Made by a program: the position numbers and the translations under genes
Notes under the pieces: model-generated
What the model was told of the DNA's origin: nothing
Database searches by the model: none
Seen by the model: the letters and a program-made list of their open reading frames with translations, nothing else
Assembly: GCA_017513005.1 (NCBI GenBank)
Contig: JAFWDM010000117.1
Span: 1 to 44,658 of the forward strand
Reading direction: 5' to 3'
From: Lachnospiraceae bacterium
Lineage (GTDB): Bacteria > Bacillota > Clostridia > Lachnospirales > Lachnospiraceae
DNA length: 44,658 nucleotides
Shown: piece by piece, positions 1-44,658 of the stretch
How positions within the stretch are numbered: position 1 is the first letter of the stretch
How the letters are laid out: every line of letters starts with the position of its first letter

Positions 1-2
1 AC

Positions 3-917
3 CGCTTCGCGAAGCACGACACCGAGGAGTTCCCGAAGATCATCACTGCGGAGAAGAACGGCGGTGCTCCCTACTACACCAACAGTACCCACCTGCCCGT
101 CGGCTTCACGGACGATATCTTCGATGCCCTCGAGATGGAAGACGACATGCAGACCATGTACACCTCCGGCACCGTGTTCCACGGCTTCCTGGGCCAGGAG
201 CTCCCGGACTGGAAGGCCGCCAGCGCACTGGTCAGAAAGATCGCCGAGAACTTCCGCCTGCCCTACTACACGCTTTCCCCGACCTACTCGGTCTGCGTGG
301 ACCACGGCTACATCTCCGGCAAGCACTTCGAGTGCCCTTACTGCGGCAGGGACGCCGAAGTCTACTCCCGCATCACCGGCTACTACCGCCCCGTCCGCAA
401 CTGGAACGACGGCAAGGTATCCGAGTTTAAAAACCGCCGCACCTATGCCGAAAAGAAGATGTCTAAGCCCATCCGCGGCATGGCGGGCACGAACGGCTTC
501 GCGGCCCGTGAGTGGCAGAATCAGGAGCGCCTGATGGCACAGTCCTTCACCGCCGGCACCATCTCCGATGCAAGCGCCGTCCAGAATGAGCCTCCCGTAC
601 ACACCAGCACAGTTCCCGCGGATGCAAAGAATACGGCAGCGTCCGCCTCTGCAGGCACGGACGGCAGCAGGCAGGCCATCCTCGTTGCCACCCACACCTG
701 CCCCAACTGCAGCGCGGCGAAGAAGATGCTTGAAAAAGCCGGCATCGGCTACACAGTCCTCTATGCGGACGAAAAAGAAGGCGCTGATTTTGCCGAGCGC
801 ATGGGGATCATCCAGGCTCCGACTCTGGTCCTTGCCGCAGGCGACACCTGCCGCAAATATACAAATATCAAGGAAATCGCGGACCTGGTCAAAGAGCAGG
901 CAGCAGTTACCGCCTGA
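3..917 (+). CDS. nrdD: Anaerobic ribonucleoside-triphosphate reductase, C-terminal part, fused to a glutaredoxin-like domain (5' end outside window)
   Basis: Class III ribonucleotide reductase makes dNTPs from NTPs under anoxia with a glycyl radical. The 304 visible residues carry the family's C-terminal landmarks: SPTYSVC, DHGYISG, a CPYCG zinc-site half, then RITGYYRPVRNWNDGK, in which the Gly of RITGYYR is the expected radical site. After a low-complexity linker (about residues 185-220) comes a redoxin-like domain of about 80 residues starting ILVATHTCPNCSAAKK. Its CPNC is a typical dithiol motif, and a cis-Pro stretch (IQAPTLVL) follows. From family knowledge, some NrdD subclasses use a redoxin rather than formate as reductant, so I infer that the fused domain is the electron donor. 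No nrdG activase follows within the window. The gene is followed by a terminator. Confidence 0.93.
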   Translation, partial: RFAKHDTEEFPKIITAEKNGGAPYYTNSTHLPVGFTDDIFDALEMEDDMQTMYTSGTVFHGFLGQELPDWKAASALVRKIAENFRLPYYTLSPTYSVCVDHGYISGKHFECPYCGRDAEVYSRITGYYRPVRNWNDGKVSEFKNRRTYAEKKMSKPIRGMAGTNGFAAREWQNQERLMAQSFTAGTISDASAVQNEPPVHTSTVPADAKNTAASASAGTDGSRQAILVATHTCPNCSAAKKMLEKAGIGYTVLYADEKEGADFAERMGIIQAPTLVLAAGDTCRKYTNIKEIADLVKEQAAVTA

Positions 918-946
918 CCTCCGGATCGGCCAAAGATCCGGAAATA

Positions 947-999
947 GAAAACCCGCATGTTTCAACTCTGCAGCACAGAGAAGAAGCACGCGGGTTTTT
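947..999 (+). terminator. Rho-independent terminator after nrdD
   Basis: Arms AAAACCCGC (947-956) and GCGGGTTTTT (990-999) can pair across about 33 bases and end in a T run. A second tight hairpin, CCGGATC/GATCCGG (921-941), lies just before it. Confidence 0.7.
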
Positions 1000-1399
1000 G
1001 GTAAACCTATAAAAAACAGGCCATACGGTCTGTCGGCGGGTTTTATTTGAAAAAGAAAATAAAAAACAGACTGCGGAGCATGAAAAAGGAGATAACTGAA
1101 GAATACGAAAGGAGGTCCACGCCGCAGCCTGTTATAAAAGAGTGCAGAGCAAGTTGCTTCTGCAGTTATTATTGTATAATTTTCTTCGTCTTCGCCGCAA
1201 TGGATGTATGCCCTGCCGTGCAATCTGCAGTGAACAGATTTCAATGCAATATGACAAAAGGGACGGTTCTTTTTGTCACCTTTTTGCACGCATTCCCGCA
1301 GCAGTCTCCCGCTGTACGCGCCTGCCTTGCCGGTCCTATTGCAGGCTGCGTTTGCACATGCCCTTTGCAGGCGGTTCTCGGCTCCACCCTCTTTTATAT
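1000..1399. other. Non-coding stretch between nrdD and the thi promoter
   Basis: Short open frames here have no recognisable protein and no credible start. The stretch includes a small hairpin (about 1018-1035, ACAGGCC/GGTCTGT), an AAAGGAGG sequence near 1110 that leads to no real gene, and one half of the dispersed palindromic repeat listed separately. Nothing else was seen. Confidence 0.6.
1252..1280 (+). repeat. Half-copy of a dispersed GACGGTTCTTTTTGTCA palindromic repeat
   Basis: TGACAAAAGGGACGGTTC followed by TTTTTGTCACC matches each arm of the large hairpin at 25717-25786. Sequences of this type (GGGACGGTTCTTTTTGTC) recur between genes in many clostridial genomes. This copy has only one arm. 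Confidence 0.7.
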
Positions 1400-1428
1400 T
1401 TGCAATTTCATACCGGCTGGATTATAAT
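1400..1428 (+). promoter_or_regulatory. Sigma-70-type promoter of the thiamine operon
   Basis: TTGCAA (1400-1405), a 17-base spacer and a perfect TATAAT (1423-1428). It lies about 135 bases upstream of the TPP aptamer, with a short tandem repeat in between. Confidence 0.8.
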
Positions 1429-1460
1429 GACGCACGTATAAGGCTCCTGTGGTATACAAA

Positions 1461-1550
1461 AAGTCGTGGGGCGTCCGTAGATCGCCAAAAAGCCGCGGAT
1501 TCTCCACGGATCATCACAAAGAAGTCGTGGAACACCCACGGATCATCACA
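1461..1550 (+). repeat. Degenerate ~32-bp tandem repeat, about 3 units
   Basis: CCACGGATCATCACA occurs at 1504-1518 and 1536-1550, exactly 32 bases apart. AAGTCGTGG occurs at 1461 and 1522, and a more diverged unit precedes them. The array lies in the transcribed leader between promoter and riboswitch. Confidence 0.75.
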
Positions 1551-1562
1551 GGAGTTTTAAAA

Positions 1563-1650
1563 ACGGGGAGCTGGTGGAAACCGGCTGAGAGGAAGCTGTT
1601 TTTTGCTTCGACCCGGAACCTGATTTGGATAATGCCAACGTAGGGAAACA
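1563..1650 (+). ncRNA. TPP riboswitch (Thi-box)
   Basis: The conserved Thi-box elements are present in order: GGGGAGCTGG, then CTGAGAGGAAGC, then GACCCGGAACCTGATTTGG and ATAATGCCAACGTAGGGAA. It is followed by a terminator hairpin, and the downstream genes are all thiamine genes. It should repress thiD-thiW-thiE/M when thiamine pyrophosphate is high. Confidence 0.96.
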
Positions 1651-1664
1651 TAGTCCGTGAATAG

Positions 1665-1696
1665 CGGGATACCCCATGCTGGTATCCCGTTTTTTT
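1665..1696 (+). terminator. Terminator of the TPP riboswitch expression platform
   Basis: Perfect 9-bp stem CGGGATACC (1665-1673) / GGTATCCCG (1681-1689), 7-base loop, then seven T residues (1690-1696). It sits 15 bases after the aptamer, so it is the likely attenuation site. Confidence 0.92.
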
Positions 1697-1712
1697 ATCA
1701 GGTTCTGCGTTA

Positions 1713-1845
1713 CTCTGCAGAGAACTGCATCTACGAAAAACGTATTTGCAGAAGAAGTATCTGCAGAAAAGCACTCTGCAGAAAAACTGCATCTGCAGAA
1801 AAAGCACTCTGCAGAAAAACTGCATCTGCAGAAAAAGCAATGGTG
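1713..1845 (+). repeat. TCTGCAGAAAA tandem repeats in the thiD leader
   Basis: TCTGCAGA is repeated many times. The clearest part is a 33-bp unit (GCACTCTGCAGAAAAACTGC...) present twice in a row, flanked by diverged copies. It lies between the riboswitch terminator and thiD, so it is transcribed only on read-through. The 8-bp core is self-complementary. Confidence 0.85.
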
Positions 1846-1949
1846 TGCAAGCGGCAGACCGGGGGCACCACCTTCTGCCGCTATAGAAAAGTAATGCAAA
1901 AGGGACCTCGATCCCTGCGGGGATCTGATTTTGAAAGGAGGCATAGTAT

Positions 1950-2744
1950 ATGAGGACCGCATTAACGATCGCCGGAAGTGATTCCAGCGGAGGCGCCGGC
2001 ATCCAGGCAGATATCAAGACCATGACCGCAAATGGAGTTTATGCCATGAGCGCGATCACGGCGCTGACTGCACAGAATACGACCGGCGTCACAGATATTA
2101 TGGAGGTCACTCCCGGTTTTCTGAAGGAACAGCTGGATTGTATTTTTACGGATATCCGGCCGGATGCAGTGAAGACGGGGATGGTCTCATCCTCTGCTCT
2201 CATCGAAGTGATCGCGGAGCGGCTGCGGTTTTATCAGGCCGCCAGCCTGGTCGTGGATCCGGTGATGGTCTCCACGAGCGGGTCAAGGCTGATCAGCGAA
2301 GACGCGATCGAAACCCTGAAAAAAGAGCTTCTGCCTCTTGCGACGGTGATCACACCCAACATCCCTGAGGCGGAGGTGCTCTCGGGGCGGAAAGTTAACA
2401 CAAAAGAAGACATGGAAGCAGTGGCGAAGGAGATCTTCGAGGCTTACGGCTGTGCGGTTCTGTGCAAGGGCGGGCATGCGGTCAATGACGCGAATGACCT
2501 TCTCTTTGACGGGACAGACCTGCACTGGTTCTACGGAAAGAGGATCGATAATCCGAATACCCATGGGACCGGCTGTACCCTTTCGAGCGCGATCGCATCC
2601 GGACTCGCAAAGGGATACGATCTGCAGACAGCGGTGCAGGGCGCGAAGAACTATATCTCAGGTGCGCTTGCCGCCATGCTGGATCTGGGGAAGGGAAGCG
2701 GCCCGATGAATCACGCATTCGCGATCAGCGGCGACTTTCTGTAA
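1950..2744 (+). CDS. thiD: Hydroxymethylpyrimidine/phosphomethylpyrimidine kinase
   Basis: ThiD phosphorylates HMP and HMP-phosphate to give HMP-PP, the pyrimidine half of thiamine. The 264-residue protein has the normal length of this ribokinase-like family. It opens with ALTIAGSDSSGGAGIQAD (substrate-binding glycines), has VVDPVMVSTSG at about residues 101-111 and the anion-hole/catalytic motif THGTGCTLSSAIA at about 204-216. The start is fixed by a strong GAAAGGAGG seven bases upstream. It is the first gene after the TPP riboswitch and probably forms an operon with thiW and thiE-thiM. Confidence 0.96.
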   Translation: MRTALTIAGSDSSGGAGIQADIKTMTANGVYAMSAITALTAQNTTGVTDIMEVTPGFLKEQLDCIFTDIRPDAVKTGMVSSSALIEVIAERLRFYQAASLVVDPVMVSTSGSRLISEDAIETLKKELLPLATVITPNIPEAEVLSGRKVNTKEDMEAVAKEIFEAYGCAVLCKGGHAVNDANDLLFDGTDLHWFYGKRIDNPNTHGTGCTLSSAIASGLAKGYDLQTAVQGAKNYISGALAAMLDLGKGSGPMNHAFAISGDFL

Positions 2745-2849
2745 TATCTCCACGCAGATCCGGTCCTTTGCTGCTGCTCCTGCAGCTATTACACATTGCC
2801 CGGGCGGGAAATACATATTCCCGGGCAGGTATTCTGAAGGAGACGAATC

Positions 2850-3416
2850 ATGAGTGATACGAATACAAATATGACAGCCGGCAGAAGAAATACAGGCGCA
2901 AGGGCGGAGGCCGCTGCCGGTGTGCAGACCAGAAAACTGGCACTTACGGCGGTTTTTGCCGCCGTGGCTGTAGTGGGATCGATGTTTTCCTTCCCGATCT
3001 TCGGTTCCAAGTGCGCACCGGTGCAGCACATGGTAAATGTGCTCTGTGCCGTGATCCTGGGACCTGCCTGGAGTCTGGCGGCGGCGTTTATCGCCAGCCT
3101 GATCCGGAACCTGGTCGGTCTGGGAACGCCTCTGGCTTTCCCGGGCAGCATGTGCGGCGCTCTGCTCGCAGGGCTTCTTTACAGGTGGTTAAAAGTCCTT
3201 CCGGCCGCATGGGTCGGTGAGGTGTTCGGCACCGCTGTGATCGGCGGCATGCTCGCATACCCGATCGCCTCCCTGGTGATGGGAAACAGTACTGCAGCCC
3301 TGTTTACCTTTGTGGTCCCGTTTCTCATCAGTACGGTCGGAGGAACCCTGATCGCGGCGGTGATCACACTGGGTCTGCAGAACAGGGGTGTGCTGGGACG
3401 TCTCATGGAGGAATGA
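2850..3416 (+). CDS. thiW: ThiW, ECF transporter S component for the thiamine thiazole
   Basis: This 188-residue integral membrane protein is the substrate-binding S component that, with shared ECF ATPases and EcfT (not in this window), imports hydroxyethylthiazole. After a polar N-terminus of about 28 residues, RKLALTAVFAAVAVVGSMFSF starts the first membrane segment. FPIFGSKCAPVQHMVNV is the characteristic ThiW segment, and further hydrophobic helices run to the C-terminus. AAGGAGA precedes the ATG. It is flanked by thiD and thiE-thiM under one TPP riboswitch, which supports the assignment. The last 19 codons and the stop are duplicated just downstream. Confidence 0.93.
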   Translation: MSDTNTNMTAGRRNTGARAEAAAGVQTRKLALTAVFAAVAVVGSMFSFPIFGSKCAPVQHMVNVLCAVILGPAWSLAAAFIASLIRNLVGLGTPLAFPGSMCGALLAGLLYRWLKVLPAAWVGEVFGTAVIGGMLAYPIASLVMGNSTAALFTFVVPFLISTVGGTLIAAVITLGLQNRGVLGRLMEE

Positions 3417-3498
3417 GAAGACTGGAACACTTTTTGTGATCACACTGGGTCTGCAGAACAGGGGTGTGCTGGCACGTCTCATGGAGGAATGAGAAGAC
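3360..3498 (+). repeat. 76-bp tandem duplication spanning the thiW stop codon
   Basis: Bases 3360-3422 (end of thiW with its TGA) recur at 3436-3498 with one mismatch in 63, a shift of 76 bp. The second copy lies outside the gene and has no start. The near identity points to a recent event. Confidence 0.95.
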
Positions 3499-3584
3499 CT
3501 GCGCCTTTTTGCGGGCACCCTGTGTGCCCGGCCTGCCGGCCTCTCATGGAAGAATAAGCATGAGAGAGTGAGAGTGGGAAAGTA

Positions 3585-3652
3585 ATAAGAAGAGTACTAA
3601 GAATAGAAGGGTACTAAGAATAGAAAAGTACTAAGAACAGAAGGGTACGAAG
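3585..3652 (+). repeat. 17-bp tandem repeat in front of thiE
   Basis: Three full units (3602-3618, 3619-3635, 3636-3652) of the type AATAGAAGGGTACTAAG, preceded by a partial one. The purine-rich unit ends 12 bases before the thiE ATG, and GAAGAGGAAGAAG adjoins it. The array therefore sets the ribosome-binding region. Confidence 0.9.
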
Positions 3653-3664
3653 AGGAAGAAGAAA

Positions 3665-5260
3665 ATGCAGCTGAAACTGGAACATTGCCTGCTTTACGCA
3701 GTCACGGACACATCCTGGCTCCGCGGCCGGACGCTGGCCCGGCAGGTGGAGGAGGCCCTGCGGGGCGGTGCCACGATGGTGCAGCTCCGGGAAAAGAAAC
3801 TGACCGGAGATGCGCTGGAGCAGGAGGCCCGAGAGATCCTGGCGCTGTGCAGGCGATACGATGTGCCGCTTCTGATCAATGATGACGTGCTTCTGGCAAA
3901 GAAGATCGGTGCGGACGGCGTCCATGTGGGACAGAGCGACATGGCGGCGGCCCAGGCGCGCAGTATCCTCGGGCCGGACGCGATCATCGGAGTCACGGCG
4001 CGCACAGTGGAGCAGGCGCGGGCGGCGGAGGCGGCCGGGGCGGACTATCTGGGAAGCGGTGCCGTTTTCGGGACTTCGACGAAAAAAGACGCAAAGCCCC
4101 TGGATCCTGCCTGTTTTCAGGAGATCTGTGAGAGTGTCTCGATCCCGGTCACTGCGATCGGCGGGATCACTCTGGAGAATATCCGGCAGCTGAAGGGGCG
4201 GGGGATGCGCGGCTTCGCGATCGTCAGCGGGATCTTCGCCGCGGACGATATAGAAGCGCAGACGGGGAAACTCTGGAAGGCGGCGCAGTCGCTGTGTGTG
4301 AATGACGACGAGAATGTCAGCGGCTTGTTTATGAACCGGATCCGGACGGCCAGACCGGTGGTCCAGTGCATCACGAATATCGTGACGGTCAATGACTGCG
4401 CGAACGCCCTGCTTGCCGTCGGGGCCTCCCCCACCATGGCCCACCATCCCCGGGAGATGGAGGATTTCGCCCGGGTCACGGACGCCCTGGTCTGCAATAT
4501 GGGCGCGACAGAGTCTCTGGAGGCGATGCTGCTCGCTGCGCCGGAAGCGGCGAAAAGAGGCCATCCGGTCGTGATCGACCCCGTGGGCTGCGCCGCATCG
4601 GCCTTCCGCAGGGAGAAGGTCCTGGAGCTTGTGGATGCTCTGCATGCAGCATCTGCCGCAGGTTCTTCCGGTACAGGCTGCAGGGATGATGCTTGTTCTT
4701 CCGATACAGGGTGCACAGACGGCACTTGTTCTTCCGACGCAGGCTGCACGGACGCTGCTTGTTCTTCCGGTGGCTGCACGGAGGGCACGCCCGGGGGAAG
4801 AGGTACTTCCCTTTGCATCCGCGGGAATGCGGCGGAGATCCGGGCTCTGGTGGAGCATCACAACACGGGACGCGGCGTGGACGACTTCCATGATCTGCCG
4901 GAGACAGGAGAGGATCCGGACGTCGATCCGATCCGCTATGCCGTCCGGCTGGCGCGTGACACCGGAGCCATTGTGGTGCAATCCGGCGAAACAGACTATA
5001 TCACAGACGGCCGCCGGCTCTATACTGTCCATGGCGGCTCTGCATGGATGGCCAGGGTCACGGGGACCGGCTGTATGCTCAGCTCCCTTCTCGGCGCCTT
5101 TCTCTGCGTGGAAAACTCGGCGCTGGCGGCGGCTGCATGCTGCCGCTTCATGAATGCCTGCGCGGAGCAGGCCGCAGCGGCGGCAGCCCGGGAAGGCGGA
5201 GGGTCCGGAACCTTCCACATCCGGCTGCTGGATGCCCTCTCCGGTCCGGTCGGTCTGTAA
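3665..5260 (+). CDS. thiE-thiM: Bifunctional thiamine-phosphate synthase / hydroxyethylthiazole kinase (ThiE-ThiM fusion) with a Cys-rich repeat insert
   Basis: Residues 1 to about 218 are ThiE, which joins HMP-PP to thiazole phosphate: MVQLREKKL, LLINDDVLLAKKIGADGVH, a YLGSGAVFGTSTKKDA segment and the AIGGI phosphate site. Residues from about 222 to 531 are ThiM, the thiazole kinase: PVVQCITNIVTVNDCANALLA, VVIDPVGC, CIRGNAAEIRAL and the C-terminal catalytic GTGCMLSS near residue 467. The domain order is the same as in the bifunctional fungal Thi6 enzymes. Unusually, about 40 residues (334-371) between VVIDPVGC and CIRGNAAEI are an 11-residue repeat (SSDTGCTDGTC type), encoded by a 33-bp tandem array absent from normal ThiM. 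The reading frame is intact. Thiamine synthesis here appears to be salvage only, with no thiC or thiG seen. Confidence 0.94.
   Translation: MQLKLEHCLLYAVTDTSWLRGRTLARQVEEALRGGATMVQLREKKLTGDALEQEAREILALCRRYDVPLLINDDVLLAKKIGADGVHVGQSDMAAAQARSILGPDAIIGVTARTVEQARAAEAAGADYLGSGAVFGTSTKKDAKPLDPACFQEICESVSIPVTAIGGITLENIRQLKGRGMRGFAIVSGIFAADDIEAQTGKLWKAAQSLCVNDDENVSGLFMNRIRTARPVVQCITNIVTVNDCANALLAVGASPTMAHHPREMEDFARVTDALVCNMGATESLEAMLLAAPEAAKRGHPVVIDPVGCAASAFRREKVLELVDALHAASAAGSSGTGCRDDACSSDTGCTDGTCSSDAGCTDAACSSGGCTEGTPGGRGTSLCIRGNAAEIRALVEHHNTGRGVDDFHDLPETGEDPDVDPIRYAVRLARDTGAIVVQSGETDYITDGRRLYTVHGGSAWMARVTGTGCMLSSLLGAFLCVENSALAAAACCRFMNACAEQAAAAAAREGGGSGTFHIRLLDALSGPVGL
4664..4777 (+). repeat. 33-bp in-frame tandem array inside the ThiM domain
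   Basis: Units at 4664-4696, 4697-4729, 4730-4762 and a partial 4763-4777 all begin TCTTCC and encode SS-x-x-GC-x-x-x-x-C. Because the unit is a multiple of three, gain or loss of a unit keeps the frame. Confidence 0.95.
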
Positions 5261-5366
5261 GGGCACAAGGCAATGCAGGGATACCTGTTTGCTGCTGCTT
5301 TTGGCAGGGCAGCCCGCCGATACAGGGATAAACATTTGTCATTGCTTCAGTTTTGAGAGAGAACAG

Positions 5367-7322
5367 GTGCAGAGAGTGCGGAAGGATGAAAAAAAACAGA
5401 GGTTTCCGACGAACCGGAGCCTGATTCTGTACTTCCTGCGGGGAAGTGTTTTTTATTTTGTCACGGGGGCAGTCTGCGCATGTCTGGTCGCCCTGTTCGA
5501 CCTGGTCATCCCCCGTATGACCCAGTATACGGTGGATGCGGTGATCGGCGGCGACCTCTCCTCGGTGCCCGGCTGGGCGGCCGGGCTGATCGGACGCCTG
5601 GGGGGTGCGGCCTATCTGCGTGAACATCTGTGGCTGACGGCCCTGGCGGTCGCGGCGGCGGCCGGGCTGGGGGCGGTGAGCCGGTACGGTTTCCGGGTCA
5701 GTAATGCGAAGGGGGCAGAGGCCTTTGTCCGCAGGACGAGGGACCGGCTCTACCGGCATATTCTGTCCCTGCCCTATTCCTGGCAGGGGGAAAACAGCAC
5801 CGGCGACACGATCCAGCGGTGTACATCGGATGTCGAGACGATCAAGATCTTTGTCTCGGAGCAGCTCACCTCCCTTCTGCGGGTCTTTATCCTGATCTTT
5901 ATGTCCCTGTATTTCATGGTGACGATCCAGCCGAAGCTGACAGCTGCGGCTGCTGTTTTTATTCCGATCATGATCATCAGTTCCCTTGTCTTCTACGGCC
6001 TGATCGGAGATGAGTTCGAAAAGGTGGACAGTGAAGAGGGCCGGCTTTCGGCGATCGCGCAGGAGAACCTGACAGGTGTCCGCGTAGTCCGCACCTTTGG
6101 CAGGGAAAAATTCGAACGGGAGCGGTTTGAAGCGCAGAACGAGTTCTACACCGACCACTGGTACCGGCTGATGCGGGTGCTGGCGGCCTTCTGGGTCTCC
6201 GGCAATATTATTGCCACGGTCCGGAACATGACCGTCGCGGTCTACGGAGCGGTCCTGTGTGTGCATGATCAGCTCACGGCGGGCGGACTCATCGCCTTCT
6301 TGTCCTATAATGCGCTGATGTCTCTGCCGGTGCGGAGCATCGGACGGATCATCGCGGATATGTCGAAGACCGGCGTCTCGATGGAGCGTCTGCGCTACAT
6401 CATGAATGCCGTGCCGGAAGAGGACATTCGCAGTCCTGTCACAGGACCGGATACCGGTGCTCTGTCTGCACCTCCCATGAACCGCGATATCGTTTTTTCA
6501 CACGTTTATTTCCGCTATGGCGAAGAGGCACCGGAGATCCTGCGGGATATCAATATGACGATCCGGGCAGGGACAACGGTCGGGATCCTGGGCGCGACCG
6601 GAGCCGGCAAATCGACCCTGATGCTGCTCCTGGACAGATTGTGGGAACTGCCGCCGGAGTGGGGCACGATCACGTTCGGCGGGGTCGATATCCGCCGGAT
6701 CGACCGCGCATGGCTCCGGCAGAACATCGGTATGGTGCTGCAGGAGCCCTATCTCTTTTCCCGTACGCTGGCGGAAAATATCGCGATCGCGATGCCGGAG
6801 AAGGCTTCCGCCCCGGCGAAAGGCCTTTCTGCCCCGGCGAAAAGTTCTTCCAGCCCGAAGAAAGATTTTTCCGCCCCGGCGAAAACAGACCCTGCAGGCA
6901 CATACCGCATGCGGGAGATCCGGCGCGCCGCGCAGACCGCCTGCCTGGAGGAGGCCATCGACCATTTTGCGGATGGATACGACACCTTCGTGGGCGAGCG
7001 GGGCGTGACGCTTTCCGGAGGGCAGAAGCAGCGCGCCGCCATCGCCCAGATGCTGGTGCGGCGCACGCCGATCATGATCTTTGATGACTCCCTGTCAGCG
7101 GTGGATGCGGAGACAGACGCCCGGATCCGTCACGCGCTGCAGCACAATACGGCGGACGCGACTGTGATCCTGATCGCCCACCGCATCACGACCCTGCAGC
7201 ATGCGGACGAGATCTTCGTGCTCGACGGCGGGACGATCGCCGAACACGGGACGCACGCACAGCTCCTCGCGCAGGGCGGGATCTACAGCCGGGTATATGC
7301 CCTGCAGACCGGTTCGGAATGA
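5367..7322 (+). CDS. ABC exporter half-transporter (membrane domain + ATPase), probable degenerate-site partner
   Basis: A 651-residue type I ABC exporter half. About six membrane segments occupy residues 15-310, then comes the ATPase domain: Walker A GATGAGKSTL (409-418), Q-loop VLQEPYLFSRTL, signature LSGGQKQRAA (about 549), Walker B IMIFDDSLSAVD (about 569) and H-loop IAHRIT. The residue after Walker B is Asp (FDD), not the usual catalytic Glu, as in the degenerate subunit of LmrC/BmrC-type heterodimers. Its partner is the next gene. A seven-residue repeat (KGLSAPA type, residues 479-511) is inserted between Q-loop and signature. The start is uncertain: I chose GTG 5367 because an upstream extension would overlap thiM in another frame; GTG 5376 is also possible. 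The substrate is unknown. Confidence 0.9.
   Translation: MQRVRKDEKKQRFPTNRSLILYFLRGSVFYFVTGAVCACLVALFDLVIPRMTQYTVDAVIGGDLSSVPGWAAGLIGRLGGAAYLREHLWLTALAVAAAAGLGAVSRYGFRVSNAKGAEAFVRRTRDRLYRHILSLPYSWQGENSTGDTIQRCTSDVETIKIFVSEQLTSLLRVFILIFMSLYFMVTIQPKLTAAAAVFIPIMIISSLVFYGLIGDEFEKVDSEEGRLSAIAQENLTGVRVVRTFGREKFERERFEAQNEFYTDHWYRLMRVLAAFWVSGNIIATVRNMTVAVYGAVLCVHDQLTAGGLIAFLSYNALMSLPVRSIGRIIADMSKTGVSMERLRYIMNAVPEEDIRSPVTGPDTGALSAPPMNRDIVFSHVYFRYGEEAPEILRDINMTIRAGTTVGILGATGAGKSTLMLLLDRLWELPPEWGTITFGGVDIRRIDRAWLRQNIGMVLQEPYLFSRTLAENIAIAMPEKASAPAKGLSAPAKSSSSPKKDFSAPAKTDPAGTYRMREIRRAAQTACLEEAIDHFADGYDTFVGERGVTLSGGQKQRAAIAQMLVRRTPIMIFDDSLSAVDAETDARIRHALQHNTADATVILIAHRITTLQHADEIFVLDGGTIAEHGTHAQLLAQGGIYSRVYALQTGSE
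6801..6899 (+). repeat. 21-bp in-frame tandem array in the ABC ATPase domain
   Basis: Successive seven-codon units at 6819-6839, 6840-6860 and 6861-6881, with partial units on both sides, encode Lys-x-x-Ser-x-Pro-Ala/Lys. The array falls in the helical subdomain region between Q-loop and signature. Confidence 0.9.
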
Positions 7323-7388
7323 GTAAAGACAGAGCAAGTCCCGGTGTACATTCCGGCGGGAAAAGAGTTTCCGGGTAAGAGCGGCATT

Positions 7389-7476
7389 CGGCGGGAGAAG
7401 GAGCACGGGAACGAAGCGGGCACATCCGGCGGGAGAAGGAGCACGGGAACGAAGCGGGCACATCCAGTGGGAGAAG
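7389..7476 (+). repeat. 38-bp tandem repeat before the second ABC gene
   Basis: CGGCGGGAGAAGGAGCACGG begins the unit at 7389 and again at 7427, and the 38-bp copies are identical. A partial third unit starts at 7465. Each unit carries GAGAAGGAG, a ribosome-binding-like stretch. Confidence 0.93.
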
Positions 7477-7505
7477 GCTGATCCCTGCACGCACAGAGGC
7501 TTTTT

Positions 7506-9323
7506 ATGGAAAAAGAGAAAACACTCGGAGAAGAAAAGAAGCGGACGCGGTTTTTCGGGGTTCCCCTGCTCATGCCCTTCGTGCGCCCTTATCTCCCGAC
7601 GATCCTCTGGATGATTTTTCTGGGGATCCTGTCGAGCCTGGCAGATTCGATCTACCCCCTCTTTAACAGCTGGGCGCTGGATCATTTCGTGGCGGAGCGC
7701 ACACTGGAGGGACTGCCGGTCTTTCTGTTTCTGTATATCCTGCTGATGATCCTGCAGGAACTGGACAATTACTATTGCCTGTACCAGTGCGGACGGGTGG
7801 AGGTCGCGATCGACAAGGACCTGCGCAACGCGGCGTTTGCCCATCTGCAGACCCTTTCCTTTTCTTATTTTAATCAGAACAGTGTGGGATATATCCATGC
7901 GCGGACGATGAGCGATACCGAGAGGATCGGAGAACTGATGGCCTGGCGCATGATGGATGTGGTGTGGAATGCTTCCTATATCGTTTGTGTGACGGGCGTC
8001 ATGCTCGCCGTGAATGTGCGGCTGGCCCTCTATGTCCTGGTCATGGTACCGGCTGCCGCAGTGCTGATCCTGTATTTTCAGAAAAAGATCGTCCTTGGAA
8101 GCCGGCAGGTGCGCGAGATCAATTCGAAGATCACGGGCAATTTCAATGAAGGGATCACGGGGATCCGCAGTATCAAGACCCTGCGGGTGGAGGATGTGAT
8201 GGTCCGCGGGTTTGAAGAGGAGACGGAAAATATGCGCTCGACCGCTGTTCGCGTGGCCAGGCACAGCGCAGTGCTGACCTCCCTCATCACCTTTCTGTCC
8301 TCTATGGCGCTGGCCCTCGTACTCTGGCGGGGCGGTGCCCTGACGATGGAGGGCGTGATCCGGGTCGGCACCCTGTCTGTTTTTATGTCCTATGCGGTCG
8401 GGATGCTCGAACCGATCCAGCAGATCATCACCTCCCTCTCGGCGCTGATCTCCATCCAGGTAAATATCGAGCGCTTCACCGGGCTTCTCGGGGAGGTGCC
8501 GGATGTCGTGGATACCCCGGATGTCGTTGAAAAATACGGAGACAACTTCCATGCGAAGAGAGAGAACTGGGAGCCCCTGCGGGGCGATGTGGAGTTTGAG
8601 GATGTGTCCTTTCAGTACCCGGACGGGAATGAGATGGTTCTCGAGCACTTTGATCTGAAGGTGCCCAGGGGGACAAATATCGCGATCGTCGGGGAGACAG
8701 GGGCGGGAAAGTCCACCCTGGTGAACCTGGCCTGCCGCTTTTATGAGCCGACGAAAGGCAGGATCCTGATTGACGGCAGGGACGCAAGGGAGCGCTCGCA
8801 GCTCTGGCTCCACAGCAGCATCGGCTATGTCCTGCAGACCCCCTACCTGTTTTCCGGAACTGTGCGGGACAACCTGCGCTACGGCAGACCGGAGGCCACG
8901 GACGAGGAGATCCGGCAGGCCCTGCACACGGCTTCGGCGGACTTCGTCGTGGACCGGCTGGAAAAGGGCCTGGACAGCGACGTCGGCGAGGGCGGGAGCA
9001 TGCTCTCCACGGGAGAAAAACAGCTTCTCTCCATCGCCCGCGCGATCCTGGCGGATCCCCGGATCCTCGTGCTCGATGAGGCGACCTCCTCGGTGGACAC
9101 CGTGACGGAGCGCGCGATCCAGGACGCGATCGCCGCCGTCATCCGCGGCAGGACCTCCTTTGTGATCGCCCACCGCCTGTCCACCATCGTGGGCGCAGAC
9201 GTCATCCTGGCTGTCCGGGACGGAAAGATCATCGAGAGAGGCACCCACAGAGAACTGATGCAGCAGAAAGGGTACTACTATCAGCTGTATACGCGGCAGT
9301 ATGAAGAGAGCGTATGGGCGTGA
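7506..9323 (+). CDS. ABC exporter half-transporter, partner of the preceding gene
   Basis: A 605-residue type I ABC exporter half with membrane segments in about residues 20-310. The ATPase domain has Walker A GETGAGKSTL (about 396), Q-loop VLQTPYLFSGTV, Walker B ILVLDEATSSVD with the catalytic Glu, and H-loop IAHRLS. The signature is LSTGEKQLLSIARAIL, so Gly3 and Gln of LSGGQ are altered. Paired with the Asp-for-Glu change in the preceding gene, this is what is expected of a heterodimeric exporter with one canonical and one degenerate ATP site (TM287/288, LmrCD, BmrCD type). The substrate (drug, lipid or peptide) cannot be told from sequence. Confidence 0.93.
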   Translation: MEKEKTLGEEKKRTRFFGVPLLMPFVRPYLPTILWMIFLGILSSLADSIYPLFNSWALDHFVAERTLEGLPVFLFLYILLMILQELDNYYCLYQCGRVEVAIDKDLRNAAFAHLQTLSFSYFNQNSVGYIHARTMSDTERIGELMAWRMMDVVWNASYIVCVTGVMLAVNVRLALYVLVMVPAAAVLILYFQKKIVLGSRQVREINSKITGNFNEGITGIRSIKTLRVEDVMVRGFEEETENMRSTAVRVARHSAVLTSLITFLSSMALALVLWRGGALTMEGVIRVGTLSVFMSYAVGMLEPIQQIITSLSALISIQVNIERFTGLLGEVPDVVDTPDVVEKYGDNFHAKRENWEPLRGDVEFEDVSFQYPDGNEMVLEHFDLKVPRGTNIAIVGETGAGKSTLVNLACRFYEPTKGRILIDGRDARERSQLWLHSSIGYVLQTPYLFSGTVRDNLRYGRPEATDEEIRQALHTASADFVVDRLEKGLDSDVGEGGSMLSTGEKQLLSIARAILADPRILVLDEATSSVDTVTERAIQDAIAAVIRGRTSFVIAHRLSTIVGADVILAVRDGKIIERGTHRELMQQKGYYYQLYTRQYEESVWA

Positions 9324-9390
9324 GGCATGCAGCGGCACAGAAACCGGCCCTTTGACACATGCCGGTAGAAAAAAGACCGCTGCCGCATCC

Positions 9391-9475
9391 TCAGGTCCTG
9401 CGCAGGCGGGTGCGCGGACCAGGTGCGACGGACCCGTGCCGGGATGTGGAGGCTCAGATCCTGCGCAGGCGGGTG
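9391..9475 (-). repeat. 63-bp-offset duplication of the CYTH gene's stop region
   Basis: The last codons and stop of the CYTH gene (TCAGATCCTGCGCAGGCGGG, 9454 onward on the plus strand) recur at 9391-9412 with one mismatch in 22. The copy lies just downstream of the gene in its reading direction. Confidence 0.85.
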
Positions 9476-10017
9476 AGCTCCCAGTAGGCCCCCATGGACT
9501 GCCCCGGTTCGCCCGTGACTTCCTTGTTCAGATAGGCGCCCAGCCCTGCCGAAGCGGGATCCCAGTTCCGTGCCTGGTCCTCAGTAGTGAATTCGACTTC
9601 CGCATACATGAATTCCGTGGGCTTCCCTTCGTCGACGAGGCTGACCTCCAGATGGAGACCGTCGGGGAGCAGGTAGGTGCGGCGGAGCTTGGGGATCAGG
9701 GGGATCCCGATCAGGTCTTCAAGCTCGGCAAACTGGTCAGGGGTGATGGGAAATTCGATCTCCTGCCGGGACAGGCCGCTTTTGCTGGCGGGGGATTTAA
9801 AACACAGGATGTGGTCGGTGGGACCGCCGGTCTCCGCTTCCTCCCGGATTCGGACAGTGGGGCGGATGCTGATATACCCCTGGCGCATCATCTGCTCCCG
9901 TAAAAGCGGGAGCTGTACCGCGGCTTCGGACTGCGCCGCAGATCCCCCGGGTTCTCCGGTGCCTGCGGGGGCTTTTTCCGGCCAGCCCGTAACCATCCAT
10001 TTGCGTTCGATCTCCAT
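9454..10017 (-). CDS. CYTH-domain phosphatase (triphosphate tunnel family)
   Basis: The 187-residue protein begins MEIERKW, the E-x-E-x-K signature of the CYTH superfamily, which folds as a tunnel binding triphosphates with Mg. Later strands show the alternating charged pattern of the family: ISIRPTVRIREE, HILCFKS, EIEFPITPDQFAELEDL, KLRRTYLLPDGLHLEVSLVDE and FMYAEVEFTTEDQARNW. Bacterial members hydrolyse inorganic triphosphate, thiamine triphosphate or similar, or act as class IV adenylate cyclases. The start is supported by GGAAGGAGG upstream. An acidic/Ala-rich loop of about 25 residues follows residue 12. It is transcribed against its neighbours. The closeness to thiamine genes is suggestive only. 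Confidence 0.88.
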   Translation of the reverse strand: MEIERKWMVTGWPEKAPAGTGEPGGSAAQSEAAVQLPLLREQMMRQGYISIRPTVRIREEAETGGPTDHILCFKSPASKSGLSRQEIEFPITPDQFAELEDLIGIPLIPKLRRTYLLPDGLHLEVSLVDEGKPTEFMYAEVEFTTEDQARNWDPASAGLGAYLNKEVTGEPGQSMGAYWELTRLRRI

Positions 10018-10139
10018 AAAGCGTCTGCCTCCTTCCCGGCGTGTGTTTTTCGCACTTCTGATTTCCATCTGAATTTTTCCATCTGAATTCAGGTGCATTG
10101 TAACATCGGACGGCAGGAGAAGCAATTGCCGCCTGCAGG

Positions 10140-10335
10140 GAAGTCCTGAAAAAGTAAGCGTTGAAATAAGGAAGCACTGAAAAAAGGAATACGAAAAAGA
10201 GAATACAGAAAAGGCGGCTGCTGAAAATGGACTGCCGGAAAAACAAGTGTTGACGAAGAGAGTTCTGAAGAAGAGGCTGCCGACGAAAGAGCGCCGAAAA
10301 AGAGGCTGCCGAAGAAGGGAGTAGGAAAAAAGAAT
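10140..10335 (+). repeat. Degenerate purine-rich repeats before the DUF1624-like gene
   Basis: Motifs of the type GAGGCTGCCGA(C/A)GAA and CTGAAAAA recur with drift, e.g. around 10271 and 10311. No gene is credible here on either strand, although the minus frame stays open. The run ends in GAAGGGAGTAGG before the next start. Confidence 0.65.
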
Positions 10336-10341
10336 CCGGAT

Positions 10342-11163
10342 ATGGAAAACAGCGCAAAAGAGAGCGGCAGGCTGGAGACCCTGGATCTGCTGCGCGGGAT
10401 CACCCTTGTGAGCATGATCCTCTACCACGGAATGTGGGACTTTCTATATCTGTCGGAGGCCGGGACCGCGATGACGGGGCTCCGTCTGTGGTACGAGGGA
10501 CCGGGAGGACATCTGTGGCAGCAGAGCATCTGCCGCACCTTTATCCTGCTCTCGGGTTTCTGCGTTCCCTTTTCCCGCCATATCTTCCGGAGGGGCCTGC
10601 AGGTGAGCGCCGGCGGCGCTGCGGTCAGCGCCGTGACGCTGGCCGTGATGTATGAGGAGCGGGTCCTGTTCGGAGTCCTGACCTTCCTGGGGGCTGCGAT
10701 GCTGCTGACAGGCTTTCTGCAGAAAGCCGCAGTCCGTCTTCCGCATCCTGTACATAAAATATATGTATTTGCGGCTGCCGCGTGCGGCTATCTCTTTTTT
10801 GTTTTCCGGTGGGTGAATGCCGGGTTCCTGCGATTGCGGCCCGGTATGCAGGCGGCTCTTCCGGATATCCTGTACAGATACGGCAACGGAGGACCGGCCG
10901 GATCTGTACTGACAGGACTTGGCTTCCCGATGCAGGGCTTTTTCTCCACGGACTATTTTTCTCTGCTCCCCTGGATCTTTCTGTTCTGGGCGGGACTGTT
11001 TCTGCACAGATGCCTGGCATCGGCGGCAGCCGGGAGGGCTTTCAGCCACCCCCTGTTTCATCTGCAGGTACCGGTCCTGAACAGCATGGGGAGACATTCC
11101 CTTCTGCTTTATCTGCTGCATCAGCCGGCCCTGTATCTTATGACTCTGCTGCTTTTTTCCTGA
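10342..11163 (+). CDS. Polytopic membrane protein, HGSNAT catalytic-domain/DUF1624-like
   Basis: The 273-residue protein begins with RLETLDLLRGITLVSMILYH, the signature start of the heparan-alpha-glucosaminide N-acetyltransferase-like (DUF1624/YeiB-related) membrane family, with the His at the end of the first helix. RTFILLSGFCVPFSRH and GRHSLLLYLLHQPALYL are also typical of the fold. About seven hydrophobic helices are visible. Members are thought to move acyl groups across membranes, but the substrate in bacteria is mostly unknown. The start is preceded by GGGAGTAGG at a rather long distance. Nothing around it fixes its pathway. Confidence 0.85.
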   Translation: MENSAKESGRLETLDLLRGITLVSMILYHGMWDFLYLSEAGTAMTGLRLWYEGPGGHLWQQSICRTFILLSGFCVPFSRHIFRRGLQVSAGGAAVSAVTLAVMYEERVLFGVLTFLGAAMLLTGFLQKAAVRLPHPVHKIYVFAAAACGYLFFVFRWVNAGFLRLRPGMQAALPDILYRYGNGGPAGSVLTGLGFPMQGFFSTDYFSLLPWIFLFWAGLFLHRCLASAAAGRAFSHPLFHLQVPVLNSMGRHSLLLYLLHQPALYLMTLLLFS

Positions 11164-11366
11164 AGCAGGGGATCATTTTTATCTGCAGGGAGGCGGTACG
11201 GATCCGCCATCCTGCCCGGGCCGGTCAGCGCGCATGGATGCCGCTTCCTGCAAATCCGGTTTCACGCGGGTCTTTGCATAAAAAGGCGCGAAAAACACCT
11301 CGGGTTACGACTCGCTCTGAACAGTATCCCGGCGCCGTCAGCAGACCGGCTGCCGGTCCGGGATGC

Positions 11367-11395
11367 TTGCAAAAACGGCAGAGATGCTGTAATGT
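11367..11395 (+). promoter_or_regulatory. Likely promoter of the TetR-type gene
   Basis: TTGCAA (11367-11372), 17-base spacer, TAATGT (11390-11395), about 40 bases before the start codon. The rest of 11164-11366 holds nothing recognisable. Confidence 0.5.
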
Positions 11396-11435
11396 ACATT
11401 GAGTAAAACACAACTAACTACAGGGAGAGCATTGC

Positions 11436-11999
11436 TTGGAAGAAAAAAAGGATATTGAAAAGGCGCTGGCGCAGAGCCTGAAAAAGCTTGTGGTCAGAAT
11501 GCCCTTCGAAAAAATCACGATCAAGCAGATCGCGGACGGCGCAGGTGTCATCCGCGTGACTTTTTATAATCATTTTCAGGACAAATACGACCTCCTGGCC
11601 TGGATCGTAAAGAGAGAGATCCTGGAGCCGGTCCGGATCCTGATCGCAAACCGCATGTACAGGGAAATGCTGGTCCTGATCTTCAGCAATCTTCACAGGG
11701 ACAGGGACTTTTACATGCACGCAGTAAAAATCGAGGGGCAGAATTCCTTCGCCGAGGTAGTGATGGACAGTGCCTACAGTCTGATGCTGGAAGTCTTTGA
11801 TGACCGCGGCACGGGCAGGCCCCACCCCGCCCATCCCTGGATGAAGCCTGAAAATCTGGCCAGATACTACGCAAATTCCATGGGCTACGTCGTTCTGGAA
11901 TGGATCCGCAACGGGATGCAGATCCCCCCGGAGGAGATGGCGACCATCTACGAGTACATCGCCACCCGCTCCATGTGGGAGATGCTGGAGGAGCTCTGA
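11436..11999 (+). CDS. TetR/AcrR-family transcriptional regulator
   Basis: The 187-residue protein has an N-terminal TetR DNA-binding domain: LAQSLKKLVVRMPFEKITIKQIADGAGVIRVTFYNHFQDKYDLLAWI, with the recognition helix around VTFYNHF (residues 41-47). The C-terminal ligand/dimer domain resembles the DhaS-like TetR subgroup (GYVVLEWIRNGMQIPPEEMATIY). The start is a TTG with AGGGAGAG eight bases upstream; no in-frame ATG is better placed. It lies directly before the secreted repeat protein, separated by a terminator, so it may control itself and that gene. Confidence 0.92.
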   Translation: MEEKKDIEKALAQSLKKLVVRMPFEKITIKQIADGAGVIRVTFYNHFQDKYDLLAWIVKREILEPVRILIANRMYREMLVLIFSNLHRDRDFYMHAVKIEGQNSFAEVVMDSAYSLMLEVFDDRGTGRPHPAHPWMKPENLARYYANSMGYVVLEWIRNGMQIPPEEMATIYEYIATRSMWEMLEEL

Positions 12000-12120
12000 G
12001 GCAGGGCTTCTTTCGTCAGAGGATACTTCCCGGTACAGCAGCCTGCGGTACAGACGGTCCCTGCTTCCTCCCCTTTGTATACATCCGGGGGCTTTTGTAT
12101 ATTGATTTTCAACACGGGTT

Positions 12121-12156
12121 CCGGATTGGATATTTCCATATCCGGGCCCTTTTTTT
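12121..12156 (+). terminator. Rho-independent terminator after the TetR-type gene
   Basis: CCGGATTGGATA (12121-12132) pairs with TCCATATCCGG (about 12135-12145), followed by GCCC and a run of T residues (12150-12156). Confidence 0.8.
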
Positions 12157-12186
12157 ATAGTTAAGAAGTTTTTTGAAGGAAATCAA

Positions 12187-12226
12187 GACAGGAAGAGACA
12201 TAGTTAGACAGGAAGAGGCATAGTAA
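12187..12226 (+). repeat. 20-bp duplication of the ribosome-binding region
   Basis: GACAGGAAGAGACATAGTTA (12187-12206) is followed directly by GACAGGAAGAGGCATAGTAA (12207-12226). The second copy runs into the A of the start codon, so the Shine-Dalgarno-like AGGAAGAG is present twice, 20 bases apart. Confidence 0.93.
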
Positions 12227-15200
12227 TGAAAAGGAAACAGGTTCTGGCACTTTTGCTCACGGTCACGCTTTTAGCGGGTTCGAATATGACGGCGGTGACG
12301 TCTCTGGCGGCACAGAATGCGGCGGCTGCGGCAGCACATACAGCGGCGGCAGCTGCGTCCTCACAGAAGACCGCCGCGGAAGCGGAGACCTCCGACACCC
12401 TGGAAAAAGCGATCTCGGATGCGGTCAGCCAGGTATCAGGGGCGGAGAAAGAGGAGACGGTCTATATCTTTACGGATGCCAACGGCACGCAGCATGATAT
12501 CACGGTCTCGAACTGGCTCAAAAACCCGGATAAAAAGGACAGGCTCCAGGACTACTCCGTCCTGCAGGAGATCGAGAATGTCAAAGGCGATGAGACCTTT
12601 GACAAATCGGGGGAGAGCATCGTCTGGAATGCGGACGGGAACGATATTTATTACCAGGGCACGACGACGCGGCAGCCCCCCGTCTCGGAGAAGATCACCT
12701 ACTATCTGGACGGGAAGGAGATCGCCGCTAAGGACCTGGCGGGAAAGAGCGGTAAGGTCAGGATCCGCATCGACTACACCAATCACATCAAATATAAAAA
12801 TGTCTATGTCCCCTTTGCGGCTGTCACCGGGATGGCTTTTTCCAGCGACACGGCTTCCAACATCAAGGTGGACAACGGCTCGGTCGTGTCTGAAGGCAAG
12901 AACACGATGGTCGTCGGCATGGCCTTTCCCGGTCTGCAGGATAGCCTGAAGACCGCCCAGACCCAGTCCAGGGAGATCGTCGACAAGATGGGCGATGACA
13001 TCGAGGCGGCGGACAGGCAGAAGGCCCTGGACAGGATCAATGACCTGGATATCCCCGGGAGCGTCGAGATCACCATGGACGCGACGGATTTCAAGATGAG
13101 CACCTGTCTGACGATGGTCTTCTCCGCCCATCTGGACGACGAGGATGAGGCAGACCTCGACGAAAACCACAAAGACGTCTTCGATGAGATGGATGAGACT
13201 GTCAGTAAACTGGAATCCGACGGAGATGAGCTGGCGGACGGTACGCAGAAGCTGGTGGACGGCGTGCAGGAGGCAAAGGACGGCACCGGCGAGCTCTACG
13301 ACGGCGTGAAGGACCTGCGGGACGGCGTGCAGGAGTATACCGGCGGCGTCGAAAAGGCAGATGACGGAGCGCAGCAGCTGGCAGCCGGCGCGAAGAAGCT
13401 CACGGACAAAAACGACACGATCCGCAGCGGCGCGGGTGAACTGAAGGACGGCGCGGGAAAGCTGGCGGCCGGCGCGGCACAGCTGCAGACAGGCGCGAAG
13501 TCTCTTTCCGACGGCGTCACTGCCTATACGCAGGGCGTCGATGCGGCGGATGCCGGCGCACAGCAGCTGGCGGCCGGCGCGAAGGAGCTCACGGACAACA
13601 ATGACAAGCTGGCCGACGGTGCAAAGACGCTGTCCGACGGCGCACAGGAGCTGGCGGGCGGTGCGGCTGCCCTACAGGCCGGCGCGAAAGAGCTTGCGGA
13701 CAACAATGAAGCCCTGAACGGCGGGATCTCCTCCCTGGTGACCGGTACGAAGACCCTCGGGGCGGGCGCCCGGGCCCTGCAGACGGGGCTCGATACCCTC
13801 GGGGACGGTCTGTCGGTCTACACAGGCGCAGTGGCCTCGGCAGCTGAGGCCCTGGACGGGAAAAAGGAATCGGTCGGCCAGCTCAGGGACGGCCTGGACG
13901 CGATGGCGGATGCAGATTCCGCCCAGAGCCTGCCGGCCTATGTGGACGGCGTGGACCAGCTGATCGACACCGTCTCCGGAGTGTCCGCAGTCATGCCCCC
14001 CCTCTCGGAAGCGGCTTCAAAGGTCAGTGAGGGGATAAAGAGTCTGACCTCGCAGATCAATGCACTCGGAAGCGGCGTGGAAGCAGCGGCGAAAGCGGCG
14101 AAGACGGCAGCGGAGGACGCCGGGACGGCGGCCGGACATGCCGGGACAGCGGCTTCCGATGCGGAGGACCTGATCGGGAAGGCGCAGGAAGCGAAAAAGA
14201 CCGTCGCCGACGCGGCGGATCTTGCGCAGGCCGTGATCGATACGGCAGGCGGGGCGAAGGCAGAGGCGGACAAGGCTTCGAAAGCGGCCTCTGACGCGGC
14301 TTCCGCGGCGGAAGGCGCAAAAAAGACCGCCCAGGACGGGACAAAGGAGGCGGTCTCCTCGATCGGGGATGCAGCTGCCGCCCTGGACGGAATCGGAGAT
14401 CCGATCGGAGAGGTCGAAAAACTTTCCGAAGACAACAGCGGCGGAAAGGTGAGCGGGGATGCGGACACGGACATCGACAGCAGGCTCCATGACGACGTGC
14501 GCAGCGCGGTAAAAGACGAGGTCAGGGACAGGCTCAAGGGCGTGGACGGGCTCTCGGAGGAGGAGATCAGCAGCATCGCCTCCGCGGCAGCGGACGCCGC
14601 GGCGGAGGCCGTCGGCTCGAAGGCCGGCGATGAGGTGGAGAAAAAGGTCAGTGCAAAGGCGGAGGAGGCCAATGCAGTGATCGATGATAAAAACGGACAG
14701 CTCGCAGAGATCCACGACAAGGCCCACAGTGCTTCCGGAAAAGTGGAATCGGCACAGAAAGGGCTCTCTGACGCAAAGGGCGATGTCGAAAAGGCAGGAG
14801 AGAAGGCGGCGGATGCCGCCGGAAGCCTGCAGACGGCGGCAGACGACATGCAAAAGGCCGCTGACGGGGCATCCTCGAAGGCGGCGGACACTGTGAAGAA
14901 GGCACAGGGTCTGGAGAAGGCCGCCGGGGCGGCCAAAGACCTCTCCCTGCAGGATCTCAAGGACGGGGCGGACAGGCTCGGCGATGACAAAGACACCCTG
15001 CAGAAGGATGCGCAGAAGATCGCGTCGGACGCCCAGGCCATCGGGGAGGCAGGAGAAAAACTCGGAAGTGATGAGACAAAGCAGCAGATGAAGGACCTCA
15101 AAGACGGTGCAGAGACAGTCAGCAGCTGGCTCTCCATCCTCTCCGGAAGGCTGGGGAGCGAAGAGGCAAAGGCATCCCTGGACCAGCTCCGCGCAGGCGG

Positions 15201-16125
15201 GGAAGCCCTCAAGACCGGTATCGCCCGGCTCGACGGCGGCATGCAGCAACTCTATGCGGCCCTGTATACAGGCACAGAGGACGCGGAAGGAAATGCGGTT
15301 CCCGCGCTCAACGATGTACTGAAGACCCTTGCCGGAAAGAACGCTGTCATCAATGAGAGCGTCACGGCTCTGCAGGACGGCGCCGGACAGATCGCCGGCG
15401 GAATCGATGCGGCTGATGCCGGATCCGAAGAGCTCAAAGCGGGCATCAAGTCCTATACGGACGGCGTCACCTCTCTCAGCACCGGCGCAGACAGTCTGGC
15501 TGCCGGCATGACGCAGGCGCAGCAGGGAGCGGCACAGCTCGGCGGGGGCCTGCAGAGCTACCTGGACGGCACTTCCCGGCTGCAGACCGGTGCAGCGCAG
15601 CTGGCAGCCGGCACCGCGAAGCTCCACAGCAATTCCGCGGAGCTCACGAAGGGGGCATCTACTCTTGCGGAGGGGACAAAGACCCTCAGCGCGGGTGCGG
15701 CGGGGGCCGGCGAGGGCGCAAAGACCCTGGCAGCCGGCATCGGAAAGTACCTGGACGGGGCGCAGGAACTCCAAAAGGGCACGAAGACTCTGGCGGAGGG
15801 CACGTCGACCCTGCGCAGCAACTCCGGTAAGCTCAACGACGGGACAGATAAGCTCGTCGACGGTGTGAAGGAATTCGTCGACGGCATGCAGGAGATGCTC
15901 GACGGCGTCATCGAACTCAATGACGGGGTCATCGAGTTCCGCGACGACGGTATCCGCAGGATGGCGGACATCTACAGGACCAACATCCGGGCCCTGGACG
16001 ACAGCCTGATGGAGATCAAGGAGGCCTCCCGCACCTACACCACCTTCAGCGGAGCGCCCACGGACATGGATAGCAGCGTCAGATTCATCATCAAGACGGA
16101 CGGCATTGAGGCGGAAGAGGACTGA
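12226..16125 (+). CDS. Large secreted repeat protein of YhgE/Pip type
   Basis: The 1299-residue protein starts with a clear signal peptide (MKRKQVLALLLTVTLLAGSN, cut near residues 20-30). An N-terminal domain of about 300 residues carries YYLDGKEIAAKDLAGKSGKV. Two blocks of X-L-x-x-G-A repeats (DGAQQLAAGAKKLTD, LAAGAAQLQTGAKSL) lie at about 335-545 and 1045-1235. They resemble the extracellular helical repeats of YhgE/Pip (phage infection protein) and related membrane proteins. Between them, residues about 600-960 form an Ala/Lys/Asp-rich region likely to be coiled coil. The C-terminus ends in RTYTTFSGAPTDMDSSVRFI without the membrane helices found in YhgE, so it is probably released or held by partners. 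A role at the cell surface or in transport is inferred from the TetR gene before and membrane gene after. Confidence 0.8.
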   Translation: MKRKQVLALLLTVTLLAGSNMTAVTSLAAQNAAAAAAHTAAAAASSQKTAAEAETSDTLEKAISDAVSQVSGAEKEETVYIFTDANGTQHDITVSNWLKNPDKKDRLQDYSVLQEIENVKGDETFDKSGESIVWNADGNDIYYQGTTTRQPPVSEKITYYLDGKEIAAKDLAGKSGKVRIRIDYTNHIKYKNVYVPFAAVTGMAFSSDTASNIKVDNGSVVSEGKNTMVVGMAFPGLQDSLKTAQTQSREIVDKMGDDIEAADRQKALDRINDLDIPGSVEITMDATDFKMSTCLTMVFSAHLDDEDEADLDENHKDVFDEMDETVSKLESDGDELADGTQKLVDGVQEAKDGTGELYDGVKDLRDGVQEYTGGVEKADDGAQQLAAGAKKLTDKNDTIRSGAGELKDGAGKLAAGAAQLQTGAKSLSDGVTAYTQGVDAADAGAQQLAAGAKELTDNNDKLADGAKTLSDGAQELAGGAAALQAGAKELADNNEALNGGISSLVTGTKTLGAGARALQTGLDTLGDGLSVYTGAVASAAEALDGKKESVGQLRDGLDAMADADSAQSLPAYVDGVDQLIDTVSGVSAVMPPLSEAASKVSEGIKSLTSQINALGSGVEAAAKAAKTAAEDAGTAAGHAGTAASDAEDLIGKAQEAKKTVADAADLAQAVIDTAGGAKAEADKASKAASDAASAAEGAKKTAQDGTKEAVSSIGDAAAALDGIGDPIGEVEKLSEDNSGGKVSGDADTDIDSRLHDDVRSAVKDEVRDRLKGVDGLSEEEISSIASAAADAAAEAVGSKAGDEVEKKVSAKAEEANAVIDDKNGQLAEIHDKAHSASGKVESAQKGLSDAKGDVEKAGEKAADAAGSLQTAADDMQKAADGASSKAADTVKKAQGLEKAAGAAKDLSLQDLKDGADRLGDDKDTLQKDAQKIASDAQAIGEAGEKLGSDETKQQMKDLKDGAETVSSWLSILSGRLGSEEAKASLDQLRAGGEALKTGIARLDGGMQQLYAALYTGTEDAEGNAVPALNDVLKTLAGKNAVINESVTALQDGAGQIAGGIDAADAGSEELKAGIKSYTDGVTSLSTGADSLAAGMTQAQQGAAQLGGGLQSYLDGTSRLQTGAAQLAAGTAKLHSNSAELTKGASTLAEGTKTLSAGAAGAGEGAKTLAAGIGKYLDGAQELQKGTKTLAEGTSTLRSNSGKLNDGTDKLVDGVKEFVDGMQEMLDGVIELNDGVIEFRDDGIRRMADIYRTNIRALDDSLMEIKEASRTYTTFSGAPTDMDSSVRFIIKTDGIEAEED

Positions 16126-16200
16126 AGTGAGGCAGGCAGGTACTATGAAAATGTACACAGGACTGAAGTGAGGTGAGCGGGTACTATGAATACGCACACA
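16118..16200 (+). repeat. 41-bp tandem duplication spanning one gene's stop and the next gene's start
   Basis: AGGACTGAAGTGAGG occurs at 16118 and 16159, and the GGTACTATGAA-x-A(C/T)G(C/T)ACACAGGACT part follows in both. The upstream copy holds the real stop (TGA) of the repeat protein; the downstream copy holds the real ATG (16186) of the membrane protein. Confidence 0.93.
16145..16171 (+). other. Eight-codon mini-ORF made by the duplicated start
   Basis: The upstream copy has ATG (16145) with the same GGTACT spacing as the real start and reads MKMYTGLK then TGA. The true protein begins MNTHTGLM. It ends 14 bases before the real ATG, so it could act as a leader cistron; nothing shows that it is translated. 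Confidence 0.45.
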
Positions 16201-16761
16201 GGACTTATGTTATTGATTTCTCTGGCGCTGGCCTTCGGCATCTACGGGGTCGTTGTACAGCGCGGCGCCAACCTGGTCAGAATCGACAGCGCCACCGTGA
16301 TGATGGCGGCGATCTGGGGAGGCCTGGAGCTGGCAGCTTCCTTTCTGGGGTTCGGATGCGGCAGCATGCTGCTGCAGTTTGAAGTATCCAGGGAGCGGAA
16401 CCTTTTCTGGATCCACCTCCTGGCGGGCCTGATCTTCGCCGCGATCGGCATCCGCATGCTCTGCACGGCGTTTGCGAAAAAGTCCTTTTTGGAGCACCGC
16501 ATGGAGAAGGTGAATATCCGCGAGGATGTCCGCCTGTCCCTGCGGCTGTGCATCCACGGCTTTTTTGCGGGCATAGCCTGCGGCCTCCTCAAGTTCCGGC
16601 TCGTGCCCCTGCTCATGACCGTCTTTGTAGTCTCCGCCGCCTTTGCCGCAGCGGGCTACATCTCCGGCCGCGCCTGGGGCGCCGAACCCTGCAGCAAGGC
16701 CTATGCCATCGGCGGGAGCATGCTCTGCGCCCTCAGCATCGCCCTGCAGCTGATCCTGTGA
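16186..16761 (+). CDS. MntP/YtaF-like polytopic membrane protein
   Basis: The 191-residue protein has about six hydrophobic segments in two similar halves. The first (LLISLALAFGIYGVVVQRGA ... VMMAAIWGGLELAASFLGFGCG) and second (LRLCIHGFFAGIACGLL ... VSAAFAAAGYISGRAWG) follow the layout of the MntP manganese efflux/YtaF family. The family's usual acidic residue in helix 1 is not obvious (LALAFGIYG), so metal transport is uncertain. GTGAGCGGGT precedes the ATG. It probably shares a transcript with the secreted repeat protein. Confidence 0.65.
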   Translation: MNTHTGLMLLISLALAFGIYGVVVQRGANLVRIDSATVMMAAIWGGLELAASFLGFGCGSMLLQFEVSRERNLFWIHLLAGLIFAAIGIRMLCTAFAKKSFLEHRMEKVNIREDVRLSLRLCIHGFFAGIACGLLKFRLVPLLMTVFVVSAAFAAAGYISGRAWGAEPCSKAYAIGGSMLCALSIALQLIL

Positions 16762-16782
16762 ATCCGCGAAAAAACGCCATAC

Positions 16783-16823
16783 AAAAAAGCGTCAGAAGGG
16801 AATTTCCCTTTCGGCGCTTTTTT
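16783..16823 (+). terminator. Terminator after the MntP-like gene
   Basis: AAAAAGCGTCAGAAGGGAA pairs with TTCCCTTTCGGCGCTTTTTT across a short loop. A and T runs on both sides would let it serve the converging LacI gene too. Confidence 0.88.
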
Positions 16824-16913
16824 CTTTGAACAGGATTCCATCGGATATCTGCTCTTGTCTCACCGGATGCTGCCTGCTTTTCTGAATAAGGGATCCACCG
16901 GCTTTGATCTCCG

Positions 16914-18035
16914 TCACCCGCCTCCGGGGCCGGTGGATTCCCGCAGCAGCAGGTCGGTCCTGATATAGGAAGTGCGGTACTCCCTGTCCGGATCTTTGAT
17001 GCGCCGGAGGAGCATTTCCGCGGCGGCACGACCGATGGCCTGGGTGTGGATGTGGACCGTGGAGAGCATGGGCGAGTGGAAACGGGACTCCGGGGAATCG
17101 TCGAAGCCGAAGATCAGGATATCCTCCGGACAGCGTTTTCCCATGCGGCGCAGGGAACTGATCGCATTGATGGCCAGAAAATCGTTTGCGCAGACAAAGA
17201 TCTCCGGAAGCGAGGGCATTTTCTGCATGAGCTGATAGAGTTCTTCTGTGTAATCAGCGGCGCGGGCAGGGGATTTTCCGGGCGGGAAATGCAGGATGGA
17301 GCGGGGACGGACAGGCGAGAACCCGTAAAGTTCCGCACCGGTGATGCAGGCGCTGCCTCGTTCGAAAAACGAACGGCAGTGCATCATGTTCCCGATGAAC
17401 CCGACGGTGGTCTTCCCTGCCTCGGACATCTTTTTGAGAAAGGTGAGGATGCCGGCCTGGTTCTCCATGAGCAGGATATCCGCGGAGAGGGGCTCCCGGT
17501 CAAAACAGACGGGGCTGTCGATCAGGAGGAAGGGGATCCCCAGAGTAGACAGCTTGCGGCAGTACTCATAATTGAAAAGCTCAATGCAGAAGATGCCGGC
17601 GATCTTGTCTGTATACAGGCTGCCCGGCAGCTGCAGGTCCTCGATCTGCTGCGGGAGCAGCTGGTAGATGGTCATGCTGTAGCCCAGGGAGGAAAAGATC
17701 TGCTGCATGCGGTCCAGCGTGGTCACGGCAAAGTGTGAATTGCCGGGCATGGAAGCAGTCAGCAGGGCGATTTCCTTTTTGTCGGAAAGGGCGGGGGCGG
17801 AAGGGGAGAGCAGTCTGGCTTCCGGACCCTGCCGCCCTTCTGCTTCTCCGGGAATGCTGATTCCGGCAGAGCCTGCGTCCGAAAACTGTCTGTAGCCCAT
17901 TTCCACAGCCTTCCGGAGGATCAGCTCCCGCGTACTGTCAGCGATGATGCCTGTATGATTGATTGCTTTTGATACAGTATTGCGGGACAGGCCGAGCGCA
18001 TCGGCGATGTCCTGCATGGTCACTCTGGAAGACAT
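16914..18035 (-). CDS. LacI/GalR-family transcriptional repressor
   Basis: The 373-residue protein begins with the LacI helix-turn-helix: TMQDIADALGLSRNTVSKAINHTGIIADSTRELIL, with hinge near residue 55. A periplasmic-binding-protein-like sensor follows (EIALLTASMPGNSHFAVTTL, IPFLLIDSPVCF, VGFIGN, PEIFVCANDFLAINAISSLRRMG and DILIFGFDDSP). About 30 extra residues of low complexity (55-85) separate hinge and sensor. It faces away from the beta-fructosidase operon and shares its 500-bp control region, so it most likely represses that operon and responds to a sugar. Confidence 0.93.
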   Translation of the reverse strand: MSSRVTMQDIADALGLSRNTVSKAINHTGIIADSTRELILRKAVEMGYRQFSDAGSAGISIPGEAEGRQGPEARLLSPSAPALSDKKEIALLTASMPGNSHFAVTTLDRMQQIFSSLGYSMTIYQLLPQQIEDLQLPGSLYTDKIAGIFCIELFNYEYCRKLSTLGIPFLLIDSPVCFDREPLSADILLMENQAGILTFLKKMSEAGKTTVGFIGNMMHCRSFFERGSACITGAELYGFSPVRPRSILHFPPGKSPARAADYTEELYQLMQKMPSLPEIFVCANDFLAINAISSLRRMGKRCPEDILIFGFDDSPESRFHSPMLSTVHIHTQAIGRAAAEMLLRRIKDPDREYRTSYIRTDLLLRESTGPGGG

Positions 18036-18142
18036 GTTTTACTCCTGTAACGGATCGTCCGCGTTCCCCTGGGTCCCTGCCCTGCCTCCTGCTGCAGCAG
18101 AGCTGTGACCGGACCGGGATATTTTTACATTCTACGAAGCTG

Positions 18143-18171
18143 ATTATACAAAAGAAGCGGGAAGTGGTCAA
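18143..18171 (-). promoter_or_regulatory. Promoter of the LacI-type gene
   Basis: Read on the minus strand: TTGACC (18171-18166), 17-base spacer, TATAAT (18148-18143), about 110 bases upstream of the start codon. Confidence 0.75.
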
Positions 18172-18290
18172 ATGTCAAACTTACAATGTAAAACAAACAA
18201 ATGTAACAATAGTGTAACGATAAAATGCATAATTATGTAAAAATGCCTAAAAGCCTGATTCATTTGTAACACAGAGCCTTAAAATGGTAG

Positions 18291-18319
18291 TTGACACACC
18301 TTAAGTGAATCACTATAAT
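18291..18319 (+). promoter_or_regulatory. Strong promoter of the fructosidase operon
   Basis: Perfect TTGACA (18291-18296), 17-base spacer, perfect TATAAT (18314-18319). It lies about 225 bases before the first gene. Several TGTAA(A/C) motifs around it (18180-18360) could be regulator sites. Confidence 0.85.
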
Positions 18320-18324
18320 TATGC

Positions 18325-18544
18325 AGAGATTATCTTGTGTTTGTGCAAATGTAAAAATTCAGTACATCCGTCAGACAGACTCTTTTACTGCTGTATATAG
18401 TGCGAACTATATAGCGTATATAGCGCGAAAAAGTCTGTATGTAAAGCTTATACGCATTTCAGCCGGGGATCACACAGTCTGAAAAAGGCCGCCACAGTAT
18501 CGTAACCTTCGGCCCGGACATCATGGATGTAGGTAGCACGGACC
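18325..18544 (+). promoter_or_regulatory. Long untranslated leader of the fructosidase gene
   Basis: About 220 transcribed bases without a gene. CAGACTCTTTTACTGC (from about 18374) can pair with GCGCGAAAAAGTCTG, enclosing repeated TATATAG(T/C)GCGAA motifs, which forms a long imperfect hairpin. No clear terminator and no known riboswitch were recognised. Confidence 0.45.
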
Positions 18545-20077
18545 ATGCAAAAGGAAAGGACGGCAAGTTCCCGGCTGGAGGATGCCGAAAAGGCCCAGGA
18601 GGAAGGGCTGCAGAGGATCCGCCCGGAGGAACGGCCGCTTTTTCATCTGACGCCGCCTGTCGGCTGGATGAATGATCCAAACGGGTTTTCATTCTATCAG
18701 GGAAAGTTTCATCTGTTTTTTCAGTACAACCCCTATTCCACCTCCTGGGATACGATGCACTGGGGGCACGCGGTCAGCTGCGACCTCCTGGACTGGGACT
18801 ATCTCCCTCCCGCGCTGGCGCCGGACCGGCCCTGTGACGAGGGCGGATGCTTCTCGGGATGTGCGGCAGAACTGCCGGACGGCAGGATGGCTCTGCTGTA
18901 TACGGGACTGATGAAGCCCCGGGATCCGGCTGCAGAACCTGCCGGCGGGGAGTTTTTACAGGTCCAGTGCCTTGCCGTCGGAGACGGGATCCGGTTTCAA
19001 AAGTGCGGGGACGATCCCGTGATCGGACCGGATATGGTGCCGGACGGGATCAGCCGGTCGGATTTCAGGGATCCGAAGATCCTGCGTCTGCAGGACGGGA
19101 CGTACCTGGCGCTGGTTTCCGGAAAAGACCGGAGCGGATACGGAAGGATCCTCATGTACCGCAGCAGGGACTGCCTTTCCTGGGAGTACTGGAAGCCTCT
19201 GGCCTGCAATGACGGCCGGTCCGGAAAGCAGTATGGAACGATGTGGGAATGCCCCGATTTCTTTGAACTGGACGGGAGATGGGTGCTTCTGATCAGCCCG
19301 ATGGAAATGCTTCCGGAGGAGGGAAGATATCCGAACGGCCATGCCTGTGTCGCCCTGATCGGGGATTTTGATGAGCGGACGGGGACCTTCCGCTGGGAAG
19401 AAGACCAGCCTGTCGACTGCGGGATCGATTTTTACGCCGCGCAGACCGTCCTGTCGCCTGACGGGAGAAGGATCCTGGTCGGCTGGATGCAGAACTGGGC
19501 GACGATCGGGATGCACAGGGAAGACCTTCTGTGGGCGGGGCAGATGAGCCTGCCCCGGGAACTGTTTTTCAGAGCAGGACACCTGTGCCAGCGGCCTGTG
19601 CGGGAGCTCGCCCTGCGGTATGTGGATGAGGTCTATTACAAAAAAGTCCCGGTGGCAGGAGAGGTGAGCCTCTATGGTGTGGAAGGCAGGACGATCGACC
19701 TGGAAACAGCGGTCAGCCCTGTGCCGGGGGAGGAGATCTTCCGGTGGTTCTGCCTGCGGTTTGCCATGGACGGGGACTGCCACACAGATGTGTTTTTTTA
19801 CCCCTGGGAGGACAAGGTCCGGATCGACCGGCACAGCGCCGGGTCCAGACAGGCCCTCGTGCACGAGCGCACCTGCAGGATCGCGGCGGGCAGGAAAGGG
19901 CACATCCGGATGCGCCTCATTCTGGACCGGTTCAGCTTTGAGCTTTTTATTAATGACGGGGAATCTGTTATGACCGCTGTGATCTATACGGATCTGACTG
20001 CGGAAAAGATATGTTTTCTGGCGGAAGGCCGGGCCTTTATGGATGTGACCAAGCGGTCGCTCCGGAGCGGTTCATGA
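18545..20077 (+). CDS. Glycoside hydrolase family 32 beta-fructosidase (sucrose / sucrose-6-phosphate hydrolase type)
   Basis: GH32 enzymes cleave terminal beta-fructosides. The 510-residue protein shows the three acidic motifs: WMNDPNG at about 39-45 (Asp nucleophile), FRDPK at about 173-177 (stabiliser) and ECPDFF at about 236-241 (acid/base Glu). Next come the five-blade propeller and a C-terminal beta-sandwich (DRFSFELFINDGESVMTAVIYTD). There is no signal peptide, so it is cytoplasmic. Because an ABC importer rather than a PTS gene follows, the substrate is more likely free sucrose or short fructo-oligosaccharides than sucrose-6-phosphate. The start is not well supported by an RBS (GTAGGTAGCACGGACC), and LQRIRPEERPLFH about 20 residues in is where similarity begins. 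Confidence 0.93.
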   Translation: MQKERTASSRLEDAEKAQEEGLQRIRPEERPLFHLTPPVGWMNDPNGFSFYQGKFHLFFQYNPYSTSWDTMHWGHAVSCDLLDWDYLPPALAPDRPCDEGGCFSGCAAELPDGRMALLYTGLMKPRDPAAEPAGGEFLQVQCLAVGDGIRFQKCGDDPVIGPDMVPDGISRSDFRDPKILRLQDGTYLALVSGKDRSGYGRILMYRSRDCLSWEYWKPLACNDGRSGKQYGTMWECPDFFELDGRWVLLISPMEMLPEEGRYPNGHACVALIGDFDERTGTFRWEEDQPVDCGIDFYAAQTVLSPDGRRILVGWMQNWATIGMHREDLLWAGQMSLPRELFFRAGHLCQRPVRELALRYVDEVYYKKVPVAGEVSLYGVEGRTIDLETAVSPVPGEEIFRWFCLRFAMDGDCHTDVFFYPWEDKVRIDRHSAGSRQALVHERTCRIAAGRKGHIRMRLILDRFSFELFINDGESVMTAVIYTDLTAEKICFLAEGRAFMDVTKRSLRSGS

Positions 20078-20122
20078 CAGGTTCAGTCAGACAGACAGCA
20101 GATCGCTGCGCTGCGGAAGGCG

Positions 20123-20184
20123 TTGACATGCCTTTGTAAAACAGAATAAGTCAGCCCGCATCCGACACGCTGGATCCGCGGGCA
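20123..20184 (+). promoter_or_regulatory. Possible internal promoter and GC-rich hairpin before the binding-protein gene
   Basis: TTGACA (20123-20128) has a poor -10 (ATAAGT) at 17 bases. A strong hairpin GCCCGCATCC/GGATCCGCGGGC (20154-20184) follows, without a T run. Either could raise binding-protein expression, as initiation or as an mRNA-stabilising structure. Confidence 0.4.
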
Positions 20185-20327
20185 GGTCTTAGATTAAAAC
20201 AGGTACCAATATTTGTCCGGCCTTCGGGCTGAAAGGACACTGCGGGCACAAAAAGGGATCCGCAGTCCCTGCAGTTCCTGACGGATACGGACACTTTTAA
20301 GGGCGAAAGCCCGGAAAGGGAGGAACA

Positions 20328-21620
20328 ATGAGGAAACAATTCAAGAAGGCGGCTGCCGCTGCGTTTGCAGTGGTCCTGGCAGCTGGTGTTCTGGCAGGCT
20401 GCGGCGGCAGTTCTGATTCCGGATCCGGGGCTGCCGAAGGGGCTACGAACATCACCATCTTCAACTCCAAGATGGAGATCCAGGACAAGCTCGAAGAGAA
20501 GGCGGCCCAGTACTCCGAGGAGAAGGGCGTAGGCGTAGAGATCTACTACTCCAGCGATACCGTCGCTGCACACCTTGCGACCAGGTACTCCTCCAATGAG
20601 CCCTACACCATCTCCATGGTCGATGCGAAGGACGTCTATGCGCTGGCTGAGGAGCACGCGCTGGATCTGAGCGATCAGGACTGGGTGGCGAACACCACAC
20701 AGGCGATCTCCGTGAACGGCAAGGTCTATGGCTTCCCGGTCTGCGTCGAAGCCCGCGGCATCATCTACAATGCGGACGCGATCAAGAACGTGACCGGCGA
20801 GGATTTTGATCCCACATCCATCAAGACTACCGAGGATTTCCAGGCGATCTGCGACAAGCTCATTGCAGGCGGCATGGCCAGCCCGACCGGCGTCATGAAG
20901 GAAGACTGGTCTCTGGCAGGCCACTTCATGGCAGAAGTGTATGAGCAGCATGACGATCCCGATGCCTTCATCGCAGGCATCAAGGACGGCTCCATCAAGC
21001 TGGCAGAGGACAAGAAGTACAACGAGATGCTGGATACCTTCGATGTCCTTCGTGCGAACAACTACGCGAAGGATGCCGCGATCTCCGCAGAGCGTGAAGT
21101 GACCGAGCAGAAGCTGGCGGAAGGCGAGATTGCCTTCATGTTCGGCGGCAACTGGGACTGGTCCGTCATCAATGCCTATGACTACAGCGAGAACATGGGC
21201 ATGATGCCTGTTCCGAACAACAGCGGCGACGGCTCCAACGAGAAGATGGTCGGCGGCGGCTCCAAGTACTTCTTCATCGACAATTCCGAGAACACCACTC
21301 CGGAGCAGCAGCAGGCGGCGAAGGATTTCCTGAGCTGGCTGGCAAACGATCCCGAAGGTCAGGCGTTCGTTGTCAATGACTGCGCACTGGTTCCCGCATT
21401 CTCCAACAACACCCTCGATGTTGCAGATCCGCTCGGCAAGTCCGTCAAGGCTTATGCAGACGCAGGTGCCCTGATCGGCAACTACAACTATCTGCCCGAT
21501 GACCACTACTCCATCGTCGGCGCTTCCATGCAGAAGTACCTCGCGGGCGAGATCGACCGCGCAGGTCTTGCAGATGAGATCACAGCCTACTGGGCAACAG
21601 CAGAGGTCGGCGCACACTGA
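20328..21620 (+). CDS. Sugar ABC transporter substrate-binding lipoprotein (family 1)
   Basis: The 430-residue extracellular binding protein has a lipoprotein signal: KKAAAAAFAVVLAAGVLAGC, lipidated Cys at 25. A Ser/Gly linker and a family-1 solute-binding fold follow (GKVYGFPVCVEARGIIYNADAI, EGEIAFMFGGNWDW, GGGSKYFFID and a LSWLANDPEGQAFV segment). GGGAGGAAC precedes the ATG. It is followed by two permeases and preceded by the GH32 gene, so sucrose or fructo-oligosaccharide binding is inferred. Codon choice is noticeably more uniform than in its neighbours, as expected for a highly expressed protein. Confidence 0.95.
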   Translation: MRKQFKKAAAAAFAVVLAAGVLAGCGGSSDSGSGAAEGATNITIFNSKMEIQDKLEEKAAQYSEEKGVGVEIYYSSDTVAAHLATRYSSNEPYTISMVDAKDVYALAEEHALDLSDQDWVANTTQAISVNGKVYGFPVCVEARGIIYNADAIKNVTGEDFDPTSIKTTEDFQAICDKLIAGGMASPTGVMKEDWSLAGHFMAEVYEQHDDPDAFIAGIKDGSIKLAEDKKYNEMLDTFDVLRANNYAKDAAISAEREVTEQKLAEGEIAFMFGGNWDWSVINAYDYSENMGMMPVPNNSGDGSNEKMVGGGSKYFFIDNSENTTPEQQQAAKDFLSWLANDPEGQAFVVNDCALVPAFSNNTLDVADPLGKSVKAYADAGALIGNYNYLPDDHYSIVGASMQKYLAGEIDRAGLADEITAYWATAEVGAH

Positions 21621-21910
21621 TCCTGCCGCAGGCACAGGGATGTTTTCTGACATCCGCAGCGCTTCCGGCCCGCGCCGGGAGTAAAACAAAGGTACATTTC
21701 ATGCACGGCAGGTGCAGGCCTCGCGCATTGAGGCCGCCCGCAGGAGCGGCAGGCCGGAACAGGATCCTGTAACAGGGATCGCTGCCGGGCCTGCTGCCGG
21801 GGCGGACCGCGATCGTCTTCCCGCTTCAGCGGCGGGGGACCGGCACCTGCGGCAGCTGGCGGCCGGAAACCGCGTCCCGGTTCCGGCCGGCAGTACAGGG
21901 GGAACATTAC
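21621..21910 (+). other. GC-rich structured gap between binding protein and permease
   Basis: No gene. Several hairpins are possible, for example GCAGGCCTC/GAGGCCGC (about 21712-21735) and a small one within the 23-base repeat at 21760-21782. No T-run terminator is seen. Such gaps often reduce permease expression relative to the binding protein. Confidence 0.5.
21760..21782 (+). repeat. 23-base repeat copy A
   Basis: Contains GGATCCTGTAACAGGGATCG and is identical over 23 bases to 33936-33958. It can fold as GATCCTG/CAGGGATC with a three-base loop and one bulge. Confidence 0.85.
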
Positions 21911-22789
21911 ATGAAACGAAATACCATGTCATACAAAGTCCAGCTGTTCTGCATGTTCGCGGGAGCTGCGTCCGTGCTCTTCCTGGCTGTCGTGATCATT
22001 CCGTTTATCTACGGTATTTATCTGACACTGACGAGCTGGGACGGCATTGCAAAAACAAAGCCGTTTGTCGGACTGGCAAACTATGTAGAGGCTTTCAAAG
22101 ACGTCGCCTACTGGCAGGCACTCGGCCGCACGGCGATCTATTCGATCTTCGCGGTCATCCTGATCAATATCGTGGCCTTTGCCCTGGCCTATCTGGTGAC
22201 GAGCGGTATCAAAGGCCAGAATTTCTTCCGCGCCGGTTTCTTCGTACCGAACCTGATCGGCGGTATCGTACTTGGTTACGTCTGGAAATTCGTCTTTAAC
22301 CGCGCTTTCGTTGCCATCGCATCCGCCATTGCACGCGGGACCGTTCCTTCGCCCCTGTCCACGACGACAGGAGCCATGGTCTGCCTGGTCCTCGTGTCCG
22401 TCTGGCAGTTTGCCGGCTATATGATGCTGATCTATGTGGCAGGCTTCATGAGCGTATCCGATGCCCTGAAGGAAGCGGCCATGATCGACGGCTGCACGCC
22501 CGCCCAGGCGATGTGGAACGTCACCATCCCGCTGATGCGCGCCTCCTTCGTGCAGTGCATCTTCCTGAGCATCACACGCTGCTTCGTCATTTACGACGTG
22601 AACCTGTCCCTGACCAAAGGTGAACCCTTCAATACATCCGTCATGGCTGCCATGCACGTGTACAACACGGCCTTCACTTACAAGAAGTACGGTCTCGGCC
22701 AGGCGGAAGCGCTGATCCTCTTTGCGGTCTGCGCGATCGTCGGTGTCACCCAGGTCTATATCGGTAAGAAAGGGGAGGTGGCAGCATGA
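21911..22789 (+). CDS. Sugar ABC transporter permease (MalF/UgpA type)
   Basis: The 292-residue inner-membrane protein has about six helices. The cytoplasmic EAA loop is EAAMIDGCTPAQAMWNVTIPL (about residues 193-213), where the shared ATPase docks. N-terminal features FIYGIYLTLTSWDGI and GLANYVEAF are typical of the CUT1 family. The start follows GGGGGAAC. It overlaps the next permease by four bases (ATGA), indicating translational coupling. Confidence 0.95.
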   Translation: MKRNTMSYKVQLFCMFAGAASVLFLAVVIIPFIYGIYLTLTSWDGIAKTKPFVGLANYVEAFKDVAYWQALGRTAIYSIFAVILINIVAFALAYLVTSGIKGQNFFRAGFFVPNLIGGIVLGYVWKFVFNRAFVAIASAIARGTVPSPLSTTTGAMVCLVLVSVWQFAGYMMLIYVAGFMSVSDALKEAAMIDGCTPAQAMWNVTIPLMRASFVQCIFLSITRCFVIYDVNLSLTKGEPFNTSVMAAMHVYNTAFTYKKYGLGQAEALILFAVCAIVGVTQVYIGKKGEVAA

Positions 22790-23649
22790 CACAGAACGAA
22801 CAAGCCGCAAGAAAGAAAAAGATCATGCACGTGGTCATGTGGATCGTGCTGCTGGTCCTGTTTATTGTCTTTATCGCTCCCTTCATCCTGGTCGTGATCA
22901 ACGTTTTCAAGACCAAGGGCGATATCACGGCGGATCCGCTGTCACTGATCGGTGCCCACGGATTTACCCTCAAAAACTTCCCCGAAGCCATGAAGAAGAT
23001 GAACTTCTGGCTCGTGTTCATGAACTCCGCGATCATCACGATCAGCGCGACGGTTCTGACCATCCTGGTCTCCGCGATGGCATCCTTTGTTATCGTCCGC
23101 AACCAGAAGTGGACAGCCTGCGCCCTTCTCTTCGGCGCCATGGTCGCTTCCATGGTCATCCCTTTCCAGGTTCTGATGGTACCCCTGGTATCCGTCTACG
23201 GCGGCACGCTGGGCGTTCTCAACCACAGGCTGACCCTGATCCTGATGCACGTCGGTTTCTCCGTCTCCATGGCGACCTTCATGTTCCACGGTGCGATCCA
23301 CACCAATATCCCGCTGGAACTCGAGGAAGCGGCCTACATCGACGGCTGCACACGCTGGCAGACCTTCTGGAAGATCGTCTTCCCGCTGCTTAAGCCCACG
23401 ATCGCGACTGTCGCCATCATCGACGCCATGGCGTTCTGGAACGATTACCTTCTGCCCAGTCTGATACTGACCAAGAAGAATCTCTACACGATCCCGATCG
23501 CCACCCAGGCCTTCTACGGAACCTACTCGACCGATATCGGCCTCGTCATGGCAGCCCTGCTGCTGGCCATGGCTCCGATCCTGATCCTGTATGTCTTCCT
23601 GCAGAAGTACATCGTCGAAGGCGTCACCAGCGGTGCCGTCAAAGGCTGA
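22786..23649 (+). CDS. Sugar ABC transporter permease (MalG/UgpE type)
   Basis: The 287-residue partner permease has the EAA loop EAAYIDGCTRWQTFWKIVFPL (about residues 183-203) and about six helices. The ending (LQKYIVEGVTSGAVKG) is the usual C-terminus of MalG-type CUT1 permeases. The ATG overlaps the preceding stop, and GGGGAGGTGGCAGC gives the RBS. No ATPase gene follows before two terminators, so a general MsmX/MsmK-type ATPase encoded elsewhere must energise the importer. Confidence 0.95.
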   Translation: MTQNEQAARKKKIMHVVMWIVLLVLFIVFIAPFILVVINVFKTKGDITADPLSLIGAHGFTLKNFPEAMKKMNFWLVFMNSAIITISATVLTILVSAMASFVIVRNQKWTACALLFGAMVASMVIPFQVLMVPLVSVYGGTLGVLNHRLTLILMHVGFSVSMATFMFHGAIHTNIPLELEEAAYIDGCTRWQTFWKIVFPLLKPTIATVAIIDAMAFWNDYLLPSLILTKKNLYTIPIATQAFYGTYSTDIGLVMAALLLAMAPILILYVFLQKYIVEGVTSGAVKG

Positions 23650-23720
23650 GGATCGATCATCGCAGAAGCCTTACTGCGAATCCTTACAGCAGGCATTCTG
23701 TTGTATGCACTGTATACAAA

Positions 23721-23753
23721 TGTGCCGGGGGAATGGCCCCCCGGCACATTTTT
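23721..23753 (+). terminator. Terminator after the sugar importer operon
   Basis: GTGCCGGGGG pairs with CCCCCCGGCAC across a short loop, followed by ATTTTT. Confidence 0.9.
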
Positions 23754-23762
23754 CATGTCTGA

Positions 23763-23803
23763 AAAAAACGTGCCAGGGGACATCCCTGACACGTTTTTTA
23801 TAC
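23763..23803. terminator. Second, probably bidirectional terminator
   Basis: AAAAAAACGTGCCAGGGG pairs with CCCTGACACGTTTTTT. The A run on the left and T run on the right allow it to stop both the importer operon and the converging phosphoglucomutase gene. Confidence 0.85.
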
Positions 23804-23831
23804 CGGGAACAGCCCCCGGCTATGAGATTTC

Positions 23832-23891
23832 GATCAGTCTAATACAGGCTTGATCAGTCTAATACAGGCTTGATCAGTCAAATACAGGCTT
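23832..23891 (-). repeat. 20-bp triplication of the phosphoglucomutase gene end
   Basis: Three consecutive units of GATCAGTCTAATACAGGCTT type at 23832, 23852 and 23872. The third is the true end of the gene (codons KPVFD and stop). The other two follow the stop in the reading direction and differ at one base. Confidence 0.95.
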
Positions 23892-25556
23892 GATCGCCTC
23901 GGCGAGAGCGTCCTTCTCCGCCTGGGCGGCGGCGAGGTCTTTGCCGAGCGTGGTGTAGTAGGCCTTGATCTTGGGCTCGGTGCCGGAAGGACGGATCATG
24001 ACCTTTGCGCCGTCATCGAGCACGAAGGAGATGACATTTGCCTTCGGCAGGCCGGTAGCGGCGGTGTCTTCGTAATCCGTCACGGAGGCGACCTTGTGCT
24101 CGCCCAGGGCTGTGATCGGATTCGTGCGCAGGCCGCTCATGATCTGTGCCATTTTGTCCATGCCGGAGAGACCCGGGAACTCCATGGTGTCGATCTTGTT
24201 GAGGTAGCGGCCGTACTGGGCGTAGATCTCCTCCAGACGCTGCTTGATGCTGGAGCCGATGCTGCGGTAGTAGGCGGCCATCTCACAGATGAGCATGGAA
24301 CCGATGACGGCATCCTTGTCGCGGACATAGGGCCCTGCCAGATAGCCGTAGCTCTCCTCGAAACCGAAGATGAAGCGGTCGACCTCACCGGCGGCCTCAA
24401 GCTGCGCGATCTGGTCGCCGATCCACTTGAAGCCGGTCAGGGTCTGCCGGAGCTCGACACCGTAGTGGTCTGCGATCTTCTCCGCCAGCGGCGTGGAGAC
24501 GATGGACATGACAGCGACGGGATTCTTGGGCATGGTGCCCTTCTCAATGCGGCCCGCACAGATATAGTCGAGCAGCAGGGCGCCCATCTCGTTGCCGGAG
24601 ACCAGCTCGTAGGAGCCGTCCGGGCACTTCATGGCGATACCGACGCGGTCCGCGTCCGGATCGGTCGCGAGCATGAGGTCCGCGCCGATCTCCTTGGCCA
24701 GGTTCAGACCGTATTTGAGGGCCTCGAAGATCTCGGGGTTCGGATACGGGCAGGTGGTGAAGTAGCCGTTCGGATACTCCTGTTCGGGCACGATGGTGAT
24801 GTCGGTGATGCCCATGTCCTTCAGGACCCGGGTCACGGGGACGAGGCCGGTGCCGTTCAGAGGAGAGTACACAAGCTTTAAGCCGGCGGTTCTGCACAGG
24901 CCCGGACGAACCTGGCGCGCCTCAATGGCTTCATAGAGGGCTTCCTTGCAGTCCTCGGTGACGAACTTGATCAGGCCCTTTTCCACGCCCTCGGAGAAAG
25001 GCATGTACTTCGCGCCGGTCAGGACATCCGTCTTCTGGATCGCATCGTATACCACGGCGGCAGCGTCGTCTGTCATCTGGCAGCCGTCGGGGCCGTAGGC
25101 CTTGAAGCCGTTGTACTTCGCCGGGTTGTGGGACGCCGTGATCATGATGCCGGCGTTGCAGTTGTAGTAGCGGGTCGCGAAGCTCAGCGCAGGCACGGGC
25201 ATCAGCTCGTCATAGATGCGGACATTGATGCCGTTGGCCGCGAGGACGCCCGCCGCGTCGCGCGCGAAGGTCCAGCCCTTGAGGCGGCTGTCATAGCTGA
25301 TGGCGACTGTCTGCGTACCGCCCTGTGTCTTCACCCATGCTGCAACACCCTGCGCCGCCTGGCGGACGACCCAGATATTCATGCGGTTTGTGCCGGCACC
25401 CAGCGTGCCGCGAAGGCCCGCCGTACCGAAAGAGAGTGCGATCGCGAAGCGCTCCTTGATGGCATCGTCATCGCCTTCAATGTCCTGCAGCTCTGTGTGG
25501 AGGTCGCAGTCGAGCAGATCCGCTTCCAGCCAGCGTTTGTATTCATCCTGATACAT
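23874..25556 (-). CDS. Phosphoglucomutase / phosphomannomutase
   Basis: The 560-residue alpha-D-phosphohexomutase interconverts glucose-1-phosphate and glucose-6-phosphate, or the mannose forms. Motifs in order: SFGTAGLRGTLG (about 42-53), the active-site phosphoserine loop TASHNPAKYNGFKAYGPDG (about 139-157), the metal loop DPDADRVGIA, the sugar-binding GFEESYGYL and the C-terminal phosphate-binding RPSGTEPKIK. I start at MYQDEYKRW because this is the usual family N-terminus and AGGTG lies upstream; a longer frame adds about 30 residues of no similarity. It is a single gene between convergent and divergent neighbours. Confidence 0.95.
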   Translation of the reverse strand: MYQDEYKRWLEADLLDCDLHTELQDIEGDDDAIKERFAIALSFGTAGLRGTLGAGTNRMNIWVVRQAAQGVAAWVKTQGGTQTVAISYDSRLKGWTFARDAAGVLAANGINVRIYDELMPVPALSFATRYYNCNAGIMITASHNPAKYNGFKAYGPDGCQMTDDAAAVVYDAIQKTDVLTGAKYMPFSEGVEKGLIKFVTEDCKEALYEAIEARQVRPGLCRTAGLKLVYSPLNGTGLVPVTRVLKDMGITDITIVPEQEYPNGYFTTCPYPNPEIFEALKYGLNLAKEIGADLMLATDPDADRVGIAMKCPDGSYELVSGNEMGALLLDYICAGRIEKGTMPKNPVAVMSIVSTPLAEKIADHYGVELRQTLTGFKWIGDQIAQLEAAGEVDRFIFGFEESYGYLAGPYVRDKDAVIGSMLICEMAAYYRSIGSSIKQRLEEIYAQYGRYLNKIDTMEFPGLSGMDKMAQIMSGLRTNPITALGEHKVASVTDYEDTAATGLPKANVISFVLDDGAKVMIRPSGTEPKIKAYYTTLGKDLAAAQAEKDALAEAIKPVFD

Positions 25557-25716
25557 ACTTGACACCTGCTTTCTTTGTAAAAAACCTGTTTTTTGCCTTT
25601 TGGCTAACCTGCTGTATTTTCTTCTGAAAAATGCGCAGGAATAAGGCAATTTTCCTAAATAAAACTATATCGGTTTTTTGTCCTTATGTCAATTCCAAAC
25701 GGCGCAGACCGGAGGT

Positions 25717-25786
25717 GACAAAGGTGACGGTTCTTTTTGTCATCCTCCAAAGAGGTGACAAAAAGAACCGTCCCCTTTGTCACCCC
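25717..25786. repeat. Dispersed palindromic repeat (two-arm hairpin)
   Basis: GACAAAGGTGACGGTTCTTT plus TTGTCA forms one arm, and after 13 bases TGACAAAAAGAACCGTCCCC plus TTTGTCA forms the other. The arms pair over about 28 bases with few mismatches. A half-copy is at 1252-1280. It looks like a REP/MITE-type sequence. Confidence 0.85.
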
Positions 25787-25860
25787 CGTCACGGTCCCCC
25801 CGCCACGGTCCCCTTGCCCCTCGTCACCCTTCCCGGTGGAGTCGGTGTCTGCAAAAAACA

Positions 25861-25889
25861 TTGTGCAATGTGTCAAAAAATGCTACTCT
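25861..25889 (+). promoter_or_regulatory. Possible promoter of the glycosyltransferase cluster
   Basis: TTGTGC (25861-25866), 17-base spacer ending in TGC, TACTCT (25884-25889). The -10 is poor but has an extended TG. It lies 130 bases before the first glycosyltransferase gene, in otherwise gene-free DNA (25557-26019). Confidence 0.35.
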
Positions 25890-26019
25890 AATAATAACTG
25901 TGTTCTGTCAGATTCCCGCTGTGTTTTTGTCAGGTGCTGCAGAACAGAGAGAATAGGACATCCGTCAGATCACCGGGCCTGAGACCCCGGTCTGTCTGAC
26001 CCACGAGGAGTAGAGTGCC

Positions 26020-27567
26020 ATGAAGGCAAAGACGTATCATGAATGGTTCCTGCAGAAGCAGGAGAAACTGGAAGCGGAACTTGCCGCGCAGGGCGAGGGA
26101 CCCGGCGCAGATCTGTCCGTGGAGGTCATACGCTATTCGCATTTGAAAAACTATATTCTCTCAGGAGAGAGCAAACCCGATATCCTGGTCGCCTGTGATG
26201 ACGACGGGGAGCTTTCCGGCTGTGCGCTCCGCCTGATCCGGGATTATTTTGCGACGCATCCCAGGGTAAACATGCTCTACGGGGACGAGGACCTGGTTAC
26301 GGAGGGGATCCATCTGAGTCCCTGGTTCAAGGCGGATTGGTCGCCGGATACGTTTTTGTCGACTTTCTATTTCGGGAGCATTTTTGCCCTGCGCACTACC
26401 GCCCTGGGCCTGATCAATCCCGGGAGACGCACGGCGAAGGAGTTCGAGCCGGAATCCCGGATCCTGGAGGATGAGGCGGAGGAGCGGGAGGCGAAGTGGA
26501 CGGAACCGGATATCGCGCTCCGCTCCTGGATCTACGGCAAGCTCTGCCTGAAGGTCGCGCAGGCGGACGGCGGTTTCTCCAGACGCCGCGGCGAAGCGAT
26601 GCCTGTCGGGCATATCTCCGAGGTCCTGTTTCATGCGTCGAAAAAACCGGAGACCTGGGATGCGGACCTGATCCGCGATTCCCTGACAGGGCGCTACAAC
26701 AGGGAATCCGCTCATTCGAGAGTGATCAGCATCATCATTCCCAGCAAGGACAATCCCGCCCTGCTCGAGAGATGCGTGCACTCGGTCATGGAGTATGTGC
26801 GTGTGCCCTATGAGCTGATCATCGTGGACAACGGGAGCAGCGCTCCCAACCGCAGCCGGACCCAGGCTCTGGTCGATGAGGTCAACGCCGGCGATATGTC
26901 AGCCGTCTATCTCTACAAGGAGATGCCCTTCAATATGGCCCGCATGAACAATATGGGCGCGGCAGCCGCGAACGGGGAGATGCTGCTGTTCCTGCACGAT
27001 GATGTCGTCGTGCAGAAGCTGGGCTGGCTCTCCCACCTGTCCGAAAAGGCCAAGCTCCCCTACGTGGGCGCGGTCGGCATGAAGCTTCTCTATCCGAACT
27101 CGAACGTCATCCAGCACGCGGGAATCATGTCCGTCGCTGACGGCCCGGTCTATAAGCTGCAGTACCGCACCAATGATGAGGTCTGGCACTTTGGCTTCAA
27201 CAAGGGCGTGCGCAACGTCCTCGCCATCTCGGGAGCCTGCATCATGGTCCGCAGGGAGGTGTTCGGCGAGGTCGGCGGGTTTGATGAGAATAATTTCCCG
27301 GACTGCTTCACGAATGTGGATTTCTGCTACCGTGTGTTTGAAAAAGGCTACTACAATGTAGTGCGTAACAACATGTACCTCTATTATTATGATCCGGTCT
27401 CCAGCGAGAACCTGCAGACCCTTGAGCAGCGGGAGAAGAACAGGCCGGTGGAGCTGGAGAAGCTCCGCAGTCTCCATCCCATGCTCGCCGGGACGGATCC
27501 CTTCTATCACAAATACCTGACCCAGGACACCGGAGAGACGAGATTTCTCCCGTCCCTGGAGCTGTGA
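26020..27567 (+). CDS. Family 2 glycosyltransferase
   Basis: The 515-residue protein carries a full GT2 domain from about residue 233: VISIIIPSKDNPALLERCVHSV, LIIVDNGSS, NMARMNNMGAAAANGEMLLFLHDDV (DxD-like metal site HDD) and GFDENNFPDCFTNVDFCYR, the family's acceptor loop. Residues about 50-140 look like a second, incomplete GT2 half (DILVACDDDGELSG, MLYGDEDLV, HLSPWFKADWSPDTFLSTFY). That arrangement is known from large rhamnosyl/galactosyl transferases building surface glycans. No membrane helices are apparent. AGGAG lies 11 bases upstream. Acceptor and sugar are not predictable. Confidence 0.92.
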   Translation: MKAKTYHEWFLQKQEKLEAELAAQGEGPGADLSVEVIRYSHLKNYILSGESKPDILVACDDDGELSGCALRLIRDYFATHPRVNMLYGDEDLVTEGIHLSPWFKADWSPDTFLSTFYFGSIFALRTTALGLINPGRRTAKEFEPESRILEDEAEEREAKWTEPDIALRSWIYGKLCLKVAQADGGFSRRRGEAMPVGHISEVLFHASKKPETWDADLIRDSLTGRYNRESAHSRVISIIIPSKDNPALLERCVHSVMEYVRVPYELIIVDNGSSAPNRSRTQALVDEVNAGDMSAVYLYKEMPFNMARMNNMGAAAANGEMLLFLHDDVVVQKLGWLSHLSEKAKLPYVGAVGMKLLYPNSNVIQHAGIMSVADGPVYKLQYRTNDEVWHFGFNKGVRNVLAISGACIMVRREVFGEVGGFDENNFPDCFTNVDFCYRVFEKGYYNVVRNNMYLYYYDPVSSENLQTLEQREKNRPVELEKLRSLHPMLAGTDPFYHKYLTQDTGETRFLPSLEL

Positions 27568-27636
27568 CGATCAGTCCGTCCACAGACATACCGGTTCCGG
27601 TTCAGTGGCGGACTTTAGTCCCTGGAGCTGTGACGA
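27552..27636 (+). repeat. 66-bp-offset duplication of a glycosyltransferase gene's stop region
   Basis: GTCCCTGGAGCTGTGACGA, which includes the TGA of the preceding gene, is at 27552-27570 and again at 27618-27636. The second copy is outside any gene. Confidence 0.85.
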
Positions 27637-27741
27637 GCAGGGACCGCGGCGAAGAATTTGTACGACCTGTCTGCCTGATTGCGGATATGCTCTGCGGGAG
27701 GATCCCGCATCCGGCTTGCGCAGTTTAGAACGAGGTGTTCC

Positions 27742-29076
27742 ATGTCTCCGATTGGTACGCTACGAAACAAGATCACATCTGCGGGAATCAAGAGCGCGGA
27801 ACAGATCCGCGCAGCTGCCGTGCGCGCGGCTGCCCGCAGCGGAAAGATTTCCTATACCTATGAAGAGCCGCAGGAGGATGTACTCCTGATGCAGGAGACC
27901 GTGTCGGAACGGCTGCGGGAGGGCGAACCCGCTTCCTCGGTCCTGGGGTCCTCCTTTTATCTGCACAAGGATGCCAGGCCCCCTCTTTTTTCCATCTTCC
28001 AGGCTGTGCGGGAACCGGATCTGAAGCTTTTCCGCTCCACGCTGACGTCTATCCTGGAACAAACCTACGGTGAATTCGAACTTTATATCCTTGACCTGGG
28101 AATCTCCGGGGAAGTGCGGGACGTGATCGCCTGGTACCGGGAGGAGAGGCTGCATTATCTTGATATCTCCGACGGGACCGGTCTGGCAGGAGTGTGCAAC
28201 CGCGCAGCCGCCCAGGCGGCCGGCGACTATGTTCTGCGCCTGCAGTGCGGCGACCTGCTGACGAAGGATGCGCTGTTTGAGATCGCGCTCGCCGTCATGC
28301 AGACGGACGCCGAGATCCTCTACACGGATGAGGACCGGCGCGATGCGCGGGGAAAACACTTTACGGATCCCTATTACAAGCCGGATTTCAGTCTCGATTA
28401 TCTCTATGCCACCGATTATATCTCCCGGATCCTGATCGTTCACAGGACCCTCTTTCTGGCTCTCCGCTTCCGCGATGAATACGAGTGCGCGCCGGAGTAT
28501 GATCTGGTGCTGCGCGCACCAAAATCGGGGATCCACCATATCCCCCGGATCCTCTGCCATGTCTGCCCGAAAGGAATCCAGACGGCGGAGATCATGGATG
28601 CCCGGAGACGGGCGCTGGAGGACTACTTCCATGTGCGCGGGGTCCGGGCCCGTGTCCGCCCGCCCAGGACCGGACAGATCATGGATATCGAGTATATCCC
28701 GGATATTTTTACAGCCCGCAGGATGGTCGGGATCGTGGGAGGCAAGGTCCTGAACGAGAAGCACCGCATCATCGGGGGCATGGAGGACGAGCGCGGCAAC
28801 GTCCTGTTTGAAGGCTGGGACGAGGCCGAAGAAGGCCCGCACCTGATCGCGCAGACCGTCCAGAACGCCTGGGCGGTGGACGTCCGCTGCATGCGGATCC
28901 GGGAGGAGCTCTATGGGCTCTATGAGGAGATCTTCGGCTGTTCCTACGAGGGCCATATCATGCATGCGGATGAAAACCTGCACACCCTCAGCAGGCAGTT
29001 CTGCGCCCGTGTACGCGAGATGGGCTATAACATAGTCTGGAATCCCATGCTGCGCCGCGTCGTCCGGCAGTCCTGA
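27742..29076 (+). CDS. Family 2 glycosyltransferase
   Basis: The 444-residue GT2-related protein: RPPLFSIFQAVREPDLKLFR leads into the nucleotide-sugar region, then GLAGVCNRAAAQAAGDYVLRLQCGD, ILYTDEDRRD with a TDED metal-type motif, and FTDPYYKPDFSLDYLYATDYISRILI, the hallmark of the same GT2 subgroup as the preceding gene. The typical IPxYN opening is altered (FSIFQAV). I place the start at ATG 27742 behind GAGGTG; an in-frame upstream extension has no RBS. It is probably co-transcribed with the preceding gene, 170 bases upstream. Confidence 0.88.
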   Translation: MSPIGTLRNKITSAGIKSAEQIRAAAVRAAARSGKISYTYEEPQEDVLLMQETVSERLREGEPASSVLGSSFYLHKDARPPLFSIFQAVREPDLKLFRSTLTSILEQTYGEFELYILDLGISGEVRDVIAWYREERLHYLDISDGTGLAGVCNRAAAQAAGDYVLRLQCGDLLTKDALFEIALAVMQTDAEILYTDEDRRDARGKHFTDPYYKPDFSLDYLYATDYISRILIVHRTLFLALRFRDEYECAPEYDLVLRAPKSGIHHIPRILCHVCPKGIQTAEIMDARRRALEDYFHVRGVRARVRPPRTGQIMDIEYIPDIFTARRMVGIVGGKVLNEKHRIIGGMEDERGNVLFEGWDEAEEGPHLIAQTVQNAWAVDVRCMRIREELYGLYEEIFGCSYEGHIMHADENLHTLSRQFCARVREMGYNIVWNPMLRRVVRQS

Positions 29077-29170
29077 AAAGACGATGAGATGCAGGATGAG
29101 GATAAAAACTGCGGCGAAGACTGTATCGGAAGCTATGAAACGGACTGCACGGAAAAGTGTGACAAAGATT

Positions 29171-29207
29171 GTGACAAGAGGAGAGGCTCCCTTGTCACGT
29201 CTTTTTT
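29171..29207 (+). terminator. Terminator after the second glycosyltransferase
   Basis: GTGACAAGAGGAG pairs with CTCCCTTGTCAC, followed by GTC and TTTTTT. The arm ends resemble the GTGACAAA arms of the dispersed palindrome. Confidence 0.8.
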
Positions 29208-29210
29208 CTC

Positions 29211-29322
29211 CATCATCCGGGAGTCCGGCCGTTATCTCCATCATCCGGGAGTCCGGCCGTTATCTCCGGCTTTCAGGAGTCCGGCTGTTTTGTCCATCAT
29301 CCGGAAGCCCAACCATTTTCGC
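29211..29322 (+). repeat. 28-bp tandem repeat, four units
   Basis: Units at 29211-29238, 29239-29266 (identical, CATCATCCGGGAGTCCGGCC...), 29267-29294 and 29295-29322 (diverged) are joined without spacers. The array fills the space between the terminator and the RBS (GAGG, 29327) of the next gene. Confidence 0.95.
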
Positions 29323-29339
29323 CAATGAGGTCAAAACGC

Positions 29340-30401
29340 ATGCCTGATAACTCGATTGCAAAAGTGACTGTCGTCCTGCCGGCAAGGAACTGCGCCGGGC
29401 ACCTGGACAGGTGCCTGCAGATCTTCACGGCAGACAATAACGGAACCGGGACTCCCTCCCGAAAAACCGGACATGCACAGACCCCTGCCCTGATCGTAGT
29501 GGACGACGGCTCTACCGACGGGACTGCGCAGATGGTGCGGGAAAAGTGGCCGTCTGTGACCCTGCTGACGCTGCCCGCGCACACCGGCTATGCCCATGCG
29601 GCCAATGCCGGGCTGCGACTTGTGCGCACGGAATATGCCTTTTTGCTCCGGCCCGACCTGCAGCCCGGGAAGAAATGCCTGCAGAGGCTCCTGCAGGCCA
29701 TGGAGGCCGGCGCTCAGGGCGGGGACGGCAGCAGTGTTTTCTGTACAGTTCCTGTCCGGTCTGCACCTGCACCCGGTAATGCCGGGCGGAAACCCTTCGA
29801 AACGGTCGCGGTACCGGACGGGTGCGCCCTGTACCGCATGCAGGCGCTGGAGGAGATCGGCTGGTTCGATGAGCGCCATTTTGACGGGCTCGAGGCTTTT
29901 GACCTGAGTCTGCGCGCCGCTCTGTACGGCTGGCGGACTCTGCAGGTTCCCGGAGCGGCCGTCCGGCCCTGGAGGAGGGATCCTCACACGGACACCTTCC
30001 GGCGCCAGCTCGCGGCCGGCAATGCTCCCTTTGTCCTTTACAAGAATCTTCCCGGCCTGCAGCGGCTTCTGGGAGCACCCCTCTATATGGCGGCTGACGC
30101 GGCACAGGCTGCCGCCTTCCGGAAAGAGGGCGAAGCCGGGGCCTGGCGGATGGCCCGCACCAGGGGAAGGGCGCTGCGCAGCCTGGAACGGGAGCGGAGA
30201 ACCGCATTGAAGGACGGGATCAGCGTCTATCCGGAGAACATCGCCGATGCGTCTTTTCTGGGGATGGAGGAGGCAGTCAGGAGGATCTACCCGCTCTTTA
30301 TCGCACAGAAAGAACCCGTCATACTCTCGAGGCTCCCGCAGTATCTCCATCTGCAGAGGCTGCTGCTGTCTGCCCATGTACACTGCTTTCTGTGTAAGTG
30401 A
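29340..30401 (+). CDS. Family 2 glycosyltransferase
   Basis: The 353-residue GT2 protein: KVTVVLPARNCAGHLDRCLQ, ALIVVDDGSTDGTAQMV (nucleotide-binding Asp), GYAHAANAGLRLVRTEYAFLLRPDL and the FDERHFDGLEAFDLSLRA acceptor loop. The DxD position is RPD, so metal binding may differ. A charged, Arg-rich C-terminal region (about 250-300) is not part of the core fold. The start at 29340 is chosen because GAGG lies nine bases upstream; ATG 29325 would overlap that RBS. It belongs with the two preceding GT2 genes, although a terminator precedes it. Confidence 0.88.
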   Translation: MPDNSIAKVTVVLPARNCAGHLDRCLQIFTADNNGTGTPSRKTGHAQTPALIVVDDGSTDGTAQMVREKWPSVTLLTLPAHTGYAHAANAGLRLVRTEYAFLLRPDLQPGKKCLQRLLQAMEAGAQGGDGSSVFCTVPVRSAPAPGNAGRKPFETVAVPDGCALYRMQALEEIGWFDERHFDGLEAFDLSLRAALYGWRTLQVPGAAVRPWRRDPHTDTFRRQLAAGNAPFVLYKNLPGLQRLLGAPLYMAADAAQAAAFRKEGEAGAWRMARTRGRALRSLERERRTALKDGISVYPENIADASFLGMEEAVRRIYPLFIAQKEPVILSRLPQYLHLQRLLLSAHVHCFLCK

Positions 30402-30404
30402 ATT

Positions 30405-30590
30405 TCGTGGCCGGCGCAAAAAAAGCTTTGTGTTCATATGCGGCGGCCGCCCCTTTCGCGAAGCGAATTTAGCATGGGCGAGCGCAGGTTACAGAATAGC
30501 AATCTCCTTACAAAACTATAGTAGGAGTTCAGGCCCTCGACGGGGTTTGAATGGAACATACAGTTGTCTGAAAATGAGTACCCTGCCCGT
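30405..30590 (+). ncRNA. Candidate structured RNA, family not identified
   Basis: A 350-bp gap without a gene can fold into many mutually compatible helices on the plus strand: GGCCGGCGC/GCGGCGGCC (30409-30417, 30440-30448); GCCC/GGGC (30449-30452, 30476-30479) enclosing TTCGC/GCGAA; and GCAGGTTAC/GTACCCTGC (30484-30492, 30578-30586). The last encloses CTCCTTAC/GTAGGAG (30504, 30521) and TTCAGGCCC/GGGTTTGAA (30528-30536, 30543-30551). The final helix needs G-U pairs on this strand and would have A-C mismatches on the other. I cannot name the family. Confidence 0.6.
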
Positions 30591-30596
30591 TCTTAA

Positions 30597-30625
30597 TTGT
30601 AAAAGGGCGCGGATGATGGTATCAT
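30597..30625 (+). promoter_or_regulatory. Promoter of the coiled-coil protein gene
   Basis: TTGTAA (30597-30602), 17-base spacer, TATCAT (30620-30625), about 130 bases before the start codon and directly after the candidate RNA. Confidence 0.55.
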
Positions 30626-30753
30626 ATCTGTAATCCCCATGAAAAACACAAGATATTGGGCTTTTTGGCATGACTTCCACAAGTATCTGCGCAGCGGCTC
30701 CGCAGAGGATGCGCGCCGCCGCAGCATGCGGCTGTGGAAGCCGGGAGGTTTTT

Positions 30754-31392
30754 ATGCAAAATACGATCCCTATTATGGATCTGCGCAATCCTGACGAGCT
30801 GATCCGGGCAAACGGTGCGGCGGAAGCGGCACAGACGGACCGGCTCCGCGAAGAGGTCAGCGACTATACGCAGGTGATCGACCAGCTTCGGGATCTGTAC
30901 GACCGCAACAACGAGCTCGTACAGAAGCTTCAGTTCATGAACCGGAGCCAGACGGATGAGATCCGGAATCTCCTGCAGGAGAATAATGAGCGGATCTCGG
31001 AAAAGCTTGCCGCCATGCAGAGCCTGGATGCACAGGCCCTGCAGGAACAGGTCGCGGCAGCTGTCTCAGGCCCGCGGGAGGAGATCCTGGCCTCCCTGCA
31101 GAAGACGCAGGACCATGCCCGGCAGCTTCAGCAGGAATCGGATGATTTCAATCACAAAGAAAACGTCAGGGTATACAGGAACATACAGGCGTCCATGATC
31201 GCGGAGCTCGGCAAGCAGACGCAGGAGCTGCGCACACAGCTTGACGCGCTGCAGGAAATGCTGCAGGCCATGCGGCCGGATCCCGCGGAGGGATTCGTGC
31301 GCAAGGTATCCTTCGGGCTTTTAGCTGCTGTCCTCGCGATCCAGCTCCTTGAAGCCGTGGGGCTGCTGAGCCTGTTTCTGAGTATGCACTGA
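30754..31392 (+). CDS. Coiled-coil protein with C-terminal membrane anchor, function unknown
   Basis: The 212-residue protein has a short N-terminus (MQNTIPIMDLRNPDELI), then about 130 residues rich in Glu, Gln, Leu and Ala with heptad spacing (VIDQLRDLYDRNNELVQKLQ, LLQENNERISEKL), and one hydrophobic helix at the end (FGLLAAVLAIQLLEAVGLLS). It would sit in the membrane with the coiled coil in the cytoplasm. GGGAGG precedes ATG 30754; an upstream in-frame ATG adds 28 Cys/Ala-rich residues and is unlikely. No family is recognised. Its position after the glycosyltransferases hints at an envelope role only. Confidence 0.8.
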   Translation: MQNTIPIMDLRNPDELIRANGAAEAAQTDRLREEVSDYTQVIDQLRDLYDRNNELVQKLQFMNRSQTDEIRNLLQENNERISEKLAAMQSLDAQALQEQVAAAVSGPREEILASLQKTQDHARQLQQESDDFNHKENVRVYRNIQASMIAELGKQTQELRTQLDALQEMLQAMRPDPAEGFVRKVSFGLLAAVLAIQLLEAVGLLSLFLSMH

Positions 31393-31440
31393 GGTGCGGC
31401 GGGGCGGATCTGGCGGCTGCAAAATGCCGGAACAAACGGC

Positions 31441-31527
31441 GCTGCTGCCGGACATCTGTGGATATTTGTCCGTCTCCGGGAGCCGGCCCGCAGATACGGG
31501 AGCTGCTGCCGGACATCTGTGGATATT
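31441..31527 (+). repeat. 61-bp-offset direct repeat before the flavin reductase gene
   Basis: Twenty-six identical bases starting GCTGCTGCCGGACATCTGTG lie at 31441-31466 and 31502-31527. The second ends about 24 bases before the next start codon. Confidence 0.9.
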
Positions 31528-31550
31528 GAAAACCATGAGGGCAGGACGAA

Positions 31551-32132
31551 ATGGCTAGACAGTACTGGCGCCCGTCCAACATGCTGTATCCTGTGCCGCC
31601 GGTGATGATCAGCTGTGCGGACGAGGACGGGAAAAGCAATATCATGACTGCCGCCTGGGCGGGGACGATCTGCAGTGATCCTGTCATGGTCTCTGTATCG
31701 ATCCGGCCGGAGCGGTATTCACACGGCATCATTTCGAGGACGCGGGAATTTGTCATCAATCTCACCACACAGGAACTGGCCCGCGCGGCGGATTTCTGCG
31801 GAGTCCGCTCGGGCAGAGAAGTGGACAAGTTCGCCCTCCTGCATCTGACGAAACTCCCCTCGCGCCGCGTCAAGGCGCCGTCGATCGGAGAAAGCCCGGT
31901 GTGTCTGGAGTGCGTCGTGGAAAAGATTGAAAAGCTGGGGACCCATGACCTCTTCATAGCCAGGGTCGTACAGGTGTCTGTGGACGAGCGCTACCTCGAT
32001 GAAAAGGGGCGGTTCGCGCTCGAGGATGCAGGACTGGTCGCCTACGTACACGGCGCCTACCTCTCCCTCGGAAAAAAGCTGGGTACGTTCGGATTCTCCG
32101 TGCGGAAAAAGCGCGGAGGCAGAAAAAAATGA
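31551..32132 (+). CDS. Flavin reductase-like FMN-binding protein
   Basis: The 193-residue protein is of the flavin reductase (DIM6/NtaB) split-barrel family: PPVMISCADEDGKSNIMTAAWAGTICSDPVMVSVSIRPERYSHGII is the FMN-binding half, with the Cys of the family's T-x-C-S-x-P motif. EFVINLTTQELARAADFCG and GESPVCLECVV follow. Such proteins bind FMN and reduce flavins or act in small redox reactions. A basic tail (RKKRGGRKK) ends it. AGGGCAGGA lies upstream. It has no clear functional link with its neighbours. Confidence 0.9.
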   Translation: MARQYWRPSNMLYPVPPVMISCADEDGKSNIMTAAWAGTICSDPVMVSVSIRPERYSHGIISRTREFVINLTTQELARAADFCGVRSGREVDKFALLHLTKLPSRRVKAPSIGESPVCLECVVEKIEKLGTHDLFIARVVQVSVDERYLDEKGRFALEDAGLVAYVHGAYLSLGKKLGTFGFSVRKKRGGRKK

Positions 32133-32204
32133 CCTGCACATTCAAACATAAAAGATATCCATACAGAGGATCTGCACATGATCTGCATACCGGAACAGAC
32201 AGAG

Positions 32205-32290
32205 GCATCCACCCGGATGTTCCGGGCTGCAGATACATACTTCCTGCAGATACATACTTATTGATTTATACATCTTGATTTATACCTCGA
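32205..32290 (+). repeat. Short direct repeats before murA
   Basis: GCAGATACATACTT occurs twice (about 32229 and 32246), and TTGATTTATAC twice in the next 30 bases. The rest of the 200-bp gap between flavin reductase and murA is featureless. Confidence 0.65.
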
Positions 32291-32341
32291 AACCGGCCGG
32301 AAAATCACGCGCGGCCGGAGAAACATAGGGGCTTGATATAT

Positions 32342-33640
32342 ATGGCACATTATATGGTACGGGGAGGCAATCCCCTCAGCGGCGAAGTCGAGATCGCGGG
32401 CGCGAAAAACGCGGCTCTTGGTATCCTGGCAGCTTCTGTCATGACCAATGAGACAGTAACGATCGAAAACATCCCGGACGTCAGCGATATCCGGGCCATC
32501 CTGAACGCGATCGAGGAGATCGGCGCCCACGTCGAAAGACTGGACCGCCACAGCTGCCGGATCAATGGATCCGGGATCAGCAGTCAGGCGGTCGTGGACA
32601 ATGATTACGTGCGGAAGATCCGCGGCTCCTATTATCTGATCGGCTCCCTTCTGGGCCGTCACCGCCGCGCTGCCGTGGCCCTTCCCGGCGGGTGCAACAT
32701 CGGACTTCGCCCGATCGACCAGCACATCAAAGGCTTCCGTGCCCTCGGCGCGGATGTCTACCTCGCCCCTCCCGGCATGGTCGTGGCGGAGGCGGAGGTC
32801 CTCAGGGGCGCACACATCTACATGGATGTCGTGTCCGTGGGCGCCACCATCAATATCATGATGGCTTCCGTTATGGCGGAGGGGACGACGACCATTGAAA
32901 ATGCCGCGAAGGAGCCGCATGTCGTCGACACGGCGAACTTCCTCAACAGCATGGGTGCCAATATCAAGGGCGCAGGCACGGACGTGATCCGCATCAAGGG
33001 TGTCCAGAAACTCCACGGGACCACGTATTCCATCATCCCGGACCAGATCGAGGCGGGCACATTCATGTTTGCGGCCGCTGCGACCAGGGGAGATGTCCTG
33101 ATCAAAAATGTCATTCCCAAACACCTGGAGTTCCTCACTGCGAAGCTGACCGAGATCGGATGTCAGATCCACGAATCGGACGACGAGGTCCGCGTCGTGG
33201 CTACCAAACGTCTGGGGGCGACCAATGCAAAGACCCTTCCCTATCCGGGATTTCCCACGGATATGCAGCCGCAGATCACCGTGCTCCTGGGCCTCTCCAA
33301 CGGGGTCAGCATCATCACGGAGAGCATTTTCGAGAACCGCTTTAAATATGTGGACGAGCTCACGAAAATGGGGGCCAGCATCCGGGTGGAGGGAAACACC
33401 GCCATCATCACCGGTGTGGGAAAATATACAGGCGCCAATCTCAGTTCACCGGATCTGCGCGCCGGCGCGGCCCTCGTGATCGCCGCCCTGGCTGCGGAAG
33501 GTGTCTCCGAGATCTATGATATCCACTATATCGAGCGCGGATACGAGGACTTCCCGGAAAAACTCCGGGGGCTGGGCGCCGAGATCGAACGGGTCGATAC
33601 GGACCAGGACCGGCGCAGGTTTTCTTTTAAGATCGTGTGA
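32342..33640 (+). CDS. murA: UDP-N-acetylglucosamine 1-carboxyvinyltransferase
   Basis: MurA adds enolpyruvate from PEP to UDP-GlcNAc, the first committed step of peptidoglycan synthesis. The 432-residue protein has EIAGAKNAALGILAAS with the conserved Lys-Asn pair, and LPGGCNIGLRPIDQHIKGF, in which Cys118 corresponds to the catalytic, fosfomycin-reactive Cys115 of E. coli. FPTDMQPQ (substrate Asp) and SPDLRAGAALVIAAL are also in place. The ATG at 32342 is ten bases after AGGGG; a TTG at 32333 is too close to it. Firmicutes often have two MurA paralogues, and this may be either. Confidence 0.96.
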   Translation: MAHYMVRGGNPLSGEVEIAGAKNAALGILAASVMTNETVTIENIPDVSDIRAILNAIEEIGAHVERLDRHSCRINGSGISSQAVVDNDYVRKIRGSYYLIGSLLGRHRRAAVALPGGCNIGLRPIDQHIKGFRALGADVYLAPPGMVVAEAEVLRGAHIYMDVVSVGATINIMMASVMAEGTTTIENAAKEPHVVDTANFLNSMGANIKGAGTDVIRIKGVQKLHGTTYSIIPDQIEAGTFMFAAAATRGDVLIKNVIPKHLEFLTAKLTEIGCQIHESDDEVRVVATKRLGATNAKTLPYPGFPTDMQPQITVLLGLSNGVSIITESIFENRFKYVDELTKMGASIRVEGNTAIITGVGKYTGANLSSPDLRAGAALVIAALAAEGVSEIYDIHYIERGYEDFPEKLRGLGAEIERVDTDQDRRRFSFKIV

Positions 33641-33677
33641 TCGACTGTGCGGCCCTGTTCTCCTGTCGCTGTGCGCG

Positions 33678-33716
33678 ACGGGATTCTACTGCTTATATAA
33701 CCGATTCCCGTTTTTT
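33678..33716 (+). terminator. Terminator after murA
   Basis: ACGGGATT pairs with GATTCCCGT across a 17-base loop, followed by six T residues. Confidence 0.75.
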
Positions 33717-33729
33717 GACCTGAATCCGG

Positions 33730-33758
33730 TTGCGCGGAGACCGCAGCAGTGCTATAGT
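33730..33758 (+). promoter_or_regulatory. Promoter of the riboflavin transporter gene
   Basis: TTGCGC (33730-33735), 17-base spacer, TATAGT (33753-33758), about 20 bases upstream of the FMN aptamer. Confidence 0.7.
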
Positions 33759-33778
33759 ACACATGAACAGAATACTGA

Positions 33779-33895
33779 GTTCTTCGGGGCAGGGCGAAAT
33801 TCCCTACCGGCGGTATAGTCCGCGAACCTACGGGCCGATTTGGTGAGATTCCAAAACCGACAGTATAGTCTGGATGAGAGAAGAATGAAAACGCA
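33779..33895 (+). ncRNA. FMN riboswitch (RFN element)
   Basis: All conserved blocks are present: TTCTTCGGGGCAGGGCGAAA, TTCCCTACCGGCGGTATAGT, CCGCGA, GGCCGATTTGGTGAGATTCC, CGACAGTATAGTCTGGATGA and GAGAAGAA. The terminal TTCTTC/GAAGAA helix closes the aptamer. It controls the riboflavin transporter gene downstream. Confidence 0.97.
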
Positions 33896-33935
33896 GTGTA
33901 TGGTCACGCCTGATGCAGGCAGCAGACATCTCCCG

Positions 33936-33958
33936 CAGGATCCTGTAACAGGGATCGC
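33936..33958 (+). repeat. 23-base repeat copy B
   Basis: Identical over 23 bases to 21760-21782 (contains GGATCCTGTAACAGGGATCG). It lies between the FMN aptamer and its terminator. Confidence 0.85.
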
Positions 33959-34055
33959 AGGGCAGGGTCCTGCGCCTGCGGCATTTCGCGCGAAAGGCGG
34001 CATGCCGGTTTGATCTGTGACCGCACATACACCCGGATGTTTTTCAGATGAAGGT

Positions 34056-34084
34056 ACCCCGAAGCTATGCGCTTCGGGGTTTTT
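34056..34084 (+). terminator. Terminator of the FMN riboswitch expression platform
   Basis: ACCCCGAAGC (34056-34065) pairs perfectly with GCTTCGGGGT (34071-34080), followed by TTTT. It lies about 160 bases after the aptamer, further than usual. Confidence 0.9.
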
Positions 34085-34179
34085 CGTCAGACACTGATCT
34101 GCCCGAAGTTCTCTCAGCATCCTACTTTTCCACAATTTTTTTCATTTTTGCAGTAACGATTGAAAGGAGCAGAAAAGTT

Positions 34180-34944
34180 ATGGGAAACGGATTATTGAAG
34201 GCAGTGAGTGAAAACGGAAGCTTTGTCGGCGTATGCCTCGTGGCGGTCGTGGGCATGGTTCTGGTCGCCTACCTCTTTGAGCGCGCGGCACGCGCCCGCA
34301 GCGGGGGCACGGAGAGGATCCTCGCGACGCGCAAGATCGTCATGATCGGCATGTTCTCCGCGATCTCCGGCATCCTCTATTGCTTTGATTTTTCCATCCC
34401 GGTCATTGCGCCCGAATTTTATAAGCTCGACTTCTCCGAGCTCCCTGCCATGATCGCCGGATTTGCCTTCGGCCCCGTTGCCGGCGTCCTCGTGGAATTC
34501 ATCAAGGAGCTTGTCAAGCTTGTGATCAAGGGCACCTCCACTGCCTTTGTCGGCGACCTTGCGAACTTCCTCATCGGATGCATGCTGGTCCTGCCGGCCT
34601 CCATCATCTACCAGTTCCATAAATCGAAAAATACGGCCCTGATCGGCTGTGTGGCCGGCACCCTTGTGATGACTGTTTTCGGCACCTGGTTCAATGCCGT
34701 CTACCTCCTTCCCGCCTTCTCCAGGCTTTTCGGCATGCCCCTGGACGTCATCCTCGGGATGGGTTCTGCCATCAACGCCGGCGTCAAGGACCTCACGACA
34801 TTCGTCATTTTCATGGTGGCCCCCATCAATATCATCAAGGGCGTGGGCATCTCCATCCTCACCATGCTGATCTATAAAAAGATCAGCCCCATCATCAAGT
34901 ACGGACGCACCATGTCCGAAGGCCAGAGCGCCCGTGCTAAATAA
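34180..34944 (+). CDS. ribU: Riboflavin ECF transporter S component
   Basis: RibU binds riboflavin for the ECF importer. The 254-residue polytopic protein has an extra N-terminal membrane helix (VGVCLVAVVGMVLVAYLF), then RKIVMIGMFSAISGILYCFDFSIPVIAPEFYKLDFSELPAMIAGFAFGP, the classic RibU substrate loop. GVLVEFIKELVKLVIKGTSTAFVGDLANFL and an FNAVYLLPAF segment are also family-typical. The start is set by GAAAGGAGC upstream. Control by the FMN riboswitch supports the assignment. rpiB follows after 19 bases and is probably co-transcribed. Confidence 0.95.
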   Translation: MGNGLLKAVSENGSFVGVCLVAVVGMVLVAYLFERAARARSGGTERILATRKIVMIGMFSAISGILYCFDFSIPVIAPEFYKLDFSELPAMIAGFAFGPVAGVLVEFIKELVKLVIKGTSTAFVGDLANFLIGCMLVLPASIIYQFHKSKNTALIGCVAGTLVMTVFGTWFNAVYLLPAFSRLFGMPLDVILGMGSAINAGVKDLTTFVIFMVAPINIIKGVGISILTMLIYKKISPIIKYGRTMSEGQSARAK

Positions 34945-34963
34945 AAAAGTAAAGGAGACAACA

Positions 34964-35395
34964 ATGATAGCAATCGGATCGGATCATGGTGGTTTTGAGC
35001 TGAAACAGAAAGTGATCGCGCACCTGCAGGAACAGGGCATGGAAGTAAAAGACTTCGGCACCTACAGCCTCGATTCCTGCGACTATCCGGATTTCGGCCG
35101 TCCTGCCGCGGAGGCCGTCGCCTCCGGCGAATGCGAAAAAGGCATCGTCATCTGTACGACGGGCATCGGGATCTCCATCACGGCCAACAAGGTCCCCGGT
35201 ATCCGGTGCGCCCTCTGCCACAACTCGACTACAGCGCGGCTCACCCGTGAGCACAACGACGCCAATGTCCTCGCGATGGGCGCGGGTATGATCGGCGAGA
35301 ACGTCGCCATGGATATTGTGGATACCTTTTTTGCAACGCCTTTCTCCAACGGAGAGCGCCATCAGAGAAGGATCGACAAGATCGAGAAGCCGTAA
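34964..35395 (+). CDS. rpiB: Ribose-5-phosphate isomerase B
   Basis: RpiB interconverts ribose-5-phosphate and ribulose-5-phosphate. The 143-residue protein begins IAIGSDHGGFELK (substrate Asp and His) and has YPDFGRPAAEAVASG, GIVICTTGIGISITANKVPGIRCAL with the catalytic Cys, and REHNDANVLAMGAGMIG. Length and motifs match the LacAB/RpiB family. AAAGGAGA precedes the ATG. Confidence 0.96.
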   Translation: MIAIGSDHGGFELKQKVIAHLQEQGMEVKDFGTYSLDSCDYPDFGRPAAEAVASGECEKGIVICTTGIGISITANKVPGIRCALCHNSTTARLTREHNDANVLAMGAGMIGENVAMDIVDTFFATPFSNGERHQRRIDKIEKP

Positions 35396-35538
35396 GCGCG
35401 GCAGCAGGCGTGGGTTTCATGCAAAGCACGCGGATGTTTTTGCAAACAGCTGGTCATGGAACTGAAGGACAGTCATTCAGCATGAACCGGAGGATCCAGG
35501 ATCTGTCAACAGAGGACCTGTTGGCAGATCTTTTCTGT

Positions 35539-35655
35539 GTATCGGGAAAAAAGCTGTATCGGGAAAAAAGCTGTATCGGGAAAAAAGCTGTATCGGGAAA
35601 AAGCTGTATCGGACAAAAGCTGTATCAGATAAAAAGATATATCGGAAAACAGATA
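35539..35655 (+). repeat. 16-17-bp tandem repeat before tsaE, about seven units
   Basis: GTATCGGGAAAAAAGCT is repeated three times at 17 bp, then in 16-bp and more diverged forms (one A lost, then substitutions) up to ATATCGGAAAACAG. The gradient from exact to diverged units is clear. It fills most of the rpiB-tsaE gap (35396-35684) and ends 30 bases before the tsaE start. Confidence 0.95.
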
Positions 35656-35684
35656 AAGGAGTTTCTGACAGAGGAAAAGAAAAC

Positions 35685-36125
35685 ATGAAGGAATACTGTT
35701 CAAACAGCCCGGAGGAGACCCGGAGGATCGGGAGAGAGATGGGTGCTGGCGCTCTGGCCGGGGAGGTCTATGCCCTGGTCGGCGACCTGGGAGTCGGAAA
35801 GACCGTTTTTACAAAAGGGTTTGCGGAGGGCCTGGGGATCGACGAACCGGTCAGCAGTCCCACCTTTACGATCCTGCAGATCTATGAAGAGGGCAGGCTT
35901 CCTCTCTATCACTTCGACGTCTACCGCATCGAGGAACCGGAGGAGATGGAAGAGGTCGGCTTCGATGAATATATGGAGGGAGAGGGTGTCTGCCTGATCG
36001 AATGGGCAGGCAGGATCGCGGAGCTCCTGCCGCCGGACGTCATCATCGTCCGCATCGAAAAGGATCTGGCAGAGGGCCTGGATTTCCGGAGAATCTCCGT
36101 GATGCGGAATGGCGCTTCCGCCTGA
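35685..36125 (+). CDS. tsaE: tRNA t6A synthesis ATPase
   Basis: TsaE is the P-loop ATPase that drives the TsaB-TsaD cycle in tRNA threonylcarbamoyladenosine synthesis. The 146-residue protein has EETRRIGREMG, Walker A GDLGVGKTVFTKGFAEGLG (about 33-51), VSSPTFTILQIYE and YHFDVYRIEEPEEMEEVGFDEY, then a ICLIEWAGRI-like segment (CLIEWAGRIAELLP). AGAGG precedes the ATG. It forms a cluster with tsaB, rimI, rnz and tsaD. Confidence 0.96.
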   Translation: MKEYCSNSPEETRRIGREMGAGALAGEVYALVGDLGVGKTVFTKGFAEGLGIDEPVSSPTFTILQIYEEGRLPLYHFDVYRIEEPEEMEEVGFDEYMEGEGVCLIEWAGRIAELLPPDVIIVRIEKDLAEGLDFRRISVMRNGASA

Positions 36126-36261
36126 AGGCAGGGGCATCTCATCTGTACCGGAGCGGTATACAGTTTTTTGCAGGCGTACCGGCGGCACACGGCAGAACCG
36201 CCTGATCCTGCCGGCTTCGTTCCGGATTGACATTTCAGAAAGATAATGATAGCTTTTTCAT

Positions 36262-36368
36262 TACTGCCCGCGGCTTTCCGCGGCTTCCTATAATACTGCC
36301 CGTAATACTGCCCGGAAAATGCGGTCTGAGAAAACCGCCCGGTAGACACTGCCCGATAATACTGCCTG
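36262..36368 (+). repeat. TAATACTGCCCG-type short repeats before tsaB
   Basis: ACTGCC(C/T)G occurs five times (about 36263, 36294, 36307, 36348 and 36361), three of them preceded by TAAT. They are irregularly spaced, with CCGC-rich inserts between. The remaining part of the tsaE-tsaB gap shows nothing else. Confidence 0.7.
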
Positions 36369-36381
36369 ATGGAGAACACAG

Positions 36382-37128
36382 ATGAAGATACTAGCCATAG
36401 AAGCATCCGGACCGGTCGCAGGATGCGCCGTCCTTGAAGACGGCCTGCTGATCGCCGACTATAATGTTCAGTATAAAAAGAAACACGCACAGAGCCTCGT
36501 TCCCATGATGGACGAGGTAAAGCGCATGCTCGAACTCGACCTGCGGACTGTGGATGCCGTCGCGATCGCAAAGGGACCGGGATCTTTTACCGGCCTCAGG
36601 ATCGGGGCCGCGACCGCAAAAGGCGCCGCGATGGCGATGGATCGTCCCATCATCCCCGTGCCCACGGTGGATTCCATCGCCTACAACCTTTTTGCGACAG
36701 ACAGCTTGCTCTGCCCTCTGATGGATGCCCGCCGCCAGCAGGTGTACACGGGGATCTACGGATGGAGCCGGGAAGGCGCAGACCCTGCCGGCCTGCATTT
36801 TTCCGTTCTGCGCCCCCAGTGCGTCATCCCCGTGACAGAGATCATCGAGGATCTCAACGCCCGCGAAAAGAGCGTCATTTTTATGGGGGACGGCGTGCCG
36901 GTCAGCCGGGAGGTCATCGCGCAGCAGCTGAAAGTGCCGTATTCCTTCGCCCCTGCGCATCTGGACCGCCAGCGGGCAGCCGCCGTCGCGGCTCTGGCCT
37001 ATGCGTACTGGCAGGAACAGGGCAATGCCTGCATGGTCAGTGCCGACGACTTCCGCCCCGAGTACCTGCGCCTGGCACAGGCGGAACAGGAACACAGCGA
37101 GCGCCGCAATTTTTCCCTGCTGCTGTAG
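36382..37128 (+). CDS. tsaB: tRNA t6A synthesis protein TsaB
   Basis: TsaB is the inactive paralogue of TsaD that scaffolds the t6A complex. The 248-residue protein opens MKILAIEASGPVAGCAVLED and has HAQSLVPMMDEV and AIAKGPGSFTGLRIGAATAKGAA, the family signature (KGPGSFTGLRIG). LMDARRQQVYTGIY follows. The C-terminal part (SADDFRPEYLRLAQAEQ) matches the RPxYLR tail typical of bacterial TsaB. It stops with TAG, which matters for the reading of the dnaE TAG. Confidence 0.96.
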   Translation: MKILAIEASGPVAGCAVLEDGLLIADYNVQYKKKHAQSLVPMMDEVKRMLELDLRTVDAVAIAKGPGSFTGLRIGAATAKGAAMAMDRPIIPVPTVDSIAYNLFATDSLLCPLMDARRQQVYTGIYGWSREGADPAGLHFSVLRPQCVIPVTEIIEDLNAREKSVIFMGDGVPVSREVIAQQLKVPYSFAPAHLDRQRAAAVAALAYAYWQEQGNACMVSADDFRPEYLRLAQAEQEHSERRNFSLLL

Positions 37129-37160
37129 GGACCACAAAAGGAATCTGAGAACGATCTGTT

Positions 37161-37733
37161 ATGTCAATCTATATACGCCGGATGCGGGAGGAGGATATCC
37201 CGCAGGTCGTGGAGATCGAGAATATCGCTTTCTCCAGACCCTGGTCTAAAAGCATTTTTAAAGCGGCCCTGCTCCTGCCGTATGCAGCCTACTATGTGGC
37301 TGTGGAGCAATCTGAAGACAAGCCGCAGGGGGGCATGACCGCCGCGCAAAAGCGATCTGAAGCCACAATACCGTGCGGCATCCCTGCCGCGCAAAATACC
37401 CTGAAAGACCTGCTTTCGGAAGGTGATCGCAAAAACGGTATCGGGGAAAAAATCGTGGGCATGTGCGGTGTGAAAAAAATCTTCGAAGAGGGCGACATCA
37501 GCAATGTCGCTGTCCACCCGGACTACCGCGGCAGAGGCATATCCAGACAGATGCTGGACATGCTGATGCGGGAGGCCCGCGAGGACGGTGTCACCGCCTT
37601 CACCCTCGAAGTCCGCGCCGGCAACCGGCCGGCGATCTGCCTCTATGAGAGCTATGGCTTCCGCACGGAAGGCATCCGCCCCCGTTTTTACGAGGATCCC
37701 GTGGAGGACGGCCTCGTCATGTGGCTGCGATAG
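37161..37733 (+). CDS. rimI: Ribosomal-protein-alanine N-acetyltransferase with a repeat insert
   Basis: RimI is a GNAT acetyltransferase acting on the N-terminus of ribosomal protein S18. The 190-residue protein has IRRMREEDIPQVVEIENIAF, then ISNVAVHPDYRGRGISRQMLDMLMREA with the acetyl-CoA loop (R-x-x-G-x-G/A form RGRGIS). FTLEVRAGNRPAICLYESYGFRTEGIRPRFY completes the fold. Usual length is about 150; the excess is an insert at residues 51-95 between two strands (YYVAVE and IVGMCGV), of which 30 residues are a 15-codon duplication. It stops with TAG. Neighbours tsaB and tsaD support the call. Confidence 0.93.
   Translation: MSIYIRRMREEDIPQVVEIENIAFSRPWSKSIFKAALLLPYAAYYVAVEQSEDKPQGGMTAAQKRSEATIPCGIPAAQNTLKDLLSEGDRKNGIGEKIVGMCGVKKIFEEGDISNVAVHPDYRGRGISRQMLDMLMREAREDGVTAFTLEVRAGNRPAICLYESYGFRTEGIRPRFYEDPVEDGLVMWLR
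37311..37400 (+). repeat. 45-bp in-frame duplication inside rimI
   Basis: TCTGAAG at 37311 and 37356 and CCGCGCAAAA at 37342 and 37387 show the 45-base offset. The units encode SEDKPQGGMTAAQKR and SEATIPCGIPAAQNT. Confidence 0.88.
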
Positions 37734-37881
37734 GGCCGTCGGGATATTCCGGCGCTGTTCCCGAAAAAACTGTCCGCCGTCATGAAAGACCCCGGACAGG
37801 ACCAACGGCCCGTATAGCAAATGCGGTCCTTTTCAAACGTTTATCGTCGCGGAAAACCTGAAAAATGGAGTCAATAAAACT

Positions 37882-38811
37882 ATGATCGATGTCTGTCTGC
37901 TTGGAACAGGAGGCATGATGCCGCTGCCTTACCGGTATCTCACGTCCCTGATGCTCCGATACAACGGCAAAGGAATACTTGTAGACTGCGGAGAGGGCAC
38001 CCAGGTCGCTCTGCGCAGGAGGGGCTGGAGCCCGAAACCGATCGATGTGATCCTGTTCACGCACTTCCACGCCGACCACATCTCCGGCCTGCCCGGCATG
38101 CTGCTCACCATGGGCAACGCGGAGCGGACCGAGCCCGTCCTGATGATCGGGCCCAAAGGGCTCGCCAGGATCGTGAACAGTCTGCGCGTCATTGCACCGG
38201 AGCTCCCTTTCGAGATCCGGTTTCTGGAGCTCTCGGAGCGGGAACAGCAGATCGACCTGCCCGGAGAAAAGGATTTTCACATCCATGCCTTCCGCGTCAA
38301 CCACAATGTTCCCTGCTACGGCTACGCCTTTTCGCTGGACCGCGCCGGGCGCTTCGACGCCGCCCGCGCACAGCAGCAGCAGATCCCTCTGAAGTTCTGG
38401 AGCCGCCTGCAGAAGGGCGAGACCATCGAGACGGAGGAGGGCACCCTCTACACGCCGGACATGGTCCTGGGGCCGCCCCGCAAGGGCTTAAAGCTCACCT
38501 ATACCACAGACACCCGGCCCTGCGAGAGCATCGTCAGATACGCGCAGGGGGCAGACCTCATGATCTGTGAAGGCATGTACGGGGAACCGGACAAGGCGGA
38601 AAAGGCCAGAGAACACAAACACATGACATTTACGGAGGCCGCTCTTCTGGCGAAAAAGGCAGGTCCCGCTGAACTGTGGCTGACCCATTACAGCCCTTCC
38701 CTGATCCACCCAGAGGACTATATGGACAGCGTCCGCAGGATCTTTCCGGCCTCCAGGGCTGCGAAGGACGGCAGGACAGTTACGCTTGCTTTTGAAAATG
38801 AGACAAAATAG
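37882..38811 (+). CDS. rnz: Ribonuclease Z
   Basis: RNase Z removes the 3' trailer from tRNA precursors. The 309-residue metallo-beta-lactamase protein has the metal motif FTHFHADHISGLPGML (about 58-73), GKGILVDCGEGTQVALRR before it, the FHIHAFRVNHNVPCYGY region with the third metal His, YTTDTRPCE and the late HKHMTF and LTHYSP motifs. It matches the short bacterial RNase Z form. It stops with TAG. It lies among the tsa genes, an arrangement that keeps tRNA maturation genes together. Confidence 0.95.
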   Translation: MIDVCLLGTGGMMPLPYRYLTSLMLRYNGKGILVDCGEGTQVALRRRGWSPKPIDVILFTHFHADHISGLPGMLLTMGNAERTEPVLMIGPKGLARIVNSLRVIAPELPFEIRFLELSEREQQIDLPGEKDFHIHAFRVNHNVPCYGYAFSLDRAGRFDAARAQQQQIPLKFWSRLQKGETIETEEGTLYTPDMVLGPPRKGLKLTYTTDTRPCESIVRYAQGADLMICEGMYGEPDKAEKAREHKHMTFTEAALLAKKAGPAELWLTHYSPSLIHPEDYMDSVRRIFPASRAAKDGRTVTLAFENETK

Positions 38812-38925
38812 GCGTTTCGCAGGATACCAGTGAGCCGGGTACCTGCAGCAAAACCTGCTGCAGGGAGGAGGAAAAGCAGCCGGCACATGACCGTGACTTC
38901 AGAGAACGGCCGTATAAACGTATAA

Positions 38926-38999
38926 AGATGCAGGCCGGGAGTATTCGACTATAAAGACTGTAAGATGCAGGCCGGGAGTATTCGACTATAAAGACTGTA
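38926..38999 (+). repeat. 37-bp tandem repeat before tsaD
   Basis: Two identical units at 38926-38962 and 38963-38999 (AGATGCAGGCCGGGAGTATT...), and the first bases of a third merge into the 15-bp array that follows. Confidence 0.95.
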
Positions 39000-39002
39000 A
39001 AA

Positions 39003-39186
39003 TGCAGGACATGGAAGATGCAGGACATGGATATGCAGAACAAAGATATGCAGGAAAAAGACCTGCAGGAAGAAGGCATGCAGAACAAAGAAATGCAGAA
39101 CAAAGGCATGCAGAATGAAGACATGCAGAACAAAGACATGCAGAACAAAGGCATGCAGAATGAAGACATGCAGGGAAAAGTTGTAC
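39003..39186 (+). repeat. 15-bp tandem array encoding the TsaD N-terminus
   Basis: About twelve units of ATGCAGAA(C/T)(A/G)AAGAC type. Each unit starts with an in-frame ATG and encodes MQNKD or a variant ([15 protein letters not shown]). Confidence 0.95.
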
Positions 39187-40214
39187 AGAGCAGGGAGGAC
39201 CGGATCACGATCCTTGCCATTGAATCCAGCTGCGACGAGACAGCGGCCTCGGTCGTCGTAAACGGCCGCAGCGTTCTTTCCAATGTGATCTCCTCCCAGA
39301 TCGATATTCATACCCTCTACGGCGGTGTGGTGCCTGAGATCGCCTCCCGGAAACACACGGAGCGCGTCACGCAGGTGATCCGCCAGGCTCTGCAGGAGGC
39401 AGGGAAGAAACTGGAGGAGATGGATGCCATCGCAGTTACCTACGGACCCGGTCTGGTGGGTCCTCTGCTGATCGGCGTGTCCGCCGCCAAAGGCCTGTGT
39501 TTCGCGACCGGCATCCCGCTCATCGGCGTACACCATATCGAGGGACATATCAGTGCGAACTATATCTCCAGCCCGGAGCTGGAGCCCCCCTTCGCCTGCC
39601 TCGTCGTCTCCGGCGGCCACACCCACCTGGTGCTTGTCCGGGACTACGGTGTTTACGAGATCCTCGGCAGGACCCAGGACGACGCAGCCGGAGAAGCCTT
39701 CGACAAAGTCGCCCGCGAGATCGGGCTGGGCTATCCCGGAGGCCCCAAGATCGACCTGGCCTCCCTGGAGGGTGATCCGCACGCCATCACCTTTCCCCGC
39801 GGGAAAGTCTCCGGTTCCAGGTATGACTTCAGCTTCAGCGGCATGAAATCCGCCGTCCTGAACTACCTCAATACCAGCCGGATGAAGGGCATCACCGTCA
39901 ATGTGCCCGATGTCGCCGCCTCCTTCCAGCAGGCGGTCGTGGATGTGCTCGTTTCTCATGCAGCCGATGCAGTGGACCAGTACGGACTTAAAAAGTTCGC
40001 CCTGGCAGGCGGCGTCGCCGCCAACACGGCCCTCCGCGCCGGCATGAGGCAGATGTGTGAAGAAAAGGGCGCGGCCTTCTACTGCCCGCCCCCCGTTCTG
40101 TGCACCGACAATGCCGCCATGATCGGCAGCGCAGCCTATTTTGAATACCGGAAGGGCGGTTTCTCCGGACTGGACCTCAACGCAGTCCCGGGACTGCGGC
40201 TGGGGCAGCGCTGA
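39018..40214 (+). CDS. tsaD: tRNA N6-threonylcarbamoyltransferase with a repeat N-terminal extension
   Basis: TsaD transfers threonylcarbamoyl to A37 of ANN-decoding tRNAs. From residue about 62 the protein is normal: [50 protein letters not shown], the metal site HHIEGH (about 171-176), [10 protein letters not shown] and [14 protein letters not shown]. The first 55-60 residues are a five-residue repeat ([15 protein letters not shown]) unlike any TsaD. Every repeat holds an in-frame ATG and none has a strong RBS, so translation could begin at several points; I give the first long one. A start at ATG 39171 ([11 protein letters not shown]) would give a normal-length protein. Confidence 0.93.
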
Positions 40215-40230
40215 CGAAAAAAGGAGGACC

Positions 40231-40338
40231 TGTATGGCATACGCTGTTGATGAAAGCAGACAGAGACCTGACAGCTGCCTGTCTGAGATGACAGGCCATT
40301 GTATGGCACACCCTGTTGATGAAAACAGACAGAAACCC
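40231..40338 (+). repeat. 69-bp in-frame duplication of the ispD start
   Basis: TGTATGGCATACGCTGTTGA (40231) and TGTATGGCACACCCTGTTGA (40300) are the same sequence with a few changes and continue alike for about 35 bases, offset 69 = 23 codons. Both contain an ATG in frame; only the first has the AGGAGG. Confidence 0.9.
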
Positions 40339-41064
40339 TGCACGGCGATCCTTCTGGCTGCGGGGAGCGGCAGACGGATGGGGACTTCCACCCGCAAACA
40401 ATATCTGAAGATCGACGGCACCCCCCTGTTTCTCTACTCCCTGCGCGCCATGCAGAAGTGCCCCTTCATTACCGACATTCTCCTGATGATGCCGGAAGAG
40501 GATCTGGAGTATGCTGCCGCCGCTGTACGGGAATATGCCTCTTTTGAAAAAGTCCGCAGCATCCGCCCGGGCGGGGCGGAGAGATTCCTCACCGTTGCGA
40601 AGGGGCTGGAGGACATCGACTGGGACTGCAGCTATGTCTTCATTCACGACTGCGCCAGACCCCTGATCGACCAGGCCACCCTTCGCAGACTCTTTGAGAC
40701 AGTGGACAGCGGAATCTCCTGCGTGGCTGCAGTCCCCTCCAAGGACACGATCAAGATCGTCGACGCGGACGGATATGTAGTGCAGACCCCCGACCGCGCC
40801 TCCCTCTGGATCATCCAGACGCCCCAGGTGTTCCCGTTTGCAATGATCCGGAAGGCCCACAGGATGCTCGTGGCCCGGCAGGAAGACCTTGCCGCCCGCG
40901 GGATCGCGATTACAGACGACGCCATGGTCGCAGAGACCATGCTGGGAGAAAAAGTGAAGATGGTGCAGGCCTCCTACCGCAATATCAAGGCGACGACCCC
41001 CGAGGACCTGCCCGTCATCGAGGCGCTTCTGCGCGCGTCGGAAACTGCAGGAACAGAAGCCTGA
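40234..41064 (+). CDS. ispD: 2-C-methyl-D-erythritol 4-phosphate cytidylyltransferase with duplicated N-terminus
   Basis: IspD makes CDP-methylerythritol in the non-mevalonate isoprenoid pathway. The core begins AILLAAGSGRRMGTSTRKQYLKIDGTPLFLYSL (nucleotide loop, catalytic Arg and Lys). IRPGGAERFLTVAKGL, FIHDCARPLID and WIIQTPQVFPF follow. It is 276 residues; the typical length is about 230. About 33 extra N-terminal residues contain two versions of MAYAVDESRQRP (second MAHPVDENRQKP). AAAAAAGGAGG precedes the first ATG, which makes it the likely start. It starts 19 bases after tsaD. Confidence 0.95.
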   Translation: MAYAVDESRQRPDSCLSEMTGHCMAHPVDENRQKPCTAILLAAGSGRRMGTSTRKQYLKIDGTPLFLYSLRAMQKCPFITDILLMMPEEDLEYAAAAVREYASFEKVRSIRPGGAERFLTVAKGLEDIDWDCSYVFIHDCARPLIDQATLRRLFETVDSGISCVAAVPSKDTIKIVDADGYVVQTPDRASLWIIQTPQVFPFAMIRKAHRMLVARQEDLAARGIAITDDAMVAETMLGEKVKMVQASYRNIKATTPEDLPVIEALLRASETAGTEA

Positions 41065-41114
41065 AAACAGAGCAACGATCATTTGTGCCTGATCCCACAG
41101 GCAAGAGGTGTTTC

Positions 41115-44100
41115 ATGTCCTTTGCACATCTCCACGTCCACACAGAGTACTCTCTTCTGGACGGATCCAATAAGATCAATGAGTACGTCAGCCGGGTGAA
41201 GGAACTGGGCATGACAGCGGCAGCCATCACCGATCACGGCGTCATGTACGGCGTGATCGATTTTTATAAGGCGGCAAAAAAAGAGGGGATCAATCCGGTC
41301 ATCGGCTGCTAGGTCTACGTGGCGCCGGGATCCTGGCTGGACCGGGAGCAGAGCCACGGGGACGACCGCTACTACCACCTGATCCTCCTGGCGGAGAACA
41401 ACACCGGCTACGCGAACCTGATGAAGATCGTCAGCCGGTCCTTCACGGAGGGCTTCTACTATAAGCCCCGCGTGGACCTGGACCTGCTCCGGGAGTTTCA
41501 CGAAGGCATCATCGCCTGCTCCGCCTGCCTGGCCGGTGAGATCGCGCGCGAGATCGTCCGCGGGAATCCGGAGGGCGCCCGCGAGACGGCTCTGCGCTAT
41601 CTCGATATCTTCGGCGAGGGCAATTTTTTCCTCGAACTGCAGGATCACGGTTACCCCGAACAACAGACCGTCAATGCCGGACTCCTGCGCATCAGCCGCG
41701 CGACCGGGATCCCTCTGGTCGCCACGAATGACTGCCACTACACCTTCGCGGAGGACGCGGAGGCCCACGATATCCTGCTCTGTGTCCAGACCGGCAAAAA
41801 GCTGGCCGACGAAAACCGCATGCGCTATCCCGGCGGACAGTTCTATGTCAAGAGCGAGGAGGAGATGCGAAAGCTCTTTCCCTACGCACAGGAGGCGCTC
41901 GACAACACCCAGCGCATTGCCGACCGCTGCCATGTGGACATCGAATTCGGCGTCACTAAGCTCCCGAAATTCGACGTGCCGGAGGGCTACGACTCCTGGA
42001 CCTACCTTAACAAGCTCTGCCGCGACGGGATGGAAAAGCGCTATCCCGGCATGTCCTCCGCGGACCTGCGGGCCCGCCTGGAGTACGAACTTGACACGAT
42101 CCGCCAGATGGGCTATGTCGACTACTTCCTCATCGTCTGGGACTACATCAATTATTCCCGCGAAAACGGGATCATGGTCGGCCCCGGGCGCGGCAGCGCG
42201 GCGGGTTCCATCGTCGCCTATTCCCTCGGGATCACGGACATCGATCCCATCCGCTACAACCTTCTCTTCGAGCGATTCCTCAACCCGGAGCGCGTCTCCA
42301 TGCCCGATATCGACGTCGACTTCGGGTTCGAGCGCCGCGGGGAGGTCATCGACTACGTCACCCGCAAATACGGGAAGGACCGCGTGATGCAGATCATCAC
42401 CTTCGGCACCATGGCAGCCCGCGGCGTGATCCGCGACGTCGGCCGCGTCATGGATCTTCCCTATGGATTCGTCGACTCGATCGCCAAGATGGTTCCCCAG
42501 GAGCTCGGCATCACCCTGGAAAAAGCCCTGAAGCAGAGTCCGGACCTGCGAAGATCCTATGAACAGGATGAGCGTGTCCGCAAGCTCATCGACATGAGCC
42601 TGCGCCTCGAGGGCCTGCCGCGCCACGCCTCCGTGCACGCCGCCGGCGTCGTCATCTGCTCGGAACCCGCCGAAAACCTTGTGCCCCTTGCCCGCACCCA
42701 GGACGGCTCGACCACCACCCAGTTTCCCATGACGACCATCGAGGAACTGGGCCTTCTGAAGATGGATTTTCTGGGCCTGCGCACCCTGACTGTGATCCAG
42801 AATGCGGTCGAGATGGCCAACCGCTCCATCCGGCTGGCCCACGGCGCCTATCCGCCCTCCGAGCCCGTCGTCGGGACGAAACGCCCCGCCCTGAACCCCA
42901 TAGGACCCGTGGTCTCCATGGACGCCCTGGACTACGCCGATCCCGACATCTACCGCTACATTTCCTCCGGCAGGACAGACGGCATCTTCCAGCTCGAATC
43001 CGGCGGCATGCAGAATTTCATGAAGGAACTGCGCCCCGGGAACTTCGAGGACATCATCGCCGGCATCTCCCTCTACCGGCCGGGCCCCATGGACTTCATC
43101 CCGCAGTACATAGAGGGGAAAAACAACCCCGGCTCGGTCCATTACGCCTGCCCGGAGCTCGAGCCCATCCTCGAGCCCACCTATGGCTGTATCGTCTATC
43201 AGGAGCAGGTCATGCAGATCGTCCGGGACCTGGGAGGCTATACCCTGGGCAGGAGCGACCTGGTGCGCCGCGCCATGAGCAAAAAAAAGCAGGCTGTGAT
43301 GGAGCAGGAGCGCAGAAACTTCGTTTACGGCAACCCGGCGGAGAACGTCCCTGGCTGCACAGCCCGCGGCATCGACGAGAAAGTCGCCTCCGGCATCTAC
43401 GACACCATGATGGACTTCGCCAAGTATGCCTTCAACAAGTCCCATGCCGCCTGCTATGCCGTGGTCGCCTACCAGACCGCCTGGCTCAAATACTACTATC
43501 CCATGGAATTCATGGCGGCCCTGATGACCTCTGTGATTGACCACCCGACCAAGGTCGCTTCCTACATCCTTGCCTGCCGGTCCATGAAGATCCGCCTCCT
43601 GCCCCCCGACATCAACGAGGGCGAGGCGGGGTTCTCCGTCTCCCCGGACGGCATCCGCTATGCCCTGACCGCCATCAAGGGCGTCGGCCGTCCCGTGATC
43701 GACGCCATTATCACAGAGCGCCGTCTCCGCGGCCCCTACAAGGACCTGCGCGACTTCCTCACCCGTATGGCGTCCCAGGAAAAAGACGTCAACCGCCGCA
43801 CCGTGGAAAACTTCATCAAATCCGGTGCCCTGGACTGCCTGGGCGGCACCCGGAAACAGCTCATGAGCGTCTTTGTCCGCATCCTGGAAGACCTCCAGAG
43901 CTCCAAAAAAAATGACATGGCGGGCCAGATGACCCTCTTTGACATCGCGGATGAAGAGGATAAAAAAGACTACGAGATCCGCATGCCCGATGTCGGCGAA
44001 TACCCCGACGAACTCCGCCTCGCCTTCGAAAAGGAGGTCCTGGGCATCTACGTCAGCGGCCACCCCCTCCAGGCCTGGGAAGGCCTCTGGAAGAGCCGCG

Positions 44101-44648
44101 TGACCGCCACTGCCGCCGACTTCGTCCTCGACGAGGACGCCGCCGCCCCGCAGGCCCTCCTGGACCGCCGCGAAGCCGTCATCGGCGGCATCATCTCCGA
44201 GAAGACGATCAAATACACCAAAAACGGCGAAGTCATGGCCTTCCTCTCCATAGAAGACCTCACCGGCACGGTCGAAGTCATCGTCTTTCCCCGCACCTAC
44301 GAGGAGAACGCCGATGCCCTTGAAGAGGACAACAAGATCTTCATCCGCGGACGCATCTCCCTCGAAGAGGAAAAGGACGGCAAACTCATCGCTTCGAAGA
44401 TCACCCCCTTCGAGGACGTCCCCCACAGAGTCTGGCTCCGCTTCTCCAACTTTACGGAGTGGAAAAAACACGAGAAGGACATCCTCCGCACCGTCGCCGA
44501 AAACGGCGGCCCCGACCAGGTAGTCATCTACATCGAAGACCGCCGCATCCGCAAGGTCCTCCCCCCCGGCCAGGGCATCCGCGCCGGCGAGACCGCCCTC
44601 GCCCTTCTGCGCGGTACCTGCGGCGACAGCAACGTCGTCCTGCAGTGA
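41115..44648 (+). CDS. dnaE: DNA polymerase III alpha subunit (DnaE type), interrupted by an in-frame TAG
   Basis: If read through, this gives about 1177 residues in the normal DnaE order. The PHP domain begins [19 protein letters not shown], then [19 protein letters not shown]. The polymerase core has [10 protein letters not shown] and [12 protein letters not shown] with catalytic aspartates (about 397-403), [13 protein letters not shown] and [11 protein letters not shown]. The helix-hairpin-helix/OB region is [20 protein letters not shown] to [17 protein letters not shown] precedes ATG 41115. Codon 66 (41310-41312) is TAG inside [13 protein letters not shown], where relatives have Glu (GCEVYVA). 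Both sides are in the same frame and otherwise intact. As written it predicts a 65-residue stub; restart at GTG 41319 would lose the first PHP metal ligands. A nonsense mutation, sequence error or suppression are the options. Confidence 0.93.
41310..41312 (+). other. In-frame amber codon in dnaE
   Basis: TAG replaces the expected GAG (Glu) by a single G-to-T change. No compensating frameshift or SECIS-like structure was recognised. TAG is also used as the real stop of tsaB, rimI and rnz in this window. Confidence 0.9.
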
Positions 44649-44658
44649 CAATGGGGTG

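Follow-up and report, generated by a model that had tools for sequence, protein, structure and literature searches.

The window analysed here, a stretch of 44,658 nt from a Lachnospiraceae genome, carries short direct duplications scattered among and within its genes. Is this a property of the locus or of a lineage, and how might such copies arise? Our data suggest that one Lachnospiraceae clade, which includes this genome, has a raised gain, or a slower loss, of local tandem duplications.

Tandem arrays in the window

Using TRF (period 9–200, score 50, hits merged), we detected 19 arrays in 44.7 kb, compared with 3 in 30 dinucleotide shuffles together (mean 0.1). Nine of these 19 arrays were exact, and 10 shuffles contained no exact array. 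A first-pass annotation had listed 19 starting positions, 18 of which carry a direct duplication: 12 correspond to arrays with a TRF score of at least 50 (1713, 3585, 4664, 6801, 7389, 12187, 16118, 23832, 29211, 35539, 38926, and 39003) and 6 to decayed or interrupted duplications (1461, 3360, 27552, 31441, 37311, and 40231). Position 9391 is weak, as TRF reported 13 bp ×1.9 at 9409–9434 with a score of 45 only, and the search for decayed or interrupted duplications found none there. In the array preceding tsaD, most of the 15-bp units supply an ATG in frame, which lengthens the ORF. Two arrays absent from the earlier list, at 13345–13688 and 15854–15906, lie in the same coiled-coil heptad-repeat protein (TIGR03057) and are ordinary.

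Table 1. Duplications and arrays in the window
Positions	Strand	Feature	Detection
1458..1544	+	32-nt repeat, decayed (72%), in 2 full copies; close to TPP riboswitch aptamer on its 5' side	
1712..1839	+	33-bp x4 array between TPP aptamer (1554-1663) and thiD (1950)	TRF
3360..3498	+	interrupted duplication over thiW 3' end; 45 nt, 98%, with a 76-bp period	
3588..3653	+	17/34-bp array ending 11 bp upstream of thiE-thiM gene	TRF
4662..4782	+	in-frame 33-bp array in ThiM part of ThiE-ThiM fusion	TRF
6805..6885	+	in-frame 21-bp array in ABC transporter, at break of NCBIfam matches	TRF
7385..7477	+	near-exact array, 38 bp x2.4, flanked by an ABC transporter gene on each side	TRF
10062..10321	+	clustered 13-29-bp arrays in a single region called intergenic	TRF
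12186..12224	+	20-bp x2 array immediately 5' of ORF start	TRF
16093..16205	+	21/41-bp arrays running across the end of one gene and the start of the following one (Mntp-family gene)	TRF
23832..23895	+	20-bp x3.2 array, convergent genes on either side, overlapping a gene end	TRF
27552..27640	+	23-nt duplication, 66-bp spacing, 96%, over glycosyltransferase gene end	
29207..29304	+	28-bp x3.5 array 5' of glycosyltransferase	TRF
31438..31527	+	29-nt duplication, 61-bp spacing, 97%, intergenic	
32227..32259	+	17-bp x1.9 array 5' of murA, 100% match	TRF
35538..35649	+	17-bp x6.7 array 5' of tsaE; units exact on the 5' side and decayed on the 3' side	TRF
36291..36314	+	exact 12-bp x2 duplication upstream of tsaB	TRF
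37306..37395	+	decayed 45-bp x2, 71%, in rimI species-specific insertion between two conserved stretches	
38925..39173	+	37-bp x2.3, then 15-bp x10 arrays, before tsaD	TRF
40231..40337	+	38-nt duplication, 69-bp spacing, 89%, at ispD start	

Array density across the clade and its relatives

The excess is not confined to the window, as 20 other contigs of the same genome held 30.6 TRF arrays per 100 kb. Ten genomes, including this one, form one side of a TsaD-tree branch with a support of 100/100. This clade, which counts as one evolutionary unit, has genome sizes of 2.4–4.2 Mb, and its members are probably rumen-dwelling. Each species is represented by a single genome, and the closest clade pair is 86% identical over tsaD. 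G008 and G011, considered as a near-strain pair, share pieces that are 75–95% identical and are too far apart for a copy-number comparison. The relatives were split into a "mid" and a "far" group.

Measured on sampled contigs rather than whole genomes, the clade contained 32 TRF arrays per 100 kb (10 genomes; 32.3 in the window's own genome and 31.7 in the nine others), compared with 11.9 and 9.3 in same-genus relatives and 1 in Escherichia coli K-12. Compared by genome, the 10 clade members differed from 20 others with a Mann-Whitney P of 0.0007, uncorrected for kinship. The density claimed as exceptional from the window alone thus exceeds that of most related genomes, though the ranges overlap: the relatives G049 (24.7) and G069 (20.0) reach clade values, and two clade members with small samples have ordinary TRF densities (G014, 5.9; G071, 11.8). 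Other Lachnospiraceae loci are also dense (L135, 53; L141, 42; L136, 35), and single genomes of other families approach the clade, such as G039 with 30 TRF arrays per 100 kb over 20 kb sampled.

Exact arrays reached 9.9 per 100 kb in the clade (12.6 when the own genome is left out) versus 1.25 and 1.77 in relatives, a 5.6–8-fold enrichment over the clade as a whole. Their distribution is uneven: the density is 0–1.3 per 100 kb for G053, G009, and G071, just 4.0 for the own genome once the window is set aside, and 14–25 for G008, G044, G042, and G010. In samples of 40 kb, two genomes from other families of the order reached 7.5–10 exact arrays per 100 kb, and the 11 genomes of such families pooled had 3.0.

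Locality, reading frame, and spacers

The clearest excess is in copies within 100 bp of each other. Exact tandem copies with a period of at most 100 bp stood at 5.75 in the clade versus 0.63 (mid) and 0.79 (far), and spaced copies within 100 bp at 2.41 versus 1.25 and 0.2. Repeats 301–2000 bp apart numbered 12 in 748 kb in the clade, 48 in 507 kb in the far group, and 1 in 320 kb in the mid group; being rarer than in the far group but commoner than in the mid group, they make the locality clear only against the former. The junctions gave a mixed picture: in intergenic exact two-copy pairs, identity was 0–2 bp in 21 of 31 and at least 4 bp in 10 of 31, the latter also seen in 10 of 16 CDS pairs and in 2.3% of simulated intergenic pairs. 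Hairpin-prone sites were considered as well, and the arrays showed no hairpin excess (P = 0.31).

Exact and decayed copies occur side by side, and matching gaps hold different arrays in different species. This agrees with the first-pass proposal that graded arrays reflect units that keep arising, for which both observations are expected.

Within coding sequences, the period of TRF arrays was divisible by 3 in 86 of 89 cases, compared with 45 of 150 elsewhere, and all 19 exact CDS arrays with a period of at least 12 preserved the frame. The median codirectional gap was 146 bp in the clade versus 63 bp. Most of the orthologous gaps compared were larger in the clade, the exception being the murA-ECF gap (125 versus 353); the rimI-rnz and rnz-tsaD gaps were left out of this comparison, as the far group has hundreds of bases there. 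The coding fraction, based on our own gene calls with odd values including 0.59 for G054, was 0.80 in the clade versus 0.86 when pooled and 0.79 versus 0.87 as medians by genome.

PolA and RimI carry species-specific insertions in the clade. The RimI insertion site measures 15–231 bp in 10 clade members and 21–51 bp in 4 mid loci; of the 31 far loci, 28 have 6 bp there. Protein pairs were biased toward insertions in the clade, with extra segments of at least 5 amino acids at 8:0 for clade:mid and 8:2 for clade:far, compared with 3:4 in the mid:far control. Whole protein lengths did not differ significantly between the clade and its relatives.

Origin of the duplications

On balance, we consider it somewhat probable that the net rate (gain minus loss) at which stretches of ~10–80 bp are duplicated next to the original, or less than 100 bp from it, is higher in the clade than in its sister lineages. 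The step itself is probably nascent-strand misalignment or template switching within one short single-stranded stretch, and we infer both this step and a raised gain rather than a slower loss. Ordinary slippage would extend new pairs into arrays, which point mutation would later erode. Out-of-frame events in genes are removed by selection, so that genes keep in-frame insertions, such as those in RimI and PolA, and spacers between genes would lengthen with little filtering. It is a tentative and rather unlikely extension that a heritable replication or repair change became fixed in the clade as a steady duplication-specific mutator, which would have generated local 10–80-bp tandem duplications through at least 10 species, lengthened spacers, and given rise to new loops in core enzymes, DNA polymerase I among them.

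Arrays and long spacers could also accumulate under ordinary gain if removal were weak, either because purifying selection is reduced or because repeats are deleted less often. Spacers in the clade are generally long, its coding fraction is low, and decayed arrays are common; moreover, the own genome outside the window, with few exact (4.0) but many TRF arrays (30.6 per 100 kb), shows the pattern that slow loss would give. Against this stands the enrichment of exact, and therefore young, arrays over the whole clade, and we regard weak removal as possible but doubtful. Retention of the arrays as contingency loci, in which copy-number change tunes expression or protein loops, appears improbable. 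Some arrays do occupy regulatory spots, such as the TPP aptamer-thiD interval and the ATG-bearing units before tsaD, but arrays are found throughout the own genome when all its sampled parts are pooled, and at housekeeping genes, with matching gaps that differ between species. Nor are gene starts preferred over ends: the 96 clade arrays located between codirectional genes comprise 40 nearer a start and 56 nearer a stop, which does not support the clustering at ribosome-binding sites described initially.

Assembly artefacts of metagenome bins are very improbable as the source. The clade members G053, G010, and G071 are MAGs, but the in-frame state of every exact CDS array argues against assembly error, decayed copies are numerous, the excess is absent from most sister genomes, including those named as MAGs, and Marseille-P6806 (L104), whose record is not marked as a MAG and which lies outside the clade, has the same kind of RimI insertion. 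Least of all do we expect the units to be spread by a small family of mobile or repetitive elements, although repeats 301–2000 bp apart exceed those of the mid group. Such repeats are rarer than in the far group, and the array units at the tsaD end in L092 are made of the last codons of tsaD itself, that is, they come from the adjoining gene end. Among 147 intergenic clade arrays, the best of 1479 hexamers had a P of 3.4e-5 (~0.05 corrected) and no 5-mer passed correction; five 7-mers with a zero background count and one occurrence each were set aside. No k-mer is thus clearly shared, and units alike at dispersed sites, as in REP/MITE-like families, were not seen among these arrays, in broad agreement with the original view that the units lack a common sequence and that a mobile element is unlikely.

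The replication or repair peculiarity first proposed for the higher net rate found no counterpart in the repair genes searched. Matches to RecA were present in 5 of 5 clade genomes examined, and MutS-type, RecJ, and SbcD matches in 10 of 10 (the RecJ copy of G014 being in pieces below the cut-off). XseA was found in 8 of 10, missing from G042 and G068 (82 and 90% complete). The PolA 5'-nuclease domain was present in 9 of 10 and kept in all 8 clade PolA sequences aligned. Loss of PolA 5'-nuclease, MutS-type, RecJ, SbcD, or XseA was therefore rejected, with single misses at most, as was Ku-type end joining, since Ku was found in 0 of 61 genomes (0 of 10 in the clade). No repair gene among those searched was missing in the clade alone, as in a mismatch-repair or exonuclease-loss mutator, and none emerged as causal. 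Flap-endonuclease defects (rad27 or PolA 5'-nuclease) would give short tandem duplications without a motif; the clade differs from such mutators in the presence of the PolA domain.

Bacterial genomes are usually thought to be deletion-leaning and compact. For changes of tens of base pairs, the balance in this clade seems to be the opposite, across housekeeping operons and enzyme loops. Its several-fold excess over relatives suggests that short duplications arise in these cells, or escape removal, unusually often, lengthening intergenic gaps and adding loops to ordinary enzymes. The clade offers a chance to watch new protein loops and spacers arise, and the sister lineages are close enough for a natural comparison aimed at the enzyme step that is limiting for short tandem duplication.

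A literature search over a limited set of papers returned general slippage papers and nothing on the repeats of this clade. The closest precedent is the genome size plasticity of Ehrlichia ruminantium, reportedly described by Collins in 2005 and Frutos in 2006. PMC10710844 describes non-coding tandem repeats, long intergenic regions, and a low coding fraction in that species, with an active process of repeat expansion and contraction. The clade is alike in its many intergenic tandem repeats genome-wide (on sampled contigs), longer intergenic regions, and lower coding fraction; the likeness concerns array density and spacers. It differs in being a Lachnospiraceae clade with genomes of several megabases, a coding fraction of ~0.8 by our own gene calls instead of ~0.64, and insertions also inside housekeeping enzymes. 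In a study of bacterial satellites and VNTRs, the unit length of most satellite families is divisible by 3 (PMC6749651). Like the repeats covered there, the clade arrays lie both within and between genes; unlike the satellites described there, which form families of related repeats, the clade units look unrelated, and the distinguishing feature is their clade-wide density.

Arrays in the window and among its relatives

Tandem Repeats Finder (TRF) returned 36 rows for the window at score 40. Merging at score 50, with periods of 9–200, gave 19 arrays, compared with a mean of 0.1 in dinucleotide shuffles of the window; exact duplications, whose copies carry no mismatch, appeared in none of 10 shuffles. 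The first-pass annotation had listed 19 start positions, of which 18 proved real and that at 9391 was weak. It had also described the host genes as ordinary and the units as unrelated, and both descriptions are borne out: the hosts are thiamine genes, ABC transporters, glycosyltransferases, MurA, TsaE, TsaB, RimI, RNase Z, TsaD, IspD, and DnaE, and no 5- or 6-mer was clearly enriched in the units. Two window arrays were ruled out as evidence of slippage because they sit in a coiled-coil heptad-repeat protein.

The window is contig 106 of a genome that comprises 2.68 Mb in 130 contigs. The closest relatives with names are MAGs from Lachnospiraceae, several of which carry RUG names (presumably rumen uncultured genome); NK3A20 and Marseille-P6806 are more distant. 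Density was sampled in 30 genomes of the genus (1–5 contigs each, at most 20 kb per contig; the own genome more widely, with 20 contigs and the window), grouped by TsaD identity into a clade (own genome and nine at ≥90%), a mid group (80–83%), and a far group (<80%). A 39-sequence TsaD tree split the ten clade genomes from the remaining sequences by a branch supported at 100/100; genome G011 (TsaD 88%, partial match) was left out of both tree and density sample. The clade carried 239 TRF arrays in 748 kb, or 32 per 100 kb, compared with 11.9 in the mid and 9.3 in the far group (ten genomes each); the window alone reached 42.6 and its genome without the window 30.6. The pooled clade density exceeds that of both other groups, but single-genome ranges overlap, at 5.9–55.6 in the clade, where the two lowest values rest on samples of 17 and 8.5 kb, and 0–24.7 in other genus members. 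Across 80 Lachnospiraceae loci centred on TsaD, of which the clade contributed three, the average was 9.4 arrays per 100 kb. L135, L136, and L141 in this set were also dense (35–53 over 11–14 kb); the trait could have originated repeatedly. Other families of the order ranged from 2.5 to 30 (11 genomes), and E. coli K-12 had one array in two 50-kb pieces.

Spacers and protein insertions

According to our simple gene caller, clade and non-clade genomes had coding fractions of 0.80 and 0.86 and median codirectional gaps of 146 and 63 bp, respectively; gaps of ≤20 bp made up 10% versus 31%. Clade arrays numbered 100 per 100 kb outside CDS and 15 within; the corresponding values outside the clade were 29 and 7. 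Between murA and dnaE, most orthologous gaps were longer in the clade.

Median gaps (bp) between orthologous genes in the clade and in four mid-group loci
Gap	Clade	Mid
tsaE-tsaB	77	16
tsaB-rimI	46	34
rimI-rnz	143	17
rnz-tsaD	190	23
tsaD-ispD	192	38
ispD-dnaE	354	209
murA-ecf (reverse direction)	125 (n = 7)	353 (n = 3)

Matching gaps held differing sequence or arrays in the window and loci L091 and L092, as did two gaps in genomes G008 and G011. The 44-bp unit at the tsaD end of L092 starts with tsaD's own last codons. In 35 of the 44 clade pairs listed, the longest alignment at tsaD was ≤1.05 kb, approximately the gene itself; two mid pairs of similar identity (82.6 and 85.6%) aligned over 3.5 and 4.0 kb.

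Proteins were affected as well. Between two conserved stretches of RimI, ten clade members carried insertions of 15–231 bp, variable in sequence among species and often repetitive; the same site measured 21–51 bp in four mid loci. Of 31 far loci, 28 had 6 bp there; the other three were L104 (96; Marseille-P6806, whose record carries no MAG mark), L126 (27), and L133 (9). Judging from the alignment and solved RimI relatives, the insertion probably forms a surface loop. DNA polymerase I spanned 934–1022 residues in eight clade species and 909–937 in five others, with a middle part of 165–232 versus 146–178 residues; most, not all, clade members had the extra middle sequence, and G016 and G058 had some. 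In reciprocal protein pairs, extra segments of ≥5 residues favored the clade 8:0 over mid (35 pairs, P 0.008) and 8:2 over far (24 pairs, P 0.11), with a mid–far control of 3:4 (26 pairs); whole protein lengths in reciprocal pairs did not differ significantly. SbcD matches were split around profile positions 107–174 in G044, G009, G010, G068, G071, G011, and G014, which suggests an insertion in the nuclease, and unbroken in G000, G008, G042, and G053.

Origin of the arrays

Exact arrays, which we read as young, numbered 9.9 per 100 kb in the clade, 1.25 in mid, and 1.77 in far genomes. The excess was uneven: 14–25 in G008, G042, G044, and G010, 0–1.3 in G053, G009, and G071, and 12.6 for the nine clade genomes besides the own, pooled. 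Thus, the clade exceeds its sister lineages in young duplications, though some members do not. The window reached 20.2 and the rest of its genome 4.0 (11 in 274 kb), so that young duplications are commoner in the window than in its own genome. Eleven genomes of other families pooled to 3.0, with 10 and 7.5 in G034 and G036 (40 kb each).

Exact tandem repeats with periods of ≤100 bp occurred at 5.75 (clade), 0.63 (mid), and 0.79 (far) per 100 kb, spaced copies ≤100 bp apart at 2.41, 1.25, and 0.2, and copies 301–2000 bp apart at 1.6, 0.3, and 9.5. The clade excess therefore stands out most at short distances; in a comparison limited to the mid group, the clade was richer in longer-range copies too. 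Among intergenic exact two-copy duplications, 21 of 31 had 0–2 bp of junction identity, as expected of random joins, and 10 of 31 had ≥4 bp, compared with 2.3% of simulated random joins; within CDS, 10 of 16 had ≥4 bp. These duplications seem to be of more than one kind: some require no homology, and others may stem from slippage at short repeats or be what is left of a third copy. The array sites had ordinary folding energy.

We lean modestly toward a higher net rate of local tandem duplication in the clade than in its sisters, probably by nascent-strand misalignment; a strand misaligning within ~100 bp would agree with copies lying close together and with units that have no common motif. That a heritable replication or repair change fixed in the clade constantly raises this rate is a tentative extension. 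Ordinary gain with slow loss is about equally doubtful: the low exact count of the own genome outside the window favors it there, and the exact-copy excess favors gain or active turnover instead. The uneven exact counts and the mid-group distance comparison lowered our confidence in the duplication-rate and heritable-change readings and raised that in slow loss and in assembly artefact. The latter is nevertheless very improbable, as periods were divisible by 3 in 86 of 89 clade CDS arrays, which points to real DNA rather than assembly noise. Exact CDS arrays with periods of ≥12 all keep frame (19 of 19). The same divisibility in 49 of 52 non-clade CDS arrays indicates ordinary selection.

A replication or repair peculiarity, suggested at first pass, did not show up as a missing gene among those searched: RecA (5/5) and MutS-type (10/10) genes were present in the clade genomes checked. 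The PolA 5'-nuclease (9/10), RecJ (10/10, in pieces in G014), SbcD (10/10), and XseA (8/10) were also matched, although presence of any of these genes is no proof of function; Ku was found in 0 of 61 genomes.

Precedents and features near the arrays

The closest precedent found is Ehrlichia ruminantium, for which long intergenic regions, about 64% coding sequence, and active expansion and contraction at non-coding tandem repeats are described (PMC10710844). A prokaryote survey covers satellites and satellite families (PMC6749651). Our literature search for Lachnospiraceae found nothing on such repeats in the papers covered. This case differs from these precedents in its clade-wide occurrence, the gut Firmicutes host, the insertions in housekeeping enzymes, and the close sister lineages available for comparison.

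Most units of the 15-bp array before tsaD contain ATG, giving several possible tsaD starts. The TAG in dnaE could represent a genuine nonsense mutation, strain variation within the bin, or an error in the consensus.

Features of the window near arrays and genes
Feature	Position	Observation
TPP riboswitch	1554-1663	before thiD; repeat arrays flank the aptamer on both sides
FMN riboswitch	33776-33889	upstream of ECF transporter gene
15-bp array	39002-39203	open frame, MQNK(D/E/G)-like repeats
ORFs around dnaE TAG	41115-41312 and 41319-44648	
TAG in dnaE (PolIII alpha, PHP domain)	41310-41312	in frame, after 65 codons
Site inside dnaE	near 42035-42050	loci L091 and L093 longer than the window by roughly 125-140 bp; species-specific length difference
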